DNA of 64,000 nt from Arabidopsis thaliana (taxonomy: Eukaryota; Streptophyta; Magnoliopsida; Brassicales; Brassicaceae), in the NCBI RefSeq assembly GCF_000001735.4, contig NC_003074.8:13330101-13394100 (forward strand), in the 5' to 3' direction. The notes below the pieces were generated by a model. That model was given only the letters and a program-made list of their open reading frames with translations. It ran no database searches and had not been told where the DNA came from. The translations under genes and the position numbers were made by a program. Each line of letters starts with the position of its first letter. Position 1 is the stretch's first letter. This document shows positions 1 through 64,000 of the stretch, piece by piece.

Positions 1-287
1 TAAATACTGAAAAACTATGAGCATTCTCGGATATGGAAGCAAGCTTTTGGTCAAGTTTGTAGGATATATGGTATCAATGACAAGGTTAGTGATTGTCTAA
101 TTATGTTGCAGATTAATATATTCTTACTACATAACTACAATGTAGTTTAAAAACTGAAGTGGAAGCAACCGGGAAACGTTTGGATCTCGTTTCAATCTAG
201 TTTGACCAGATCAAACAAGGTTCACAATGTTTTGTCATATATAAATTTTAAAGTAAATATATATAAATCATAGATAATTAATATATC

Positions 288-322
<35 letters not shown>

Positions 323-1660
323 GAATAATAATAATAATAATAGTTTCTTTGTAAAACATTTTTTGGTTCAGAAATTTTTGGGTTTATACAACCCAACATA
401 TAACCAATCTAGTTAGCCGTCGAAACCGATAGCTTGATCCATATTAAAAATAAAAATAAAAATAAAAAGAAAAGAAAATAAAAAAATAAATTGTCTGATT
501 AGATATTGACTTCGTTAATGATCTTAACATGACACAACGAAATATGTTCAGAATTTCGGAATGGGGAATAAACCCGGGTGATACTTTTATATTTATATCA
601 CTTTGATATAAAGACTCTAATAAAGACCGTTGAGGGGTTCGAACAACAATGTTACAACCGTTTTAATTTTCACATTGATTTGCGGCCTCGTCGAGGTTTC
701 AATCTGTCATTTTTGACAAACCAAATTTTTAAAGAAAATGTTTTTGGAAGGTTTCCAGAAACACCACTTGGTAGAATGTTTTGCTTTGAACCTATTGGAT
801 GTTTTTCCCTTTTGAAAGAGAAGGAATGGCAAAACAAAGAAAAGGTTCAATACGCAAGTCTTTAATGTGCATCTCGTGATGTCTTTTAAGACAACATGAA
901 TGTTTTAATAGAGACTTATCGACTTTGTCCAAAAAAAAAAAAGAACTTATCGACAATATAAACTGTTGCTAAAATAGTTTAGATAAAGTACAAATTTAGG
1001 TCTGATTCGCTTCTATCACTGAACTCAATGTTTTTCGTGATTCTTAGAAAAAAAATTAAAATTTTGGCATTTCAAAATATATTTCAATTGATTTGAGAAG
1101 ATACTTGTTTTACAATTCTAGGCATTTATTTTTTTCGTTATTCCTAATGAGTTATAATGCTATTTTTTCTTATCAAACGAGTGTTTCAATAGTGGGATAT
1201 TTCATCCAAAAAGTTTCTTACCTCACTCAATAAAATATTATTATCTTCTCTGCAATTATGAGAAATTTAAGTTGAGAATTCTAAAGTTTGATAAAAAAAA
1301 AAGGGTCTAGTAAATACCTATTAGATCATAAATAAGTATATATTTTCACTTTGGATAATTTTCTAATAAAATCATATTTGCAAAAGAAAATAAAATAGTT
1401 AGAACAATACAGCTAGTATAACTTTAAACACACACACAACATATGGGTAGATTTCGGGTCTTTAATATGAAGATCTAAGATATATTGATTTATTATTTAT
1501 AAGCTCTTTTTAATAGGTGTGACCGTGTGGAAAACTTTTTGGGGCTATAAAAATTTTCTAAGAACGATTTAAGAAAAGAAAAAAAAATCTTATAAAACAG
1601 ATTCAATTTTTAGATAAACTATTAGAAACAACCCAAAAATTGAAAATTTTAATTTAATTA
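1..1660. other. AT-rich intergenic DNA
   Basis: No gene is supported here. The stretch is AT-rich and broken by stop codons in all frames, with homopurine and homopyrimidine runs. The only sizeable open frame (578-865, plus) resembles no family I recognise and has no clear promoter or splice context. The first 110 bases could be the tail of something outside the window, but I cannot identify it. Confidence 0.6.
289..343. repeat. (AAT)n microsatellite
   Basis: A run of about 17 AAT/ATA triplets with one interruption (AAG near 322). It is a simple sequence repeat within AT-rich DNA and likely to vary in length. Confidence 0.9.
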
Positions 1661-3191
1661 CCTCAATAAAGAGATTTTCAATTTGATTATAGAAAGTCAT
1701 AGTATTTTCTCTTTTTGTGAACACCAATCAAACTATAGTCATTTTCTCATTCAAGTTAGATAATTAAAATCAAGAGCTTTCTTCTTTTTTTTAGGTTGGA
1801 TATAAAATCATTATATCTTGTCATAGTATCAAGTATTAATTAATTGGGATTATACTCTTAGCATTATATATATCACAATAATTATTTATAATACACTTTA
1901 TATATATATGCACATAACCTTGAAAATGGTTCTGTTTTTAAAAAGGTTAATTTAGATGGTAAAATAAATAATGGTAGATGGTAAACAAATGACAGTTCAA
2001 AAATTATTGAAAATGATGTTGTGCCTATGCTGGACATATAGTTTTGTCTAATATGCGTATAAGTTTTGGGCCTTATGTATGTGGACTTTGGGTTATTCAC
2101 AAAGATATATATTTTGCATAGAAGCGTATACATTAATTGTTTACCCTAAATTTAATTTTATTTATTTTTAATCGTTGGTTTTACTAAGCGTTCTTTTGTA
2201 TATTGATAATCTTCAAAATTTGGACTAACTGAGCTTTAACCATTGAATTTTTTTTATATCTTTTCATGGTGAGTAATTCTTCACTTAAATTACACGATTA
2301 TCTAGATTAGTTTTCTTAGCAAAATTAGAATATCTTAAATTTACACTTTTGTTGGTAATAGATTTTTGATATATCGCATGTTTAGTGAGATTCAAACTTT
2401 TATCTAAAAAGTAAATAGTATATATCTTAAATAAAAGCTTGAATCTCACTAAACATGTGATATATAAAGAATCTATTACCACCAAAGGTGTAAATTTAAG
2501 ATACTCCAAATTTGCAATGAGAACTAATTTAGATAATAGTGCATCATGTAACTAATAGAGAAGTACTCACCATGAAAAGATTTAACAAATTTCAATGGTT
2601 AAAGTTCCATCAAATACCAAATTTTTAAATTAGCAATACACAGAAGAACGTAGACTAAAAGCGGTGATCATAAGTAAAGAAAATTAGGCATAGGGTAAAC
2701 AATCGATGTATGCTTCTATGTAAAAGAAATATCTTAATAGATAGCCCAAAATCCATATACATAAATCCTAAAAAACTTATACGCATATTAGTACAAAACT
2801 ATATGTCCATCATAGACGCATCATCATTCTCAATGAGTTTTGAAATGATGTTTACCATCGAACAATATTTTTTTTTTCCCATCCAAATTACCTTTTTCCT
2901 TAAACAGTAACATTTTCAAGGTGATGTGCATATATATAAAGTCTATTATAAGTAATTACTATGTGATATATGTAATGCTAAGAGGGTAATCCCAATTAAT
3001 TAATACTTTATACTATGACAAGATAAAATGACTTTACAACCAAGTTAGATTTATTTTTAAAAATGTAGAAACATCTTGATTTGATTTATCTAACTTGGAT
3101 GAGAAAAAGACTATAATTTTGATATGTGTTCACAAAAAGAAAAAATACTTTGAAATTTTGTAATCAAATTGAAAATCTCTTTATTTATGGG
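1661..3191. repeat. Long imperfect inverted repeat, 1.5 kb, almost no loop
   Basis: The left arm (about 1661-2410) and right arm (about 2425-3191) are reverse complements at roughly 80-85% by eye, with small indels. Matching landmarks include the outer ends ('aataaagagattttcaattt' near 1670 against its complement near 3180), the 'tttgtgaacac' block near 1713 against 3130, and the centre, where 'catgtttagtgagattcaa' (2379) meets its complement near 2445. Short open frames in the two arms encode related peptides only because the arms are homologous, so they are not genes. A transcript through it would fold into a long hairpin. It abuts the left end of the MULE that follows. It could be an old foldback element or a head-to-head duplication. 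Confidence 0.85.
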
Positions 3192-3339
3192 GAGATTTGC
3201 AAAACTGCCCTTATTCTAATAACCTTTTGCAAAAATGCCCTTTCCTAAAGGCCATTTTTAAAACTACTATTTCTAATGTGGCAAATGACGGTCTTACCCT
3301 TACTGAATAATTAGGTTTCACATTCATTTTGACAAACTT

Positions 3340-3515
3340 CTTCGTTTTGGCCGACGATTTTTTCTCTCCGATAAAACTCAAAATCGCCGACAAATTTTTC
3401 TCTCCGAGAAACCTCAAAATCGCCGACGAATTGTTTTCTCCGAGAAATCTCAAAATCGCCGACGAATTGTTCTCTCCGAGAAACCTCAAATTCGCCGACG
3501 AATAGATCTCTCCGA
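3340..3515. repeat. 36-bp subterminal tandem repeats, left end of element 1
   Basis: Four to five units of about 36 bp built on 'cgccgacgaattgttctctc' followed by a 'cgagaaacctcaaaat' part. They lie inside the left terminus and just upstream of the first gene, where MULE ends often hold promoter and transposase-binding repeats. A 92-codon open frame on the opposite strand is only the translation of the repeat. Confidence 0.8.
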
Positions 3516-4024
3516 TAAACCTGTTCTTCGCTGACGGATTCAGATCATTTCTCTACGACGCAAACAATCCCTAGAGATATTGATAGATCCGACGGTAACC
3601 GTTTTATAATCGATTTTATAGTCGATTTTATAGTAAATCTGATGATTTTTCATTACATGTTTTGCAAATGGATTCAGAGAGTGAAATCCTTACATTGCCT
3701 GAACAGATCTACAGAGAAGGTGAGGAATCTATTGCACTGGAAACCGTTCAACAATACTCGAATTGGAATTTAGTTAGTAAAGTAGAAGAAGCTTTAGGCG
3801 AGTGTTTATTTCAGAAGATTAGAAGTTCGTTTCTTGGTCCTCTAGTTGAATTGGGACCACAAAATGAAGGCTAAGAAGGGAATCAGATTTTCTGGGAAAA
3901 TCTTTCACTATCTCATGCAGCAGAGAGTGAAAACAAAAGGATCAACTCTTTGGTTTAGAGTTGATTCTCAACCTATCCGTTTCTCCTTGAGAGAGTTCTA
4001 CCTCACAACAGGTAAAAAAGTTTT

Positions 4025-4760
4025 ACAATCGTTTTTAAAGCTTAATTAACTGCCGTAGAATGATTTACAAGGCATTTGCAAAACTGTTTGCATAGTTTAC
4101 AATCGTTTTTAAAGCATAAGTAAGTGTCATAGATAATTTACAAGGGATTTTAAAAGCTTTTGAAAGGGGTTTACTTGATTAACAATCGTTTAAGAAGCAT
4201 AAGTTAGTGGCAGATAATGATTTACAAGGGATTTTAAAAAGGGTATGCATGGTTTACAACCGTTTTTAGGCATAAGTAAGTAGCATAGAATAATTTACAA
4301 GAGATTTTAAAAGCTTAAAGAAGTGTTAAACACGTTTACAAGGGATTTTAAAAGCATAAGTAAGTGTCATAAAACGATTTACAAGAGATTTTAGAAGTGT
4401 TTGCATGGTTTACAATCGTTTTTAAAACATAAGTAAGTGGCATAGAATATTTTACAAGGGATTTTAAAACCTTTTCTAAGGGTTAAACATGATTTACAAT
4501 CGTTTTTTTAAGCATAAGTAAGTGGAATAGAATAATTTACAAGGGATTTTAAAAGCTTTTAGAAGGGTTAAACATGATTTACAATCGTTTTTAAAGCATA
4601 AGTAAGTGTCATAGAATGATTTACAAGGGATTTTAAAAGTGTTTGCATGATTTACAATCGTTTTTAAAGCATAAGTAAGTGGCATTGAATGATTTATAAG
4701 GGATTTTAAAAGCTTTTTAAAGTGTTAAACATGATTTACAATCGTTTTTGAAGTATTTAC
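4025..4760. repeat. Tandem array of element 1 motif in intron 1
   Basis: Eight to ten degenerate units of about 85-95 bp fill the first intron of the DUF1985/Ulp1 gene. Each unit has a 'tttacaagggattttaaaa' half and a 'tttacaatcgtttttaaag' half, joined by 'cataagtaagtggcatag'. The halves fit one consensus, TTTACAANNGNTTTTAAA. The same motif recurs singly or in clusters in most other introns of the element. Confidence 0.9.
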
Positions 4761-7149
4761 TATAAAACCTGTACTAATAGTCTCTACACTGTCTTTTGTT
4801 CTTACATGAATTCAATGTGAACCTGTTCATAGGGAACTTCGACGAAAGGGGAAAGAACCTGTAAAAGAACCATACTTTTGGGCTCGTGAAGGATTCTATA
4901 CTCTTGGTGATCTCGAAGATCGATTGTTTTTAAAACCTAAGGAAGGTGAACTTGCTGTTGAAGATGAAGAAAAGTTGTGTCTTGCTCGAGTAGTGTTGAC
5001 TGAAGGAATTCTTTTCACACCATATGTAAAAGAGAGGATACCTTTGCCAAGATTGCAGCATGCTTCTGATTTTGAGATGTACACAGCCCAACCGTGGGGT
5101 AAAGAAGCATTCAGTGTTCTATCAAATTCAATTCTGAGAATGTACGAGAAAACTTGGGCAAACGAGAAATATGATCTGAGAGGATTTGGACTCGCGCTAA
5201 CGATATGGGTGTTGAGCGCAGTTCCAGCATTTGGTGCAGCATATGGAGTTAGAGATAAGGAATTTCAATCTGAATATCCATTGATAATGAAGTGGGAAAG
5301 CACTACTACTCCAGAGTTTTTCAAGGTCGTAAACCTTGTAAATGATGTTTCCGAAGTAAGCTTTTGTCTATTTACAGAATTCTTAAAATGGTTTTGAGAT
5401 TTGAAGTTCTGCTTTCTCAAGATTTGTAATGTTATTGTATCTTCGCAGATAGAGGTGAATACAATTATTGGAAACCCAGAAGAATTCAAGTCTTTAGTTC
5501 CTGATTTCCACACAGACGACACAGAATTCCAACAGATTTTGGAACTTGTTAAGATGGGCTACAGATTGAAGAAAACTGAATGGAATACAAGATGCGTTGA
5601 TGTTTGTCCTGCCCTTGAAGAAGTAGGTCAAAACAAAATCAATAACAAAATATCTGATAGCGAGAAGCTTGACAGGATTTTGACAATCCTTGAAGATCTT
5701 AACAAGAGAGTCGAGCTGATTGAGAGGATTTTGGACATTAGAATGGAGGAAAAGAATAATCAGAGATCTGAGGAAGATGAAAAAAGAAAACAAGAAGATG
5801 AAGGACTAGAAAGACAACCAGAGGTAATTGTAAATGTTTCTTTAAAAGCTATTTGAAAGGAAAGGTTTTACAATATATTTTAAAGGTTAAATACGTAGTA
5901 AACCTTTAAAATGTACTCTTTCTTTTCGCAGGCTGAAGAAGAAGGAGGACCAGAAAGAAAAGCCGAGGTAATTGACAATCTTAACAAGCTATTTTAAAGG
6001 TCTGCTAATTATATTAATGATTGACTTATTATTTTTATTTTGTTGCAGAATGACAATGAATCATTTGAAGATTCAATCCGAGAGCCAATTACACAGTATG
6101 GGAGCTATCCGGGTGATGATAAAAACACCCAACGTGATGTTGGTGATGAAGTAGCTGAAGAATCATCAAAAGTACAGTAATCTTATATCTCTAAAAGTCT
6201 TACAAAAATGATTAGTATGCTTTTTATAATTTTACATTCTGTTATCTTTTCAAGGATAAGTCTCCTACTCCACAATCCTCTACACCAAATTTCAATATTT
6301 TGTCTGAAGAAAGTCTGGATGTTCAAAAGGATAAGAAGAGAGTTAGCAGAGAAAGAAATGATGTTAGCATTTAAAAAAAATTGTATTATCTAACCAAGTG
6401 TTTATAATGTTTTTTTCAAATCTTTAAAAAGTTTATCTTTCATGCAACTTCAGAACAAGAGAGTTAAACCAAGCGTTCATGCTGAGGATAATCTTAAAAC
6501 AAGAAAACAGGTTAGTATTTGCAACGGTACTGTTTTTAAAATTTGTCAATTGTCTTGTTATGATATTTACAAGGGATTTTAAAAGTACTTTTAATTGGTG
6601 TTTTTTACTATTCTAGGTGCCGAGAAAGAGGCAGAAACAAGTTGATAGTGTTGATGTTGATGTTCCAACAAGGAAAGAGGTTAATATCTAATTTATTATG
6701 ATTTTGAAAATTTTGTTTACAAGGTATTTTAAACATCTGTTTTTTTTATTCTTTTTGATAGGCACAGAGTAAGAAAAGGAAAATTATTGGCAATGATGGT
6801 GATAACGCTGATAATGATGGCGACAATGATGATTTTCATCCTGCTCGCAAAGAAAGAGTAAGCGGGGTACGGTTCCTTCCATTCATACACAAGCACCTTT
6901 CACAGCTGAGAAGAAGAAGCATCCAATTTTGCATCCATTTTCGAAAGTTGATGCCACAAGACTTGAGAAATTGGCTGAATGGAAGAAGTCAAGGAAAAAC
7001 AAGTGAGTTTTTTTAAAAATAAAACATTCATTGTTGACTGTTTTGTTGTTGTAGGCCACTATCAATCGCGGGAAATATTATAGATACAAAGTGGTTTACA
7101 ACCCTAGAGACGCCAGGGAAAGCAATAACAACAACGGTATGTCTAAAAA

Positions 7150-7500
7150 TCCTTGTAAAATTGGTAACCCATGATTTAAATATAATTTTTAAAGCATCAT
7201 TAAGTTATTTACAAGGGATTTTAAAAAGGGTTACATGGTTTATAAACAATTTTAAAAGATTAGAATGTGGTAAAGAATGATTTACAAGGTATTTTAAAAA
7301 GGATTTACATGACTTGCAATCGTTTTTAACGGATTAGAAAGTGGTAAGGATTGATTTACAAGGGATTTTAAAAAGCTATTAAAAAGGGTTTAATTGATTA
7401 ACAATTGTTTTAGAAGCAGAACTTAGTGGCATAGAATGATTTACAAGGTATTTTAAAAAGGGTTTGCATTTTTTACAATCGTTTTTAAAGGGGTTTTCTA
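7150..7500. repeat. Second array of element 1 motif (intron)
   Basis: Four to five copies of TTTACAANNGNTTTTAAA in the intron just before the Ulp1-like exons, with the same joining sequence as the 4.0-4.8 kb array. Spacing between neighbouring motifs is again about 40-50 bp. Confidence 0.85.
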
Positions 7501-8479
7501 ATATGATAATTTTTATTTTTGTTGTGTTTAGAATGTTGATGCAGCTTTGGAGTTGATGAAAACGAGGAAGGAAAGCAATCCAGAATTATTCAAAAACAAA
7601 TCAGTTGTATTTGTTGGCTCGTCTTTCTTAAATACGATTGATGAGTCATACATGGAGTTTTTGGATGACAAAGAGGGATTTCAGTTTCAGTCTGAAGAAA
7701 TCAGTAAGCTTATAATAGAGGAAGAAAACAAGTGCATATTGGCTCCTTTCTGTATCAAAGGAAAATGCTGGGTTGCCTTGCTAATCCACTTGGAACAAAA
7801 GACAGTTTTTATATGGGAATGTGCAGCTTCTTATTTAACAGAAGAAGTCAAGAAAAAATATGTTGCTGCCTACTCTATAGCTATGCCATACATTGTTCGG
7901 AACATCCTCAAAAAAGAAGACATGGATTTCTCTCCATTTAGCATCAAAGTCCTGACCACTTTTCCTTAGGTAACTTCTTTAAATATATCATAGTCTTAGA
8001 AATGAATATTCCGTAAGTCCTGACTTCTTTAACTTCTTTGCTTAAGTAATTCTTTTGGTTTTTGGTTGTAGGCTCCTAGAAATGAAGAGTCTGGTATCTA
8101 TATGCTGAAGTTTATGGAATGCTACTCAATGTATACCAGCCATTCAAACCTTGAAGGGAACATAATTCAAAACGTAAGGAATAAATTGGCTGCTGACATC
8201 TTCACCGAATTAAAGTCAGTTACTTTGTAGAAGTAGCAGACTTCTAATCAGAAAGTAGTGGAGTATAAGATAGATTTATCAGCTTTTGTTTCTTATTTCA
8301 TAAAACTTTGTCATTTGAATATTTTATGAACATTTGCATGGAACAAAATTTATGAAGTTTATTTAGTTCAACTCCTATTTAACAAAATTACTGTATAATG
8401 GTTGTTTGGGTTAACATGTGCTTTGATTTGAATGGAAAAAGACTTTAAACATGCTTTTAAACAGTTTTTTTTTTTACGA

Positions 8480-8930
8480 TTTACAAGCTGTTTTAAAAGG
8501 ATTTTAAAAATGTTGAAAAAGCTGCAGTAGCGGTTATTATGAAAAGATTTACAACCGTTTTTAAAATGATTTATAACCGTTTTTAAAAGAGAATTTCAAC
8601 CGTTTCAAAAGAAATTTACAATCGTTTTAAAAACCATTTTAAAAGTGTTGAAAAAGCTGTAGTAGCTGCTAGTATGAAAAGATTTACAACCGTTTTTAAA
8701 ATGATTTACAACCATTTTAAAGAGATTTACAACCGTTTATGATTTGAATGGAAAAGACTTTAAAATAACAGGGTTTTTTTAACGATTTACAAGCTGTTTT
8801 AAAAGCGTTTTAAAAGTGTTGAAAAAGGTGCAGTAGCTGTTATTATGAAAAGATTTACAACCGTTTTTAAAATGATTTACAACCGTTTTTAAAAAAGAAT
8901 TTCAACCGTTGAAAAAGTTGCAGTAATGTT
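8480..8930. repeat. Intergenic array of element 1 motif with ~300-bp duplication
   Basis: A block with 'gatttacaaccgtttttaaa' pairs and 'gttgaaaaagctgcagtagc' is present in two to three diverged copies (about 8485-8640, 8640-8760 and 8770-8930). It separates the 3' end of the first DUF1985 gene from the second, so it covers the promoter region of the second gene. Confidence 0.85.
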
Positions 8931-9917
8931 AAATATTGTATCTATTACTAATTGGGCCTAGGCCTGTTATTTAGAAAAACAAACTATTTTAGTAAAAAAA
9001 ACACTAAAAGCCCAAAAAACACTAAAGCCCAAAAATTCACTATAACCCAAAAACAAAAAAGGAAGGGAACCGTGAAAAGACAAAAAAAGTAACAAAAAAA
9101 AAAAAGAGAAACTGTTGTCTTCGTCTTCTTCCTTTCAACAATCTAAAGAAAATCCGATTATCCAGCAAAAAGGAAGCAATTAAAGGTAACAAAATTTACG
9201 AAACTGAAGTTTAACATTTGGGTTTGTTCGATTTTGTTTATTTTTGCCGAATCTCTTTTTTGTTCTAGCATTTCTAGGGTTTTCGGTTGAAAACGAAACA
9301 AGTAAAATAGATTGATATTTGGGATTTTGAAGGAGTGTTAGAATTTTTTTTACAATTTTGATAGATTTATGTTTTAATGTTTGATATTGGGGTTTCAAAA
9401 ACCTTCAAAGAAGATTTCGAATGCCGATTAACTTCTCTGTTGTAGCAATTTCAAAGGTTTTTCGTTTTGAAACTACACCAGTAAATAGATTGATGTTTGG
9501 GTTTGTGTTTGAATTTATAGATCCTCACTTAATTTATGGGTTACCAGTTGATTGGAGTTGGTTTGAAAAAGTTTTTTTTTGTTTCTATTTTTGGAGGCTG
9601 TGTTCTTTGAAAAGGATTAAAATTTTGTTTTTGGAATGGTTTCAAAACGGTCTTTAAAAAGGATTATGGAGTAATGACTGTGTTTTACAAGGGTTTTTAA
9701 AGTCTTAAAACGACTTGTAATGACTTTTGAAAAATGGTTTTACAAGGGTTTTTAAAGTCTTTTAAACGACTTGTATTGACTATGTTTATGTTTCGAAAAC
9801 TACAAATGCATAATAGATTTACAAAATGGTTTTTAAAACGATATTCAAAACTGTGTTAATTTAATGACTGTGTTAATTTAATGACTGTGTTAATGTATTT
9901 AATCAGGTTTTGAGAAA

Positions 9918-11817
9918 ATGAGTACAAAGAAACTGTACTTCCCTAAAAGACTGTTCCAACCAGGCAGCGAAGTAGATAATATTACAAGGGTATCAAAGCA
10001 TTCATCCTTCAAAATTGTCTTGACTGTCAGGGAAGCTTTAGAGCCGATAGAGTTCAACACATTAATGGACACATTCTTGGGTCCTATAGTGGAATTTGCT
10101 GAAATGGACTTAGCATTTTCAAGCCATATCGTTCATCATTTACTCAAGAGAAGGATACTAACCAACAATGACGAATTGTGGTTTGTATTTGCTGATCAAC
10201 CTATGCGATTGTCCCTGAGAGAGTTTATCATAACAACATGACTTCCAATGGATGATGCATCTGGAAGCAGTCCAAATGTGAAGAGAAAGAAGAAAGAAAA
10301 GTGGTGGATAAAAGATAATACGACTTTGAAGGGAAAGCAGAAAAAAGAGTGTGGATTGACAAGGAAATGAGTTTTATCGATCTTACATATGTTTTGGAAA
10401 AGCGTTCCAAAAAAATGCAGCCTGAGGAGAGACTGAGATTGGCTGGTTTGTTACTAGTGGAGGGCCTATTGCTAGCTCGAAATCCGACTACCAGGCTGCC
10501 AATTGAGAATCTGGAGAGAGCTATTGATTTCGAAAAGTTCTGTAAGTATTCATGGCGCAGATTGTTTACTCATATTTGGTAACTGAAGTGAAGAGAATCG
10601 ATAATGACTATTTCTTAAGGAAACAATATGGTCTATTTGGATTTGTTCAATCAATTCAAATATGGGCATTATCATCGGTTCAGAAGTTGGGAGAAAAGTT
10701 TGGCACTAGAGATGAATCATGTAGTGGAAATATTTCATTAATTCTCCAATGGAGATCAACATCGTCTCCAAGTGCAAAAACTATAACAATGTTTACAGAT
10801 GGTGACAAGGTACATTTTCTTAGCTGTGGCTTTTTTATGTTTTAAACACTGTTTATAAATAAAGAGTATGTTTTATAATAGTTTTTACAATCAAGTTTTA
10901 AGGATTTACAAAGGGTTAAAGGCAATTTAAACAATTTACAACGGATTTTAAAAAGTTAATTAAGAATTGTGCATTATTTTTACACAGTTTGGAATTTTGT
11001 TTATCTTTGCAGGTTGAAGTGACACCAATAGTTGGTGTTCATACTCATGAATATGACCACTTGGTTTCATAGAAGAATCCTGAAGACAAGGATCTGTTGG
11101 ATGTTTTTGATCTTGTGATCAAAGGAGATAGAATGAGCAAGAAAGATTGGTGTCAGGGATGGATTCAAGTGGAACAAGGACATCAAGGAAGAATTGATCA
11201 TGTCTTGAAACCTGCAATTGAAACAGTTGTGCATCAAAGCAGAAAAAGGAAAACAATGTCCTTTGGTGAGAAGGTAAAACTGGTATATGAAAACTGTGAA
11301 GTTCTTAAGAAGAAAGTTGGAAGGCTGGAGGGCTATTTAGGGATCGAAAGAGTTTCTGCCAGTTATACTAGAGAAGTACAAAAAGAAGAGGACGAAAAAA
11401 AGGAGGAGGAAGAAGAAAAGCAAGAGGAAGAAGAAAAAGAAGAGGAAGAAGAAAAGGTATGTGTTTTTACAAGGGATTTTAAAAGCTTATAAATCGTGTT
11501 TTAAAGATTTTTAGCCGTTTTTAAAAGATAGACAGTATTAGATACATATTTACAAGGGATTTTAAAGACTTTAAAATGGGGTTTTAAAGATTTAAAGTCG
11601 TTTTTAAAGGATAGGCAATGTTCGATAAGTATTTACAAGGGATTTTAAAAAGTTTTTAAAAGTGATTTACATGAGTAACTTGTAGTTATATAACTTGTAA
11701 TTTTATATACAGGTTGAATACAGAGGCGATGAAGAAACAGAAAAACAAGAAATCCCCAAACAAGGCGATGAAGAAATGGAAGGGGAAGAAGGAAAAGTAG
11801 AGGAAGAAGTTAAATAA
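9918..11817 (+). pseudogene. Second DUF1985 gene, no Ulp1 domain, broken
   Basis: ATG 9918 opens a DUF1985 protein parallel to the upstream gene (LRLSLREFIITT-like block; later [16 protein letters not shown]). Exons: 9918-10809, 11013-11456 and 11713-11817. The C-terminal part is a basic stretch followed by a long glutamate/lysine run and ends at TAA 11815-11817, with no protease domain. Breaks: TGA at 10239-10241 where the family has Gly, a frame change between about 10,300 and 10,350, another near 10,555, and TAG near 11,070. The 9.0-9.9 kb region is its 5' flank and leader, with further motif copies near 9690-9770. It could be a truncated paralogue of the first gene or a distinct subunit gene; its partner role is unknown. 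Confidence 0.7.
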
Positions 11818-12770
11818 GAGGTAGAAGAAAAGGTATGTGTTTTTACAAGGGATTTTAAAAGCTTATAAATCGTGTTTTAAAGATTTTTAGCCGTTTTTAA
11901 AAGATCGGCAGTGTTAGATATGTATTTACAAGGGATTTTAAAGACTTCTTAATGGGGTTTTAAAGATTTAAAGTCGTTAATAATGATTTTACAAGAATTT
12001 TTAAAAGGGCTTTAAAAACGTTAATAATGATTTTACAATGATTTTTAAAACGATTAGTACCTGAGCAGTAGGGTCAGAATGAGAAACAAAAGGATTTGAA
12101 GTAGTCTCAGCCTGTAATAAGCACAATCACTGACTTAATAATGATTTTACAAGGATTTTTAAAATTATAACACAAGAAGGTTATTGAAAAACCTGCTCAA
12201 CTGTCACAGAAATTTGCTCTACAGTCAAGCATAACTGAAGCAATCGTTTTATAAGCATAGAATAATTTAAAAGGGATTTTAAAAGCTTTGAAAACTGGTT
12301 AACATGGTTTACAAATCGTTTTAAAGCGTAAGTAAGTGGCATAGAATAATTTACAAGGGATTTTAAAAGCTTTGAAAAGTGGTTAACATGGTTTACAAAT
12401 CGTTTTAAAGCGTAAGTAAGTGGCATAGAATTATTTACAAGAGATTTTAAAAGCTTTGAAAAGTGGTTAACATGGTTTACAAATTGTGTTAAAGCGTAAG
12501 TAAGTGGCATAGAATTATTTACAAGGGATTTTAAAAGCTTTGAAAAGTGGTTAACATGGTTTCAAATCGTTTTAAAGCGTAAGTAAGTGGCATAGAATTA
12601 TTTACAGGGGATTTTAAAAGCTTTAAAAAGTGGTTAACATGGTTTACAAATCGTTTTAAAGCGTAAGTAAGTGGCAAAGAATAATTTACAAGGGATTTTA
12701 AAAGCTTTGAAAAGTGGTTAACATGGTTTACAAATCGTTTTAAAGCGTAAGTAAGTGACATAGATCTATC
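11457..12770. repeat. 3' motif arrays of element 1
   Basis: Introns and 3' flank of the second DUF1985 gene carry two near-identical blocks (about 11,457-11,640 and 11,833-11,990), beginning with the splice-donor sequence of the glutamate-rich exon. An array of about six units of 78-80 bp follows (12,250-12,765), of the form 'tttacaagggattttaaaag' then 'catggtttacaaatcgtttt'. Two open frames on the minus strand (12,181-12,510 and 12,531-12,761) are only the translated repeat. Confidence 0.9.
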
Positions 12771-13089
12771 ACGAAAAGCATATGTAAAGAGGTAAACACT
12801 AAATCAGAACCAAAATCTATCACGAAACAGTATAACGAATTCACATAAGCAAATCTATCACGAAACAGTATAATGAGTTCAAAAGGTATTAACGAATTTA
12901 CAAGGATTTTAGAAACAAATTCAATCATCAAATCTCAAACAAAATTCAAATTCGAAGCTGAAGCAAATGTCAAACTGTCGATTGAATCAGGATTCAAATA
13001 ACGAATTCACATAAGCAACAACAAAAATCGAATAAACCAATTCGAAATCTGACATTTAAGCTAACATTACAAATTCAAACCTGGGAAAC

Positions 13090-13360
13090 ACAAGAGATTC
13101 AACGGCGACACACTTCACTACTTCCGACGGCGACACACTTCACTACTTCCGACGACGAAAATGGGATTCAACGGCGAGAAACTTCACAATTTCCGATGGA
13201 GGAATAACAGAAAGAGATTCGACGGCGACAAACTTCACTATTTCCGACGGCGAAGATGGGATTCGATGGCGACAAACTTCACTATTTCCGACGGCATGGG
13301 ATTCAACGGCGACAAACTGCACAATTTCCGATGGAGGAAGAAGAGAGAGAAAGAAAATGA
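13090..13360. repeat. Subterminal tandem repeats, right end of element 1
   Basis: Five to six units of about 40-48 bp of the form 'gggattcaacggcgacaaac' followed by 'ttcactatttccgacgg'. They mirror the GC-richer repeats at the left end (both include 'cgacg' and 'ttc' rich cores), as expected of paired MULE subterminal regions. Confidence 0.8.
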
Positions 13361-13490
13361 ATTAGGTCAGAAGTGTGTTTAGCTCAGTAAGGGTAATTTG
13401 GGGATAAAAGTATTAGAAAGGGTATAAATGAAAATGGGAAAAAAGGTAGAGTTGAAAAAGAACATTGAAAAAAGGGCATTAGAGTGAATT

Positions 13491-13680
13491 ATTCTTATTT
13501 ATGTGACTAAAATCTCAAATTGTTTATGTTTATGAATTTTATTTTGTTTCGAAAATAGAGGAAGTGTTTTGTTTTCTTTGTCAACCAAATTCAGATTGAA
13601 ATATAAACAGATGCTCTGTTCGGCATTTATTCTAAAGAAATTTTCACAGAAGTGGACGAAAAAAGATTTGCTCTCACCGT
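13491..13680. other. Spacer between two MULEs
   Basis: About 190 bp of AT-rich sequence between the right end of element 1 and the left terminus of element 2. Nothing is recognised in it; the true boundaries of either element could lie within it. Confidence 0.5.
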
Positions 13681-13720
13681 TTGTCAAAGTGAGAACTGGT
13701 TTTCACGTTTTGTCTTTTCA
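13681..13720 (+). repeat. Left terminal inverted repeat, element 2
   Basis: Matches the complement of 26,278-26,317 over about 40 bp, with the landmarks TTGTCAAAGT, TGGTTTTCAC and TTTGTCTTTTC in the same order and nearly the same spacing. Identity is about 75-80% by eye. Confidence 0.65.
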
Positions 13721-14139
13721 TTCAATTTCGGACCAAATTACCCTGGGAAAACTTAATAATGGCACAAACCAAACCGTGCAGCAGTTCGTATCGGTTAAGT
13801 TGACGGCATAAACCAAACCCTACAGCAGTTGGTTTCGGTTTAGTTGATGCGTTTTGAAAAAGACAAAAAAAAAAAAAAAACTGAAACGAAGAAACCCGAG
13901 AAAACGAAAAAGAGAAGAGAGTAACGGAGAGATTTGAGAGAGAATCAGAAAGCGAAACGAAATTCAGTATCCCTTGCTTCAAAATTCGACATAACTTCGA
14001 ATTGTTGGGTAGTTGAATTGAGCCACTGAACTCCCACATCCGGGGAAGTGAAAGTTACTGTTTTTCCCGGCGAAGCCAAGAGAAAGTTATTGTTTATTCC
14101 GGCGAAATTTGAACCTCCGGCGAGATAGCATCTTTAGAT

Positions 14140-17100
14140 ATGGCTGGGAATAAAGCTAACGACGAAGTCCCGAGGAAGCAGCATGGTCAAGGGAAGGAGA
14201 AGCGGGTATTAAGAGTTTCCCCGCAGAGAAAACGCTCTGCGACAAAGGCAACGGAGGAACTGGCTTAGAATCTCTAATTTACCGTTTGTTGTCTTTGGGT
14301 GTATCAGAATTGTAAAGCTTGTTTGATTAAAGGGTTAGAATTTGTCGGAATTTAGCATATCTTTAGGATGAATAATTGAGAAGTAGAATTGGAAATCTCT
14401 GTTTCCGCCAAAAATATGATTTTGAGTTATAATCTGGAAAATGTCTGTGTACGTACACTACTTCGGTTTGCTTAATAGTATATGACTTTTAATTGCAGGT
14501 AGTCCAAGTGTTGCTCCGACTGAAGATCTTACAGTTGAAGAGTTACCACCAAGACTCTTTGCTCTAGACCGGTACCCTTCCGAGACGAAGATGAACGCGT
14601 ACTCTAAACCGGAGTACAATTCTGACATAGCAAATGTACTAAAGGGGAAACCAGAGATGCAGTTTCTTCTAGATTCTCCATTTGGGGAACTTTTTAAAAT
14701 ACCCAAAAACAAGGCATCTTTCAATGCTAAGCTTGTCCTTGGACTAATATGCCGTCAGTTAGTGACAAAGAAGGTGAACGAGATGTGGATTGTATTCGGC
14801 GGTCATCCAATCAGATTTGGATTAAGAGAATTTAGTATCCTAACTGGGCTGGAATGTGGGAAGTATCTCAAGAAGAAAGACGTTGATGATGTTATCAGTG
14901 TGAAACCTGAGTGTGAGAGTGTTTGGAAGACTCTGTTTGATAAGAGGTTTGGGGACACGGTTCCAACAATTGCTGATTTGGTGAGCTGGCTGCAGGAGGA
15001 GGAAAGCATGGAGGGGTGGAAGCAACTGGCACTATCTCTTATTATTTTGGTTGACGGTGTGGTAGCGGCCCACAGTAACCCCAACAGGCCTACTTCGAAG
15101 ACTGTCGAGATGACTAAGAACCTGGAGTTCTTCTGCAAATACCCATGGGGAAGGGTGTCCTTTACCCGTACTTTGGGGAGGATAGCAAATTTCCAAACTC
15201 CTTACGATGCTCAACAACTAATAAGGGGTTTACTTGTAGGGTCTTATGCAATCCATGGCTTCCCATTAGCTCTCCAGCTTTTAGCTTTCGAAACAATCCC
15301 ATCAATTGCTAAGCTAGGACCTGATGATGTACCTAACAGGACATTTGCTGAGAGGTCTATCCATCGTCTTGCCTCTCTGCGAGCAATCCGGACATCTCGC
15401 ATTTTGGAGTGTGAGGCTGCTGATGAGGTGTGTTAAATTGTGTATGTACGTACATAATAAGTAAATGTACATTATCTATGGTTAACATACTTATTTGTGT
15501 ACGTTGAGGTCAACTATATTGTGAAACCAGCTGATAATGTTTGTCCTCCATCTCTTTCATGGGATGATGAAGTTGATGATCCAAGGGTTGATTACATTGA
15601 GGCACTGTTGATAGATGGGCACCAGTGGCAGGAGGATGAATGGGTTGGAGGCTATGCTAGAGTACCAAAGCAGTTGCGCCCACCACAACTAGAAGAGACA
15701 GGTAAGTATAAGTATAAAGGTTGTTTACAAAATTTTTTGGTATTGCACCCAGAAGAAAACCAATTAATAGCAGCAACTGGTCTATTGTAGATGTTAAGAG
15801 GAAACGAAATGCACCGGGCCCGAGCCCTAAAGAACCTGCTATGAAAAAACAGAAATCTAAAATGGACTGTGATAAAGAAGAGAATGCTGAGGATTGTTTT
15901 GGAGAGCCTGTGCCTGAGAGGTTTATTGTTGAAATGAGGAGGTCTTTCAAGGAGCTGGAAGACCAAATGTATCAAATGCATGAAGATATGAAAGACTTTG
16001 TCCGTGACCAGATACGTGCTGCCCTTGATCCAAAAGGCAAAAGGCCAGAACAAACCATACCTTCCCATGATTCGCGGGAACCACCTACTTCTATGGATAA
16101 GGCACCGGTTACTACGAAGAAGCCATCGAGAAGGATGTCTACAAAAGGAAGCACTGGAACGAGAAAGTCTTCAAGGCTGACTCGTGTATCTCATGATGTG
16201 GACACTCCTGCACTTTCTGTTGGCTGTAATTCCAAAGAGGAAGATTTGGATGTCCCTGGAGTACATACCACTGCTGTCGGCGGAAGAAGAAAACCTTCAA
16301 AGCCGAAGAAAAATGTTTCTTTTGCTGTTGACACTACTGAGCTACCTGATTCCAATAAGGAAGATATGCAAGGATTCATTGATGAACAGGTAAGTCATGT
16401 ACGTACATTGCTAAATATTTTATAATCCATATGTATAACTGTACTGTCTGCTTCGATACAGTATGGCGCTAATAATGAAAGTGATTTTACTGCAAATGAT
16501 GGATTGGATTCTTCGGCCGCTGAAGAAGAGATATTAGACACTGGATTTTTAATAGTTCCTTATGCTGGATCCACACAATCCCATCTGGTATGTCGTCTAC
16601 TAATACTCTTAACAATCTGTTTAAATGGTGTACGTACATATTCGCTTAAGAAGTTAGTTAAACTATGTTTCAGGATAGAGGAAATATTGTTGTTGGTAAG
16701 AGTGTCTTCTTAGGTTCAATGTCTGGGACTGTCTATGTTACATAGGAAGAGAGGCCTGTGGAAGAAGCTACTGTTGACACCGAGATGGAAGAAGTTCCAT
16801 CTAATGTGTCTGCAAGAGTTTCAGATGTAGATCTTCTGGTAATCGTTATATACAGATTTCCATGACTATATTCATATATATTACATTAATTTCTCCACTT
16901 ATCTAACGCTTAACTCTATGGTAGCCTATGTTTCAGGATAATGGACCAAAGGATGTTGCTGAACCTGGCTTAGTTGGTACCCATACAGGGGCCGATGAAA
17001 TAGCTGATGCTGACATAGAGATGGTAGACAATCCATCAGGTTTACCTTCAACATCTGCATAGGTATGTGTTAGTCACTTGTTCTTTTTCCATATGTGTAC

Positions 17101-18566
17101 GCCCATAAGACTTTGCAAATTATTTTTGTTTCAGGAAGAAGCAAGAGATGCCAGTGCATCGACTGAAGCTAATGGCAGCGAGTCAGAAGAAACTTATGAG
17201 CCTTCTGATGGAGATACAGCTCACGTACCTGGCACAAGTGTACGTACATTTTTGTCACTATGTTCTGTGTACATATATATTGTTTCATACATTACTAAAA
17301 AATTTCTTTCCGATGATAAATTCTACAGGTTGAGGCGGCAGGAGAATCCAAATTAGTGACAGGGATGGAAGTTGAAATACCTGAGAAGACCCACAGTGAT
17401 CCCCCCTCACCATTTCAAGTAGTTAACAATGTAAGCTAACTCTTGCAACAAATAAAATGTACTATTTACTGTTCAAATGTATAAAATTTATATTATGCAG
17501 GTCATACGGGAGTTAGATACCAAAGCCGTTGGTGATTTGGCTGCAGCTACTAATGTGGAGGTAACAATTTGTGTGTTTCAATTCCTATTTTCGGAATAGC
17601 ATGCATAGGATTATATGTGTACATTATATAGACTTGTGTACGTTAACTTGCACAGGTAGTCATGGAAGAGCCGGGTATTGTCGAGGGGTCTGTAGGAACT
17701 GAGGATCCTAACCCAGGGTCAGATGAAGCAGACAAGACCGATATTCCTAAAAATAATGTATGTACCTATTTTAAACATAGAAAAACGTATGAAACTGTTG
17801 TTGACAATCATATTTGTTAACAGGATGAATCAGACAATGCTGCTGTTGTCGAAGCAAAAGAAGAAAAAAAATCGATTATTTTTTAAGGCAACTTGTTTAT
17901 GAACAGGATGATGCCCATCCTCATGGTTTTAAGGCAAAAACAGTCTTGGTGCCTGATGTACCAACTCAACAGATAGAGGTTGTTATCAGGGCTGGAAATG
18001 TCTCATACAACCCCCTGGACATGGTTGACCCTTCAAAAGTAGAGGAATTCAGCAATATCATTAAAGGACCCTCTGTGTAAGTACATTATATTAAAATGGA
18101 TTATTTAATATCTCAATCATCATTTTTCCAAGTCTTAAGGTTGTTATCAAATATTTTTCTGGATTTACAGGATTCACACTCTTTTCGGGTTTCGCAAAGT
18201 GCCCAACGAGTTTTTTGCGAACCTTCTAACACCTGGTGAATGGGTCGAAAGTTCGGTACGTTGCATTTATATACGTACATTCCTTGTTAGAAATTGTACA
18301 TAGATGATTAAATTTTTCGTGGAAGTGTACGTACACTGATATATATTTTTTGAACATTTCAGCATTTAGAAATGATGGCAATGTTGATGTGGCACAAGAA
18401 CGGGGAACAGATGATAGCAAACAGATGTATTGTATTGGACATGATGCTGACGCATCTACTTACCAAGCGGGTGGGCGACTTCAAGAAGTGTATTAATAAG
18501 AACGGGTTCAAATGGATATTAAAATCTAAGCGTCCACAACTACGTACACGTGCATCTACCAAATAA
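14140..18566 (+). pseudogene. DUF1985 gene with truncated Ulp1-like domain
   Basis: About 16 exons. ATG 14140 opens a short basic first exon. The large second exon (14,499-15,427) encodes DUF1985 (WIVFGGHPIRFGLREFSILTG and PWGRVSFTRTLGRI). Later exons: 15,509-15,701, 15,791-16,389 (basic, coiled-coil-like), 16,462-16,587, 16,674-16,695, 16,746-16,838, 16,937-17,062, 17,135-17,239, 17,329-17,430, 17,501-17,560, 17,656-17,757, 17,824 on, about 17,909-18,078, 18,171-18,255 and 18,363-18,566. The last exons match only the start of a Ulp1-like domain (LLTPGEWVESS, then LEMMAMLMWHKNG); the His, Asp and Cys parts are absent. TAG at 17,060-17,062 ends one exon, TAA follows 17,880, and the exon 1 donor is unclear. 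Introns hold many GTACGTACA motifs. Confidence 0.7.
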
Positions 18567-18599
18567 TACTTAAAGGTTTTTAGTTTGTCTCGGAAAACT

Positions 18600-18890
18600 A
18601 GATATGGACGTACACTAGCATGAGATATCAACTCTAACGTACACTAAAAAATAACACATGCAAACATATGAGGTCTTTGGTTTGTCTCATAAATGGTGAT
18701 ATTTATGAATGGACGTACACTGATAGTACACTACAGCGTACACTGTTTGTTGGGTAAATGTAGAAATGTAAATGTGGACGTACACTAAAACGTACACTAC
18801 AACGTACACTGTTTGTTGGGCAAATGTAGAAATGTAAATGTGGACGTACACTAAAACGCACACTAAAACGTACACGTCTAGTTTTAAGCT
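18600..18890. repeat. 66-bp tandem repeats rich in CGTACACT
   Basis: Two full units and a partial one of about 66 bp: 'gtttgttgggcaaatgtaga', then 'aatgtaaatgtggacgtaca', then a series of 'cgtacacta' copies. The array sits directly downstream of the DUF1985 gene and upstream of the F-box-like genes, and is the densest cluster of the element 2 motif. Confidence 0.85.
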
Positions 18891-19087
18891 GTTATTAAAA
18901 AGAGGTTGCTCATAACAACAATAACAAATTATATATGGAATACTATTACGTTGATTTGACAATATGAATACACAACATCACTTAATACCTTTGCAATAAA
19001 TACAACCATAACTTACCCAACCATATCTTCAATGATGCTTATTTAAGTGTTGGAATTTCATTTTGTTGAAACACCTTACTCCTAAAT

Positions 19088-19780
19088 ATGACAAACCCAA
19101 ATATTCCTGATGATTTGCTTGCGAAGATAGCCAAGAAAATGGCTGACAAATGTTGGTGGTACCTCGGACCTATGTTGAAATCCGGTCCTCGTGGAAGAGA
19201 CATTGTCTACCGTCCGGATGTCCTCAAAGATGCAAACATTTTCAGCATGTGCGACGATCCCGATGACTTCTACGCGGCAGGCCACGATCCTAATGACATC
19301 AACTCCGAAGGTCGCTATAGACCCTTCTTCAAACGGTGCTTACAAGCTGGTAACCCCACGGCTATTTACCATGAAGGACTGCGTCTCGTTACACATGAGT
19401 CTGACATTCAGGGAGCTATCCTACACTTAGAGCGAATAGCCCCAAGGAACGCCGCTGCAACCCTTGCATGCGCAATTCTTTACATATGTGCTGGTAATGC
19501 TCACATGGGTGGTGTCTACCTTTGGCTCTTCGGAAGCAACCATTATGCTTTGGAATTGGAGGAGGCACGTGACATTTGTGAGGAGGTGCTAGAAGATATA
19601 AAGAAATATGGTAATACTTTAAAATACACATACGCTAACAGTTTTTCGTACCCGGAATGTGGTGACGTAAGCACTCCTGAGTGCGCGGAGATGTGTTACA
19701 TGAGATCGAGACTCTTCAATAATCTTTGCAACCAATGTTACATCTGGTTGTGTGCTAAACGGATTAGCCAGATCCTGTAG
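19088..19780 (+). CDS. F-box-like / Sel1-like protein (At2g35280-type, tentative)
   Basis: Intact single-exon frame of 230 codons, ATG 19088 to TAG 19780. The N-terminus (residues 3-50) is F-box-like: IPDDLLAKIAKKMADK, then a PMLKSG block. The middle (about 80-150) is an alpha-helical, Sel1/TPR-like stretch containing 'FFKRCLQAGNPTAIYHEGLR' and an Ala-rich helix. The C-terminus has several Cys (CGDVSTPECAEMCY, CNQCY). This order resembles the Arabidopsis F-box family around At2g35280, whose members would bind SKP1 in ubiquitin ligases; that match is from memory. It has a related neighbour at 20.6 kb. It lies between the two ends of a VANDAL-like element and so is either cargo or an element gene. 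Function in the element is unknown. Confidence 0.6.
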   Translation: MTNPNIPDDLLAKIAKKMADKCWWYLGPMLKSGPRGRDIVYRPDVLKDANIFSMCDDPDDFYAAGHDPNDINSEGRYRPFFKRCLQAGNPTAIYHEGLRLVTHESDIQGAILHLERIAPRNAAATLACAILYICAGNAHMGGVYLWLFGSNHYALELEEARDICEEVLEDIKKYGNTLKYTYANSFSYPECGDVSTPECAEMCYMRSRLFNNLCNQCYIWLCAKRISQIL

Positions 19781-20583
19781 AGCTCACATTCGCCACGATC
19801 CTGTCATATTTATAAGCTTTCCATGCAACAATATGTGAGCTTTTTACGTTGATTATCAGTAATGGAAGTTTGTTTTTAATAATTACCACTTTGTAATTGA
19901 TTCAAACATACTAGCTCAAACTACTCTAATATGAGACATCATTAACACAAAATAATAATAAAATAATAAAATATCTACGTACACGATATATGATAATGTA
20001 CACGTGGCATAGTTTAATTCCAACTATAAAAATTACATACTGAGCGACGATATAGTTTGTAAATGAAGACGAAAGGAAATTTGATTTGACGTCGTATAAC
20101 CCATATCTAGAAGATTTCGCTCCATATTAATTACTCGCTGTCAAATACACTCTAGAAGTGACCTCCATCACACTCTCATTAATATCTCTATTAGACGTAC
20201 ACGGTTCCCGAGCAACGTACTCAATTGATTTGGCAGATAAAATAAGTAAGTTAATGTTTATTTGAAAAGATTGTTAGTAAATGCGTTGACCCCTAATATA
20301 GCACTATACATGAAGCCATATTGTTCCACTTATATGCAATACAAACAGACGTCAACTCAATCTTCTGTCAGAAAACGTAATGAGTATTTTATAGACGTAC
20401 ACGGCGCGATTATGAGAGGTACACAGTAGTTTGTTTAAATTAAAAGTTACTAATATGATGCACTAAATATACATCCACGTCACCCACCCACTTACATTGA
20501 TGATTATTCTCCTCTTTAAAACTCATGTCAAACACACTTAGTTGAATACACGAATCCGTCTAAACCTCCTCGTTTGAAAAACA
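19781..20583. other. Intergenic, with motif copies
   Basis: AT-rich spacer between two related F-box-like genes. It holds several partial GTACAC/CGTACAC motifs (about 19,977-20,005, 20,195-20,218 and 20,395-20,425) and the probable promoter of the downstream gene. No further gene seen. Confidence 0.5.
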
Positions 20584-21102
20584 ATGCCTTTCCTACCTCC
20601 GCTAACCCCTCCAAACGAGTTGTACCTAGGAATCCAATTGCCAAACCCCATAAGCATACTTGTCAACTACCTCCCCGTCAGCCAGACTCCCATAGAGACG
20701 CTAAGGAACTTAGTCTACAGTTGTGACATCAACACCCTTGCAATCGATGAATTCATGACGTGGCCGTCGTTACTCCAACCGGAGTCTACCTTCCAGCCAT
20801 ACTTCGAGCTGCTTGTAGAACGTGGATCCATCCCGGCGGTTTACCTTGAAGGTGTTCGCCAAGCGAGCAACTTCGTGACAGTAGCTCAGGGCCTTTCAGT
20901 CATGACAACGGTCGCTTTATCTGATCCCTTTGCTTGCTTCGCAACCGGTTTGTTCCTTACGTGTACCGGTAATCACTTGGATTTCCTCCCGATCAGCGAA
21001 AAGTTCTGGGAAATGACACCCACCCTTGAAGCTGGCCACGCGGTTGCAGAGATGGTGATGTATCACATCAGCCAGCTTCACACTGAAAATGCTTGCCGCT
21101 AG
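20584..21102 (+). CDS. Second F-box-like / Sel1-like protein, possibly shortened
   Basis: 172 codons, ATG 20584 to TAG 21100-21102. It is related to the gene at 19,088. The block 'YFELLVERGSIPAVYLEGVR' (about residues 80-99) parallels 'FFKRCLQAGNPTAIYHEGLR', followed by the same kind of Ala-rich helix with FATGLFLTCTGN against LACAILYICAGN. The N-terminus is proline-rich and lacks an obvious F-box. Reading on past the TAG in the same frame gives about 35 more codons with a Cys/His-rich pattern like the family C-terminus, so the stop may be a nonsense change. Function unknown. Confidence 0.55.
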   Translation: MPFLPPLTPPNELYLGIQLPNPISILVNYLPVSQTPIETLRNLVYSCDINTLAIDEFMTWPSLLQPESTFQPYFELLVERGSIPAVYLEGVRQASNFVTVAQGLSVMTTVALSDPFACFATGLFLTCTGNHLDFLPISEKFWEMTPTLEAGHAVAEMVMYHISQLHTENACR

Positions 21103-21807
21103 GAAAGGTCTTGGAGGTTTGTCCACCCGCCGAGTTGCGTAGGGCAATGCACGTTCCATCATGGCTGCAGGGTTTGTTTTTTCTACTGTTACGCCAGGGA
21201 GATTGCTATATTCTACTAGAAGCAAAGCTGCTAAGGTCTAAGCTACTCTACTCGGCTCTACTCTCAAGTCTTTTGGTATGACGGATGCACACATATTTTG
21301 CAACACATGTGCATGTTTCGTTGAAAAAATTATGTTTTTTGAATCGTTCCAGTTTATTTATCTTATGAATTTCCCTTTATGTAAACTGCCTGTCCTTTTT
21401 ATGTTTCTGGCTTTTGAATGAATTACCACTTTAAGTATTACTAGATGTCTTCGTGTACGTACACTATATAGTACATTAAACTTGGTTTATCGTACATTGG
21501 GAAATTGCGTACACAACATAAGTATAAATCTAATAGTTTTTGATGTTGAAGGCACCAAAACTAATATACGTACACGATAGCGTACACCAGAAACTATACG
21601 TACACTGCGAGAGGATTTGAACAATAAAACAAGGCACGTACATAAAACAAAAAATTAGGTTAACATTTAAACGGAAACAGGAAACACCAACGACTGAAAT
21701 GTAGTTTGGTTCTTATGGAAACAACAATAACAACTGGGAAAGAAAACTTAATTGAAATGTAGTCTTATATTATATTAAAACGGAGAATAATGGTTCATTC
21801 CCTCTAG
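21103..21807. other. Intergenic between convergent genes
   Basis: Three-prime region shared by the plus-strand F-box-like gene and the minus-strand RPA-like gene. It contains several motif copies (GTGTACGTACAC near 21,455; TACGTACAC near 21,570 and 21,595). No gene seen. Confidence 0.5.
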
Positions 21808-22566
21808 CTAAAAAACCACCATCGAGATATCCGCAACTTCTGGTCTGTCCGGATTGGCAACCACCTTTGAAATAGCACCATGGCTCTCAAGCTTCGGGTT
21901 AACCAGTTCGGTTAGACGCCAAAAGCTGAGTGCGACAACAAAATTTCCCTTACCCAAACTCTGAAAGTAACCATCCAAGTACTCCGCCTGTTGATTGCGG
22001 GCTTCGCAATCCAAGACTTCATTGCTACGTTAGAAATAAGGACAGTTAGCCTTTAGAGTGACATTGTAAATAAAACAAATGAAAAGACAGTTACTATCTA
22101 TCTTTTATCTTGAAACTCAGTTTGAGACCGTAATAGTCTGTAGTCAATGCGCCAACATCAACCAACGCTCCAACGACATCTAGATGATGGAGAAACAAAG
22201 ATAATAAACAAAAAATTCAAAAATGTAATAAATGAAGCATCGGAGTTATTCTTCCTCACCGACTAAAACGTTCTTGTAAGCAGATTTCTCCAAAATGTAG
22301 TCGAAGGGAGTGAAATCGAAATCTGGAACTGGTGGTGATCTCGGTGGGGCCTTAACGACGAAGGTCCGATCCATAAACAGTATGCCGTATTCATGCTTTG
22401 TTGCTCTGACTGAGTCAGTTGACTTACGAACCAAGAAAGAGGTGATTGTCTTCCACTCATTTTCAACGAATCGGTCTTCGTAAAACGGAGCAAGGCGATG
22501 ATCAATTCTGAGGACACAATTCTGAGACCATATGAAACCCCTCCATCTCACGGATAGCAAGAACAA
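21808..22566 (-). CDS. RPA-like OB-fold (DUF223) protein
   Basis: Start ATG 22566; exons about 22,566-22,253, 22,180-22,108 and 22,027-21,808 (stop TAG). The first exon has an OB-fold strand pattern (ENEWKTITSFLVRKSTDSV, HEYGILFMDRTFV). The second begins VVGALVDVGALTTDYYGLKL, typical of the second OB fold of plant RPA70-like/DUF223 proteins. The third has SLGKGNFVVALSFWRL and ends shortly after. At about 200 residues it covers only part of an RPA70 large subunit. RPA-like proteins bind single-stranded DNA, and in plants copies are carried by Helitrons and other elements. The donor of exon 2 reads as AGATAG and is not clearly canonical, so the gene may be damaged. Confidence 0.6.
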
Positions 22567-23125
22567 GCGAATCGAAAGACTAAATTTTTTTTTGTGAATG
22601 ATATAACTGCCGGCACAAGAAATGGGTTTAGAATGAGGATTGTGGATAAAATTAAGGAAGGGAGGAGACTTAAATAGAGGAAATCTGGAACGGCTACAGT
22701 TATTAATGCGGTTCCAACTACACTTGATTCAAACTTTTGGTAATAGCCTGGTAACCGTCATATAGGGTAATTATAACGTTGATTTGACAATAAACAGCAA
22801 CAGTTACGTCCTTTCCATTAAATACCAACACAACCACAATATACCCAACAATGTCTCCAACTCCGTTCATTTAAGAGGGGGAATAAGTTAGATTTTCAAA
22901 AAACTTATTTCAAATAACTCAAAATATTGAGCAACCACCTCTATGTACCCTTATTACATGAACTTTAACACGTACACAGACAAAAACGTACATAGTTATA
23001 CGAACGTAGAGTTTAAACGTACGTACACAACGTACATAGTTACAGGTGGATTATATATAAACTTACGTACACCGAGAAAACACAGAAGCGTACACTATAT
23101 TGGTCGGCTCAGAAACTTGTCACCA

Positions 23126-25622
23126 GAACTAGATTGGAATTTTGCACGTCTTCTTGTTATGACCTGCTTGTCGACAGCGTGAGCACTGATTTGGTAAAAG
23201 TCTTTTCTGTCTCTTTTTCTGAAGTGACAAAGACAGGAAGTTAAAAATCTCCGCATGGTAATACTCAAAATACAAGTAGATGAATGAACGATGTTAGTAC
23301 ATACCCGGTTTTCACCTCTAGATGGGATCCTTTTGGACAGTGGTCTTCCTGGTGGCCTTCTACTGTATGGAGGAATGAGTATCAAATCCACTATATGTTG
23401 TGGGATGACAACATCTTTCGGATCCGCGATAGGTAGAATTGGTTCTTGGAAAGAATCAGAAAACGTTTGAAGGCCATACCACCATCCGACACAAGACTTC
23501 AGATCAATTCCATGCTCGATTGCAGCTGCTAGAGCGTGTTCTCATGGGATTCTTAGCTTGGTGTACCTAAGACACTTACACGTACACTGGTCCAGAACGA
23601 CATGAAAATGCTCACCGGATTTACTTGTCACTTGATAGCTCCATGGTCCAGACATCTTCACAGCGTATTTACCTGACGCAGGCAACTCTTGTAGAAATCT
23701 CTCATCAACCTCAGGTGTCACAGAAGATTTGCACCTAGCAACTTTCTTCCTCCTTGATGCGAACCATCGCATTAGGACATCCCGAATGAACTCGATCATG
23801 TAAACAATCGGATAAGGTTTTGCTTTTGTTAACACATGATTCATGGGCTCAGAGTTGTTGCTAGACATGATATTGTAGCGTTCTCCTCTACAGTGAGCTC
23901 TTGTCCAATGCTCAAATTCTATGTCTTCTAGGTATTTTGCGCATTTAGCACTCTTTTCCCTTAACAGTTCAAAATATTTCTCTAAATCCCTGAACCTATA
24001 AGTTTTGGCAGCGCTGAAAAATAAAGCAGACACACCAAACTTACCATAATAGGTAGGTAATTTGCTATCTCATCCCCCCTAACATTTTCCACTGCAACCG
24101 CTTTTGCTCTCCAAGCGGTAGAATATGAAATCCGCACATTCAGATCATTTAGGAGCAGCTGTGGTAAATCGACAGCTCGCGGCCCACCCTGCGTAGAACT
24201 ATATCTGCTCCTCACAACTTCCCCGAGGAGCTTATAATTAGCATGTTTATTGTAGTTCTTCCGAGAGTCGATGTTACACGTATGTGTCGTAGCATACGAA
24301 GTGATTTTGAAACTTTCTGAATCCTTCACGACGCGAGCAGTCAATTGCCATGGACAAGTCTCATCAACGCACACCATCTTTAATATTTTAGGACATGACT
24401 TAGGTTGCTTGAAGCAAAAGCATTGCTTTATCGCTTGAAGAGACATTGTTTTTTGCAGGACTTTTCTATTCTTAAAAACACTTCCAACAAACAAAGTTTC
24501 GCCTGTGGTGCTGATTTCAACCTGTGTCTCATCAGCTCGAAAATTGAGTAAGTCATCGAACACAGGAGCAGCATCGTTACCGAGATTCGCCAACTCGCCA
24601 CCATGTAACTTAGGAAATTCATTATACACTTGGTAAGCCTCAGCTGCGGTAACTACCCCATTATCATTTTGTGTCCCAGTTGAGGAAGCTCCAATACCGT
24701 CGATCACTTCATCCCCGGTGACTTCGTCTATACAAATAAGATTGGAATCCCTTTGCCCTTCGCAGCGTGTACCGTAACCCAATGGAGAAATTGTTTCTTC
24801 GCCAGGTACACTAAGACCAGTGTACGTACACGTTTCCAAGAGACGACTGAATTCCCCTGTATCTCCGCCAGGTACACTAACACCCGTGTACGTACACGTT
24901 TCCAATAAACGACTGAATTCCCCTGGATGTTGAGCAGTCTGTTGAGTGAGACTGACGTCTTCCTCAAGATTTTCTTGTACATATTCTTCTACTATTACAT
25001 CGTTCCACTTGTTGTAATCGTATTCTTCGCCAATACCTTCACTACCGTCTGTGGTAGGATACAGGGTACTTCCCCCAATAGATCCATCCACACCAAGATA
25101 ATCATCACACCGATCATCATCTTCGTTGCCCTCCTCCACTTCATCCTCTTCTGTTGTATCGTCTTCAACATCGGCTTGCTCCTCTGCATCCTCATTATTT
25201 TCATCAACATTTGTAGCACTATCAAACACACGGTCACTTTCAGAAACTTCACCATGAGACCTAGAGACAGTATTCCCGAACGCCTTCACTGTATTATTGA
25301 AAGAGACGAACAAGTTGAGAGAAAGATACCCACCACGAACCAAAAAAAACGTTTCGAGACCCATCTGACTGTCAATGTATACAGGAGGGCGTTTAGTATA
25401 TATCAGCACTGACATTTCTCCCGGCATCCAGTAGCTAATTATGGGATTGATCTCGGTGGACTTCAAACTGAAAGCCTCTCGGAGTGTACGGACAAAGTCC
25501 GTGTACGTCATGGTTTCCTGAACGCGTACACAACGACCAAAGATGCCTTCCTCAGGTTCAAATTTCCATTCTCCTTCTTTGCATTTCCACTCACCGACCA
25601 TAGTAAATACGGGAATATCCAT
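23126..25622 (-). pseudogene. MuDR-type transposase (vanA-like), catalytic core deleted
   Basis: ATG 25622; exon 1 runs to 24,045, exon 2 from about 23,992 to about 23,303, and the last exon is about 23,214-23,126. The N-terminal half has an acidic stretch (about residues 130-170) and the MuDR DNA-binding zinc region (CVDETCPW with THTCN, about residues 420-450). After 'RGDEIANYLPIM' only a 50-bp intron-like gap precedes 'YFELLREKSAKCAKYLEDIE', a block that normally lies after the DDE domain, so roughly 200 residues of catalytic core are missing. The SWIM finger (CTCKC) is cut by TGA 23,544-23,542 at the expected Cys. A zinc knuckle (CSRCRQAGHNKKTC) closes the gene. It cannot catalyse transposition but might still bind DNA. 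Confidence 0.75.
24795..24925 (-). repeat. In-frame 60-bp duplication carrying the element 2 motif
   Basis: Two tandem units inside transposase exon 1 encode EFSRLLETCTYTG followed by (V/L)SVPG. Each unit contains TGTACGTACACG (at 24,820-24,831 and 24,886-24,897), so the element's dispersed non-coding motif is here part of the protein-coding sequence. Confidence 0.85.
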
Positions 25623-26277
25623 AACCCACTTTCATCATAATTTCAGGAGACACACATTAAATGCAACTGAAAAATACTATACATATAAAAAACAAATGGA
25701 ATGTCGATACTACACATTTATAAACCTAAATACCAATTATCATTTGACTATTTTAAACAAACAAATATAGATTTTGCAAATTTTCTGATAAAAAAATGGA
25801 GTTCGAACACAATCAAGATCCTAATATGACATAACAAAAAACTTCTTAAAAGAACTTTATTACTTACACGAGCAATGCTTGTTTTGGCTCCAAACTTGGT
25901 ACAAAAACAAGATCAACACTTCTTCAACAGCAATGTACGTTCTCAATAATTCTTTGTTCTTGGGTTCATCTTCTTTATCTCAACAATTTTTTTATTAATT
26001 ATTATCAATAATTTTTTTAATATTATTTGATGTAATGATGATTTTGCATTAATTGTAACAATAGTCACATCTAAACTTTTTGGGGGCATTAAATGTTGAT
26101 GTCACTTCGGAATAATGGAAATAATCTCACTTGTAACGGAACCGAATCGCGTTAATGTGAAACAAAAAATCTTCAACTGAACCGGAACAGTGTACGTAAC
26201 TAAACCTGCTAAACTAAACCGTACATTTCAACAGTTACTAAGAGAGAAGCGCAAGGGCAGAAGAGTCATTTTGCAGG

Positions 26278-26317
26278 CGAAAAGACAAATGGTGAAAACC
26301 ACATTTGACTTTGACAA
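26278..26317 (-). repeat. Right terminal inverted repeat, element 2
   Basis: Complement of the left terminus at 13,681-13,720. The block 'gacaaatggtgaaaacc' then 'actttgacaa' mirrors the left 'ttgtcaaagt' and 'tggttttcac'. The 660 bp between it and the transposase start hold the presumed promoter and two more partial motif copies (near 26,190 and 26,220). Confidence 0.65.
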
Positions 26318-26894
26318 TCCATGGAAATAAAACATGGTCAACGGGTGTGGCCTGCAATTTACCCTTTATTCTATGGGCCACAACTTTTGTCTATGCATTG
26401 ACAAAAAGAAAACAATCAATATATCATTGGATGTAAAATCGTAAATGTTGATAAGAGTCACACACAAACTCACTCAATATTTACACATCTCTCTCTTTAT
26501 CCCTCCCAAGACTTTATACACAAGAAGATACATTTCTGTTTCTGTATTAAACCAGGGAGGGACTCAAACTCTTGCATTAGTGTCTATCTAATACTATCTC
26601 CATCAAAACACAAAGCTAAATCTTCTTCTGCATCTCTCCTTTCATTACCTACTTTTTTCTTGTTACACCTACTAGAGGAATAAAGTGTCCTCCTTTTTCT
26701 TCTAATCTAAAAGACTAAATCCAAAGCAGTGTCTTGTCAGATGATGAACTAAATCTGCGGATAATCTCTAACTTTGGGTAAAATCCCTGAACTAGGAGCC
26801 GCGATATATAGTTTCCGGCTCCCGGGACTGCCAAAGGCTCAAGGAGGTCGAGCGAGAGTAGAGAACAACATCCTTTTGTGTGAGCAGTTGTGTT
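26318..26894. other. Formin 3' flank
   Basis: Sequence between element 2 and the formin stop codon. It would contain the formin 3' UTR on the minus strand. Pyrimidine-rich stretches are present; no gene or repeat recognised. Confidence 0.5.
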
Positions 26895-29800
26895 TCAGTT
26901 CTCATTGTAAACACCTTTCTTAAGTTTTTCGTTCTCCGCTTCCTTCTGTGCTCTCTTCTTCTCAAACTCAACTTGCTTGCAGTTTTCCTCGTGTGACCGC
27001 ACAAATATTCTAACAAAGTTTTGCAGAGTGGATACAACTGCAGATTCAAATCAAACGCAAAGATTTGGTATATCTTAAGGTCAGGGACATAAAGGACACA
27101 ACTCCAAAAAACAAATGGAAATAATGTATAGAAAATAAGATGTAAGAAGAGAAGAAACCATAATAGTGAGTTTGCATTAAATTGTTACCTTGCTCAAATG
27201 GGACACGAGCTGGATCTTCTCCGAAGTATAACGCCAAAGCATCGGCGCTTCCACCCTAAGAATGCCATGACAAAACACAGGTCAATGATAGCGGAAAAGA
27301 TTCCTTACCACAGTAAAGTAAAGTGCTTTAGAAAGTAAAGACAGGGAGAAGGTGGAGAATTAAAGAGTCCTTACCACAGTCGAATAGAGAGAAGCCAAGG
27401 ACCTTACTTCTCCTTCAGCAACGCTAAGAAACTCTTTCAAGTTCTGCATAATACAAGTACAAGTGTAAGCAGATGATGAAACGCGAGCAACCAATAACGA
27501 AAGAAGCTTCTTGAATATCTAATTTAGCTTACCATATGAAAGTGTTTTGATATTTGACAATCAGTTTCAGATGCAGTAAACTCTTGTACAACTTTCTCCA
27601 ACCCTTTGCTAGTTGCTTGCATCTCCTCTGCCAGGTATTTTAGTTGAATCTACCATCAAGGAATGTTTTCAGAGAGATTGTCACCAAAGGCACAATTCGA
27701 ATTGAGGTGTTTTTATTAAACACCGAGGTAAAGAAAAATAAAAGTACATTTGTTGCAGCCTCCAAGCTCACCATGTCTTTTGGAAAATTAAGTAGCCCTG
27801 GAAGCTTCTCGGCAAGCACCTGAGAGTACAAGCACGGAAATTTTATTGTGAGAATAAACTTTTAGGATAACATACAAAGATAAAGACTAATGCATGTAAA
27901 AAATATAGTATACTAGTTAAGAGCAAAGAGACTTTAGCATTAAACCAAAACAAAATAAGAGTTGGAGACGATTGGAAAGTCTCATCCCTTACAGAGATAG
28001 TGCATCAGAGTCATCTTACTGTTACGGGATCTAGTGTCAGTGAGTTTCAGAAGACTATCCAGGTGAAACCCGATAGCTGAGCCTGTCAAAAGAAAAGAAA
28101 TATATTAAAAAAAACAATGCAGAAGCGAATTCAAATTCTTGAATAGAACCAATGCGTCTCTTTGAGATAAATACTATTTGGCAGTCTTAACGGTAATAGA
28201 TATATGTTCACCCCTTGCAGTCCCGTGGTTCAATGCATTGCCCAAGGAAAGTATAGTTTGCATGATTCTTTTTAGTTTAGTCGAGCCTCTAACCTAGAAA
28301 GTGAAACATGCAGTAAAGTCAGAATGGAAAATCACCAAAATGAATATACACACACTATTTGCACGAAAAATCGACTTGCCTCATTGGTTGCACTATGTAT
28401 GGTATTCAAACCTCTTCTAAGATCAGTAACCTGAAGGATATCAACCATTTACTAATATAAGATCCAGGAACTAGAAATCATGATAAAAATATAAACTCCA
28501 GTCGATTCTCCTACCTGGGAGTGAAACTGAATCTTGAATGAGAAAACCCTTAGCTTAGTCTCCACTCGAGGAACTTTCAACAGTTCTAAAAAGAACTATC
28601 ACCAGAAAAGTAAAAAAATAGCTGTCAGTACATAATCGGGAGATGAAACTCGAAAAGGAACACTCAAAAGATGATTTATATATGAAAGTGGAGCACCCCA
28701 CTAACCTGCTCACACCGCCCCAAAGTTTCTTTATTTCCAATGAAGCCCTACGGAAGCAAGAATACCAAGACATGAGAGGTAGCACCAGTTTAATCACAAA
28801 AAGAAGCTATTGTCGGATGATAATAACTTTTAAAATTTCGTGAAGCAAAAAAATTTTAGATAAGAACAAGAAATAAATGTACCTTGAGCAATTCTGCTTC
28901 TTCTTTTGTTGGACAAAACTTTATTAGATTGTCAACTTGATCAACATCTATCACTGACTCATCCAAAGCAAGAACAGAACTCTGTAACCAAAGATTAATA
29001 AGTTAAGAAAATTTTAAGCAGCTCTTGCATAACAAGATAAGAGTAGAGTAAACTTTGCACTAACCAAGTTGTAGAGCTTAAGAGAACAAGTAAGGAACTA
29101 GCAAAGACATATCTTGCAAAAAGAATGTGTGTACCATCAAATCAGGCAGAGGTATTTTAACTTTAGAGAGCATGATCTCACAGTTGTATGCTCGTTTGAG
29201 CTCAATCTGCAAAACTAATAGACAAAGTTAGAGGACGAAAATAGAGTAACTGTCAATGGATCTTAATTTCATGCTGTGAAACTTCGCAAATTAAAAGACT
29301 TAAGAAACTAGGGAACAGTAGAATGCTCATTGCTATCAATTACCAGCTGCACTTTCTCAACTTTAGGTCGGGCACGTCGGCCTGATTTCCCACCATTATT
29401 TTCACTGTTAGAGCTAAGATTCACTGCTGAGAAGAGTTTCTCAATCTCAGAGATGTCAAAATCTGGAGCACTGGAATTCAAAAGACACAATGCTGCAATT
29501 AGCATAATAAAGATAATCACAAAACTGTATAAAGTTAGTATTGGAGATATTAATCATACGTTGCAGCTTCATCAGATTTCTGCGCTTCAGCCCATAAACT
29601 TCCTTGCACTGCTCTAGTAAGCTTTAACCAATGATACGGTTTCAAGTTGGCCTTTCTCGTTTGACCCTGACCTTTAAGATTCTGTAAAATCCCACGCCCC
29701 TTTAAACCTAAATGGTGGTCCAGGGAATGGAGCAATATTTCCATTATGAGAACGAGACAATGGTGCAGGGGCAAGTGGAGGACGAACATGAGGAGATTTC

Positions 29801-30008
29801 AACACCAAAGAACTTGTGGGGGCTCCCATTTGAGAATTAGAATGCAAAGGTGGAGGTGGTGGAGGTGGAGTATTAGTTGTAGCTAACAATTTCTTTGGAG
29901 GTAAAGGTGGTGGCAGAGGAGAAGATGAAAGTGCAGAATGGTGAGGTTGTAGAAGAGGCGGAGGTGGAGGTGGAGGAGGCCCTTCTGTTGCTATGGAACT
30001 GCTGGTGG
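26895..30008 (-). pseudogene. Formin FH2 domain region (class II formin, FH17-like)
   Basis: Contains the 3' part of a class II formin: a proline-rich FH1 stretch (29,720-30,008) and a full set of FH2 exons with good splice sites. Exons (high to low): 30,008-29,560, 29,470-29,344, 29,206-29,135, 28,981-28,883, 28,747-28,706, 28,595-28,515, 28,430-28,380 (GC-AG donor), 28,293-28,212, 28,082-27,993, 27,819-27,748, 27,649-27,533, 27,443-27,375, 27,255-27,189 and 27,037-26,895. Motifs include LKPYHWLKLTRAVQGSLW, GNALNHGT and the basic tail QVEFEKKRAQKEAENEK. FH2 nucleates actin filaments. An extra base near 29,710 puts the FH1 and FH2 parts in different frames. The LTR of a copia element abuts the FH1 exon upstream, so only a truncated protein is possible. 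The FH17 name rests on memory of its position beside an ONSEN copy. Confidence 0.75.
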
Positions 30009-30539
30009 TGAGAATAATAGAGATATCGATAGGTTGAAAAGAACTTCTTTTCTTTATTAGAAATCACTTAAACAATCTTACTGATCTGTTTAATCAGCTT
30101 TACACAAGTTAACACAATCTATCACTGACCAATTCCTAATCTACCCAACTCACAAACACAGCAACAACTATGTATCCCTCTTTGTTCACTCACCAAGAAC
30201 CCTGATAGCCTACAACTTAGAACTTGAGATTCACAAAGACGTGAGATCAGACGGCTACCTAAACCTAAAGCTTAGACTCCAATTATATAGGTAATGACAC
30301 ACACGTCATTAACCCATTTCCTAATTCAAAGATATCTTCAAATCTTCTTTCCTTGATTTCCTTATATCTTGAATGACTTGTATATCACGTTCTGGAAACT
30401 CCAGCAACCAATCGCAGCTCGCCACGTCATTAGCATTTGAGTCTCGCAGCTCCTTGCTTACAGCAGCTCCATGTTTACAACAACTCCATGCTTACAGCTC
30501 CGTGATGTCTATCAGCTCCCTGATATCCATATATCTTCA
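30009..30539 (-). repeat. 3' LTR of SIRE-like copia element
   Basis: 531 bp, paired with 37,679-38,209. Its end at 30,009 touches the formin FH1 exon, so any LTR promoter would fire straight into the formin 3' half. A frame open across the junction runs from LTR sequence into the proline-rich exon. Confidence 0.92.
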
Positions 30540-31690
30540 TTCTCCCCCTTTTTACTTGAATGTGACAACTCAAGCTTCAGTGGATCCTGTCAAGGTTAGT
30601 TTACCAAAGAAACAACCACAATACAACATATATTCCAAATCCACAAGAATCTGAAATACATTCATTAGCATAAAAACCAAGAAAACGATCAAGGTTCAGA
30701 AGCACACAACATACGACAGATATCAGAGCAGACCAATACAGAGTTTCAATAGTGCATATAAAATTAAGACCAAAGCTACACTACACATTTGCTCCCCCTT
30801 AACTACTAGATCCACGACATCAAGGTTTTCCCATATTCTCCCCCTGCTTGAGTGCACAGTCATGTAAAAACCAAAGCAATACAAGGCAAGAACAGTTTTT
30901 TGTTTCTTTAACCTATGCAAAACACATGTTTTTTGTCGAGCACAGCTACGATCAAACATCTATTAAACGCATCAGAGATCAAGAAGTGACCATGTTTAGC
31001 ATCCAAAGACAATGTTACCAAGAAGCAGCATATAAGAAATTAAGTTCATTGGATTGTCATTCAACAAATGAAAACACATCATACCTTTAAGCTTAAAAGT
31101 TTCTGAAGCAGCATGATGTACACATGAGTCAGCCTGAAGTAACAAAGGAAAAAACATGATCAACCATACAGCTCAGTGTGGCAGCTATTTCTCGGTTGAG
31201 GAGCTTTCACACCCACTGCTTCTTTTCTCAGTGAGGTAGCTATTTCTCGGTCGGATAGCTTGCACACACTGCTTCACTCAGATTAGTCTACACATCCGCA
31301 TACTCGACTCAGAGACATTCTCAAAACAGCTTTCTGACCATTTAGGAGTAACAGGAGAGGTTCAATCATTATCACAGCGAGAATCAGAGTTTCTCAAGGG
31401 AATAAGGTCCCTTTCTCAAAGTCAGTGACCTCTCCTGTCTTTAAGCTCGTGCACCCTTTTTTTTTCTTTTTTTTTCTTTTTTTTTCTTTTCATTTTTTTT
31501 TCTTTTTCTTTTGTGCAAGTCAGGCTGTCTCTGTTGAACATCTCTGAAGAAAAGCATGAAGAGCAGCTCTTTACCTGAATGAAGTTGCCAACAGGAGGTT
31601 TTGCTTGTTATGTACAAGGAAACGAGACACACAAAAAAAAAAAAACTGTACTCCTGTGCAGTGATCCTGTTACAACAGTCCCTTAAAAAC
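30540..31690. other. 3' non-coding region of the SIRE-like element
   Basis: Sequence between RNase H and the 3' LTR. It holds a long pyrimidine tract (31,455-31,515) with repeated 'ttttttttc' and short imperfect duplications around 'gctatttctcggt' (31,185-31,260). Some SIRE-lineage elements carry an extra envelope-like ORF here; none is intact. Confidence 0.6.
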
Positions 31691-31699
31691 CAAACCAGG

Positions 31700-34600
31700 T
31701 CAGTGTTCACAAATGCTAAGTGCCATTTGCAAATTTGAGAAAGTATTAATATCAAGTGGTTTAGTGAAAATATCAGCCAACTGCTTCTCAGTATCAATGT
31801 AATGAATTTCAACAAGTTTCCCTTCTACAAGTTTTTTGATGAAATGATGTCTGATTTCTATGTGCTTTGTGCGAGTGTGATGCACAAGATTTTTTGTGAT
31901 ATCAATAGCCCCAGTATTATCACAATGTATTAACAGAATTTCAGAAGTCATACCATAATCTGCAAGCATCTTTTTCATCCACAGTAAGTGAGTGCAACAG
32001 TTGCCCATGGCAATGTACTCAGCTTGAGTGGATGATAGGGAAACACAGTTCTGCTTCTTGTTGTGCCATGCAATCAGATTATTCCCCAGAAAGAAACATC
32101 CCCTGATGTGCTGCGTCTGTCATCAATACATCCGGACCAATCTGCATCACAATAACCTGCAAGATTCTCATTAGTATGGTTAGTATAAGACAAACCATAT
32201 TCAATTGTACCTTTCACGTATTTGATCATATGTTTAACGGCATTGAGATGAGAAACTTTGGGATTGGCTTGATAGCGAGCACACAGACGACTTGCTCTAA
32301 GATACAGGAGACTTCCAATCATCGATCTGTAGAGTTTCTGATCAACAGCCGGACCCCCTTCATCCTTTGATAACTTTGAAGCTTTACTTATTGGAGTGTA
32401 TGCCGTCTTGCAGGTTTGCATATCAAAGCGTTTGATGAGATTCTTTGCATAAGTGCTTTGTGAGATGAAAATTCTAGTACTGGATTGAGTAATCTGAAGT
32501 CCAAGAAAATAATTCAGTTCTCCCACCATACTCATTTCAAACTCCTCAATCATTGTCTTGACAAACTTATTCACCAGCTTCGGATCAGTACTGCCAAAAA
32601 CAATATCATCAACATAGATCTGAACGATCAGACTGTGAGCTCCAGTTCTGTGAATGAACAAGGTTTTGTCGACGCTTCCCCTCTGAAAATCGTTATCGAA
32701 CAGAAACTGAGCTAATCTCTCATACCAAGCTCGAGGTGCTTGTTTCAAACCATAGAGAGCTTTCTTTAGTTTGTAAACATGCTCAGGGAAATGAGGATCT
32801 TCAAATCCTTTTGGTTGTGCTACATAGAATTCTTCTTGAAGGAAACCATTCAAGAACGCACTCTTGACATCCATCTAATGCAGCTTGATTTTCAATATAC
32901 AAGCAATTCCCAGAAGTAGACGAATAGACTCAAGCCGTGCAATAGGAGCAGAAGTCTCATCAAAGTCCACTCCTTCCACTTGAGAATATCCCTGAGCAAC
33001 CAGTCGAGCTTTGTTGCGAACCACATTCCCAGACTCATCAATCTTGTTTTTAAAGATCCATTTTGTTCCAACAACATTAACATCTACAGGTCGAGGGACC
33101 AGATCCCATACATCGTGTCTAGAAAACTGATTCAATTCTTCTATGCACGCACCATACCAGAATTCATCTTCCAAAGCAATTCCAATTGTCTTAGGCTCAA
33201 CCATAGACACAAAACACGAATACTACAACATCTCATGAAAATCGATCTGGACACCTCTTGTTGTTCTTGTATTCAGATCAAAAATCACATCATCAACTTT
33301 GTGATTTCTATGCACAGTCAGATCCTTGGATGCAGAGGTCACAATAGGTGTATGAGGTTCCACAGTTTCCTCTTGATCATCAGGTTGCTCGTTCTCTGTT
33401 TCCTCAGCTACTGGTGTCACAGGTGTTTCAACTGGTTTGGATGCAGCTTTTACTGGTCGTTCGTCTGATACAGGAGGTAACACAAATCTGGCTTTGTCGT
33501 CAAACACAACATTTACTGAATCACTGATGGTCTTGGTTCTCTTGTTGTAAACTCTGTATGCTGAGCTGTTTGTCGAGTAGCCTAAGAAGATTCCTTCATC
33601 ACTTCTAGACGCAAACTTTCCTAGCTGCTCCTTGTCATTAAGAATATAGCACACACATCCAAAAACACGAAAGTGACTTAGATTTGGACTTTTTCCTTTC
33701 CAGATTTGATATGGGGTGGTCTTTTTTCCAGGTTTGGCATACACCCTGTTGATGATGTGACACGCTGTGCTAACAGCTTCTGCCCAGAAACCTTTAGACA
33801 GATCATTGCCGTGTATCATGGCTCAGGACATCTCTTGTAGTGTTCTATTTTTCCTTTCAACAACTCCATTCTGTTGTGGTGTCCTTGGTGCTGAGTACTG
33901 ATGTCTGATACCTTGAGCCTGGCAGAACTTCTCAAAAGTCTCATTCTGAAATTCCCCTCCATGGTCACTTCTGATTTGAACAATGTTCCCTTTCTCATTC
34001 TGAAGTTGCAGAGCAAGAATCTTGAAACTCTGTAGTGCTTCAGACTTTTCTCGTAAGAAGCGAACCCATGTATACCTTGAGAAATCATCTACGAGTACAA
34101 AAATGTACTTCTTCCCATTTATGCTTTCCACCTGCACCGGACCCATAAGATCCATGTGAATTAGCTCAAGTATTTTCTTTGATCCGATTTTAGACACCCG
34201 TTTATGATTGACCTTGATCTGCTTCCCCTTGTTGCAGGCACTACACATAGAATCCAGCTTATCTCCCAGTTTTGGAACACCACGAACTACTCCTGCATTC
34301 ACAATTTTGACCAGACTCTGAACATTCATATGCCCAAGTCTCTTGTGCCACAACTCCAAATTTAAGACAGTTGCAGACAAACAAGTATCTGATGTAGTCC
34401 ACATGTAGCTGTTGTTTCCTGAACGTAAACCAGACATCACTGCATTTTTATTCTGGATTTGATATGGGGTGGTCTTTGTTCAAGGTTTGACATACACCAT
34501 GTTGATGATGTAACACGCTGTGCTAACAGCTTCTGCCCAGAAACCTTCAGACAGATCATTGCCGTGTATCATGGCTCTGGCCATCTCTTGTAGTGTTCTA

Positions 34601-36762
34601 TTTTTCCTTTCAACAACTCCATTCTGTTGTGGTGTCCTTGGTGCTGAGTACTGATGTCTGATACCTTGAGCCTGGCAGAACTTCTCAAAAGTCTCATTTT
34701 GAAATTCCCCTCCATGGTCACTTCTGATTTGAACAATGTTCCCTTTCTCATTCCGAAGTTGCAGAGCAAGAATCTTGAAACTCTCTACTGCTTTAGACTT
34801 TTCTCGTAAGAAGCGAACCCATGTATACCTTGAGAAATCATCTACGAGTACAAAAATGTACTTCTTCCCATTTATGCTTTCCACCTGCACCGGACCCATA
34901 AGATCCATGTGAATTAGCTCAAGTATTTTCTTTGATCCGATTTTAGACACCCGTTTATGATTGACCTTGATCTGCTTCCCCTTGTTGCAGGCACTACACA
35001 TAGAATCCAGCTTATCTCCCAGTTTTGGAACACCACGAACTACTCCTGCATTCACAATTTTGACCAGACTCTGAACATTCATATGCCCAAGTCTCTTGTG
35101 CCACAACTCCAAATTTAAGACAGTTGCAGACAAACAAGTATCTGATGTAGTCCACATGTAGCTGTTGTTTCCTGAACGTAAACCAGACATCACTGCATTT
35201 TTATTCTCGTCCATAGCTTAACAATCAGTTTTTGTGAACGTCCCCTTCAGACCATCATCACACAGCTGATTTATGCTAATCAAGTTAGCCTTTAGTCCCT
35301 CAACATAATAAACATTCGCCAATGGTGGTTGATCAACACACTCGATATTCCCTTTGCCTTTGATACGTCCTTTACCACCATCCCCAAAAGTTACTTTACC
35401 ACTAGCTTCTTCAGTATAAGTTGATAGAACACTTGGGTTACCAATCATGTGTCTAGAGCATCCACTATCGAAATACCAAGGATTGCTGGCTGATCCATCG
35501 ATAGACGTGTAGGCCACCTTTGCTACTACAAGCTCGTCCTCATCTGATTCATCCAGTTGCATAATTGAAACGTTGCAGGTCAAGTTGATTTCCTCAGATT
35601 CATCTTCAGCTGATTCATCCAACTGCATGAATGAGGCGTTGCAGATCAGATTGATTTCCTCAGATTCATCTACAGCTCTGTTGTATTTCTCTTCATCATA
35701 CTCCTGTGACTTGCTGTACAAATCCAGTTTCTTAACCCATACTTTGCCAAACTTTGAAGGCTCTATAAAGCATTTTCGAGCTTGCCAGAGTTGTTTGACC
35801 TTGTCTTTGTACTTGTAACAGAAGCTCCTTGTGTGTCCAGTCTTTCCACAATGATAACAGTCAAACACCCTTCGACCTCGTCTAGACTTGGTCCACACCT
35901 TTCTGTAACTAGTCTTCTGATGCGACACCGAAGCTTTGGGAATTATTTTTTGCTTGATCGGTTTCTGCTCTTGGTTGATTGTGTTCAGCAGAGCTGACTT
36001 GAGTTTACTTTCTTCCTCTTCATGATATGTTGTACTCTTTACAAAGTTCATGATCTTAGGTCTATCAAGAGGCGTCTTGGACACAAAAGGCTGATAACCT
36101 AATCCTCTGTGATCAGACCCAACTATTCCCATAGACAGAATTTCATCAAGATTCTTACCCCCATTGTTCAACATTTTGATTTTCTTGTGATTCTCACTCA
36201 GTTCTCTTTCCAGCAAAAGAGATTTCTCCTTTTCTTGACTCAGACTCTCCTGGAGACAATTCATCTTTCTTTCTATTATCTGTTTCTCAGGCAATGGAAG
36301 CTTTTCACCAAGAGCTTCTTCCTTAATTTCTTCCTCAAAGAGATCCAATTTTGCTGACAGCTGCAGACTCTCCTTTGTAAGTCTCAGCTTGTCCTTGCTT
36401 AATAGTAACCAGCTATCATACAAGATGCGATAGCTTTCACTTGTAATTTGTGTCTCATCACTGTCTGACTCAGAATCCTCACTGCTTGATTCATTGTCGC
36501 CCTTCGCACTGAAAGCAACAAAGTTCAGCATACCACCTGTCTCATCTTCACTGTCTAATTCAGAGTCACTGAAGCTCAGAAAGGATTTTTCTTTGCCTTT
36601 CTGAATGCTTGGACACTCAGCTTTGATATGACCAATACCATCACACTCATAACACTTTATATCCTTGCGTTTGGTGATAGGACATTTTAATTTTGTGTGT
36701 CCCATACCACCACACTCATGGCATTTCACATCACGCCTTTTACCAGAAGTCTCGTTCTTCAC
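31700..36762 (-). pseudogene. Copia gag C-terminus, protease, integrase, RT and RNase H (decayed)
   Basis: Reading right to left: gag zinc knuckles (CHECGGMGHTKLKC, CYECDGIGHIKAEC, then CYHCGKTGHTRSFC), aspartic protease (WYFDSGCSRHM), integrase zinc-binding and core region (present twice, see the 753-bp duplication), RT ([20 protein letters not shown]) and RNase H ending near 31,700 (KQLADIFTKPLD). A TAA at about 35,218 follows the protease, frame breaks lie near 33,820, 33,220 and 32,875, and a short deletion is present within the RT/RNase H link (32,300 region). The polyprotein cannot be made whole. Confidence 0.88.
33701..35206 (-). repeat. 753-bp in-frame tandem duplication in the integrase region
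   Basis: 33,701-34,453 and 34,454-35,206 are adjacent near-identical copies (a few percent difference by eye), offset by exactly 753 bp, which is 251 codons. Each carries the GAG-pre-integrase zinc region and the integrase core up to the DDE Glu-containing block. The right copy joins to the protease side and the left copy joins to the RT side. Confidence 0.92.
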
Positions 36763-36908
36763 AGGCCTGCTGCCTGACTTTTCTTCATCACTTCTGTTCC
36801 AACGATTGGGTTCCCTTGCATCACGACTGTCTCTGGTTTTGCCGCTTTCAACACGCTTCAGAGCTTTCCAAAATTTCTAGCCATAAGGGATAGATCATCT
36901 CTGATTTC

Positions 36909-37541
36909 CTACAGCGGATCAGGAACTTTTTCTTTATCAGCCTTAAACGCTATCCCTTTGTTCTGATTTCGTTGATCTTCAGCAGCTTCCATTTCTTCAG
37001 ACTTCAAAATTCCAACTAGTGCTTCATATTTGAGAGTATCTGTATTTCCTGAAACTCTCATGATAGCTTTGTGTGCAGCATACTTCTGTGGTAGGCACCT
37101 GAGAAGTTTCTTCACTAACTTCTTTTCCTTGTAGGTTTTTCCCAGAGTTTTAGCTTCATTAGCAATCTTACTCAGTTTAGCACTGAATTCAATAACTGTT
37201 TTTGAGGGGTCCATCCTGATGTTCTCAAAATCTGTAGCTAGCTGATCCAATCTGGTTCGTTTTACACTAACATCTCCTTCATTCAGCTTCTGCAAGGTGT
37301 CCCACATCTGCTTAGCTGATTCACACCCTGAGACAAGATTGTATTCGTTGTCATCCAGACAACAGTAGATAGCATTCATTGCTCTTGCATTAAACTTAGA
37401 CAGATTCTTCTCTTCATCAGTCCAATTTGCCTTTGGTTTCAACACCTTGAGACCTGCTTCAGTTACGCTGAAAGGAGGTTCCCAGCCATCTTCTACAGTA
37501 GTCCAGGCATCTTCTCCTTGTCCTCTGATTAGCTGTATCAT
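36909..37541 (-). pseudogene. Copia gag (capsid) region
   Basis: 210-codon frame with the UBN2/DUF4219-type capsid signature (NAIYCCLDDNEYNLVS, QMWDTLQKLNEG, KTVIEFSAKLSKIANEAK). It ends at TAG near 36,909 and is separated by further stops from the zinc-knuckle part beginning at 36,762. It lies just inside the 5' LTR and primer-binding site. Confidence 0.85.
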
Positions 37542-37664
37542 CTGTGTTTTCTAGTAACCATACCCTATGTGATCGAGAGGTACATGCCGCATGAGTTCAG
37601 ACTTCGACATCCTTAATCCGCAGGATCTCAACCTGTATTGAGTGTTTACTCAGGTCGGTTTCCT

Positions 37665-37676
37665 GCTCTGATACCA
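37665..37676 (-). promoter_or_regulatory. Primer-binding site (initiator Met-tRNA)
   Basis: TGGTATCAGAGC on the minus strand, three bases inside the 5' LTR; the standard plant copia priming site for reverse transcription. Confidence 0.9.
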
Positions 37677-37678
37677 AA

Positions 37679-38209
37679 TGAGAATAATAGAGATATCGAT
37701 AGGTTGAAAAGAACTTCTTTTCTTTATTAGAAATCACTTAAACAATCTTACAGATCTGTTTCATCAGCTTTACACAGGTTAACACAACCTATCACTGACC
37801 AATTCCTAATCTACCCAACTCACCAACACAGCAACAGCTATGTATCCCTCTTTGTTCACTCACCAAGAACCCTAATAGCCTACGACTTAGAACTTGAGAT
37901 TCACAAAGACGTGAGATCAGACGGCTACCTAAACCTAAAGCTTAGACTCCGATTATATAGGTAATGACACACACGTCATTAACCTATTTCTTAATTCAAA
38001 GATATCTTCAAATATTCTTTCCTTGATTTGCTTATATCTTGAATGACTTGTATATCACGTTCTGGAAACTCCAGCAACCAATCATAGCTCGCCACGTCAT
38101 CACCATTTGAGTCTCGCAGCTCCTTGCTTACAGCTGCTCCATGCTTACAGCAACTCCATGCTTACAGCTCCCTGATGTCTATCAGCTCCCTGATATCCAT
38201 ATATCTTCA
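37679..38209 (-). repeat. 5' LTR of SIRE-like copia element
   Basis: 531 bp, TG...CA, flanked outside by GGTGG. It carries the expected promoter of the element on the minus strand. It differs from the 3' LTR at about 24 sites by eye. Confidence 0.92.
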
Positions 38210-39073
38210 GGTGGAACTTGGTGAAGGAGTGGAGCGCAGAGAGGATATGGGAGGTGGGGGTGGGGGTGGAGGCGGACGAGACAAAATCCTAAGTGGCTTC
38301 AGTCGTGGCAATGGTAATGACGTCACTGCTGCTTCTACTGAAGGAGGGCCATTTGAATGAACAGGTGTGGGAGACTGTGGACATTGTGGAGAAGATTTTT
38401 GGGTTGCGATGGTGTCATCGGATGCAATGTTGGTAGAAATGAAATTGAAGGTGAGGCTGGTGATGATGAAGTAGACTCTTCACCTTTACATGTGCCATGA
38501 TCATTTAATATTGAAGTGATCCCAAGGGTAGAGGGGGAGCTGTGAAATCTCGATATTGAAGCGGGTGATCCTTGTGTGGGGCTACGATTTGGAAGTGGTG
38601 ATGTTACTGGACTTTGGACCATTCGAGGTGAAAATATCTTTGAGTGAACATTTCTTTGGACTGAAAATCGAAGTCCACGCGATTCGTCAACCTTCTTAAG
38701 GATTGAATTCGGATCTGCATAAGATTTATGAGATGACATTGTATCTTTCTCTTTCCATTCAGGAGAGGATGTATCCGGACTTGAAACAATATTTTCCGCT
38801 ATCATCAACTTGGTTTTCTCCTTAACTTTCTCAAGTGTCGATTCCAATAGGCTACGTGAGTCAGGGCTTCGAGGAGAACCTGAATCCAAGCTTTCTTGAA
38901 GTATATTTGTTGCTGTTATTTGGTTGAATACAGTCACAGCAACATCAGAATTTGGATCCAACCATTCAGCTTCACTAAAAATCTCTTGAACCTTAGCAAA
39001 TGCTTCCATAGGTAAAACATCTTTTTCCTCCATATGTGGCAGATCAACAGAGGCAAGCTTTTTACCAGCACCC
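38210..39073 (-). pseudogene. Formin linker/FH1 exon segment between two retrotransposons
   Basis: Middle of the same large formin exon, stranded between the two insertions. It begins GAGKKLASVDLPHMEEKD at 39,073 and runs through a serine/proline-rich linker to proline runs at 38,215-38,300. The frame shifts by one base in the A-run at 38,396-38,400. Downstream the frame reading HSNGPPSVEAAVTSLPLPR and then nine prolines continues towards the insertion point. With both elements removed, this segment joins 30,008 downstream and 44,008 upstream without lost sequence, as the target duplications show. Confidence 0.85.
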
Positions 39074-39513
39074 TGTTGAAAGTTAAACTTGATTTTGAAT
39101 CAAGTTTAATTATTGGATAATTTATCCAATAATTAATTATGGTCAAATCCAATTTCTAGAGTTTTCTCTAGAAATATCATCATTTCCACCTCCTTAAAAG
39201 ATTCTAGAAATTTTCTAGAATCATCTTCCACCTCCTTAAACATAAAAATCTAGATACTCTAATAGAATAATCTAGATAATTTGAATAATGTAATCTAGAT
39301 CTTATGTAAGAACTCTCTAGACTTAGGATTAAAATATTTTAGATATTTTGTAGTTTGGAGGCTATAAATACCTCCTCCCCCTCTCAAATGTTGTAAGGTT
39401 GTGAAGTTGTCTTCAAGTTTAAAGCAAAGTAATAAAAGTTCTATTTCCTAAAAAACTCTCTCAAAACACTTTAACACTTTCTCCATTACCTCTAAAAGAA
39501 TTTTACTCTAACA
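39074..39513 (+). repeat. 5' LTR, ONSEN-like
   Basis: 440 bp with two heat-shock-element clusters and a TATA box (39,363-39,370). Differs from the 3' LTR at about seven positions by eye, including one A-run length change. Confidence 0.92.
39154..39220 (+). promoter_or_regulatory. Heat-shock element clusters in LTR
   Basis: Two palindromic clusters of GAA/TTC units: 39,154-39,173 (TTCTAGAG...CTCTAGAA) and 39,202-39,220 (TTCTAGAAATTTTCTAGAA). Such inverted GAA/TTC blocks are binding sites for heat-shock factors, known to drive ONSEN transcription. The 3' LTR keeps the same pair at 43,647-43,666 and 43,695-43,713. A TATA box follows about 145 bp downstream. Confidence 0.8.
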
Positions 39514-39516
39514 AAG

Positions 39517-39528
39517 TGGTATCAGAGC
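39517..39528 (+). promoter_or_regulatory. Primer-binding site (initiator Met-tRNA)
   Basis: TGGTATCAGAGC three bases after the 5' LTR of the ONSEN-like element. Confidence 0.9.
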
Positions 39529-39543
39529 TTGAAGATCCTAAAG

Positions 39544-42500
39544 ATGGCGAGTAACAATGTTCCCTTCCATGTCCCAGTGCTCACAAAGAGCAACTATGAT
39601 AATTGGAGTCTACGAATGAAGGCTATCCTAGGAGCACATGACGTGTGGGAGATAGTCGAGAAAGGTTTCATTGAACCGGAGAATGAAGGTAGTCTTTCTC
39701 AAACTCAAAAGGATGGTTTGAGAGACTCAAGAAAGAGAGACAAGAAAGCTCTCTGTCTAATCTATCAAGGATTAGATGAAGATACGTTCGAGAAGGTCGT
39801 TGAAGATATGTCGGCCAAAGAAGCATGGGAGAAGCTTCAAACCTCTTACAAAGGTGCCGATCAAGTCAAGAAAGTACGTCTTCAAACTCTAAGAGGAGAA
39901 TTTGAAGCACTACAAATGAAGGAAGGTGAACTCGTCTCCGATTACTTCTCAAGAGTGTTGACGGTTACTAATAACCTTAAAAGAAATGGAGAGAAGCTAG
40001 ATGATGTGAGAATCATGGAGAAAGTTCTTAGATCATTGGATCCAAAATTTGAGCATATTGTCACCGTCATTGAAGAAACAAAAGATTTAGAAGCTATGAC
40101 AATAGAGCAACTTCTTGGGTCATTACAAGCTTATGAAGAAAAGAAGAAGAAGAAAGAAGATATCGTCGAATTACAAAAGAAGAAAACGGCCAAAGTTACC
40201 AAAGAAGAGGTGGTGGTCAAGTACGAGGACGAGGTCGTGGTGGATATGGAAATGGACGTGGTTGGAGGCCACATGAAGACAACACAAACCAAAGAGGTGA
40301 AAACTCATCAAGAGGTCGTGGGAAAGGACACCCAAAATCAAGATACGATAAATCAAGTGTCAAATGCTACAACTGTGGGAAGTTTGGACATTATGCTTCT
40401 GAATGTAAAGCTCATAGCAACAAAAAAGTTGAGGAGAAGGCCAACTACGTTGAAGAAAATATTCAAGAAGAAGACATGTTATTAATGGCTAGTTACAAGA
40501 AAGATGAACAAGAAAAGAATCATAAGTGGTACCTCGATAGTGGTGCAAGTAATCACATGTGCGGGAAAAAAGTATGTTTGCGGAGCTTGATGAATCGGTG
40601 AGAGGAAATGTGGCTTTAGGAGATGAATCGAAGATGGAGGTAAAAGGTAAAGGAAATATTCTCATCCAATTGAAGAACGGAGATCATCAATTTATTTCCA
40701 ACGTTTACTATATTCCGAGCATGAAGATAAACATCTTGAGCCTTGGACAACTCTTAGAGAAAGGTTATGATATTAGATTAAAAGATAATAACCTTTCAAT
40801 AAGAGACCAAGAAAGCAATCACATTACCAATGTGCCAATGTCGAAAAATAGAATGTTTGTCCTCAACATTCGAAATGACATTGCACAATGTCTCAAGATG
40901 TGTTACAAAGAGGAGTCTTGGCTATGGCATCTTCGATTCGGACATCTAAATTTTGGAGGATTGGAGTTCCTTTCAAGGAAGGAAATGGTGAGAGGGCTAC
41001 CTTGTATAAATCATCCAAATCAAGTGTGTGAAGGATGTCTACTTGGAAAGCAATTCAAAATGAGCTTTCCAAAGGAGTCAAGTTCAAGAGCACAAAAACC
41101 GTTGGAGCTAATGCACACCGATGTGTGTGGTCCGATCAAGCCGAAATCACTTGGTAAAAGTAATTACTTCCTTCTCTTTATTGATGATTTTTCAAGAAAA
41201 ACACGGGTATACTTTTTGAAAGAAAAATCCGAGGTGTTCGAAATTTTTTCAAAAAGTTTAAAGCCCATGTTGAGAAGGAGAGTGGTCTTGTGATCAAAAC
41301 AATGAGATCCGACCGTGGAGGAGAATTTACATCCAAGGAGTTTTTTTAAGTATTGTGAAGACAACGGCATTCGAAGACAATTAACGGTGCCAAGATCCCC
41401 TCAACAAAATGGTGTAGCGGAAAGAAAGAATAGAACAATTCTTGAGATGGCAAGGAGCATGCTCAAAAGTAAGAGACTACCAAAAGAGTTGTGGGCGGAA
41501 GCGGTAGCGTGTGCGGTTTATCTATTAAACCGATCTCCAACAAAAAGTGTCTCCGGAAAAACACCACAAGAAGCTTGGAGCGGAAGAAAGCTTGGTGTTT
41601 CTCATTTAAGAGACTTTGGAAGTATTACTCATGCTCATGTACCGGATGAGAAGCGGAGCAAACTAGATGACAAAAGTGAGAAGTATATCTTCATTGGTTA
41701 TGATAACAACTCCAAAGGCTACAAGCTCTATAATCCCGATACGAAGTAGACAATTATTAGTCGAAATATAGTGTTCGATGAAGAAGGAGAATGGGTTTGG
41801 AACTCAAATGAAGAAGATTATAACTTCTTTCCACATTTTGAAGAAGATGAGCCGGAGCCAACAAGAGAGGAGCCACCAAGTGAAGAGCCTACTACACCAC
41901 CAACTTCACCAACAAGTTCTCAAATAGAAGAAAGTTCGAGTGAAAGGACTCCACGTTTTAGAAATATACAAGAGCTCTATTTGGTAACCTAAAATCAAGA
42001 AAACCTTACCTTATTTTGTTTATTTGCGGAGTGCGAACCCATGGATTTCCAAGAAGCCATTGAAAAGAAGACTTGGAGAAATGCCATGGATGAAGAGATC
42101 AAATCAATACAAAAGAATGACACATGGGAGTTAACTTCACTTCCAAATGGGCACAAGGCAATTGGCGTGAAGTGGGTGTATAAAGCAAAGAAAAACTCTA
42201 AAGGAGAAGTGGAAAGATACAAAGCAAGATTGGTTGCAAAAGGTTATAGTCAAAGAGCCGGAATTGACTATGACGAGGTATTTGCTCCCGTTGCTCGTCT
42301 AGAAACGGTTAGACTAATCATTTCACTAGCGGCTCAAAACAAGTGGACGATACATCAAATGGATGTCAAGTCGGCCTTCTTAAATGGAGATCTTGAAGAC
42401 GAAGTTTACATTGAGCAACCACATGGCTACATAGTCAAAGGTGAAGAAGACAAAGTCTTGAGGCTAAAAAAGGCGCTTTATGGATTAAAACAAGCCCCAA

Positions 42501-43579
42501 GAGCTTGGAATACTCGAATTGACAAGTATTTCAAGGATTTCATCAAGTATCCATATGAGCATGCACTCTATATAAAAATTCAAAAAGAAGATATATTGAT
42601 CGCATGTTTATATGTAGATGACTTGATATTCACGGGTAACAATTTAAGCATGTTCGAAAAATTCAAGAAAGAGATGACGAAGGAGTTCGAGATGACGGAC
42701 ATTGGATTGATGTCTTACTATCTCGGAATTGAAGTAAAACAAGAAGACAATGGAATATTCATAACTCAAGAAGGCTATGCTAAGGAGGTACTTAAGAAGT
42801 TCAAGATGGATGACTCAAATCCCGTTTGTACACCAATGGAATGCGGAATCAAACTATCAAAGAAAGAAGAAGGGGAAGGAGTGGATCCAACAACCTTTAA
42901 GAGCTTGGTTGGAAGCTTAAGATACTTAACATGCACAAGGCCCGATATTTTATATGCGGTCGGAGTTGTTAGTCGTTACATGGAGCATCCAACAACAACT
43001 CATTTCAAAGCGGCAAAAAGGATTCTTCGCTATATCAAAGTTACCGTAAACTTTGGCTTACATTATTCAACTACTAGTGATTACAAGCTTGTTGGATATA
43101 GCGATAGCGATTGGGGTGGAGACGTAGATGACCGAAATAGTACAAGTGGTTTTGTGTTTTACATTGGAGACACGGCTTTCACATGGATGTCGAAGAAGCA
43201 ACCAATTGTCACTCTATCCACTTGTGAAGCGGAGTATGTAGCGGCTACGTCATGTGTATGCCATGCTATTTGGTTAAGAAACCTCTTGAAGGAGTTAATC
43301 TTACCACAAGAGGAACCAACAAAGATCTTTGTGGACAACAAGTCGGCAATAGCTTTGGCGAAGAACCCGGTCTTCCATGATCGAAGTAAACACATTGACA
43401 CACGCTATCACTACATTAGAGAGTGTGTTAGCAAGAAGAACGTGCAATTGGAGTATGTGAAGACACATGATCAAGTAGCCGATATTTTTACCAAGCCTCT
43501 CAAGCGTGAAGACTTTATCAAGATGAGGAGTTTGCTTGGAGTAGCAAAATCAAGTTTAAGAGGGGGTGTTGAAAGTTAA
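39544..43579 (+). pseudogene. ONSEN-like gag-pol polyprotein, several breaks
   Basis: ATG 39544. Gag capsid (SNYDNWSLRMKAILGAHDVW), then zinc knuckle (CYNCGKFGHYASEC), protease (WYLDSGASNHMC), integrase (WHLRFGHLN; HTDVCGPI; SPQQNGVAERKNRT), RT ([22 protein letters not shown]) and RNase H (CEAEYVAATS; ADIFTKPLKRED), ending TAA 43,577-43,579 just inside the LTR. Breaks: frame loss after gag near 40,170 (looks like a small deletion), two T-run insertions near 41,245 and 41,342 that together restore frame, and TAG 41,747-41,749 and TAA 41,990-41,992 that look like single-base changes. The RT/RNase H part (42,041 on) is intact. Confidence 0.88.
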
Positions 43580-44007
43580 ACTTGATTTTGAATCAAGTTT
43601 AATTATTGGATAAATTATCCAATAATTAATTATGGTCAAATCCAAGTTCTAGAGTTTTCTCTAGAAATATCATCATTTCCACCTCCTTAAAAGATTCTAG
43701 AAATTTTCTAGAATCATCTTCCACCTCCTTAAACAGAAAAATCTAGATACTCTAATAGAATAATCTAGATAATTTGAATAATGTAATCTAGATCTTATGT
43801 AAGAACTCTCTAGACTTAGGATTAAAATATTTTAGATATTTTGTAGTTTAGAGGCTATAAATACCTCCTCCCCCTCTCAAATGTTGTCAGGTTGTGAAGT
43901 TGTCTTCAAGTTTAAAGCAAAGTAATAAAAGTTCTATTTCCTAAAAAAACTCTCTCAAAACATTTTAACACTTTCTCCATTACCTCTAAAAGAATTTTAC
44001 TCTAACA
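43567..44007 (+). repeat. 3' LTR, ONSEN-like
   Basis: 441 bp copy of 39,074-39,513, ending ...CTAACA and followed by CACCC. Confidence 0.92.
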
Positions 44008-45375
44008 CACCCATCTCCGAAAATATAACCTGAACAAACACAGAATGTTACTCCTCTCTGGACTTGGAAAGACAATTAGCTATGTATAACATAAAATGCT
44101 TTTAACAGATATGCCAGACTCAAAACTGAACTCACTAATATTAGTCTTTAAATGCACAAAATTCTTGACTCAGATAGATGTATTACACAAAGTACTTCTA
44201 TATAAATGACTAGTCTAATTCTAAGTTCACCGGGACTGACCATTTAAAGCTTAGACAACAGGCAACTCTTTTTAAATGGGAAACCAAAATTGGTATACTT
44301 ATTAAAGAAAAAGAAGATAAGTAGTCACCTCTGCACTGAAATCCTTGGGAAACCGATCTGTTGTGTTCAACAGTACATCAATCTCACCACGGTTAAGTGT
44401 TAGAATGTTTGATCTAAGAAATGCAGTATTGAACACAACCCGAAACATCATCTCTTCTCTCTCAAGATCACTACCTAGGGTAATGCACTCTAGCACGACA
44501 TCACCGAGGATATGGCAATTGATGTCAATCTTTACCAGCTCACAATCTGCCTGCAACAGTAGATGAAAAGTTAGGACAATCATAACTCTCTCATACTGGG
44601 AACAATCTATAAGAATGAACAGATCAATGATAAAGATCTTGATATCACCTTCTTATATTGCCGAACAGCTTTGCTTCTTTTAGGCATCGAGAAAAGAACT
44701 TTTGAAGTTCGATCGGAAGCCATAAAAGGATCTTGACCATATATTCTGAATATGGGTAGGCAACCATCCTCACCATCAAAATCAGGAATCAGTCTAAGGT
44801 TGACACAGTCTAATGTAAGGGCCTGGTCTAGCGGTGGCCATTGTGAGCCAACATTCCTTCTCGAGATATACTGAAGAAACCTCAACTGTGAAGGCAGCAG
44901 ATTAGTGGAGACATTAGCTGTAACAACTCACGAGGAGCCTGCTTATATATCATCTCTAGTGTTTTCTGTTCTCCACTAAACTGTTTGCGGTATAACAAGA
45001 GCGAAGCAAGCATAAAAGCTAAAGTTGGCCATCCACCAAGCTCACAGTGCGACAATAAGATATTCTGTTGACTTAACAATAACCAACTTTCAGCTGATTT
45101 TAGGAAGTGATGCACTGTTTCCATTGTAAGCAAAGGGCAACCTTCAAAATGGCGAGGATATGGTCATGTCATACTCAGTTATTACACTCTCCATCCGGCT
45201 TCTGCTATCTCCATCCCGGAAATTAAACACCATGAATGATGCACCGGGAAACTATTCTTTTAACTGACTCATTATGCGGCCCACATAAACTCTGTAATCT
45301 TCATCTTCCAACATATCCGTGGATGCAACGAGCCATGAATAATACATTACCTCCTCACTCATGTTTCCTTCTGGG
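44008..45375 (-). pseudogene. Formin N-terminal PTEN-like/C2 region, degraded
   Basis: The 5' part of the formin. A short piece 44,029-44,008 starts the large exon. Upstream exons are 44,550-44,329 (C2-like: VVLECITLGSDLEREEMMFRV), then one long exon 45,3xx-44,649 with the PTEN-type phosphatase-like domain (QNILLSHCELGGWPTLAFML; QYISRRNVGSQWPP). Class II plant formins have this PTEN-C2, FH1, FH2 order; the PTEN part binds phosphoinositides. Breaks: TAG at 45,254-45,252, a small deletion near 45,161 that shifts frame, and a one-base loss near 44,918. The normal initiating region before about 45,370 is unrecognisable. The gene was probably dead or dying independent of the insertions. Confidence 0.8.
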
Positions 45376-46721
45376 GAGCAAAAACGAAAACGAGATTGTC
45401 GGCGCTATCCGCACAACAATAACTCTTCTCCAACTCTTAATAATAACCGCCATATCGATTCTCTCTCCAAAACAATCGAACGACTGAGATTAAAAAATGT
45501 TAACCATAGTTAGCGCAACAGGAGACGTCATCAGCGGTAGAATTGTATTGTATTTTATTAAACAGTAGAAAATCTCCAAAAAAGTGCCTACTCCCTTCAA
45601 AGTGGTATAAATAGGCTTAAAAACTTGGAAAGTGCCCCAACATAGAAGAAACCCAATATAATATAGGGGGAGGTTGTTAACAGACATGCAAATGTCTAGC
45701 TGTTATTTTGTATAAAGAAAGTTAGTGATCGTATTCGTATGTCATTTTTCTTGTCCTATAATTCTATTAGAACTAAATAAATCTTTAATGGTTGGTAAGA
45801 TTTGTCTCTTATTCGAAAAAAGTTTCGGTTCTGATTAATTTTACTTACTTATTTATAAAGTTACAATCATCCTATACATTTTTGAGTTAAACAGGGGATT
45901 AACTCTATTTCATTTTATTAGTACTATCGTTTATTTTTTATTTTAATTTTTAACTAATACGTAAGCAGATAGTGGACGTCCATTTGTTTCAATAGTTAAC
46001 CAAAAGTTTATTAATACTTCTACACCTAAGTTTGGAGTTCAAGTCCTACACTTATATTAATGGTGCAAACCTTATTTGAAGTCCAGAGTGTGCATGAAGA
46101 GCATGTCCATCTCATGGATGTCGTACATGCATGACCTTCCGTTGAAGGTCCGAGTGTATTAAGGACAGTTGTGCCGTGAAACCATTGTTCGGAGAAGCTG
46201 TTCATCATAATTGCATATGTTACAAGTAGTTAAATATCATCATAATATGATTAGATTAAATATCACTAGTAATAATGTAATAACATGGAGGAAAAAAAAA
46301 TGCAGACAATAAGCTTTTGAAATGCATAAATATAATATTTTAATACTAAAGCAGAGTAATTTAAGAGACCATTTTAACAACAAATAATACTTCGGAAATA
46401 CAAAATAATTTCAATAAAAACAGAGGATTAGAGTACTTTAACTTTAACAAAATAAAACATGAGAAATTTAACAAATAGTGAAGCTTTAAATGCTATATTT
46501 GTATTTTAAAAGCATTTACACTCTTAAAAACGATGTTACTAATCAATAAAGCTTCGACTTTTAAATTATGGACATTTAAATCTTCAACTTTTAAAAATGT
46601 CATTAAATGCCTAACTATTCACTTACTTCATGATTAAATAATTAACTTATGACGAATATGCTATTTAAACATCTACAATTTGAAAGTTGGCTTTTTCTAT
46701 TTTTTCCATTTTTATATATAA
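45376..46721. other. AT-rich intergenic DNA
   Basis: Nothing convincing. The expected formin promoter would lie in the first few hundred bases but is not recognisable. A short duplicated-looking stretch at 46,035-46,200 contains an open frame on the minus strand without family resemblance. Confidence 0.5.
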
Positions 46722-46750
46722 CTAGATTCTGACCCGCACGTTCGTGCGGG
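46722..46750 (-). mobile_element. Helitron 3' terminus
   Basis: On the minus strand: hairpin CCCGCACG-AA-CGTGCGGG (46,750-46,733), seven bases, then CTAG (46,725-46,722) and a T. A GC-rich hairpin about 10 nt before CTRR, inserted between A and T, is the Helitron 3' signature. The body would extend rightwards from here on the plus strand. The 5' TC end was not located, so only the terminus is called. Confidence 0.65.
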
Positions 46751-46902
46751 ATTTCATATTTTAAAAAATATGTTGTATAAAATTTATATTCAATATAGTT
46801 ATCTTTGTTTTAGTCATATATATTGTAGTACTTATATTATAATATATCTAAAGAAAATTATCGATTATTATTTATGTTTGTTTATGAAATAATAGCTAAT
46901 AT

Positions 46903-47021
46903 TTAGTCTGTTCGTTTAGTGGCCGCAAGCGGCAGCGGCAGCGGCTGCGGCAACGGTAACATTGCCGCACTTGCGTCTACCGCAGCCGCAAATACCCGCG
47001 GCGACGAAACGAACAGACTAA
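46903..47021. mobile_element. 119-bp GC-rich foldback MITE (hAT-like?)
   Basis: Perfect 15-bp terminal inverted repeats TTAGTCTGTTCGTTT and AAACGAACAGACTAA flank a strikingly GC-rich core (gcggcagcggcagcggctgc) in AT-rich surroundings. No transposase. The 'TGTTCGTTT' end recalls small hAT-type elements of Arabidopsis, but the superfamily is uncertain. It lies inside the presumed Helitron body. Confidence 0.7.
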
Positions 47022-48455
47022 TTGTGAACTATAAGTCAAATTCTGGAGTTTTAAACTGAAAAGTAGATTAGAAATATCTTAGATGGAAAATTATGTTAGG
47101 TTATAATGATGTCAAGTATTGTTATATAAAAAATTATGGTTAGAGAATTGCAATAGAAATTTGTGTTATCGATGGTGAAACACAAGTTAGTCTTGTTAAT
47201 GTTGATTTTTCAAAATTTTAATGGTATGTGTGAACTAAGAATTTGTGTTACCATGTTAAAAAATTTAAATACTGATGCATTTTTTGTATATGTGTTTTGG
47301 GCCAAAGTAACTTAAACAAAATAATGACAAAGAGAAAACTCTAATATCACTAAACATATTATCTGTAGTTGGCACATGTAGAAATTGTAAATTGTTTTGG
47401 AAGTATATATGGATTCGATTGCAAAACTAAGCTAAGTCCTGTTTTCTATCATTGTATGTTGAATTTTTTTAAAGCATATGTATAGTAAGAATTCTTTAAT
47501 TTAAATGATTCTAGTTATGTCAACTAACAACTCCGTAGAATTTGCTTCATTTTGAAGGATAGCAATCTTTTTATTGTAATTAAAATAGAAAATATTTGAA
47601 TTAATGCTAGAATTATTTTCTAGATATTTACAAATTCAAAATCCAAAAAGTATTTGTTAAATATGCTATATTTTAAATTTAAATGATGGTAGTTTAGATT
47701 ATATATGACAAATATAATAAATGTTTTTTCATATTTGGAAAATCAAGAAATCATTTTTTCAATGTGTACCAATCATAATTAATCAGTTTAGTTTTATTGA
47801 GGAAATTTTTAAAAATCTAAACTAAATGATAATTTGTTATTAAATAGTTTTGTTTTTTCGAAAATATCTAATAAATTATTACCAGAATAAATAAGTTTAC
47901 ATATATATGATTTCGAATTAAGTAGTTTGATTTGTTATGGAAATTTTATTCAACGATTTACTAAAAAATATTAGGTAGTTTTTTTTTTTTTTGATATTGG
48001 GTAGTTATTCATCTATTGATGTAATTTCCGATTTGTGTTTTTTTTTTTAAATCCAAGATCCGCTTGTTTATCCGAATCACTACATTTGGTATTTTATTCT
48101 CATTCATTTATAGAAATGTATTGGAATAAATTCATATTTTTTCCTTTAACTATAATTTTGGATTTGTGTTTTTGCTAATAATTTAACGTTTATATAATAT
48201 ATTATATTATTTTTTATTTTTCAATTAATGGTATTTGATTTATGTTGAATTTTTTTTTTTAATCTCTAACAAATTGAAAAATACAAAATATTTCGTTTTA
48301 TATTCAAAATAAATATATTGATGCTGAATATTCAATTATCATTTAATATTTATTGTTTTTTCCTTTTTTATTTTTGTAGACAAATCATACCAAAAATATT
48401 AACGAAGTAAATCTCAGAATATATTAGATTATTTAATCTCGTTATTTGTTTTTTT
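47022..48455. other. AT-rich non-coding DNA
   Basis: No gene or well-defined element recognised. It may be Helitron body. Several poly-T runs. Confidence 0.5.
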
Positions 48456-48461
48456 CAAAAA

Positions 48462-50478
48462 CATGAAGAAGTCAAAGATGCTTTATCAAGGCTAGCCATT
48501 GTTGCAAATGAGATTAGCAAGGTCAAAGCAAAGACAAATGAGATGCTTAATCAGATACAAGAGCTGAAAGAAGAAGGCATAGTCAGGAAAAAGAAACTAG
48601 TCATGTGTAGAGGGTGGTTGTATGTGTGTTTTCTGATAATAGGTTTTTAAGATCAATTAATCGTAAAGCACTATCATGTCGTTGTAGTACTTTAGGTTGT
48701 CAATCCAAATGAGTGTGATGCTAACAATCAAGATGTGATCAGAAGTCACTAAGTCAAGCCAAGGAATAACAGGTTTTGGTGTGTTCTAGCAGTTCTAAGT
48801 GAACGTGCAGAAAACAGAAATTCAAGCAGAAACAATAAAACACTCGACCAACACAGCTCTTTGCAGAGCACTGGGTGAGGTCGAGTGACAGGTCGAGTAA
48901 CAGACAGAAAGTATAACACAGATACTCGACTGCACAGTCTCTTGCCAGATAATTGGGTGGTCTAGTATGAGGACGAGTAACAAGAAAGAATTGCAGAAAT
49001 TTAGCAACAAATGACAAGATGCAGTAAACAACAGTAGTGTAAACAAATAATTCAATCAGATAAAGAATTCCCGAGGATGGGGTAATTGAGTAGTTTCGTT
49101 TCCTTAGTTTATAGGTGATTGACATGCTCAATAAATTATCCCTAGAAAACAAGTTCATTAACCAAGTCTAAGTGCCACCGCAACAGAGACCCTCAAGTTA
49201 ACCTAGTCCCAGACTCAATTACCATTGACGAGAGCTAACCTAACAGGCATTACGAATCAACAAGTTAAAGCCAAAACGCTCCCTGCAACCAATACCTTGG
49301 TACATGGCCACGAATCTGTGGAATTAGTGGTTCAGACATTTCATTGAACACCTTTTGGGCGCGAAAATGTCTGGGCTCAAATTCCAGTTGATCAGAAAGC
49401 AATAGGCATTAAGAACAACTAATCCAGAAGGCATCTATCAATCAATACTCAACCACCTAGCATACTGAGAATTCTACACTACTCTAACCCATCCTCAGAA
49501 ACCTATTCACTACTCAGACATCATTGCAGGAAACATAAATGTTGAACAGGATGAAAACATGATAACAACAGTGTAACAACAAGATGATAACAGGATGAAC
49601 AATAGTAAACGAAATCAAGAACAAATGCTGAATACTGAATAGATAAAGAGAAATCCGGATTACAAAAGGTCAAGAACACAGTGTCTGCGGAATAAAACTA
49701 GATAAAAACTTGTTTGCGAAAATGTAAAGTACATGCTACTTATAGCAAAATATTCCGACACCCTAATACTTAAAACGACGTAGTATTGGGACGGATTAAG
49801 AACTATACTCGGCCCAGGTGGTCGAGTGAGAGGTCGAGTGAATAGCTAGAGTCTTCTTTTCTTCCTTGTGCTCCAGTGTCTTGTTGAGTGCGGAATGGAG
49901 AAGACTCAGAAGCTTGCCATCGAGTACGTAGTCGAGTGGTGGTGATGGTGATACTCGACTTCCAGGTAGAGTGGTGCGGTCGAGTGATAATCGGGTAATG
50001 GAGGTGAAGACACTCGACCTCGGGGTCGAGTGATGTGATCGAGTGAAGGTCAGGTGGTGGAGGTGGAGACACTCGACCTCGGGGTCGAGTGATGAGGTGA
50101 AGTGGTGATGTCCTCTACTCGACCAGGGGGTCGAGTGGTCTGCTGAGGTTGTGAAGCGTCTACTCGACCTGGGGGTCGAGTGGTTTGGCATGATCGGGTC
50201 CGCTTCTTCCAATTAGCTCGTCAACAGCTCTGAATCACCTGAAAACAACACAAATATGCAACATGCATGCAAAACTATCCTAAACATGCAAAGTGATGAC
50301 AAATGATGAGAAATGGTATAAAACAACGATGATATGATGCTAAAGTGATGACAAATGGATGCTCAAAACATGCAAAATACACACTTATCATTTTCTATGG
50401 CTTTGTGTTATCACAGTTGTGGTTGCTTATGTAATGTTTGGTCAAGGGAACCAAAAGAATCTTTCGATTGGTTATTGA
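48462..50478 (+). pseudogene. Tail-anchored coiled-coil gene fragment split by solo LTR
   Basis: The left half (48,462-48,633) encodes a heptad-like helix (SRLAIVANEISKVKAKTNEM) and a basic stretch, then WLYVCFL. The right half (50,396-50,478) continues in frame once the solo LTR and one target copy are ignored: a hydrophobic stretch [14 protein letters not shown] and a short tail to TGA 50,476-50,478. Together they look like a C-terminal transmembrane anchor. The 5' part of the gene is not in evidence, and no start or acceptor was found, so it is the last exon or a captured fragment. I do not recognise the family. Confidence 0.6.
48634..50390 (-). mobile_element. Solo LTR, 1,757 bp (Athila/gypsy-like)
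   Basis: Starts TGATAA and ends TTATCA, flanked by TTTTC on both sides (48,629-48,633 and 50,391-50,395). There is no internal coding region and no second LTR, so it is a solo LTR left by recombination. On the minus strand it begins TGATAAGTGTGTATTTTGC, which resembles Athila-type Ty3/gypsy LTRs. Inside, at 49,810-50,185, the phrase 'ctcgacctcggggtcgagtg' and variants recur seven or more times; open frames there are repeat translations. Confidence 0.85.
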
Positions 50479-50772
50479 GTATATGCAATCTTATTTATAT
50501 TTTGTAATGTTTTATGGATTATAACGAATCGTGTAACGTTATTTGAACTCAAAAGTAATGAAAATGCAACATTGAAACATGTCTTGATACATTCAGAATT
50601 AACAATGTCTTAATACCAAACATGACAAGACAAAACAAAACATCATCTGATGAGTTATCTGGTTCAGAAACAAGCCGAAAAGCAAACAAAAAACAAAAGC
50701 TGCATTAACACATTGTTTATCGGGAACATTCAAACCATGATCTCTATCCGTGATATGTTTGTGAATTTCCAC
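50479..50772. other. 3' flank between gene fragment and MULE
   Basis: AT-rich sequence after the tail-anchored fragment. The left terminus of the following MULE should lie here but no terminal repeat matching 54,100-54,200 was found. Confidence 0.4.
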
Positions 50773-53700
50773 TTACTCTCTGTGTTCTACCTCTCTCCAT
50801 CCGCTCTGTGCATCTCCTCTTCCTCTTCTTCTCTGTGTTCCACCTCTCTGTGATAGTTGGGAAGCTTGGGATGGCACTACATATGGAGCTTGAGAAGTTG
50901 CTCCCTGAGAAGCTTGAGATGGTTCTACTTGTGAAGTTGCTCCAAGAGATGTTTGAGATGGTGCAGGTGCTCCTTGTGACGGATCTCCTCGGGAAGCTTG
51001 AGATGGTTCTCGTTGCAATGGTTTTCCTTGACCAAAAAATATATTCCTCGACTCGTGCATCCACAACATAATTTTTCATCATCAACCACCTTATGCACAT
51101 GAGAATTTTAAAGATGATATGAAATAAACCTGATCTTTTCTTGGTCGACCCCTAGATCTTTTTGTTGGAGGTGCAACAGTCTCATTCTTACACCCTTGTT
51201 TGTTGTGTCCTTCTTGCTGGAAATTAGAACAGGTCATGACTCGATACATTCGTGATAACTTGGTATTGGAGCTAGAGGCTGTTTCAAACTGAGACTTCCT
51301 TCTTGCATGATTGTTTGGTCTACCTGGAGTACCTCTTCTCCAAGGAGGTGGCAGCACTCCCAACCGGTTCACTCTAGGCCATAGAAGGTTGCCCTGTACA
51401 GGCGCAATGCCATCATAGTATGTCAGCTGCCACATTCTAGTTGTGTACCAATCTACAACATAATCTTCAACCTTCTCTTTTTTCCCTATAATGACTAAGG
51501 CAACGTGAATGCATGGTATTCCAGTCATCTGCCACTTTATGCAACCACAAGTGTGGCTATTCATGTCGACTGTCACATCCAATTCGCCACATTTGATCTG
51601 ATACTTGTTGTGTCTAGCCATCCATCTTTCATAACCCCCTGCACCAGCAATCATCTTCTCTATATCAGCATGAGCTCTCTTTGTGAATCGACTATTTAGT
51701 CTCTCTACTATTATATACCTCTTCTGATTCCGCACCATACATTGCCGCCTAATATCTTCCAACATATCAAGTACAGGCTTCCTTCTTGCTTGTCTGATAG
51801 TTTTGTTGAAAGATTAAGTGAGATTGTTGAGGTTGTCATTGCAGTAACTTCTAATCCTGAAGAAAGCTCGTGACCATGTCCTTGGATTAGTCTTCAACAA
51901 AGACTCATAAATGCTTGGATTATAATTCTTCCGTTCAACCATATGACTAGTGAATTCTACTTTAGTGTAACTCCTAGCTATCTTCTAGAATAGTCGCTGT
52001 AACTCCATGTCATGACTATTCTTTTTCCAGTTGTCCATAATGTGCCTAGCACATTGCCTATGCTCAACTTGTGGGATAACAATATGAATATCTTTAACTA
52101 AACCCTGAAAATGCATGATAAAAATAAGAATGTCAGACAACTAAAACATCAAAATAAATATAAGTATTTATCCAAGAGAGACTCACCGATTGCTTGTCTG
52201 ATATAACAGCTACATTACTTCCATCTCCTAACCCCAAAGATGGAGAGAGCATCTTAAGAAACCAGTCCTAGTTATCGTCATTCTCAACCTCAACTATTGC
52301 CCATGCTATGAGAACTATCCTATTATCTCCATCTCTTCCTATAGCACCTAGTAGATGCCCTTTTACATCCCATTTAAGGAATGCACCATCTATCCCTATT
52401 ATAGGCCTACATGTGTTGTCCTATGAGTCTTTTTGTGATTTAAAGAGTCGAAGAAACCTCGGTAAGCTGCCTAAGGTTGTTCCTGGTGTTGTCCCAATCT
52501 CAAATTTTGTCTCAGGATTTGATCGAAAGAACTCAGCTTGATAGTCTAAAATCCGAGCAAAATGATCATCGTGAGTAGCTTTCCTTTCCCTCAAAATGTT
52601 TGTCTTGGCCTCCGAGCATTGATCTTCTGTGACTGCGAGATTATACTCCCTCTGAATCTCACTAACCATCTCTTGCTTTGTTATTTTTGGATTCTTCCTC
52701 AACCTCTCCCTATAAAACCATGCAATTGTCCCTTGCTTCAACATCTTGCGGTAATCAGACCTCAAACAAACATGCTTGTCATCGTATATCTATATCTGTA
52801 TCTTATGCTTCTTCTTGTCATACGAGCTGTAGCATCTCCATGGACACTTCAAGTCAGTAGAAGAGCACTTTGCACCAATTCTCAGACTTTGTGATTTATA
52901 CAGCTTGATATCATATCTAGTTTTCAGAGAATACCTTAAGACAACTATCTTAAATTCTTCTGGACCATTAAAGGTTTTCCCAAACCTCAGAAGCTCTTCA
53001 GGATCATCGGCTTCAGGAGTAGCAACACCTTCTTCTTTAGGACCTAGTTCATCATCACTATAACACATAGGCTCAGGAATCCTCTCATCGTCCCAGATTT
53101 TATCTCCACTGTCAGCATCAGTGTCGCTTGCATCGCCATCTTCTCTTGCACCAACACCAAACTCTGCTTCAAAATCATCGCAGTGTTCCTCCTCTAGACC
53201 TCCATCCATATCGTCTTCACCCGCAGTTCCACCCCCATCGTCTTCACCAACAGTTCCACCCACAGTTCCACCCCCATCGTCTTCACCAACATTGCCACCC
53301 ACATTGTCTTCATCAACAATTCCATCCACATTGTATTCACCCGCAGTTCCACCCCCAATGTCTTCACCCATATCATTAGCTTCCTCTTGACCTTCTTAAG
53401 CTCTTCCAAATCCATCAGTAGCATACCCAACATCCTCGCACTCATCATCGCTATAACCTTACAATCATCTCCAGTCACACGATCGCGATCTTCTTCTTCT
53501 TCGTCACGACTCTTCCTTTTTTTTCTTCTTCTCTTTTTGTTTATGTTGTGTCTGTTGTTAAACTGAGTTTTCCTCTGATAGAATCGACATCGCCTCAATC
53601 ACAGTTTCTTCTGGGTCTCGATTGGTAATAGGGTTTTGAGTTGTCTCCATTTCTTCTCGGTTTTGAAGTGTCTGCTCTTCTAGGTTTTGATTTGTCGAGG

Positions 53701-53860
53701 CTTCTTCTGGGATCAGATTTGTCGCCGTTTCTTCTGGGATTGGATTTGTCGCGGTTTCTTCTGGGATCTGACTAGTCTCTAGATCTTCTGAGATATCAAC
53801 CACATCCATCAGCCTCCGTGACCGACGAGGGTTCCAGTTTCCTCCTCGCGTCTTCGCCAT
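50773..53860 (-). pseudogene. MULE transposase, multiple nonsense changes
   Basis: ATG 53,860-53,858. It has a proline/glutamate repeat-rich N-terminus and acidic, glycine-rich repeats (53,200-53,370). The DNA-binding zinc region follows (CSSTDLKCPWRC near 52,850), then the catalytic domain with GIDGAFLKWDVKG (52,400) and AVISDKQ, and EHRQCARHIMDNW (52,060). The SWIM finger is CGCIKWQMTGIPCIH (51,540), a knuckle with one Cys changed (CSNFQQEGH, 51,230) and a Ser/Gln-rich tail (50,773-51,069). Stops interrupt at about 53,560, 52,787, 52,423, 52,268, 51,985 and 51,815, and introns lie at about 52,185 and 51,128. It is not the VANDAL type of the neighbouring elements. This copy is inactive. Confidence 0.8.
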
Positions 53861-54059
53861 CGAGATCAATTGAGAATTTCCTCTTTTAGGGTTAAGAATT
53901 GGGTTTCTCAAATCGATTTGGGAATTATTGATTTGGGTTCTCTTTTCTCTCTTAAAACAACAACGGCGTTTGTGTCTCGTTTTGGCTCGTTTTGTTTTAG
54001 ACGATACAAAGTTGTTTAGGTTTAACGGTGCTCGTTAACAGATTATGAACCCCGTAATC

Positions 54060-54220
54060 GTCGTCCTAACGGAGACTTAACACGATGACTAATTTGGCAG
54101 GGTCAACAAAACTTTGGTATTTTCTGGGAAAGTCAACCAAAGTATGTGATTAAAATGACATTTCCGGAGTTTGCGATTTATTCGTCCCATTCTTAAAAGG
54201 TATAAACGAAGAAGCATGTC
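54060..54220 (-). repeat. MULE terminal region (outer end of 50.8-53.9 kb element)
   Basis: On the minus strand, 'gaaatgtcattttaatcaca' followed by 'ggttgactttccc' lies 200-300 bp upstream of the transposase start. The same layout occurs in the terminal repeats of the 61-kb MITE, which supports this being the terminal repeat of the MULE. Confidence 0.55.
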
Positions 54221-54227
54221 TTAATTT

Positions 54228-55520
54228 ACCCCCTCGTTTTTTATAGTTGCCTGTTAATTCATTAAAATCACCAATTAAAAATCAAGGAGTATCCCGAGAT
54301 ATACCAATCTGTGTTAACCGTTCCCAGACTTGATCTCTATTTTTGGTTACAGGGTCTCTATATACGAAGGTTAGATTAATAGTTTTACCATTATAAATGG
54401 CATCAATATCAATTAATCGGTTACTTTTATAATTGATTGAAACATTAAAATCATTGTTATAAAATAGAGCTAATCCGCCACTATAACCAAGAGGGTCAAT
54501 CGTTGTTTAATTTTTATAACCAAAGTGACCAACAAATTTTTCCATATATAATGTGGATTGTTTTGTTTCCGAGAGAAATAAACAATCAGGTCAATGTTTA
54601 ATCCATAGATCCGTAAATAACCAATAGTTGCTTTGTTTTCTAAACCTTTACAATTCCAACTTACTATCTTCATACAATAAACTGTTTTTCTTTGGGGAAT
54701 TCCCAAAGTTCCCAGCTCCGTATTAGAAACCTTCGGGTTAAAATCAAAAGTGTGATAGATAAACTTAAATCAATCTTCCTCAAAATTGCCAGCCACTTGA
54801 CTGAAACCATAATCTCTGATATCCCTCTTAAGAAGTGAGTAAAACTCCATATCCAAAAATAAATTGAAGTTACTAATCAACTTTTTCATGTAAAAATAGA
54901 GGATTAAAACCACAACTATAAAATTAAAAAATGAACCGCAAATAAACCAAAAAACTTCCTTAACCCAATCATAACACATAATACTGGAAAAAGGTTTTGC
55001 TCCTTTTATTACTTCAAACCCACTGAAGATAAAGATCTGTGAGTGGGAACCAACAAAATAAGCGAAAATGGAAACCTTACAAAAAGTCTTCGGCTCTACC
55101 GAATATGGATATTTAAAAATAACGGAAAGTTGCAGCCCATGTTCATATAAAGAACTTATTCGAAACAGACTTGCCTTCCCTATCACCTTCCATACTAGCC
55201 TGCAACACATACCAATTAATGTTTTGGAGGAGCTCGTTCTCCATGAAGAGAACTAATGCCCACCGATGGGCCACCAGACTTGGTTACCGGCCACTTCATT
55301 GGAGAAGTTAGGTTCCTCTTCCTCGAGTTAACCCCCGGAAAATAGCCTTGTGCTTCCTCCTCCATTTTATCTACCTCCTTTGTCTCCTTATCATCCATGA
55401 CCTCCTCATGTGCCAATTGTTAATCTCTCCTTCTACCAGAACGTGCTCTGTTGCCTCCACACTCTGAACTGTGTCCTCTTTCTTCAATAATAGTATCCAG
55501 AAAACCGAAAGAATTCCCCT
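54228..55520 (-). mobile_element. LINE (non-LTR retrotransposon) fragment
   Basis: On the minus strand, right to left: the C-terminal part of ORF1 (PMKWPVTKSGGPS region, 55,216-55,416), a linker frame (55,210-54,770), then the start of ORF2 endonuclease (MKIVSWNCKGL at 54,668, later a GDFNELTGN block near 54,250). The AP-endonuclease opening Ile/Val-Ser-Trp-Asn-Cys is the LINE signature. The fragment is cut off at its left by the MULE terminal region, so no reverse transcriptase remains. Several frame breaks. Confidence 0.75.
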
Positions 55521-55529
55521 CCGAGAGTG

Positions 55530-57593
55530 AATTGAGAATTTAGTTGTAAAATAGAATTATAGATTTAATTAAAATTGAGGATTTAGTTGGAAAAGAAAAT
55601 TGTAGATTTAATTAAATCCTACCATTTTCCTACCAATTAATATAAATAATATTTAATTAACTTTAGATCTAAACTTTTTTCCCGCTAACCATCCCTCACG
55701 CCTTCACCACCATCGCATCCCCTTACATAGATCTAAACTTCATCTCTTCCATCACTCACGCCTTCACCACCATAAGATCCAAGAAACAAACCCTAATTCT
55801 ATTGAGAATCCGATTGATTGACACCATGAGGATGGCAATGATGCCCAAGAAGAAGAAATCGTCGGAGGAGAAGAAAAACGGAAACGTATGTCATAGGCAA
55901 ATCAAGCAAATCCGCGGCTCATAAATCGCATCCTCTAGAACATTTGTGGAATTTCTAGTTCAATAACCATATAGGGAAGTTCCTTGCGACACGTTTTCGA
56001 CTGTTGAGGAATTTTGGAGGTTAGGTTTTTATTTTTACGATTCATCCTAAACAGTCTTTGTTTCTTTCAATTGTTTTGCATCTGGTTTTTGTTTAGATTT
56101 TGGTATTTCGTGGAAATTTATGTTCTTTATTGGTTGATTACAGAATTAGAAGATCCTATTTATGTCACTGTTCTTATATGTTTCTGATGAATTGTTATGT
56201 ATTGTGTTTGAATTCACAGCTTAAGTTTATGTTAGGGTTTAAAGTAGATAGCTAAGAACTTCTGCTTTAATCTAAAGCAAAAAACAAACAGAGAAATATC
56301 ATCTCTTTCGCGCAATCAAAATCATTCCTTGTGTGATGAAAAAAGTATAGTGGGCTATGAAATGGATCGAAGGATCTCAAACCTTCGTTGAGAGAATCGT
56401 AGCTTTTGCTTGTGTTGAAGGTATATTCTTCTCATGGAACTTACAAGGGAAATGCAGATAACTTGTGGGACTCTCGGGCTTTCAACAACAACTGTGAAAC
56501 TTGCTGATGATGATGGCAAAGAACATGTCGCTTGTTCTATTGGAAATGGGCCTGTCGATTCATCTTACAAGGTAGTCGATCTTATCATAAAGGTACCTTT
56601 TATACAACTGAGGTTCTCATTGAGTACTCAATGAATACTCAATGTTATCTAAAACTTTTTTTTCCCTTTCGGAACATACAACTCTTCTTGAGTACTCAAT
56701 GAATGCAGTAACAGAAGGCATTGATGCCATCGCAACTACACGAGTTTTTATCCGTGGAAGCTACAAAAACACATCTACAAACACAGTAACTGGTGCAGTG
56801 ATGCCATCGCAACTACACGAGTTTTTATCCGTGGAAGAAACAAATACTCATCTACAAACGCAGTAACTGGTGAAGAGGTTCAAAAGACCTTTAAGTAAAC
56901 TCCTCTTTTCCCCCATATCTCCTTCAAACAGGATCGATTTATCTGCAAAGTTTTTTGGTTTTGCTGATTCTTGCTTGAGTAGTAGTAATAACACCAAACG
57001 GACTGTCTTGTGTTTGGCAGTGGAACTGGAGAAGGAATGGCTAAGAAATCCTAGGGAGACAAGCTTGGAAAGAGGCACAAGGGACCCTTCTGTTTTCAAA
57101 TTAATTTAGATTTTTTTTTTTTTTTTTATTTGTAAAACAATTTGATTTGGTATACATAATTCAGATTAATAATTGATGATTATAAAAAAATTTAATATAA
57201 TTCTTGAAATTAATATAATTACTGAAAACAATGTAATTAATGTTATTTTTATTAAGTTCGTAGGTATTTTGTAGGAAACCAGTTAGATTATTTGGTAGAA
57301 AAATGGTAAGAAAATGGTAGGAGAGGTATGGTAGGAAAATGGTAGGAATGTATTACCTATGAATATTTTGGTAAGAATATCGTCAAAAAACTCGTTCCAT
57401 TTTCCTACGAAATTTCCTACAAAATTTCCTACGAACATTTTTTGTATGAAATTTCCAACGAAATTCTTACCAAAATTGATTTCCTACGGGACATTCTCTA
57501 CTAACTGTTTTTGTAGGAAAATGGTAGAAAAGAGGCATTTCCTACCAATTTCCTACTTTTTGGTTGTAGGAAAACGTCATATTTCTTGTAGTA
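55530..57593. mobile_element. CACTA-like segment with captured gene fragment
   Basis: The right end at 57,593 reads, inward on the minus strand, TACTACAAGAAATATGACG, one base off the CACTA-type terminus. It is followed inside by many 'ttcctac' subterminal repeats in both orientations (57,260-57,580). Similar 'cctaccattttcctacc' repeats occur at 55,620. No left CACTA terminus was found, so the left limit is a guess. Between the ends lie an exon-like stretch (55,827-55,922; lysine-rich) and an isopropylmalate synthase fragment. Confidence 0.5.
56434..56898 (+). pseudogene. Isopropylmalate synthase (LeuA) C-terminal fragment
   Basis: Encodes part of the LeuA regulatory domain: '[20 protein letters not shown]' at 56,494-56,553, an intron-like gap, then '[20 protein letters not shown]' at 56,690-56,749. 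In the leucine pathway enzyme this domain senses leucine. A 77-bp tandem duplication (units at 56,722 and 56,799) breaks the frame. The catalytic domain is absent. Gene capture by a transposon is the likely origin; methylthioalkylmalate synthases are close relatives but lack this domain. Confidence 0.75.
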
Positions 57594-58340
57594 ATACTAT
57601 GGAACTCTGAATTGAGTGGGGTGTGGTGGTTAGATGGGTTAGTGGCGATATATTTAGTGGGTTCTACATAATAAAAGGTAGTTGGACGTGGATATAAGTA
57701 CATGTTAATATGTTCAATCCAAGATAACATGTCCAAAGATATCAGTCCGTTTGGTATTTATTATAACAACGTGAGCACATGTATATGACCTAAAAGGGTT
57801 ATCAATTGGAAATCAAATCTGTGAGATTAGCTTAAACATACATAGGCTAAACTCATTCATGACTACGAACAAAATTCGATGGGGTTTGAGTTTTCATAGG
57901 ATTAACCAGAGTAGAAATGTATTATTTTACCAAAACAAAGGTAGAACAACATAAGCAGAAATTCAAAAGATATAAGACTTAGCAAGTATATAAACGTAGT
58001 TGGGCAGATAATGATGGCCATCACATTATCAACACATTGTCTTTCACAATTTGGGACAATTTGTTCTTTTGTGTGCCGATCATGTGGTGTCGCACCCGTG
58101 GCTGAACCTAGTAAGCTCCATCAATTGATTCTTATGCTCCATAATCTCTGTACAGCTCCGCCCATAAGCTAGCTCTATAGTATTTAGTAGCAAAATTTTT
58201 ATATGCTATTGATTTGTACAATACAACATTTAAAGCATTTGGATTGTTGGCTTCAAGACATTTTGTGACGAAATAATAATAGATGGAGTTTGTCATGGAC
58301 AACCATATAAAATAACGAGATTTGTCAAGGCTAACACAAC
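57594..58340. other. Non-coding DNA
   Basis: No gene or repeat family recognised between the CACTA-like end and the next remnant. Confidence 0.45.
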
Positions 58341-58344
58341 TTAG

Positions 58345-58490
58345 TGTTTTTTTTGGAATACATTACCGTCTTAAATACCGGACCTGCCTTCACCAAGGGT
58401 TTCAAAGCATCCACGCCATCTTCAGCAACGTAGCTAACAATTTTAGCAAGTACTGGTGTCAGGATGTGAATTTCTAGGATAACAGCAACC
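58345..58490 (-). pseudogene. F-box-like N-terminal fragment (same family as 19.1 kb)
   Basis: One short exon-like frame: 'LTPVLAKIVSYVAEDGVDAL' followed by KPLVKAGPVFKTV. This parallels the N-terminus at 19,094 (IPDDLLAKIAKKMADK with PMLKSGP). The rest of the gene is not found. It is the third trace of this family, and like the others sits beside a Ulp1-type element gene. Confidence 0.45.
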
Positions 58491-58559
58491 TGAGGAAAAA
58501 AACAAACAGAAGCAGACAATTGGTTTTTGTTTTTGTTGAATGTCAAACATAGAAAACTG

Positions 58560-59500
58560 AGTAATCAAGGTTATGCTGAACAACCTTTTTGACACCTAAT
58601 ACAGGTGATGATTCATTCTTGTCGATTTTCGTTAACTTTAGTATAATTTCTATGTTTTCAAGTTGAAACTGAGGGAATGGGGAATGGAAGAAACTTAAAC
58701 GAATCGTGGGTGTTTAGTATCTAGAGATTATTATGGTTAGAGTAATTATTATAGTTTCCCAGTTTATTAAAAGTTTTAATTTTGAAGGTGGGAATATTCC
58801 CGCTATAGAACAGTTTCTCAATGTTCCTGAGGGAAGTAAATTCAGATTTGTCTTTCAAGGTAAAAGAGAATGATAATTATTAAGGTATCCATAGGAATCC
58901 ATCAACAAAAATATTGTATTACTGATTGGAAAAGTTATTATCATTGGATGACATTTATATTACTTTTTCACGTATTTGTTACCATAATTAGTTCGTAAGA
59001 TTTATCAAATGAACAAAAAAAAATAATATATTATTTATTTTTGGTCGCATTGTTAACTGATAATAACTGTTAGAAGTCATTGTAGGATATAAGGTTATGA
59101 ATGGAACAAACTTATAATACGCCCTCTGTTCCTTTTTATTTGATTTTCAAGGAAAAAAAATTATTTTAAAAAGATTCAATTTTTAGATTTTCTATGCAAT
59201 ATTGATTAGTTATTATTGATAAATTATAAACTTTAATAAAAATAATTGAATATTATTGGTTTAAAGTTATAGAAAATAGTAAAACACAAAATAATACATT
59301 TCAAATCAACTTTCATATGTTTACCTTAATATGTGTGTTTTTCCTAAACAATTATATAAAACAGAACAGATGAAGTATGATATAGACCTACTAAAACATT
59401 CAACAGCAATAAAGAGGTTTGATTATGATTACGGTTAAGAAAAGCAATAGACATACTTATAGAATCCAGAGTCATAAGTATTCAAGGAAGGTGGAATGAA
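58560..59500. other. AT-rich non-coding DNA
   Basis: No gene. A stretch near 59,110-59,330 ('ccctctgttcctttttattt') has the look of a small MITE but its ends were not established. Confidence 0.4.
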
Positions 59501-59559
59501 GGTTTATATTACAAAAAGATTGTAGACTCGCATTCCAACACTAAGCAGAAACATGAGAT

Positions 59560-60701
59560 GTATTGAGTGGGCAGACACATTTTTTATATATATCCATGGC
59601 ATACTGACCCCTAAACGCGTTGACGTGTTTCTCAGTAATTCAGCCATTTTCTCGGGGAGTTTATCTCTTGCATGGATCTCAAGGAACTTCATAGCAATCA
59701 GGGCACAATCACCACTGCGTAAATTCTTGTATATGCCATCTATTCGCCTCCACAGAAAATGGTCGAAGACCATGATTCTGAGAACACTCGAGCGTACAGT
59801 ACCTTTGGATGAGGTGGGGCAAAAGAGTGACAACTGGATTAATGACCCCTTTAACCTTATTGTCGTTGTAGAGGTCTGTATTTGGGTCTAGTATTTACAA
59901 CGCTCCATAGACCAACATTGATTGAAAGTCCAACCTAGTGCTCAAAATTCCATATCATAGGTGCGTAAATGGTATCTATGTCTTTGAACCATTTAGTGTT
60001 GGGTCCAACGATGACGTGGTGCATGATATCTGACCAACGGATGAGTGATTTGTTCTTGGCAGCGTTTAAGGCTCTAAATTTAGATTGTAGATGGCTTGTG
60101 AACCATGGATCAACAAAAGCAGTATGCTGATTAGCAAGAGGGTTGTAAGCCTCTAAGAAACAAAGGACACCAAAACCTCCATGTGTTGGGGCATAAAACA
60201 GTAACACATTAGTAGGTGTTAATAACAGGTTAATTTGTACTAGGGTAAAATATAGTAGACTAAATACCAGTGTTGAAACCTAATTCTGAGGTTTGGCAAG
60301 TTTTACGAGGAATGAGTTGGTAATAAGGAATCCACACTTAGTAACATGTTCTCTATGAGGTAAAAGTCTAGCATTATTGAAGAAGTTGATGATGAATGTT
60401 GTAGAAACAGAAAATATGAATGCATAACGACACATATTTGGAGCGCTGGAGAGTGTTTGACAAACGGTGCATAATCAGCTTTTGTCAGTGTAGGTAAAAG
60501 TTGTTGTGTCTCAGGTATTGGTTTCGAAGTGAACTCTGCTATGAGAGTTGCTTCCGCTTGTGAGAATATTGGTTTTTGTCTTTTACGCGCCGAGGATGAA
60601 TCGGATAAATCAATATATTGATCTGTTTTCACGGCAGGTGTGTTAGAGTGGTCTGAATCACTATCATGTCTAGGAAAATTTAATATCAGACTCGTAGGCA
60701 T
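59560..60701 (-). pseudogene. Ulp1-like (C48) protease pseudogene, DUF1985-Ulp1 type
   Basis: On the minus strand: a linker part (60,701-60,440, ending TKADYAPFVK), then the protease domain from 60,207 (HTAFVDPWFTSHLQSKFRAL; WFKDIDTIYAPMIWN) to 59,560. The active-site blocks are visible but scattered over frames: EH followed by TAG where His-Trp is expected (59,937-59,935), the Asp region near 59,890, and SGDCALIAMKFLEIHARD near 59,680 with the catalytic Cys kept. At least three frameshifts. No transposase nearby, so it is a remnant of another MULE, close in type to the genes at 3.7 and 14.1 kb. Confidence 0.7.
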
Positions 60702-61044
60702 AACCTAGTACAAAAGAGATTATCAGATTACTTATTCGCTAGCCATTATGAAAAATAGTTAGTATTAATTTGGAGGATACCTCGTCTTCAACTTTACTGA
60801 CAAAACTTTAAAAGGAATATTCCGGTTTCTTGAAAATATTGAGTAAATAATGTTATAAATGATCGATTTGATTCAACCAAAAAAAAAAAAAAAAAACACG
60901 TTTTCCTTTCCTAGTTTTATGCGTACATGAGTATCCACAACATCTTCATTGAAGGAGATATTAGACTGAAAAGATATGAAAATGATGCTATGAAACTATT
61001 TAACTTATTGAAAAAGATTGACATATTATATATGGGAAATTTAC

Positions 61045-61708
61045 TCAGATGTTACATAAATTATGGGGAAAATGTCAAAAAAAGCTTCAACTTTCAAATT
61101 TGGGATGAAAAAAGCATGAACTTTGAAAATGTTATTTTAATCATGAAGTGTTTGTTGACTTCTTAATAAAAAAGCAAAGTTTCGTTGATTGGAACGTTTA
61201 AGACATGCCGTTAAATTTTCGTTACCAGAACGATCACAGAGTTAACTTTCTGTTAGAAACCCAAAACGACGTCGTTTTAAAATTAAAAATAAAACAGAAA
61301 AATGGCTATAGCCTAGATTCGAACCGCTACGCAGAGGAACTCATTACAACCTTCTTAACCATTTAGCCACACTTCCATTTTGATATAATGAAAAACAAAA
61401 GTAAGTAAATACATAAAATATCATCTTCTTCATAGTTCTTCTTCTCATTCGTCTCCTCCATCCATTCCTCTAGAGTCAGAGTTCTCTCTCCGTAATCTAG
61501 ATCCGTCGGGGTTTGAGCATTAACCAGCTCTGTGATTATTCTGTTAACGGAAATTTGACGGCATGTCTTAAACGGCTCAGTCAACGAAACTTACCTATTT
61601 TATTGAGAAGTCAACAAAAACTTCATGATTAAAATGACATATTCAAAGTTCATGCTTTTCTCATCTCAAATTTGAAAGTTGAGGCATTTTTTAACATTTT
61701 TCCCTATA
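61045..61708. mobile_element. MULE-derived MITE with ~100-bp TIRs
   Basis: The ends 61,050-61,168 and about 61,605-61,708 are long inverted repeats, about 85-90% identical by eye (landmarks 'caactttcaaattt', 'gcatgaactttga', 'attttaatcatgaag', 'gttgact'). The element is about 660 bp and has no transposase. Flanks suggest a decayed ~9-bp direct repeat ending in TTATG. TIR layout matches the outer end of the MULE at 54.1 kb, a possible source of transposase. Confidence 0.8.
61313..61372 (-). ncRNA. tRNA-like sequence with A and B boxes inside MITE
   Basis: On the minus strand, TGGCTAAATGGTT (61,369-61,357) fits the pol III A box and GGTTCGAATCT (61,325-61,315) fits the B box, 32 nt apart, as in a tRNA. 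Length and the intervening arm are not those of a normal tRNA and the acceptor stem is poor, so it is a tRNA-derived remnant rather than a working tRNA gene. Confidence 0.45.
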
Positions 61709-61859
61709 CATTATGTGTATTGACACGAATCATACAGAGCTTTTTTCATTGCTATCATATTTACGTCTTTTTTTGTATACCCATTGTGCCCCTACTAAAC
61801 ATTATAAGAAAAACGTAATTACAAGGAATGCCACTACCACGTCAGAAATCGCTGACGTG

Positions 61860-62310
61860 GATTAATTAACTCAGCCGTATGGCGATACAACGGCCGTTAC
61901 AGTATGTTGCGGTTGACTTATGACAAAAATATTTGAGTCATGAGAGAACGGGGGAATTATGAGTATAACTTAGCCTACATTACGGCTGATTTCAAATCTT
62001 TGCCTGAGTTATACGATAATCCAGCCTACATGACGGCTGAGTTAAGGTATTTTGTCTGAGTTATAAGAATATCGAGCATAACCCAAACAACGTTATAGCT
62101 GAGTTATTAGAAAACGACAGACTTATTTCCTTGACACGCCTGAGTTATCTTTGTCCTGCTGGCTGGGTTATGAATGACGGCATAGTTATGGGATGTTGTT
62201 ACAGCTGAGTTATGATCGAGTGTTATAAATCAGCCGTAAAGAGCTGGTTATCGAATAACTCAGCCTACCCGGATTTGAGTCAAGTGATTCAAGCCGTAAT
62301 CATCGAGCAC
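61860..62310. repeat. Dispersed CTGAGTTA / CAGCCGTA motif cluster
   Basis: At least ten copies in both orientations: AACTCAGCCGTA (61,868), CCTACATTACGGCTGA (61,975), CCTACATGACGGCTGAGTTA (62,016), and others near 62,100, 62,205, 62,232, 62,258 and 62,292. More lie in the transposase intron (63,141-63,250). Confidence 0.8.
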
Positions 62311-62333
62311 CAACTTCAAAAGCCTGTCGTGCG

Positions 62334-63433
62334 TTGTTTCCGCTTCTAGCAGCACAACTCTACACCCTCTTCCGTTGGGCATATCTGGGTACAGTCACAC
62401 GTCTTCAAATTGATGAGAGTGGAAGATTCAACTATCTATTCATTGCTTTTGGTGCCAGTATCGATGGGTTTCCTTTCTTGTGCAAAGTTATTGTTGTTGA
62501 AGGTACGTTTCTCTATGGTAGTTACAAAGGGACGCTTCTAACATCCCTAGCTCAAGATGGTAATTTTCAGATTTTTCCGTTAGCTCTCGGTGTAGTTGAC
62601 ACTGAAAATGATGAATCTTGGCGTTGGTTTTTTACGCAACTCAAAGTTGTTAATCCTGACGCAATGGATCTGATGATAATCTCGGACAGACATAAGTCAA
62701 CAGCGAAAGCAATTGATGAAGTGTATCCGTTGGCTTCTCATGGAATTTGCACTTACCATTTGTATAAGAACATTTTGGTAAAATTCAAAGGAAAACAAAT
62801 GTTCCCTCTGGTGAAAAAAGCGGCAAGGTGTTTTAGGCTGACTGATTTTAATGACGCGTTCAGTGAGATTGATGAGTGTGATCCTAACCTACATGGATAC
62901 CTCCAAAGAGCGGGTGTTAAAATGTGGGTGGGTGTTCATTTCCCCGATGATAGGTATAGTTTAGTGACTACGTATATAGCGGAATCAATGAACAAAGCAC
63001 TGTCAAATGCCAGAAATCTTTCCATAGTTCGACTGTTAGAAGCGATACGGACAATGATGATAAGATGGTTTGCTGAACGGAGAGAGGATGCGAGCACGCA
63101 ACAAACTCAGCTCACATGTGGTGTTGAAAAACGGATAAATGTAACTCAGCTGTAACTGTGTACATAAGTCAGTCGTAGGATGCTCATAAACCAGACATTA
63201 TTAGCCTAACTCAACCATAACGTATTTGTTTTTTTATTCTTCTCTCTAATAGGCCCATGTCACCGCGTCAAGACTTATGGATGTACAAACGATTGATGCT
63301 TTCTGCGTACAAGTAACTTATGGAACATCTTTGCATGTTGTAAATGTGGATGCAAAACCATGCACATGCCGTCGTTTCGACAAAGAGAAATTACCATGCA
63401 TCCATGCAAACGCAACTGCAGAATGGGTGTGTC
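62334..63433 (+). pseudogene. MuDR-type transposase, catalytic Asp changed
   Basis: The exon ending at 63,140 covers the DDE region (IDESGRFNYLFIAFGAS; DTENDESWRWFF; MIISDRHKS; HGICTYHLYKN; ESMNKALSNARNL); the exon 63,253-63,433 holds the SWIM zinc finger (CTCRRFDKEKLPCIH). The family's first catalytic Asp lies in a Val-Asp-Gly-Thr-Phe motif; here it reads VEGTF (Glu, codon GAA 62,499-62,501). The N-terminal DNA-binding region and start are missing; the first in-frame ATG at 62,334 is arbitrary. Very like a vanA transposase, different from the one in element 2. Presumably inactive. Confidence 0.75.
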
Positions 63434-63469
63434 TCGTATATCTCTCTGTAGTCCTTACTATAAGAAGAG

Positions 63470-63979
63470 TTATTTGGTCAATGCATACACATGAGATGAA
63501 CTCTCCGACGATCCCGCCATGACCACCGGACATTCACTTGCATAGTGCCCTGTCCCATCACATGCAAGACATCGAATCACGGGATCCCCGTACGGCTGGT
63601 AGTAGCGGCACATCCTCGGATAATGCCCTAGCTCCCCACACGTATAACAATAGGGCTCTCAGAGTGTCGGTGCCAGAGTCGAAGGAACTCCCACCTCGGT
63701 CTCAATAGTGTCCCCATGTCGGATACGATCGTAGTCTCGCCATAACGAGGTCAGTGGCGAATCAGGTAATGTCGGGTATGCGAATGATGGAACGATCGGG
63801 GTCATCACTGGCGTACTAGGGACAATCTGATCCCCATCGTCATCAGACGACGACACGAGATTAAACGCCGTTTCTGCACCAACGAGCATCGAGACTGGAC
63901 TGTTGGGAAGAACAACATAATCCTCCCATCTAGTCCCAGCTTGAGCCAACTCTGACTCGATCAAAACATAGTCATCCAT
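63470..63979 (-). pseudogene. Zinc-knuckle (gag-like) protein, partial
   Basis: ATG 63,979 and a frame that stays open to the stop at 63,472-63,470 except for one TGA at 63,661-63,659. The N-terminal part is acidic and proline-rich. After the TGA come two CCHC knuckles (CYTCGELGHYPRMC and CLACDGTGHYASEC). Zinc knuckles are typical of retroelement Gag or nucleic-acid-binding proteins. The frame overlaps the 3' end of the transposase on the opposite strand (63,470-63,520). It may be longer to the right, outside the window. Family not identified. Confidence 0.5.
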
Positions 63980-64000
63980 GAAGAAATTGGGAACAGGCGC

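Follow-up and report, generated by a model that had tools for sequence, protein, structure and literature searches.

Three stretches of the chromosome 3 pericentromere of Arabidopsis thaliana, named here E1, E2 and E3, very probably represent three VANDAL-type MULE families in which each short, family-specific motif is the clustered site of the family's own DUF1985 (VANC) anti-silencing protein, binding and demethylation being argued from VANC21 and VANC6. The observations behind this reading were the motifs, their placement, strand, spacing and family restriction, and their co-segregation with DUF1985 clades. The data supported the confinement of each motif to one transposon lineage and one DUF1985 (VANC-type) clade. 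The analysed stretch of DNA (the window) was 64,000 bp long and covered positions 13,330,101-13,394,100 of a 23,459,830-base contig, in a genome of 119.66 Mb and 7 contigs.

Structure and gene content of the elements

The first element, E1, carried the following features:

3190..13494, + strand: E1, internally deleted VANDAL-type MULE, with the 9-bp direct repeat TTATTTATG at 3181-3189 and 13495-13503
3689..5853, + strand: VANC-like gene 1, with DUF1985 exons at 3689-4013 (frame broken), 4816-5355 and 5449-5853
4022..4753, + strand: densest motif-1 array, with 31/42/84-bp spacings, in the intron splitting the DUF1985 domain of gene 1
6566..12702, + strand: other dispersed motif-1 sites, all on the + strand
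7532..7990, + strand: Ulp1/C48 protease exon (Pfam Peptidase_C48, 5.4e-26)
9918..11372, + strand: VANC-like gene 2, DUF1985 then further exons, frame broken (tblastn with frame changes)

The left end of E1 was confirmed by a chromosome 1 copy (11.887-11.902 Mb), with which homology began exactly at 3190. No copy confirmed the right end, and TTATTTATG was one of two 9-mers common to both searched flanks. The main aligned blocks showed 91-95% identity to the chromosome 1 copy and the first 611 bases 80%. Approximately 4.4 kb of that copy, encoding an opposite-strand MULE transposase and a J exon, was absent from E1 at about position 11978, and a Mutator-like transposase was found for E1 only through this relative (Pfam MULE 2.3e-11), whose protein had 96-99% identity to A. 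thaliana entries. Two DUF1985 genes were present in both E1 and the chromosome 1 copy, with gene 1 adjoining the Ulp1 exon. In the window both were broken in frame and scored below the Pfam cut-off: gene 1, traced by tblastn with proteins of the chromosome 1 copy, at 2.4e-6, and gene 2 at 0.0013 versus 6.1e-19 in the intact chromosome 1 copy. E1 may correspond to VANDAL3 and E2 to VANDAL2 or a near relative, both assignments being leads only.

The second element, E2, lay directly beside E1:

13635..26364, + strand: E2, VANDAL-type MULE, with the 9-bp TSD TTTATTCTA at 13626-13634 and 26365-26373
13681-13719 and 26279-26317: inverted arms of E2, 85%
14447..26197, no strand assigned: motif 2, ACGTACAY, often as the palindrome GTACGTAC, at 36 places across E2
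14486..15433, + strand: VANC exon with DUF1985, an open frame of 316 codons (Pfam DUF1985, 5.3e-35)
23095..25631, - strand: MULE transposase broken over three frames (DBD_Tnp_Mut 8.1e-5, just under the cut-off)

The left end of E2 was matched within 2 bp by four of the five copies compared, and transposase frames of 994 codons were present in some related copies.

The third element was a remnant:

61790..63488, + strand: E3, rearranged remnant with motif 3, left limit approximate and without clear ends
62377..63155, + strand: transposase fragment of E3 with a MULE domain (Pfam MULE, 1.3e-20)

The E3 remnant itself yielded no DUF1985, and the assignment of a VANC gene to E3 came through its family relatives, which do have the domain. 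An earlier note on this DNA had described three systems side by side and had recognised no VANC gene in the window. E1 and E2 were indeed neighbours, but the E3 remnant lay 35 kb away, and the second statement was overturned by the strong DUF1985 exon of E2 and by the two decayed DUF1985 genes and the Ulp1 exon of E1.

Distribution of the motifs

Motif 1 (TTTACAANNGNTTTTAAA) had 32 exact copies in the window, all on the + strand, all between 4.0 and 12.7 kb and all in E1, compared with a mean of 0.003 in order-1 resampled sequence. The whole genome contained 930+781 matches versus 1+5 for the reversed pattern. A relaxed form of the motif gave 36 forward and no reverse sites in E1, and the restriction to a single strand held for 36/36 and 39/39 sites. 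None of the 36 sites fell in the coding DNA of E1, where 10.7 were expected (circular-shift P=0.006).

Motif 2 produced 45 strand-hits (the 36 places), all of them confined to E2 within the window; resampled E2 gave 0.79, and all 10 GTACGTAC palindromes were inside E2. The orientation was mixed and the motif palindromic. With long ORFs as proxies for the coding parts of E2, 6 of the 36 sites were in long ORFs compared with 17.4 expected (circular-shift P=0.005). Genome-wide, TGTACGTACAY gave 429/421 hits versus 235/239 for the reversed control, and motif 2 is therefore less private as a bare word, since this excess was only about 1.8-fold.

For motif 3, the shared core CTGAGTTA had 9 sites at 61.8-63.2 kb and the alternative core GCTGAGTTA, also written (G)GCTGAGTTA, had 6 sites in the same interval, both with none elsewhere in the window. 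Genome-wide, GGCTGAGTTA gave 434/432 hits versus 48/50 for its control. An intact relative of E3 on chromosome 5 contained 49 sites in 14 kb with a strand ratio of 43:6, and its motif core was usually preceded by G and G/A. The exons of this relative encoded, in a row, DUF1985, coiled-coil-like, basic and Ulp1-like segments, and with exon limits drawn by eye from ORFs, only 1 of the 49 sites was coding compared with 19.3 expected (circular-shift P=0.003). The sites were clustered upstream and in four inter-exon gaps (2053-2307, 3077-3356, 4323-4508 and 11495-11579, in joined-stretch coordinates), and a cluster was absent from the gap at about 12463-12623. An E3-family protein of the At2g24930 type (P0032) combined DUF1985 (8.4e-15) and C48 (2e-64) in one chain.

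The view put forward in the earlier note, of a private motif in each element, held within the window: motif 1 occurred only in E1, motif 2 only in E2 and motif 3 only in E3. Its wording of the motifs was right for E1 and, better as ACGTACAY, for E2, but the 13-mer named for E3 occurred once. Likewise, E3 with its 9 sites was not saturated as had been described, a term that fits the intact chromosome 5 relative. Avoidance of exons was borne out for all three motifs (P 0.003-0.006).

Near a MULE at 51-53 kb, CACTCGACC was considered as a fourth private motif and rejected, as it had 1805+1803 genome hits and was not element-bound; among the matches listed, all were on chromosome 1, mostly in its pericentromere.

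Spacing of the motifs

Same-strand neighbour spacings of motif 1 clustered at multiples of approximately 10.3-10.4 bp in E1, in the chromosome 1 copy and in the small chromosome 1 elements listed, with spacings near 21/31/42/63/84 bp. At a period of 10.5 bp, the phasing of motif 1 reached R=0.88 in E1, 0.74 in the chromosome 1 copy and 0.85 in the small chromosome 1 elements listed, compared with R=0.53 for motif 3. The phasing of motif 2 was not significant (R=0.37, P=0.11, n=16); at 10.5 bp the sites of VANC21 were likewise not phased (n=5-6). Because the jitter null keeps the shared ancestry of tandem units, counting each spacing once gives the fairer figure. For motif 1 this was about 0.66-0.86, with 0.83 in E1, 0.66 in the chromosome 1 copy and 0.75 in the small chromosome 1 elements, whereas motif 3 reached 0.31 and motif 2 0.23. 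The lack of helical phasing for motif 2 and for the VANC21 control, like the 1.8-fold bare-word excess of motif 2, counts against the motifs being VANC sites. A study by Sasaki et al. in EMBO J in 2022 is said to describe at least ten VANC systems, their motif density and helical periodicity.

Motifs and DUF1985 clades

We compared 48 stretches with DUF1985 from the A. thaliana genome, each about 3.4 kb long: the 30 best-scoring loci, 10 chosen loci of E1/E3 type, 3 VANCs that are either published or probable, and 5 E1/E2/E3-type copies or windows. The 10 E1/E3-type loci were picked by type and thus measure consistency within clades, not discovery. Motif 1 was present in 8/8 stretches of its clade (10-17 sites), two of which were the window's own E1 genes, and in 0/40 of the others. 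Motif 3 was present in 6/6 stretches of its clade (12-22 sites) with at most 2 sites in the other 42, and motif 2 in 7/7 stretches of its group (4-9 sites) with at most 1 site in the other 41.

In a later tree of 47 DUF1985 domains, support was 0.99 for the E1 gene-2 clade and 1.0 for the E3-type clade, and the 10 chosen loci fell in these two clades. The E1 and E3 types grouped together with a support of 0.94 in the first tree and 0.92 in the 47-domain tree. VANC21 grouped with VANC6 in the first tree (support 1.0). The DUF1985 of E2 was sister to that of a locus which, by its TE numbering, is presumably VANC1 (support 0.98-0.99; 56% identity), and ACGTACAY occurred 10 times at this locus.

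As published-motif controls, YAGTATTAY occurred 11 times at L042 and AGTTGTMC 6 times at L043, each versus 0-2 times in the other compared stretches. We take these loci to be those of VANC21 and VANC6 from the gene positions, a placement supported by the published motifs that both carry. At a majority of the 30 top-scoring DUF1985 loci, inspection by eye found no word clearly enriched within 1.5 kb, so the domain by itself is no proof of a motif system. The lineage-specific recognition systems proposed in the earlier note gained support in that each motif went with one lineage and one DUF1985 clade, and the VANC21 and VANC6 pairs behaved alike; the part naming the reader was less firmly placed, as association fits either VANC or transposase.

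Alternative explanations

The motifs could instead be internal or subterminal sites of each family's MULE transposase (vanA), which is improbable. Motif 3 did follow a transposase subclade, with 9-14 sites in four relatives at 71-76% identity to the E3 transposase, 2 sites in a partial relative and none in four others at 54-63%, and because vanA and VANC travel in the same elements, association by clade fits either as the reader. However, the sites were in introns throughout the element and not just near the ends, related E1 copies keep VANC beside the arrays, and both published cases of such a layout in the covered part of PMC5735166 are VANC sites.

That the arrays are by-products of tandem duplication and copy homogenisation, formed without recognition by a protein, is very unlikely: although tandem repeats held part of the motif 1 sites and part of the motif 2 sites, many sites were dispersed singly in different introns and avoided exons, and motif 1 kept one strand and its regular spacings even when each spacing was counted once. 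It is scarcely credible that the motifs are sites of host transcription factors serving as promoters or enhancers of the elements. A short palindrome such as motif 2 may be a common form for host-factor sites, yet the motifs were private to lineages, different in each family, and located in introns and intergenic DNA over 10-14 kb. Recognition by the family's own VANC protein is accordingly the preferred reading.

Comparison with known systems

E2 resembled the VANC1 system in that its DUF1985 was sister to the probable VANC1 locus, itself ACGTACAY-bearing. In the part of PMC10398659 covered, VANC1 targets VANDAL1, 2, 22, 1N1 and 2N1. For VANC21 and VANC6, the covered text of PMC5735166 describes the same layout of motif-dense non-coding DNA together with demonstrated binding to the motif. 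The present elements were similar to VANDAL21 (Hiun) with VANC21 and the motif YAGTATTAY in combining a MULE, a DUF1985 gene and a dense, family-private non-coding motif, which for motif 1 was also on the same strand and in tandem-repeat organisation (PMC5735166, as covered), but they had other motifs, and the E1/E3-type DUF1985 was about 18-26% identical to VANC21. The organisation was also that of VANDAL6 and VANC6, with the motif AGTTGTCC/AGTTGTAC (same portion of PMC5735166), but with a different motif and in a different clade.

KIU genes are, in the covered portion of a review (PMC13317346), VANC genes that have acquired an Ulp1 domain by capture. The E3-family VANC was like KIU in joining DUF1985 and Ulp1 (P0032), although E3 in the window did not have the combination itself. 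E1 came near to it with an Ulp1 exon beside VANC-like gene 1, for which one joint transcript is a candidate only. In the E1 family the second VANC-like protein differed, with a terminal J domain instead. Short interrupted repeat cassettes (SIRC) of A. thaliana, according to the covered part of PMC10342631, are short direct repeats with diverse spacers that also occur within a VANDAL3 copy and were proposed to be MITE-derived. The present repeats were likewise short and direct with diverse spacers, but belonged to VANDAL-type elements and went with VANC clades.

Overall, family-specific VANDAL/VANC systems are of a known kind (Hosaka 2017). The matches listed for the motif letters in print contained no mention of VANDAL. 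Neither the motif-protein pairs of the E1 and E3 families nor a VANC with a J domain appeared in the portions of the literature covered.

A J domain in the E1 family

Among annotated A. thaliana proteins, two of the E1 family, P0001 and P0002 (At2g14140), consisted of DUF1985, acidic tandem repeats (DUF1299) and a C-terminal auxilin-type J domain with HPD, where a single transcript from DUF1985 to J rests on gene predictions; P0008 (At2g02200) had the same tail. Pfam called no J domain in these proteins, and the assignment was based on matches to solved J domains, namely 3ag7, a structure deposited as uncharacterised F9E10.5 (1.1e-14), and four chains of auxilin, each below 1e-6. The J exon was found at 13 genome places with 90-100% identity, 9 of them without stops, and was absent from E1 in the window. 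Seven further, more distant matches at 33-42% are probably host genes. DUF1985 was listed upstream on the same strand at 9/13 places and a transposase downstream on the opposite strand at 11/13. HPDK was present in 11 of the 13 copies (L071 among them), with L076 reading HRDK and L075 giving no match. There was no clear purifying selection on the J-exon copies, because pN/pS was 0.63 in the J exon (10 HPDK copies) versus 1.16 in the upstream exon (9 copies). Predicted structures were too weak for a reading of the fold (pLDDT 35 for P0001 and 51 for the E2 VANC).

No DUF1985-J fusion from outside A. thaliana was found in the protein database (3 fusion proteins among 74 candidates), and some Brassica relatives had Agenet domains in place of J (P0011). 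A VANC with a J domain was not met in the literature covered, nor a VANDAL21 counterpart of it; in the portions covered, PMC5821449 and PMC11963502 mention DUF1985 and DnaJ once or twice, and the review PMC13317346 has no J-domain term.

Among host J proteins, the sources as covered describe DNAJ1/DNAJ2 acting with SUVH1/SUVH3 to promote expression (anti-silencing) and SILENZIO acting with MBD5/MBD6 in repression, and the VANC J domain may act on silencing in the manner of such proteins. A tentative and rather doubtful proposal casts the E1 family's second VANC-like protein as a J-domain co-chaperone guided by the motif, with HSP70 stripping or remodelling silencing complexes at the phased motif arrays, imitating DNAJ1/DNAJ2 or competing with SILENZIO. 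If true, the DNA-reading front would be common to different VANC clades, and the effector tail would be exchangeable between them (J domain, Ulp1 and, in Brassica, Agenet).

Proposed mechanism and significance

Under the VANC reading, the DUF1985 protein of each family would bind the motif-dense DNA of its own family, where the motif fills introns, intergenic stretches and element ends, and hypomethylation would then spread over the motif-bearing element. In VANDAL21 with VANA and VANB deleted, VANC acts on motif-bearing copies without transposase, and the removal of methylation by VANC after binding is a stated open question (both in the covered part of PMC5735166). E2 is an element with its VANC exon still open but its transposase broken. 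E1, with its transposase lost and its VANC frames broken, is expected to be acted on passively by intact relatives, and E3 is a relic of a family that encodes a DUF1985-Ulp1 VANC.

A VANC with its own J domain would offer a direct candidate for the effector step that can be mutated. The three families, each with a clean motif/protein pair of its own, would lend themselves to natural swap experiments, and with the clade-by-motif table it may become possible to tell from the sequence alone which VANC belongs to a non-autonomous element.

Additional genes of the E1 and E2 families

An auxilin-type J-domain exon was found in the E1 transposon family, namely in the chromosome 1 copy of E1 (L039/L040) and at 12 other places in the genome, and is apparently the C-terminus of the second VANC-like protein of this family. 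The exon was absent from the E1 of the window itself. Separately, Agenet domains were fused to DUF1985 in P0011 and other Brassica proteins. Weak matches to the plant mobile domain (PMD), below the cut-off, overlapped the E1-type DUF1985.

Two further ORFs were present in E2:
19070-19777, TPR_27-like ORF (domain match slightly below the cut-off)
22249-22728, minus strand, DUF223 ORF

The TPR_27-like ORF was found at 13 genome places with at least 89% identity, that of E2 included, and at further places with 53-60%. Several of these places adjoined E2-type and VANC1-type elements. The ORF appears to be a cargo gene stably maintained in the E2 lineage.

Other mobile-element regions and repeated words

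Outside E1 and E2, the following features were identified:
49953-50184, ACTCGACC repeats adjoining another MULE
51.1-53.4 kb, minus strand, this other MULE, with a SWIM finger
59938-60279, minus strand, separate Ulp1/C48 fragment adjoining the E3 remnant (E-value 2.1e-11)

The Ulp1/C48 fragment had a nucleotide match to none of the eight E3-type loci compared. The region of approximately 31.7-43.6 kb holds what we take, by eye from the ORF list, to be two Ty1/copia-like polyprotein regions in opposite orientations, and in the ORF list the region on the minus strand contains a segment that is repeated (33823-34479 and 34480-35217).

Among the matches listed in a genome search, the ACTCGACC word was frequent in the chromosome 1 pericentromere. 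At L033 and L029, other DUF1985 loci of the same genome, the strongly repeated words within 3.4 kb were GAATCCTC (13 times) and GTGTACTA (8 times), which may be further private motifs.
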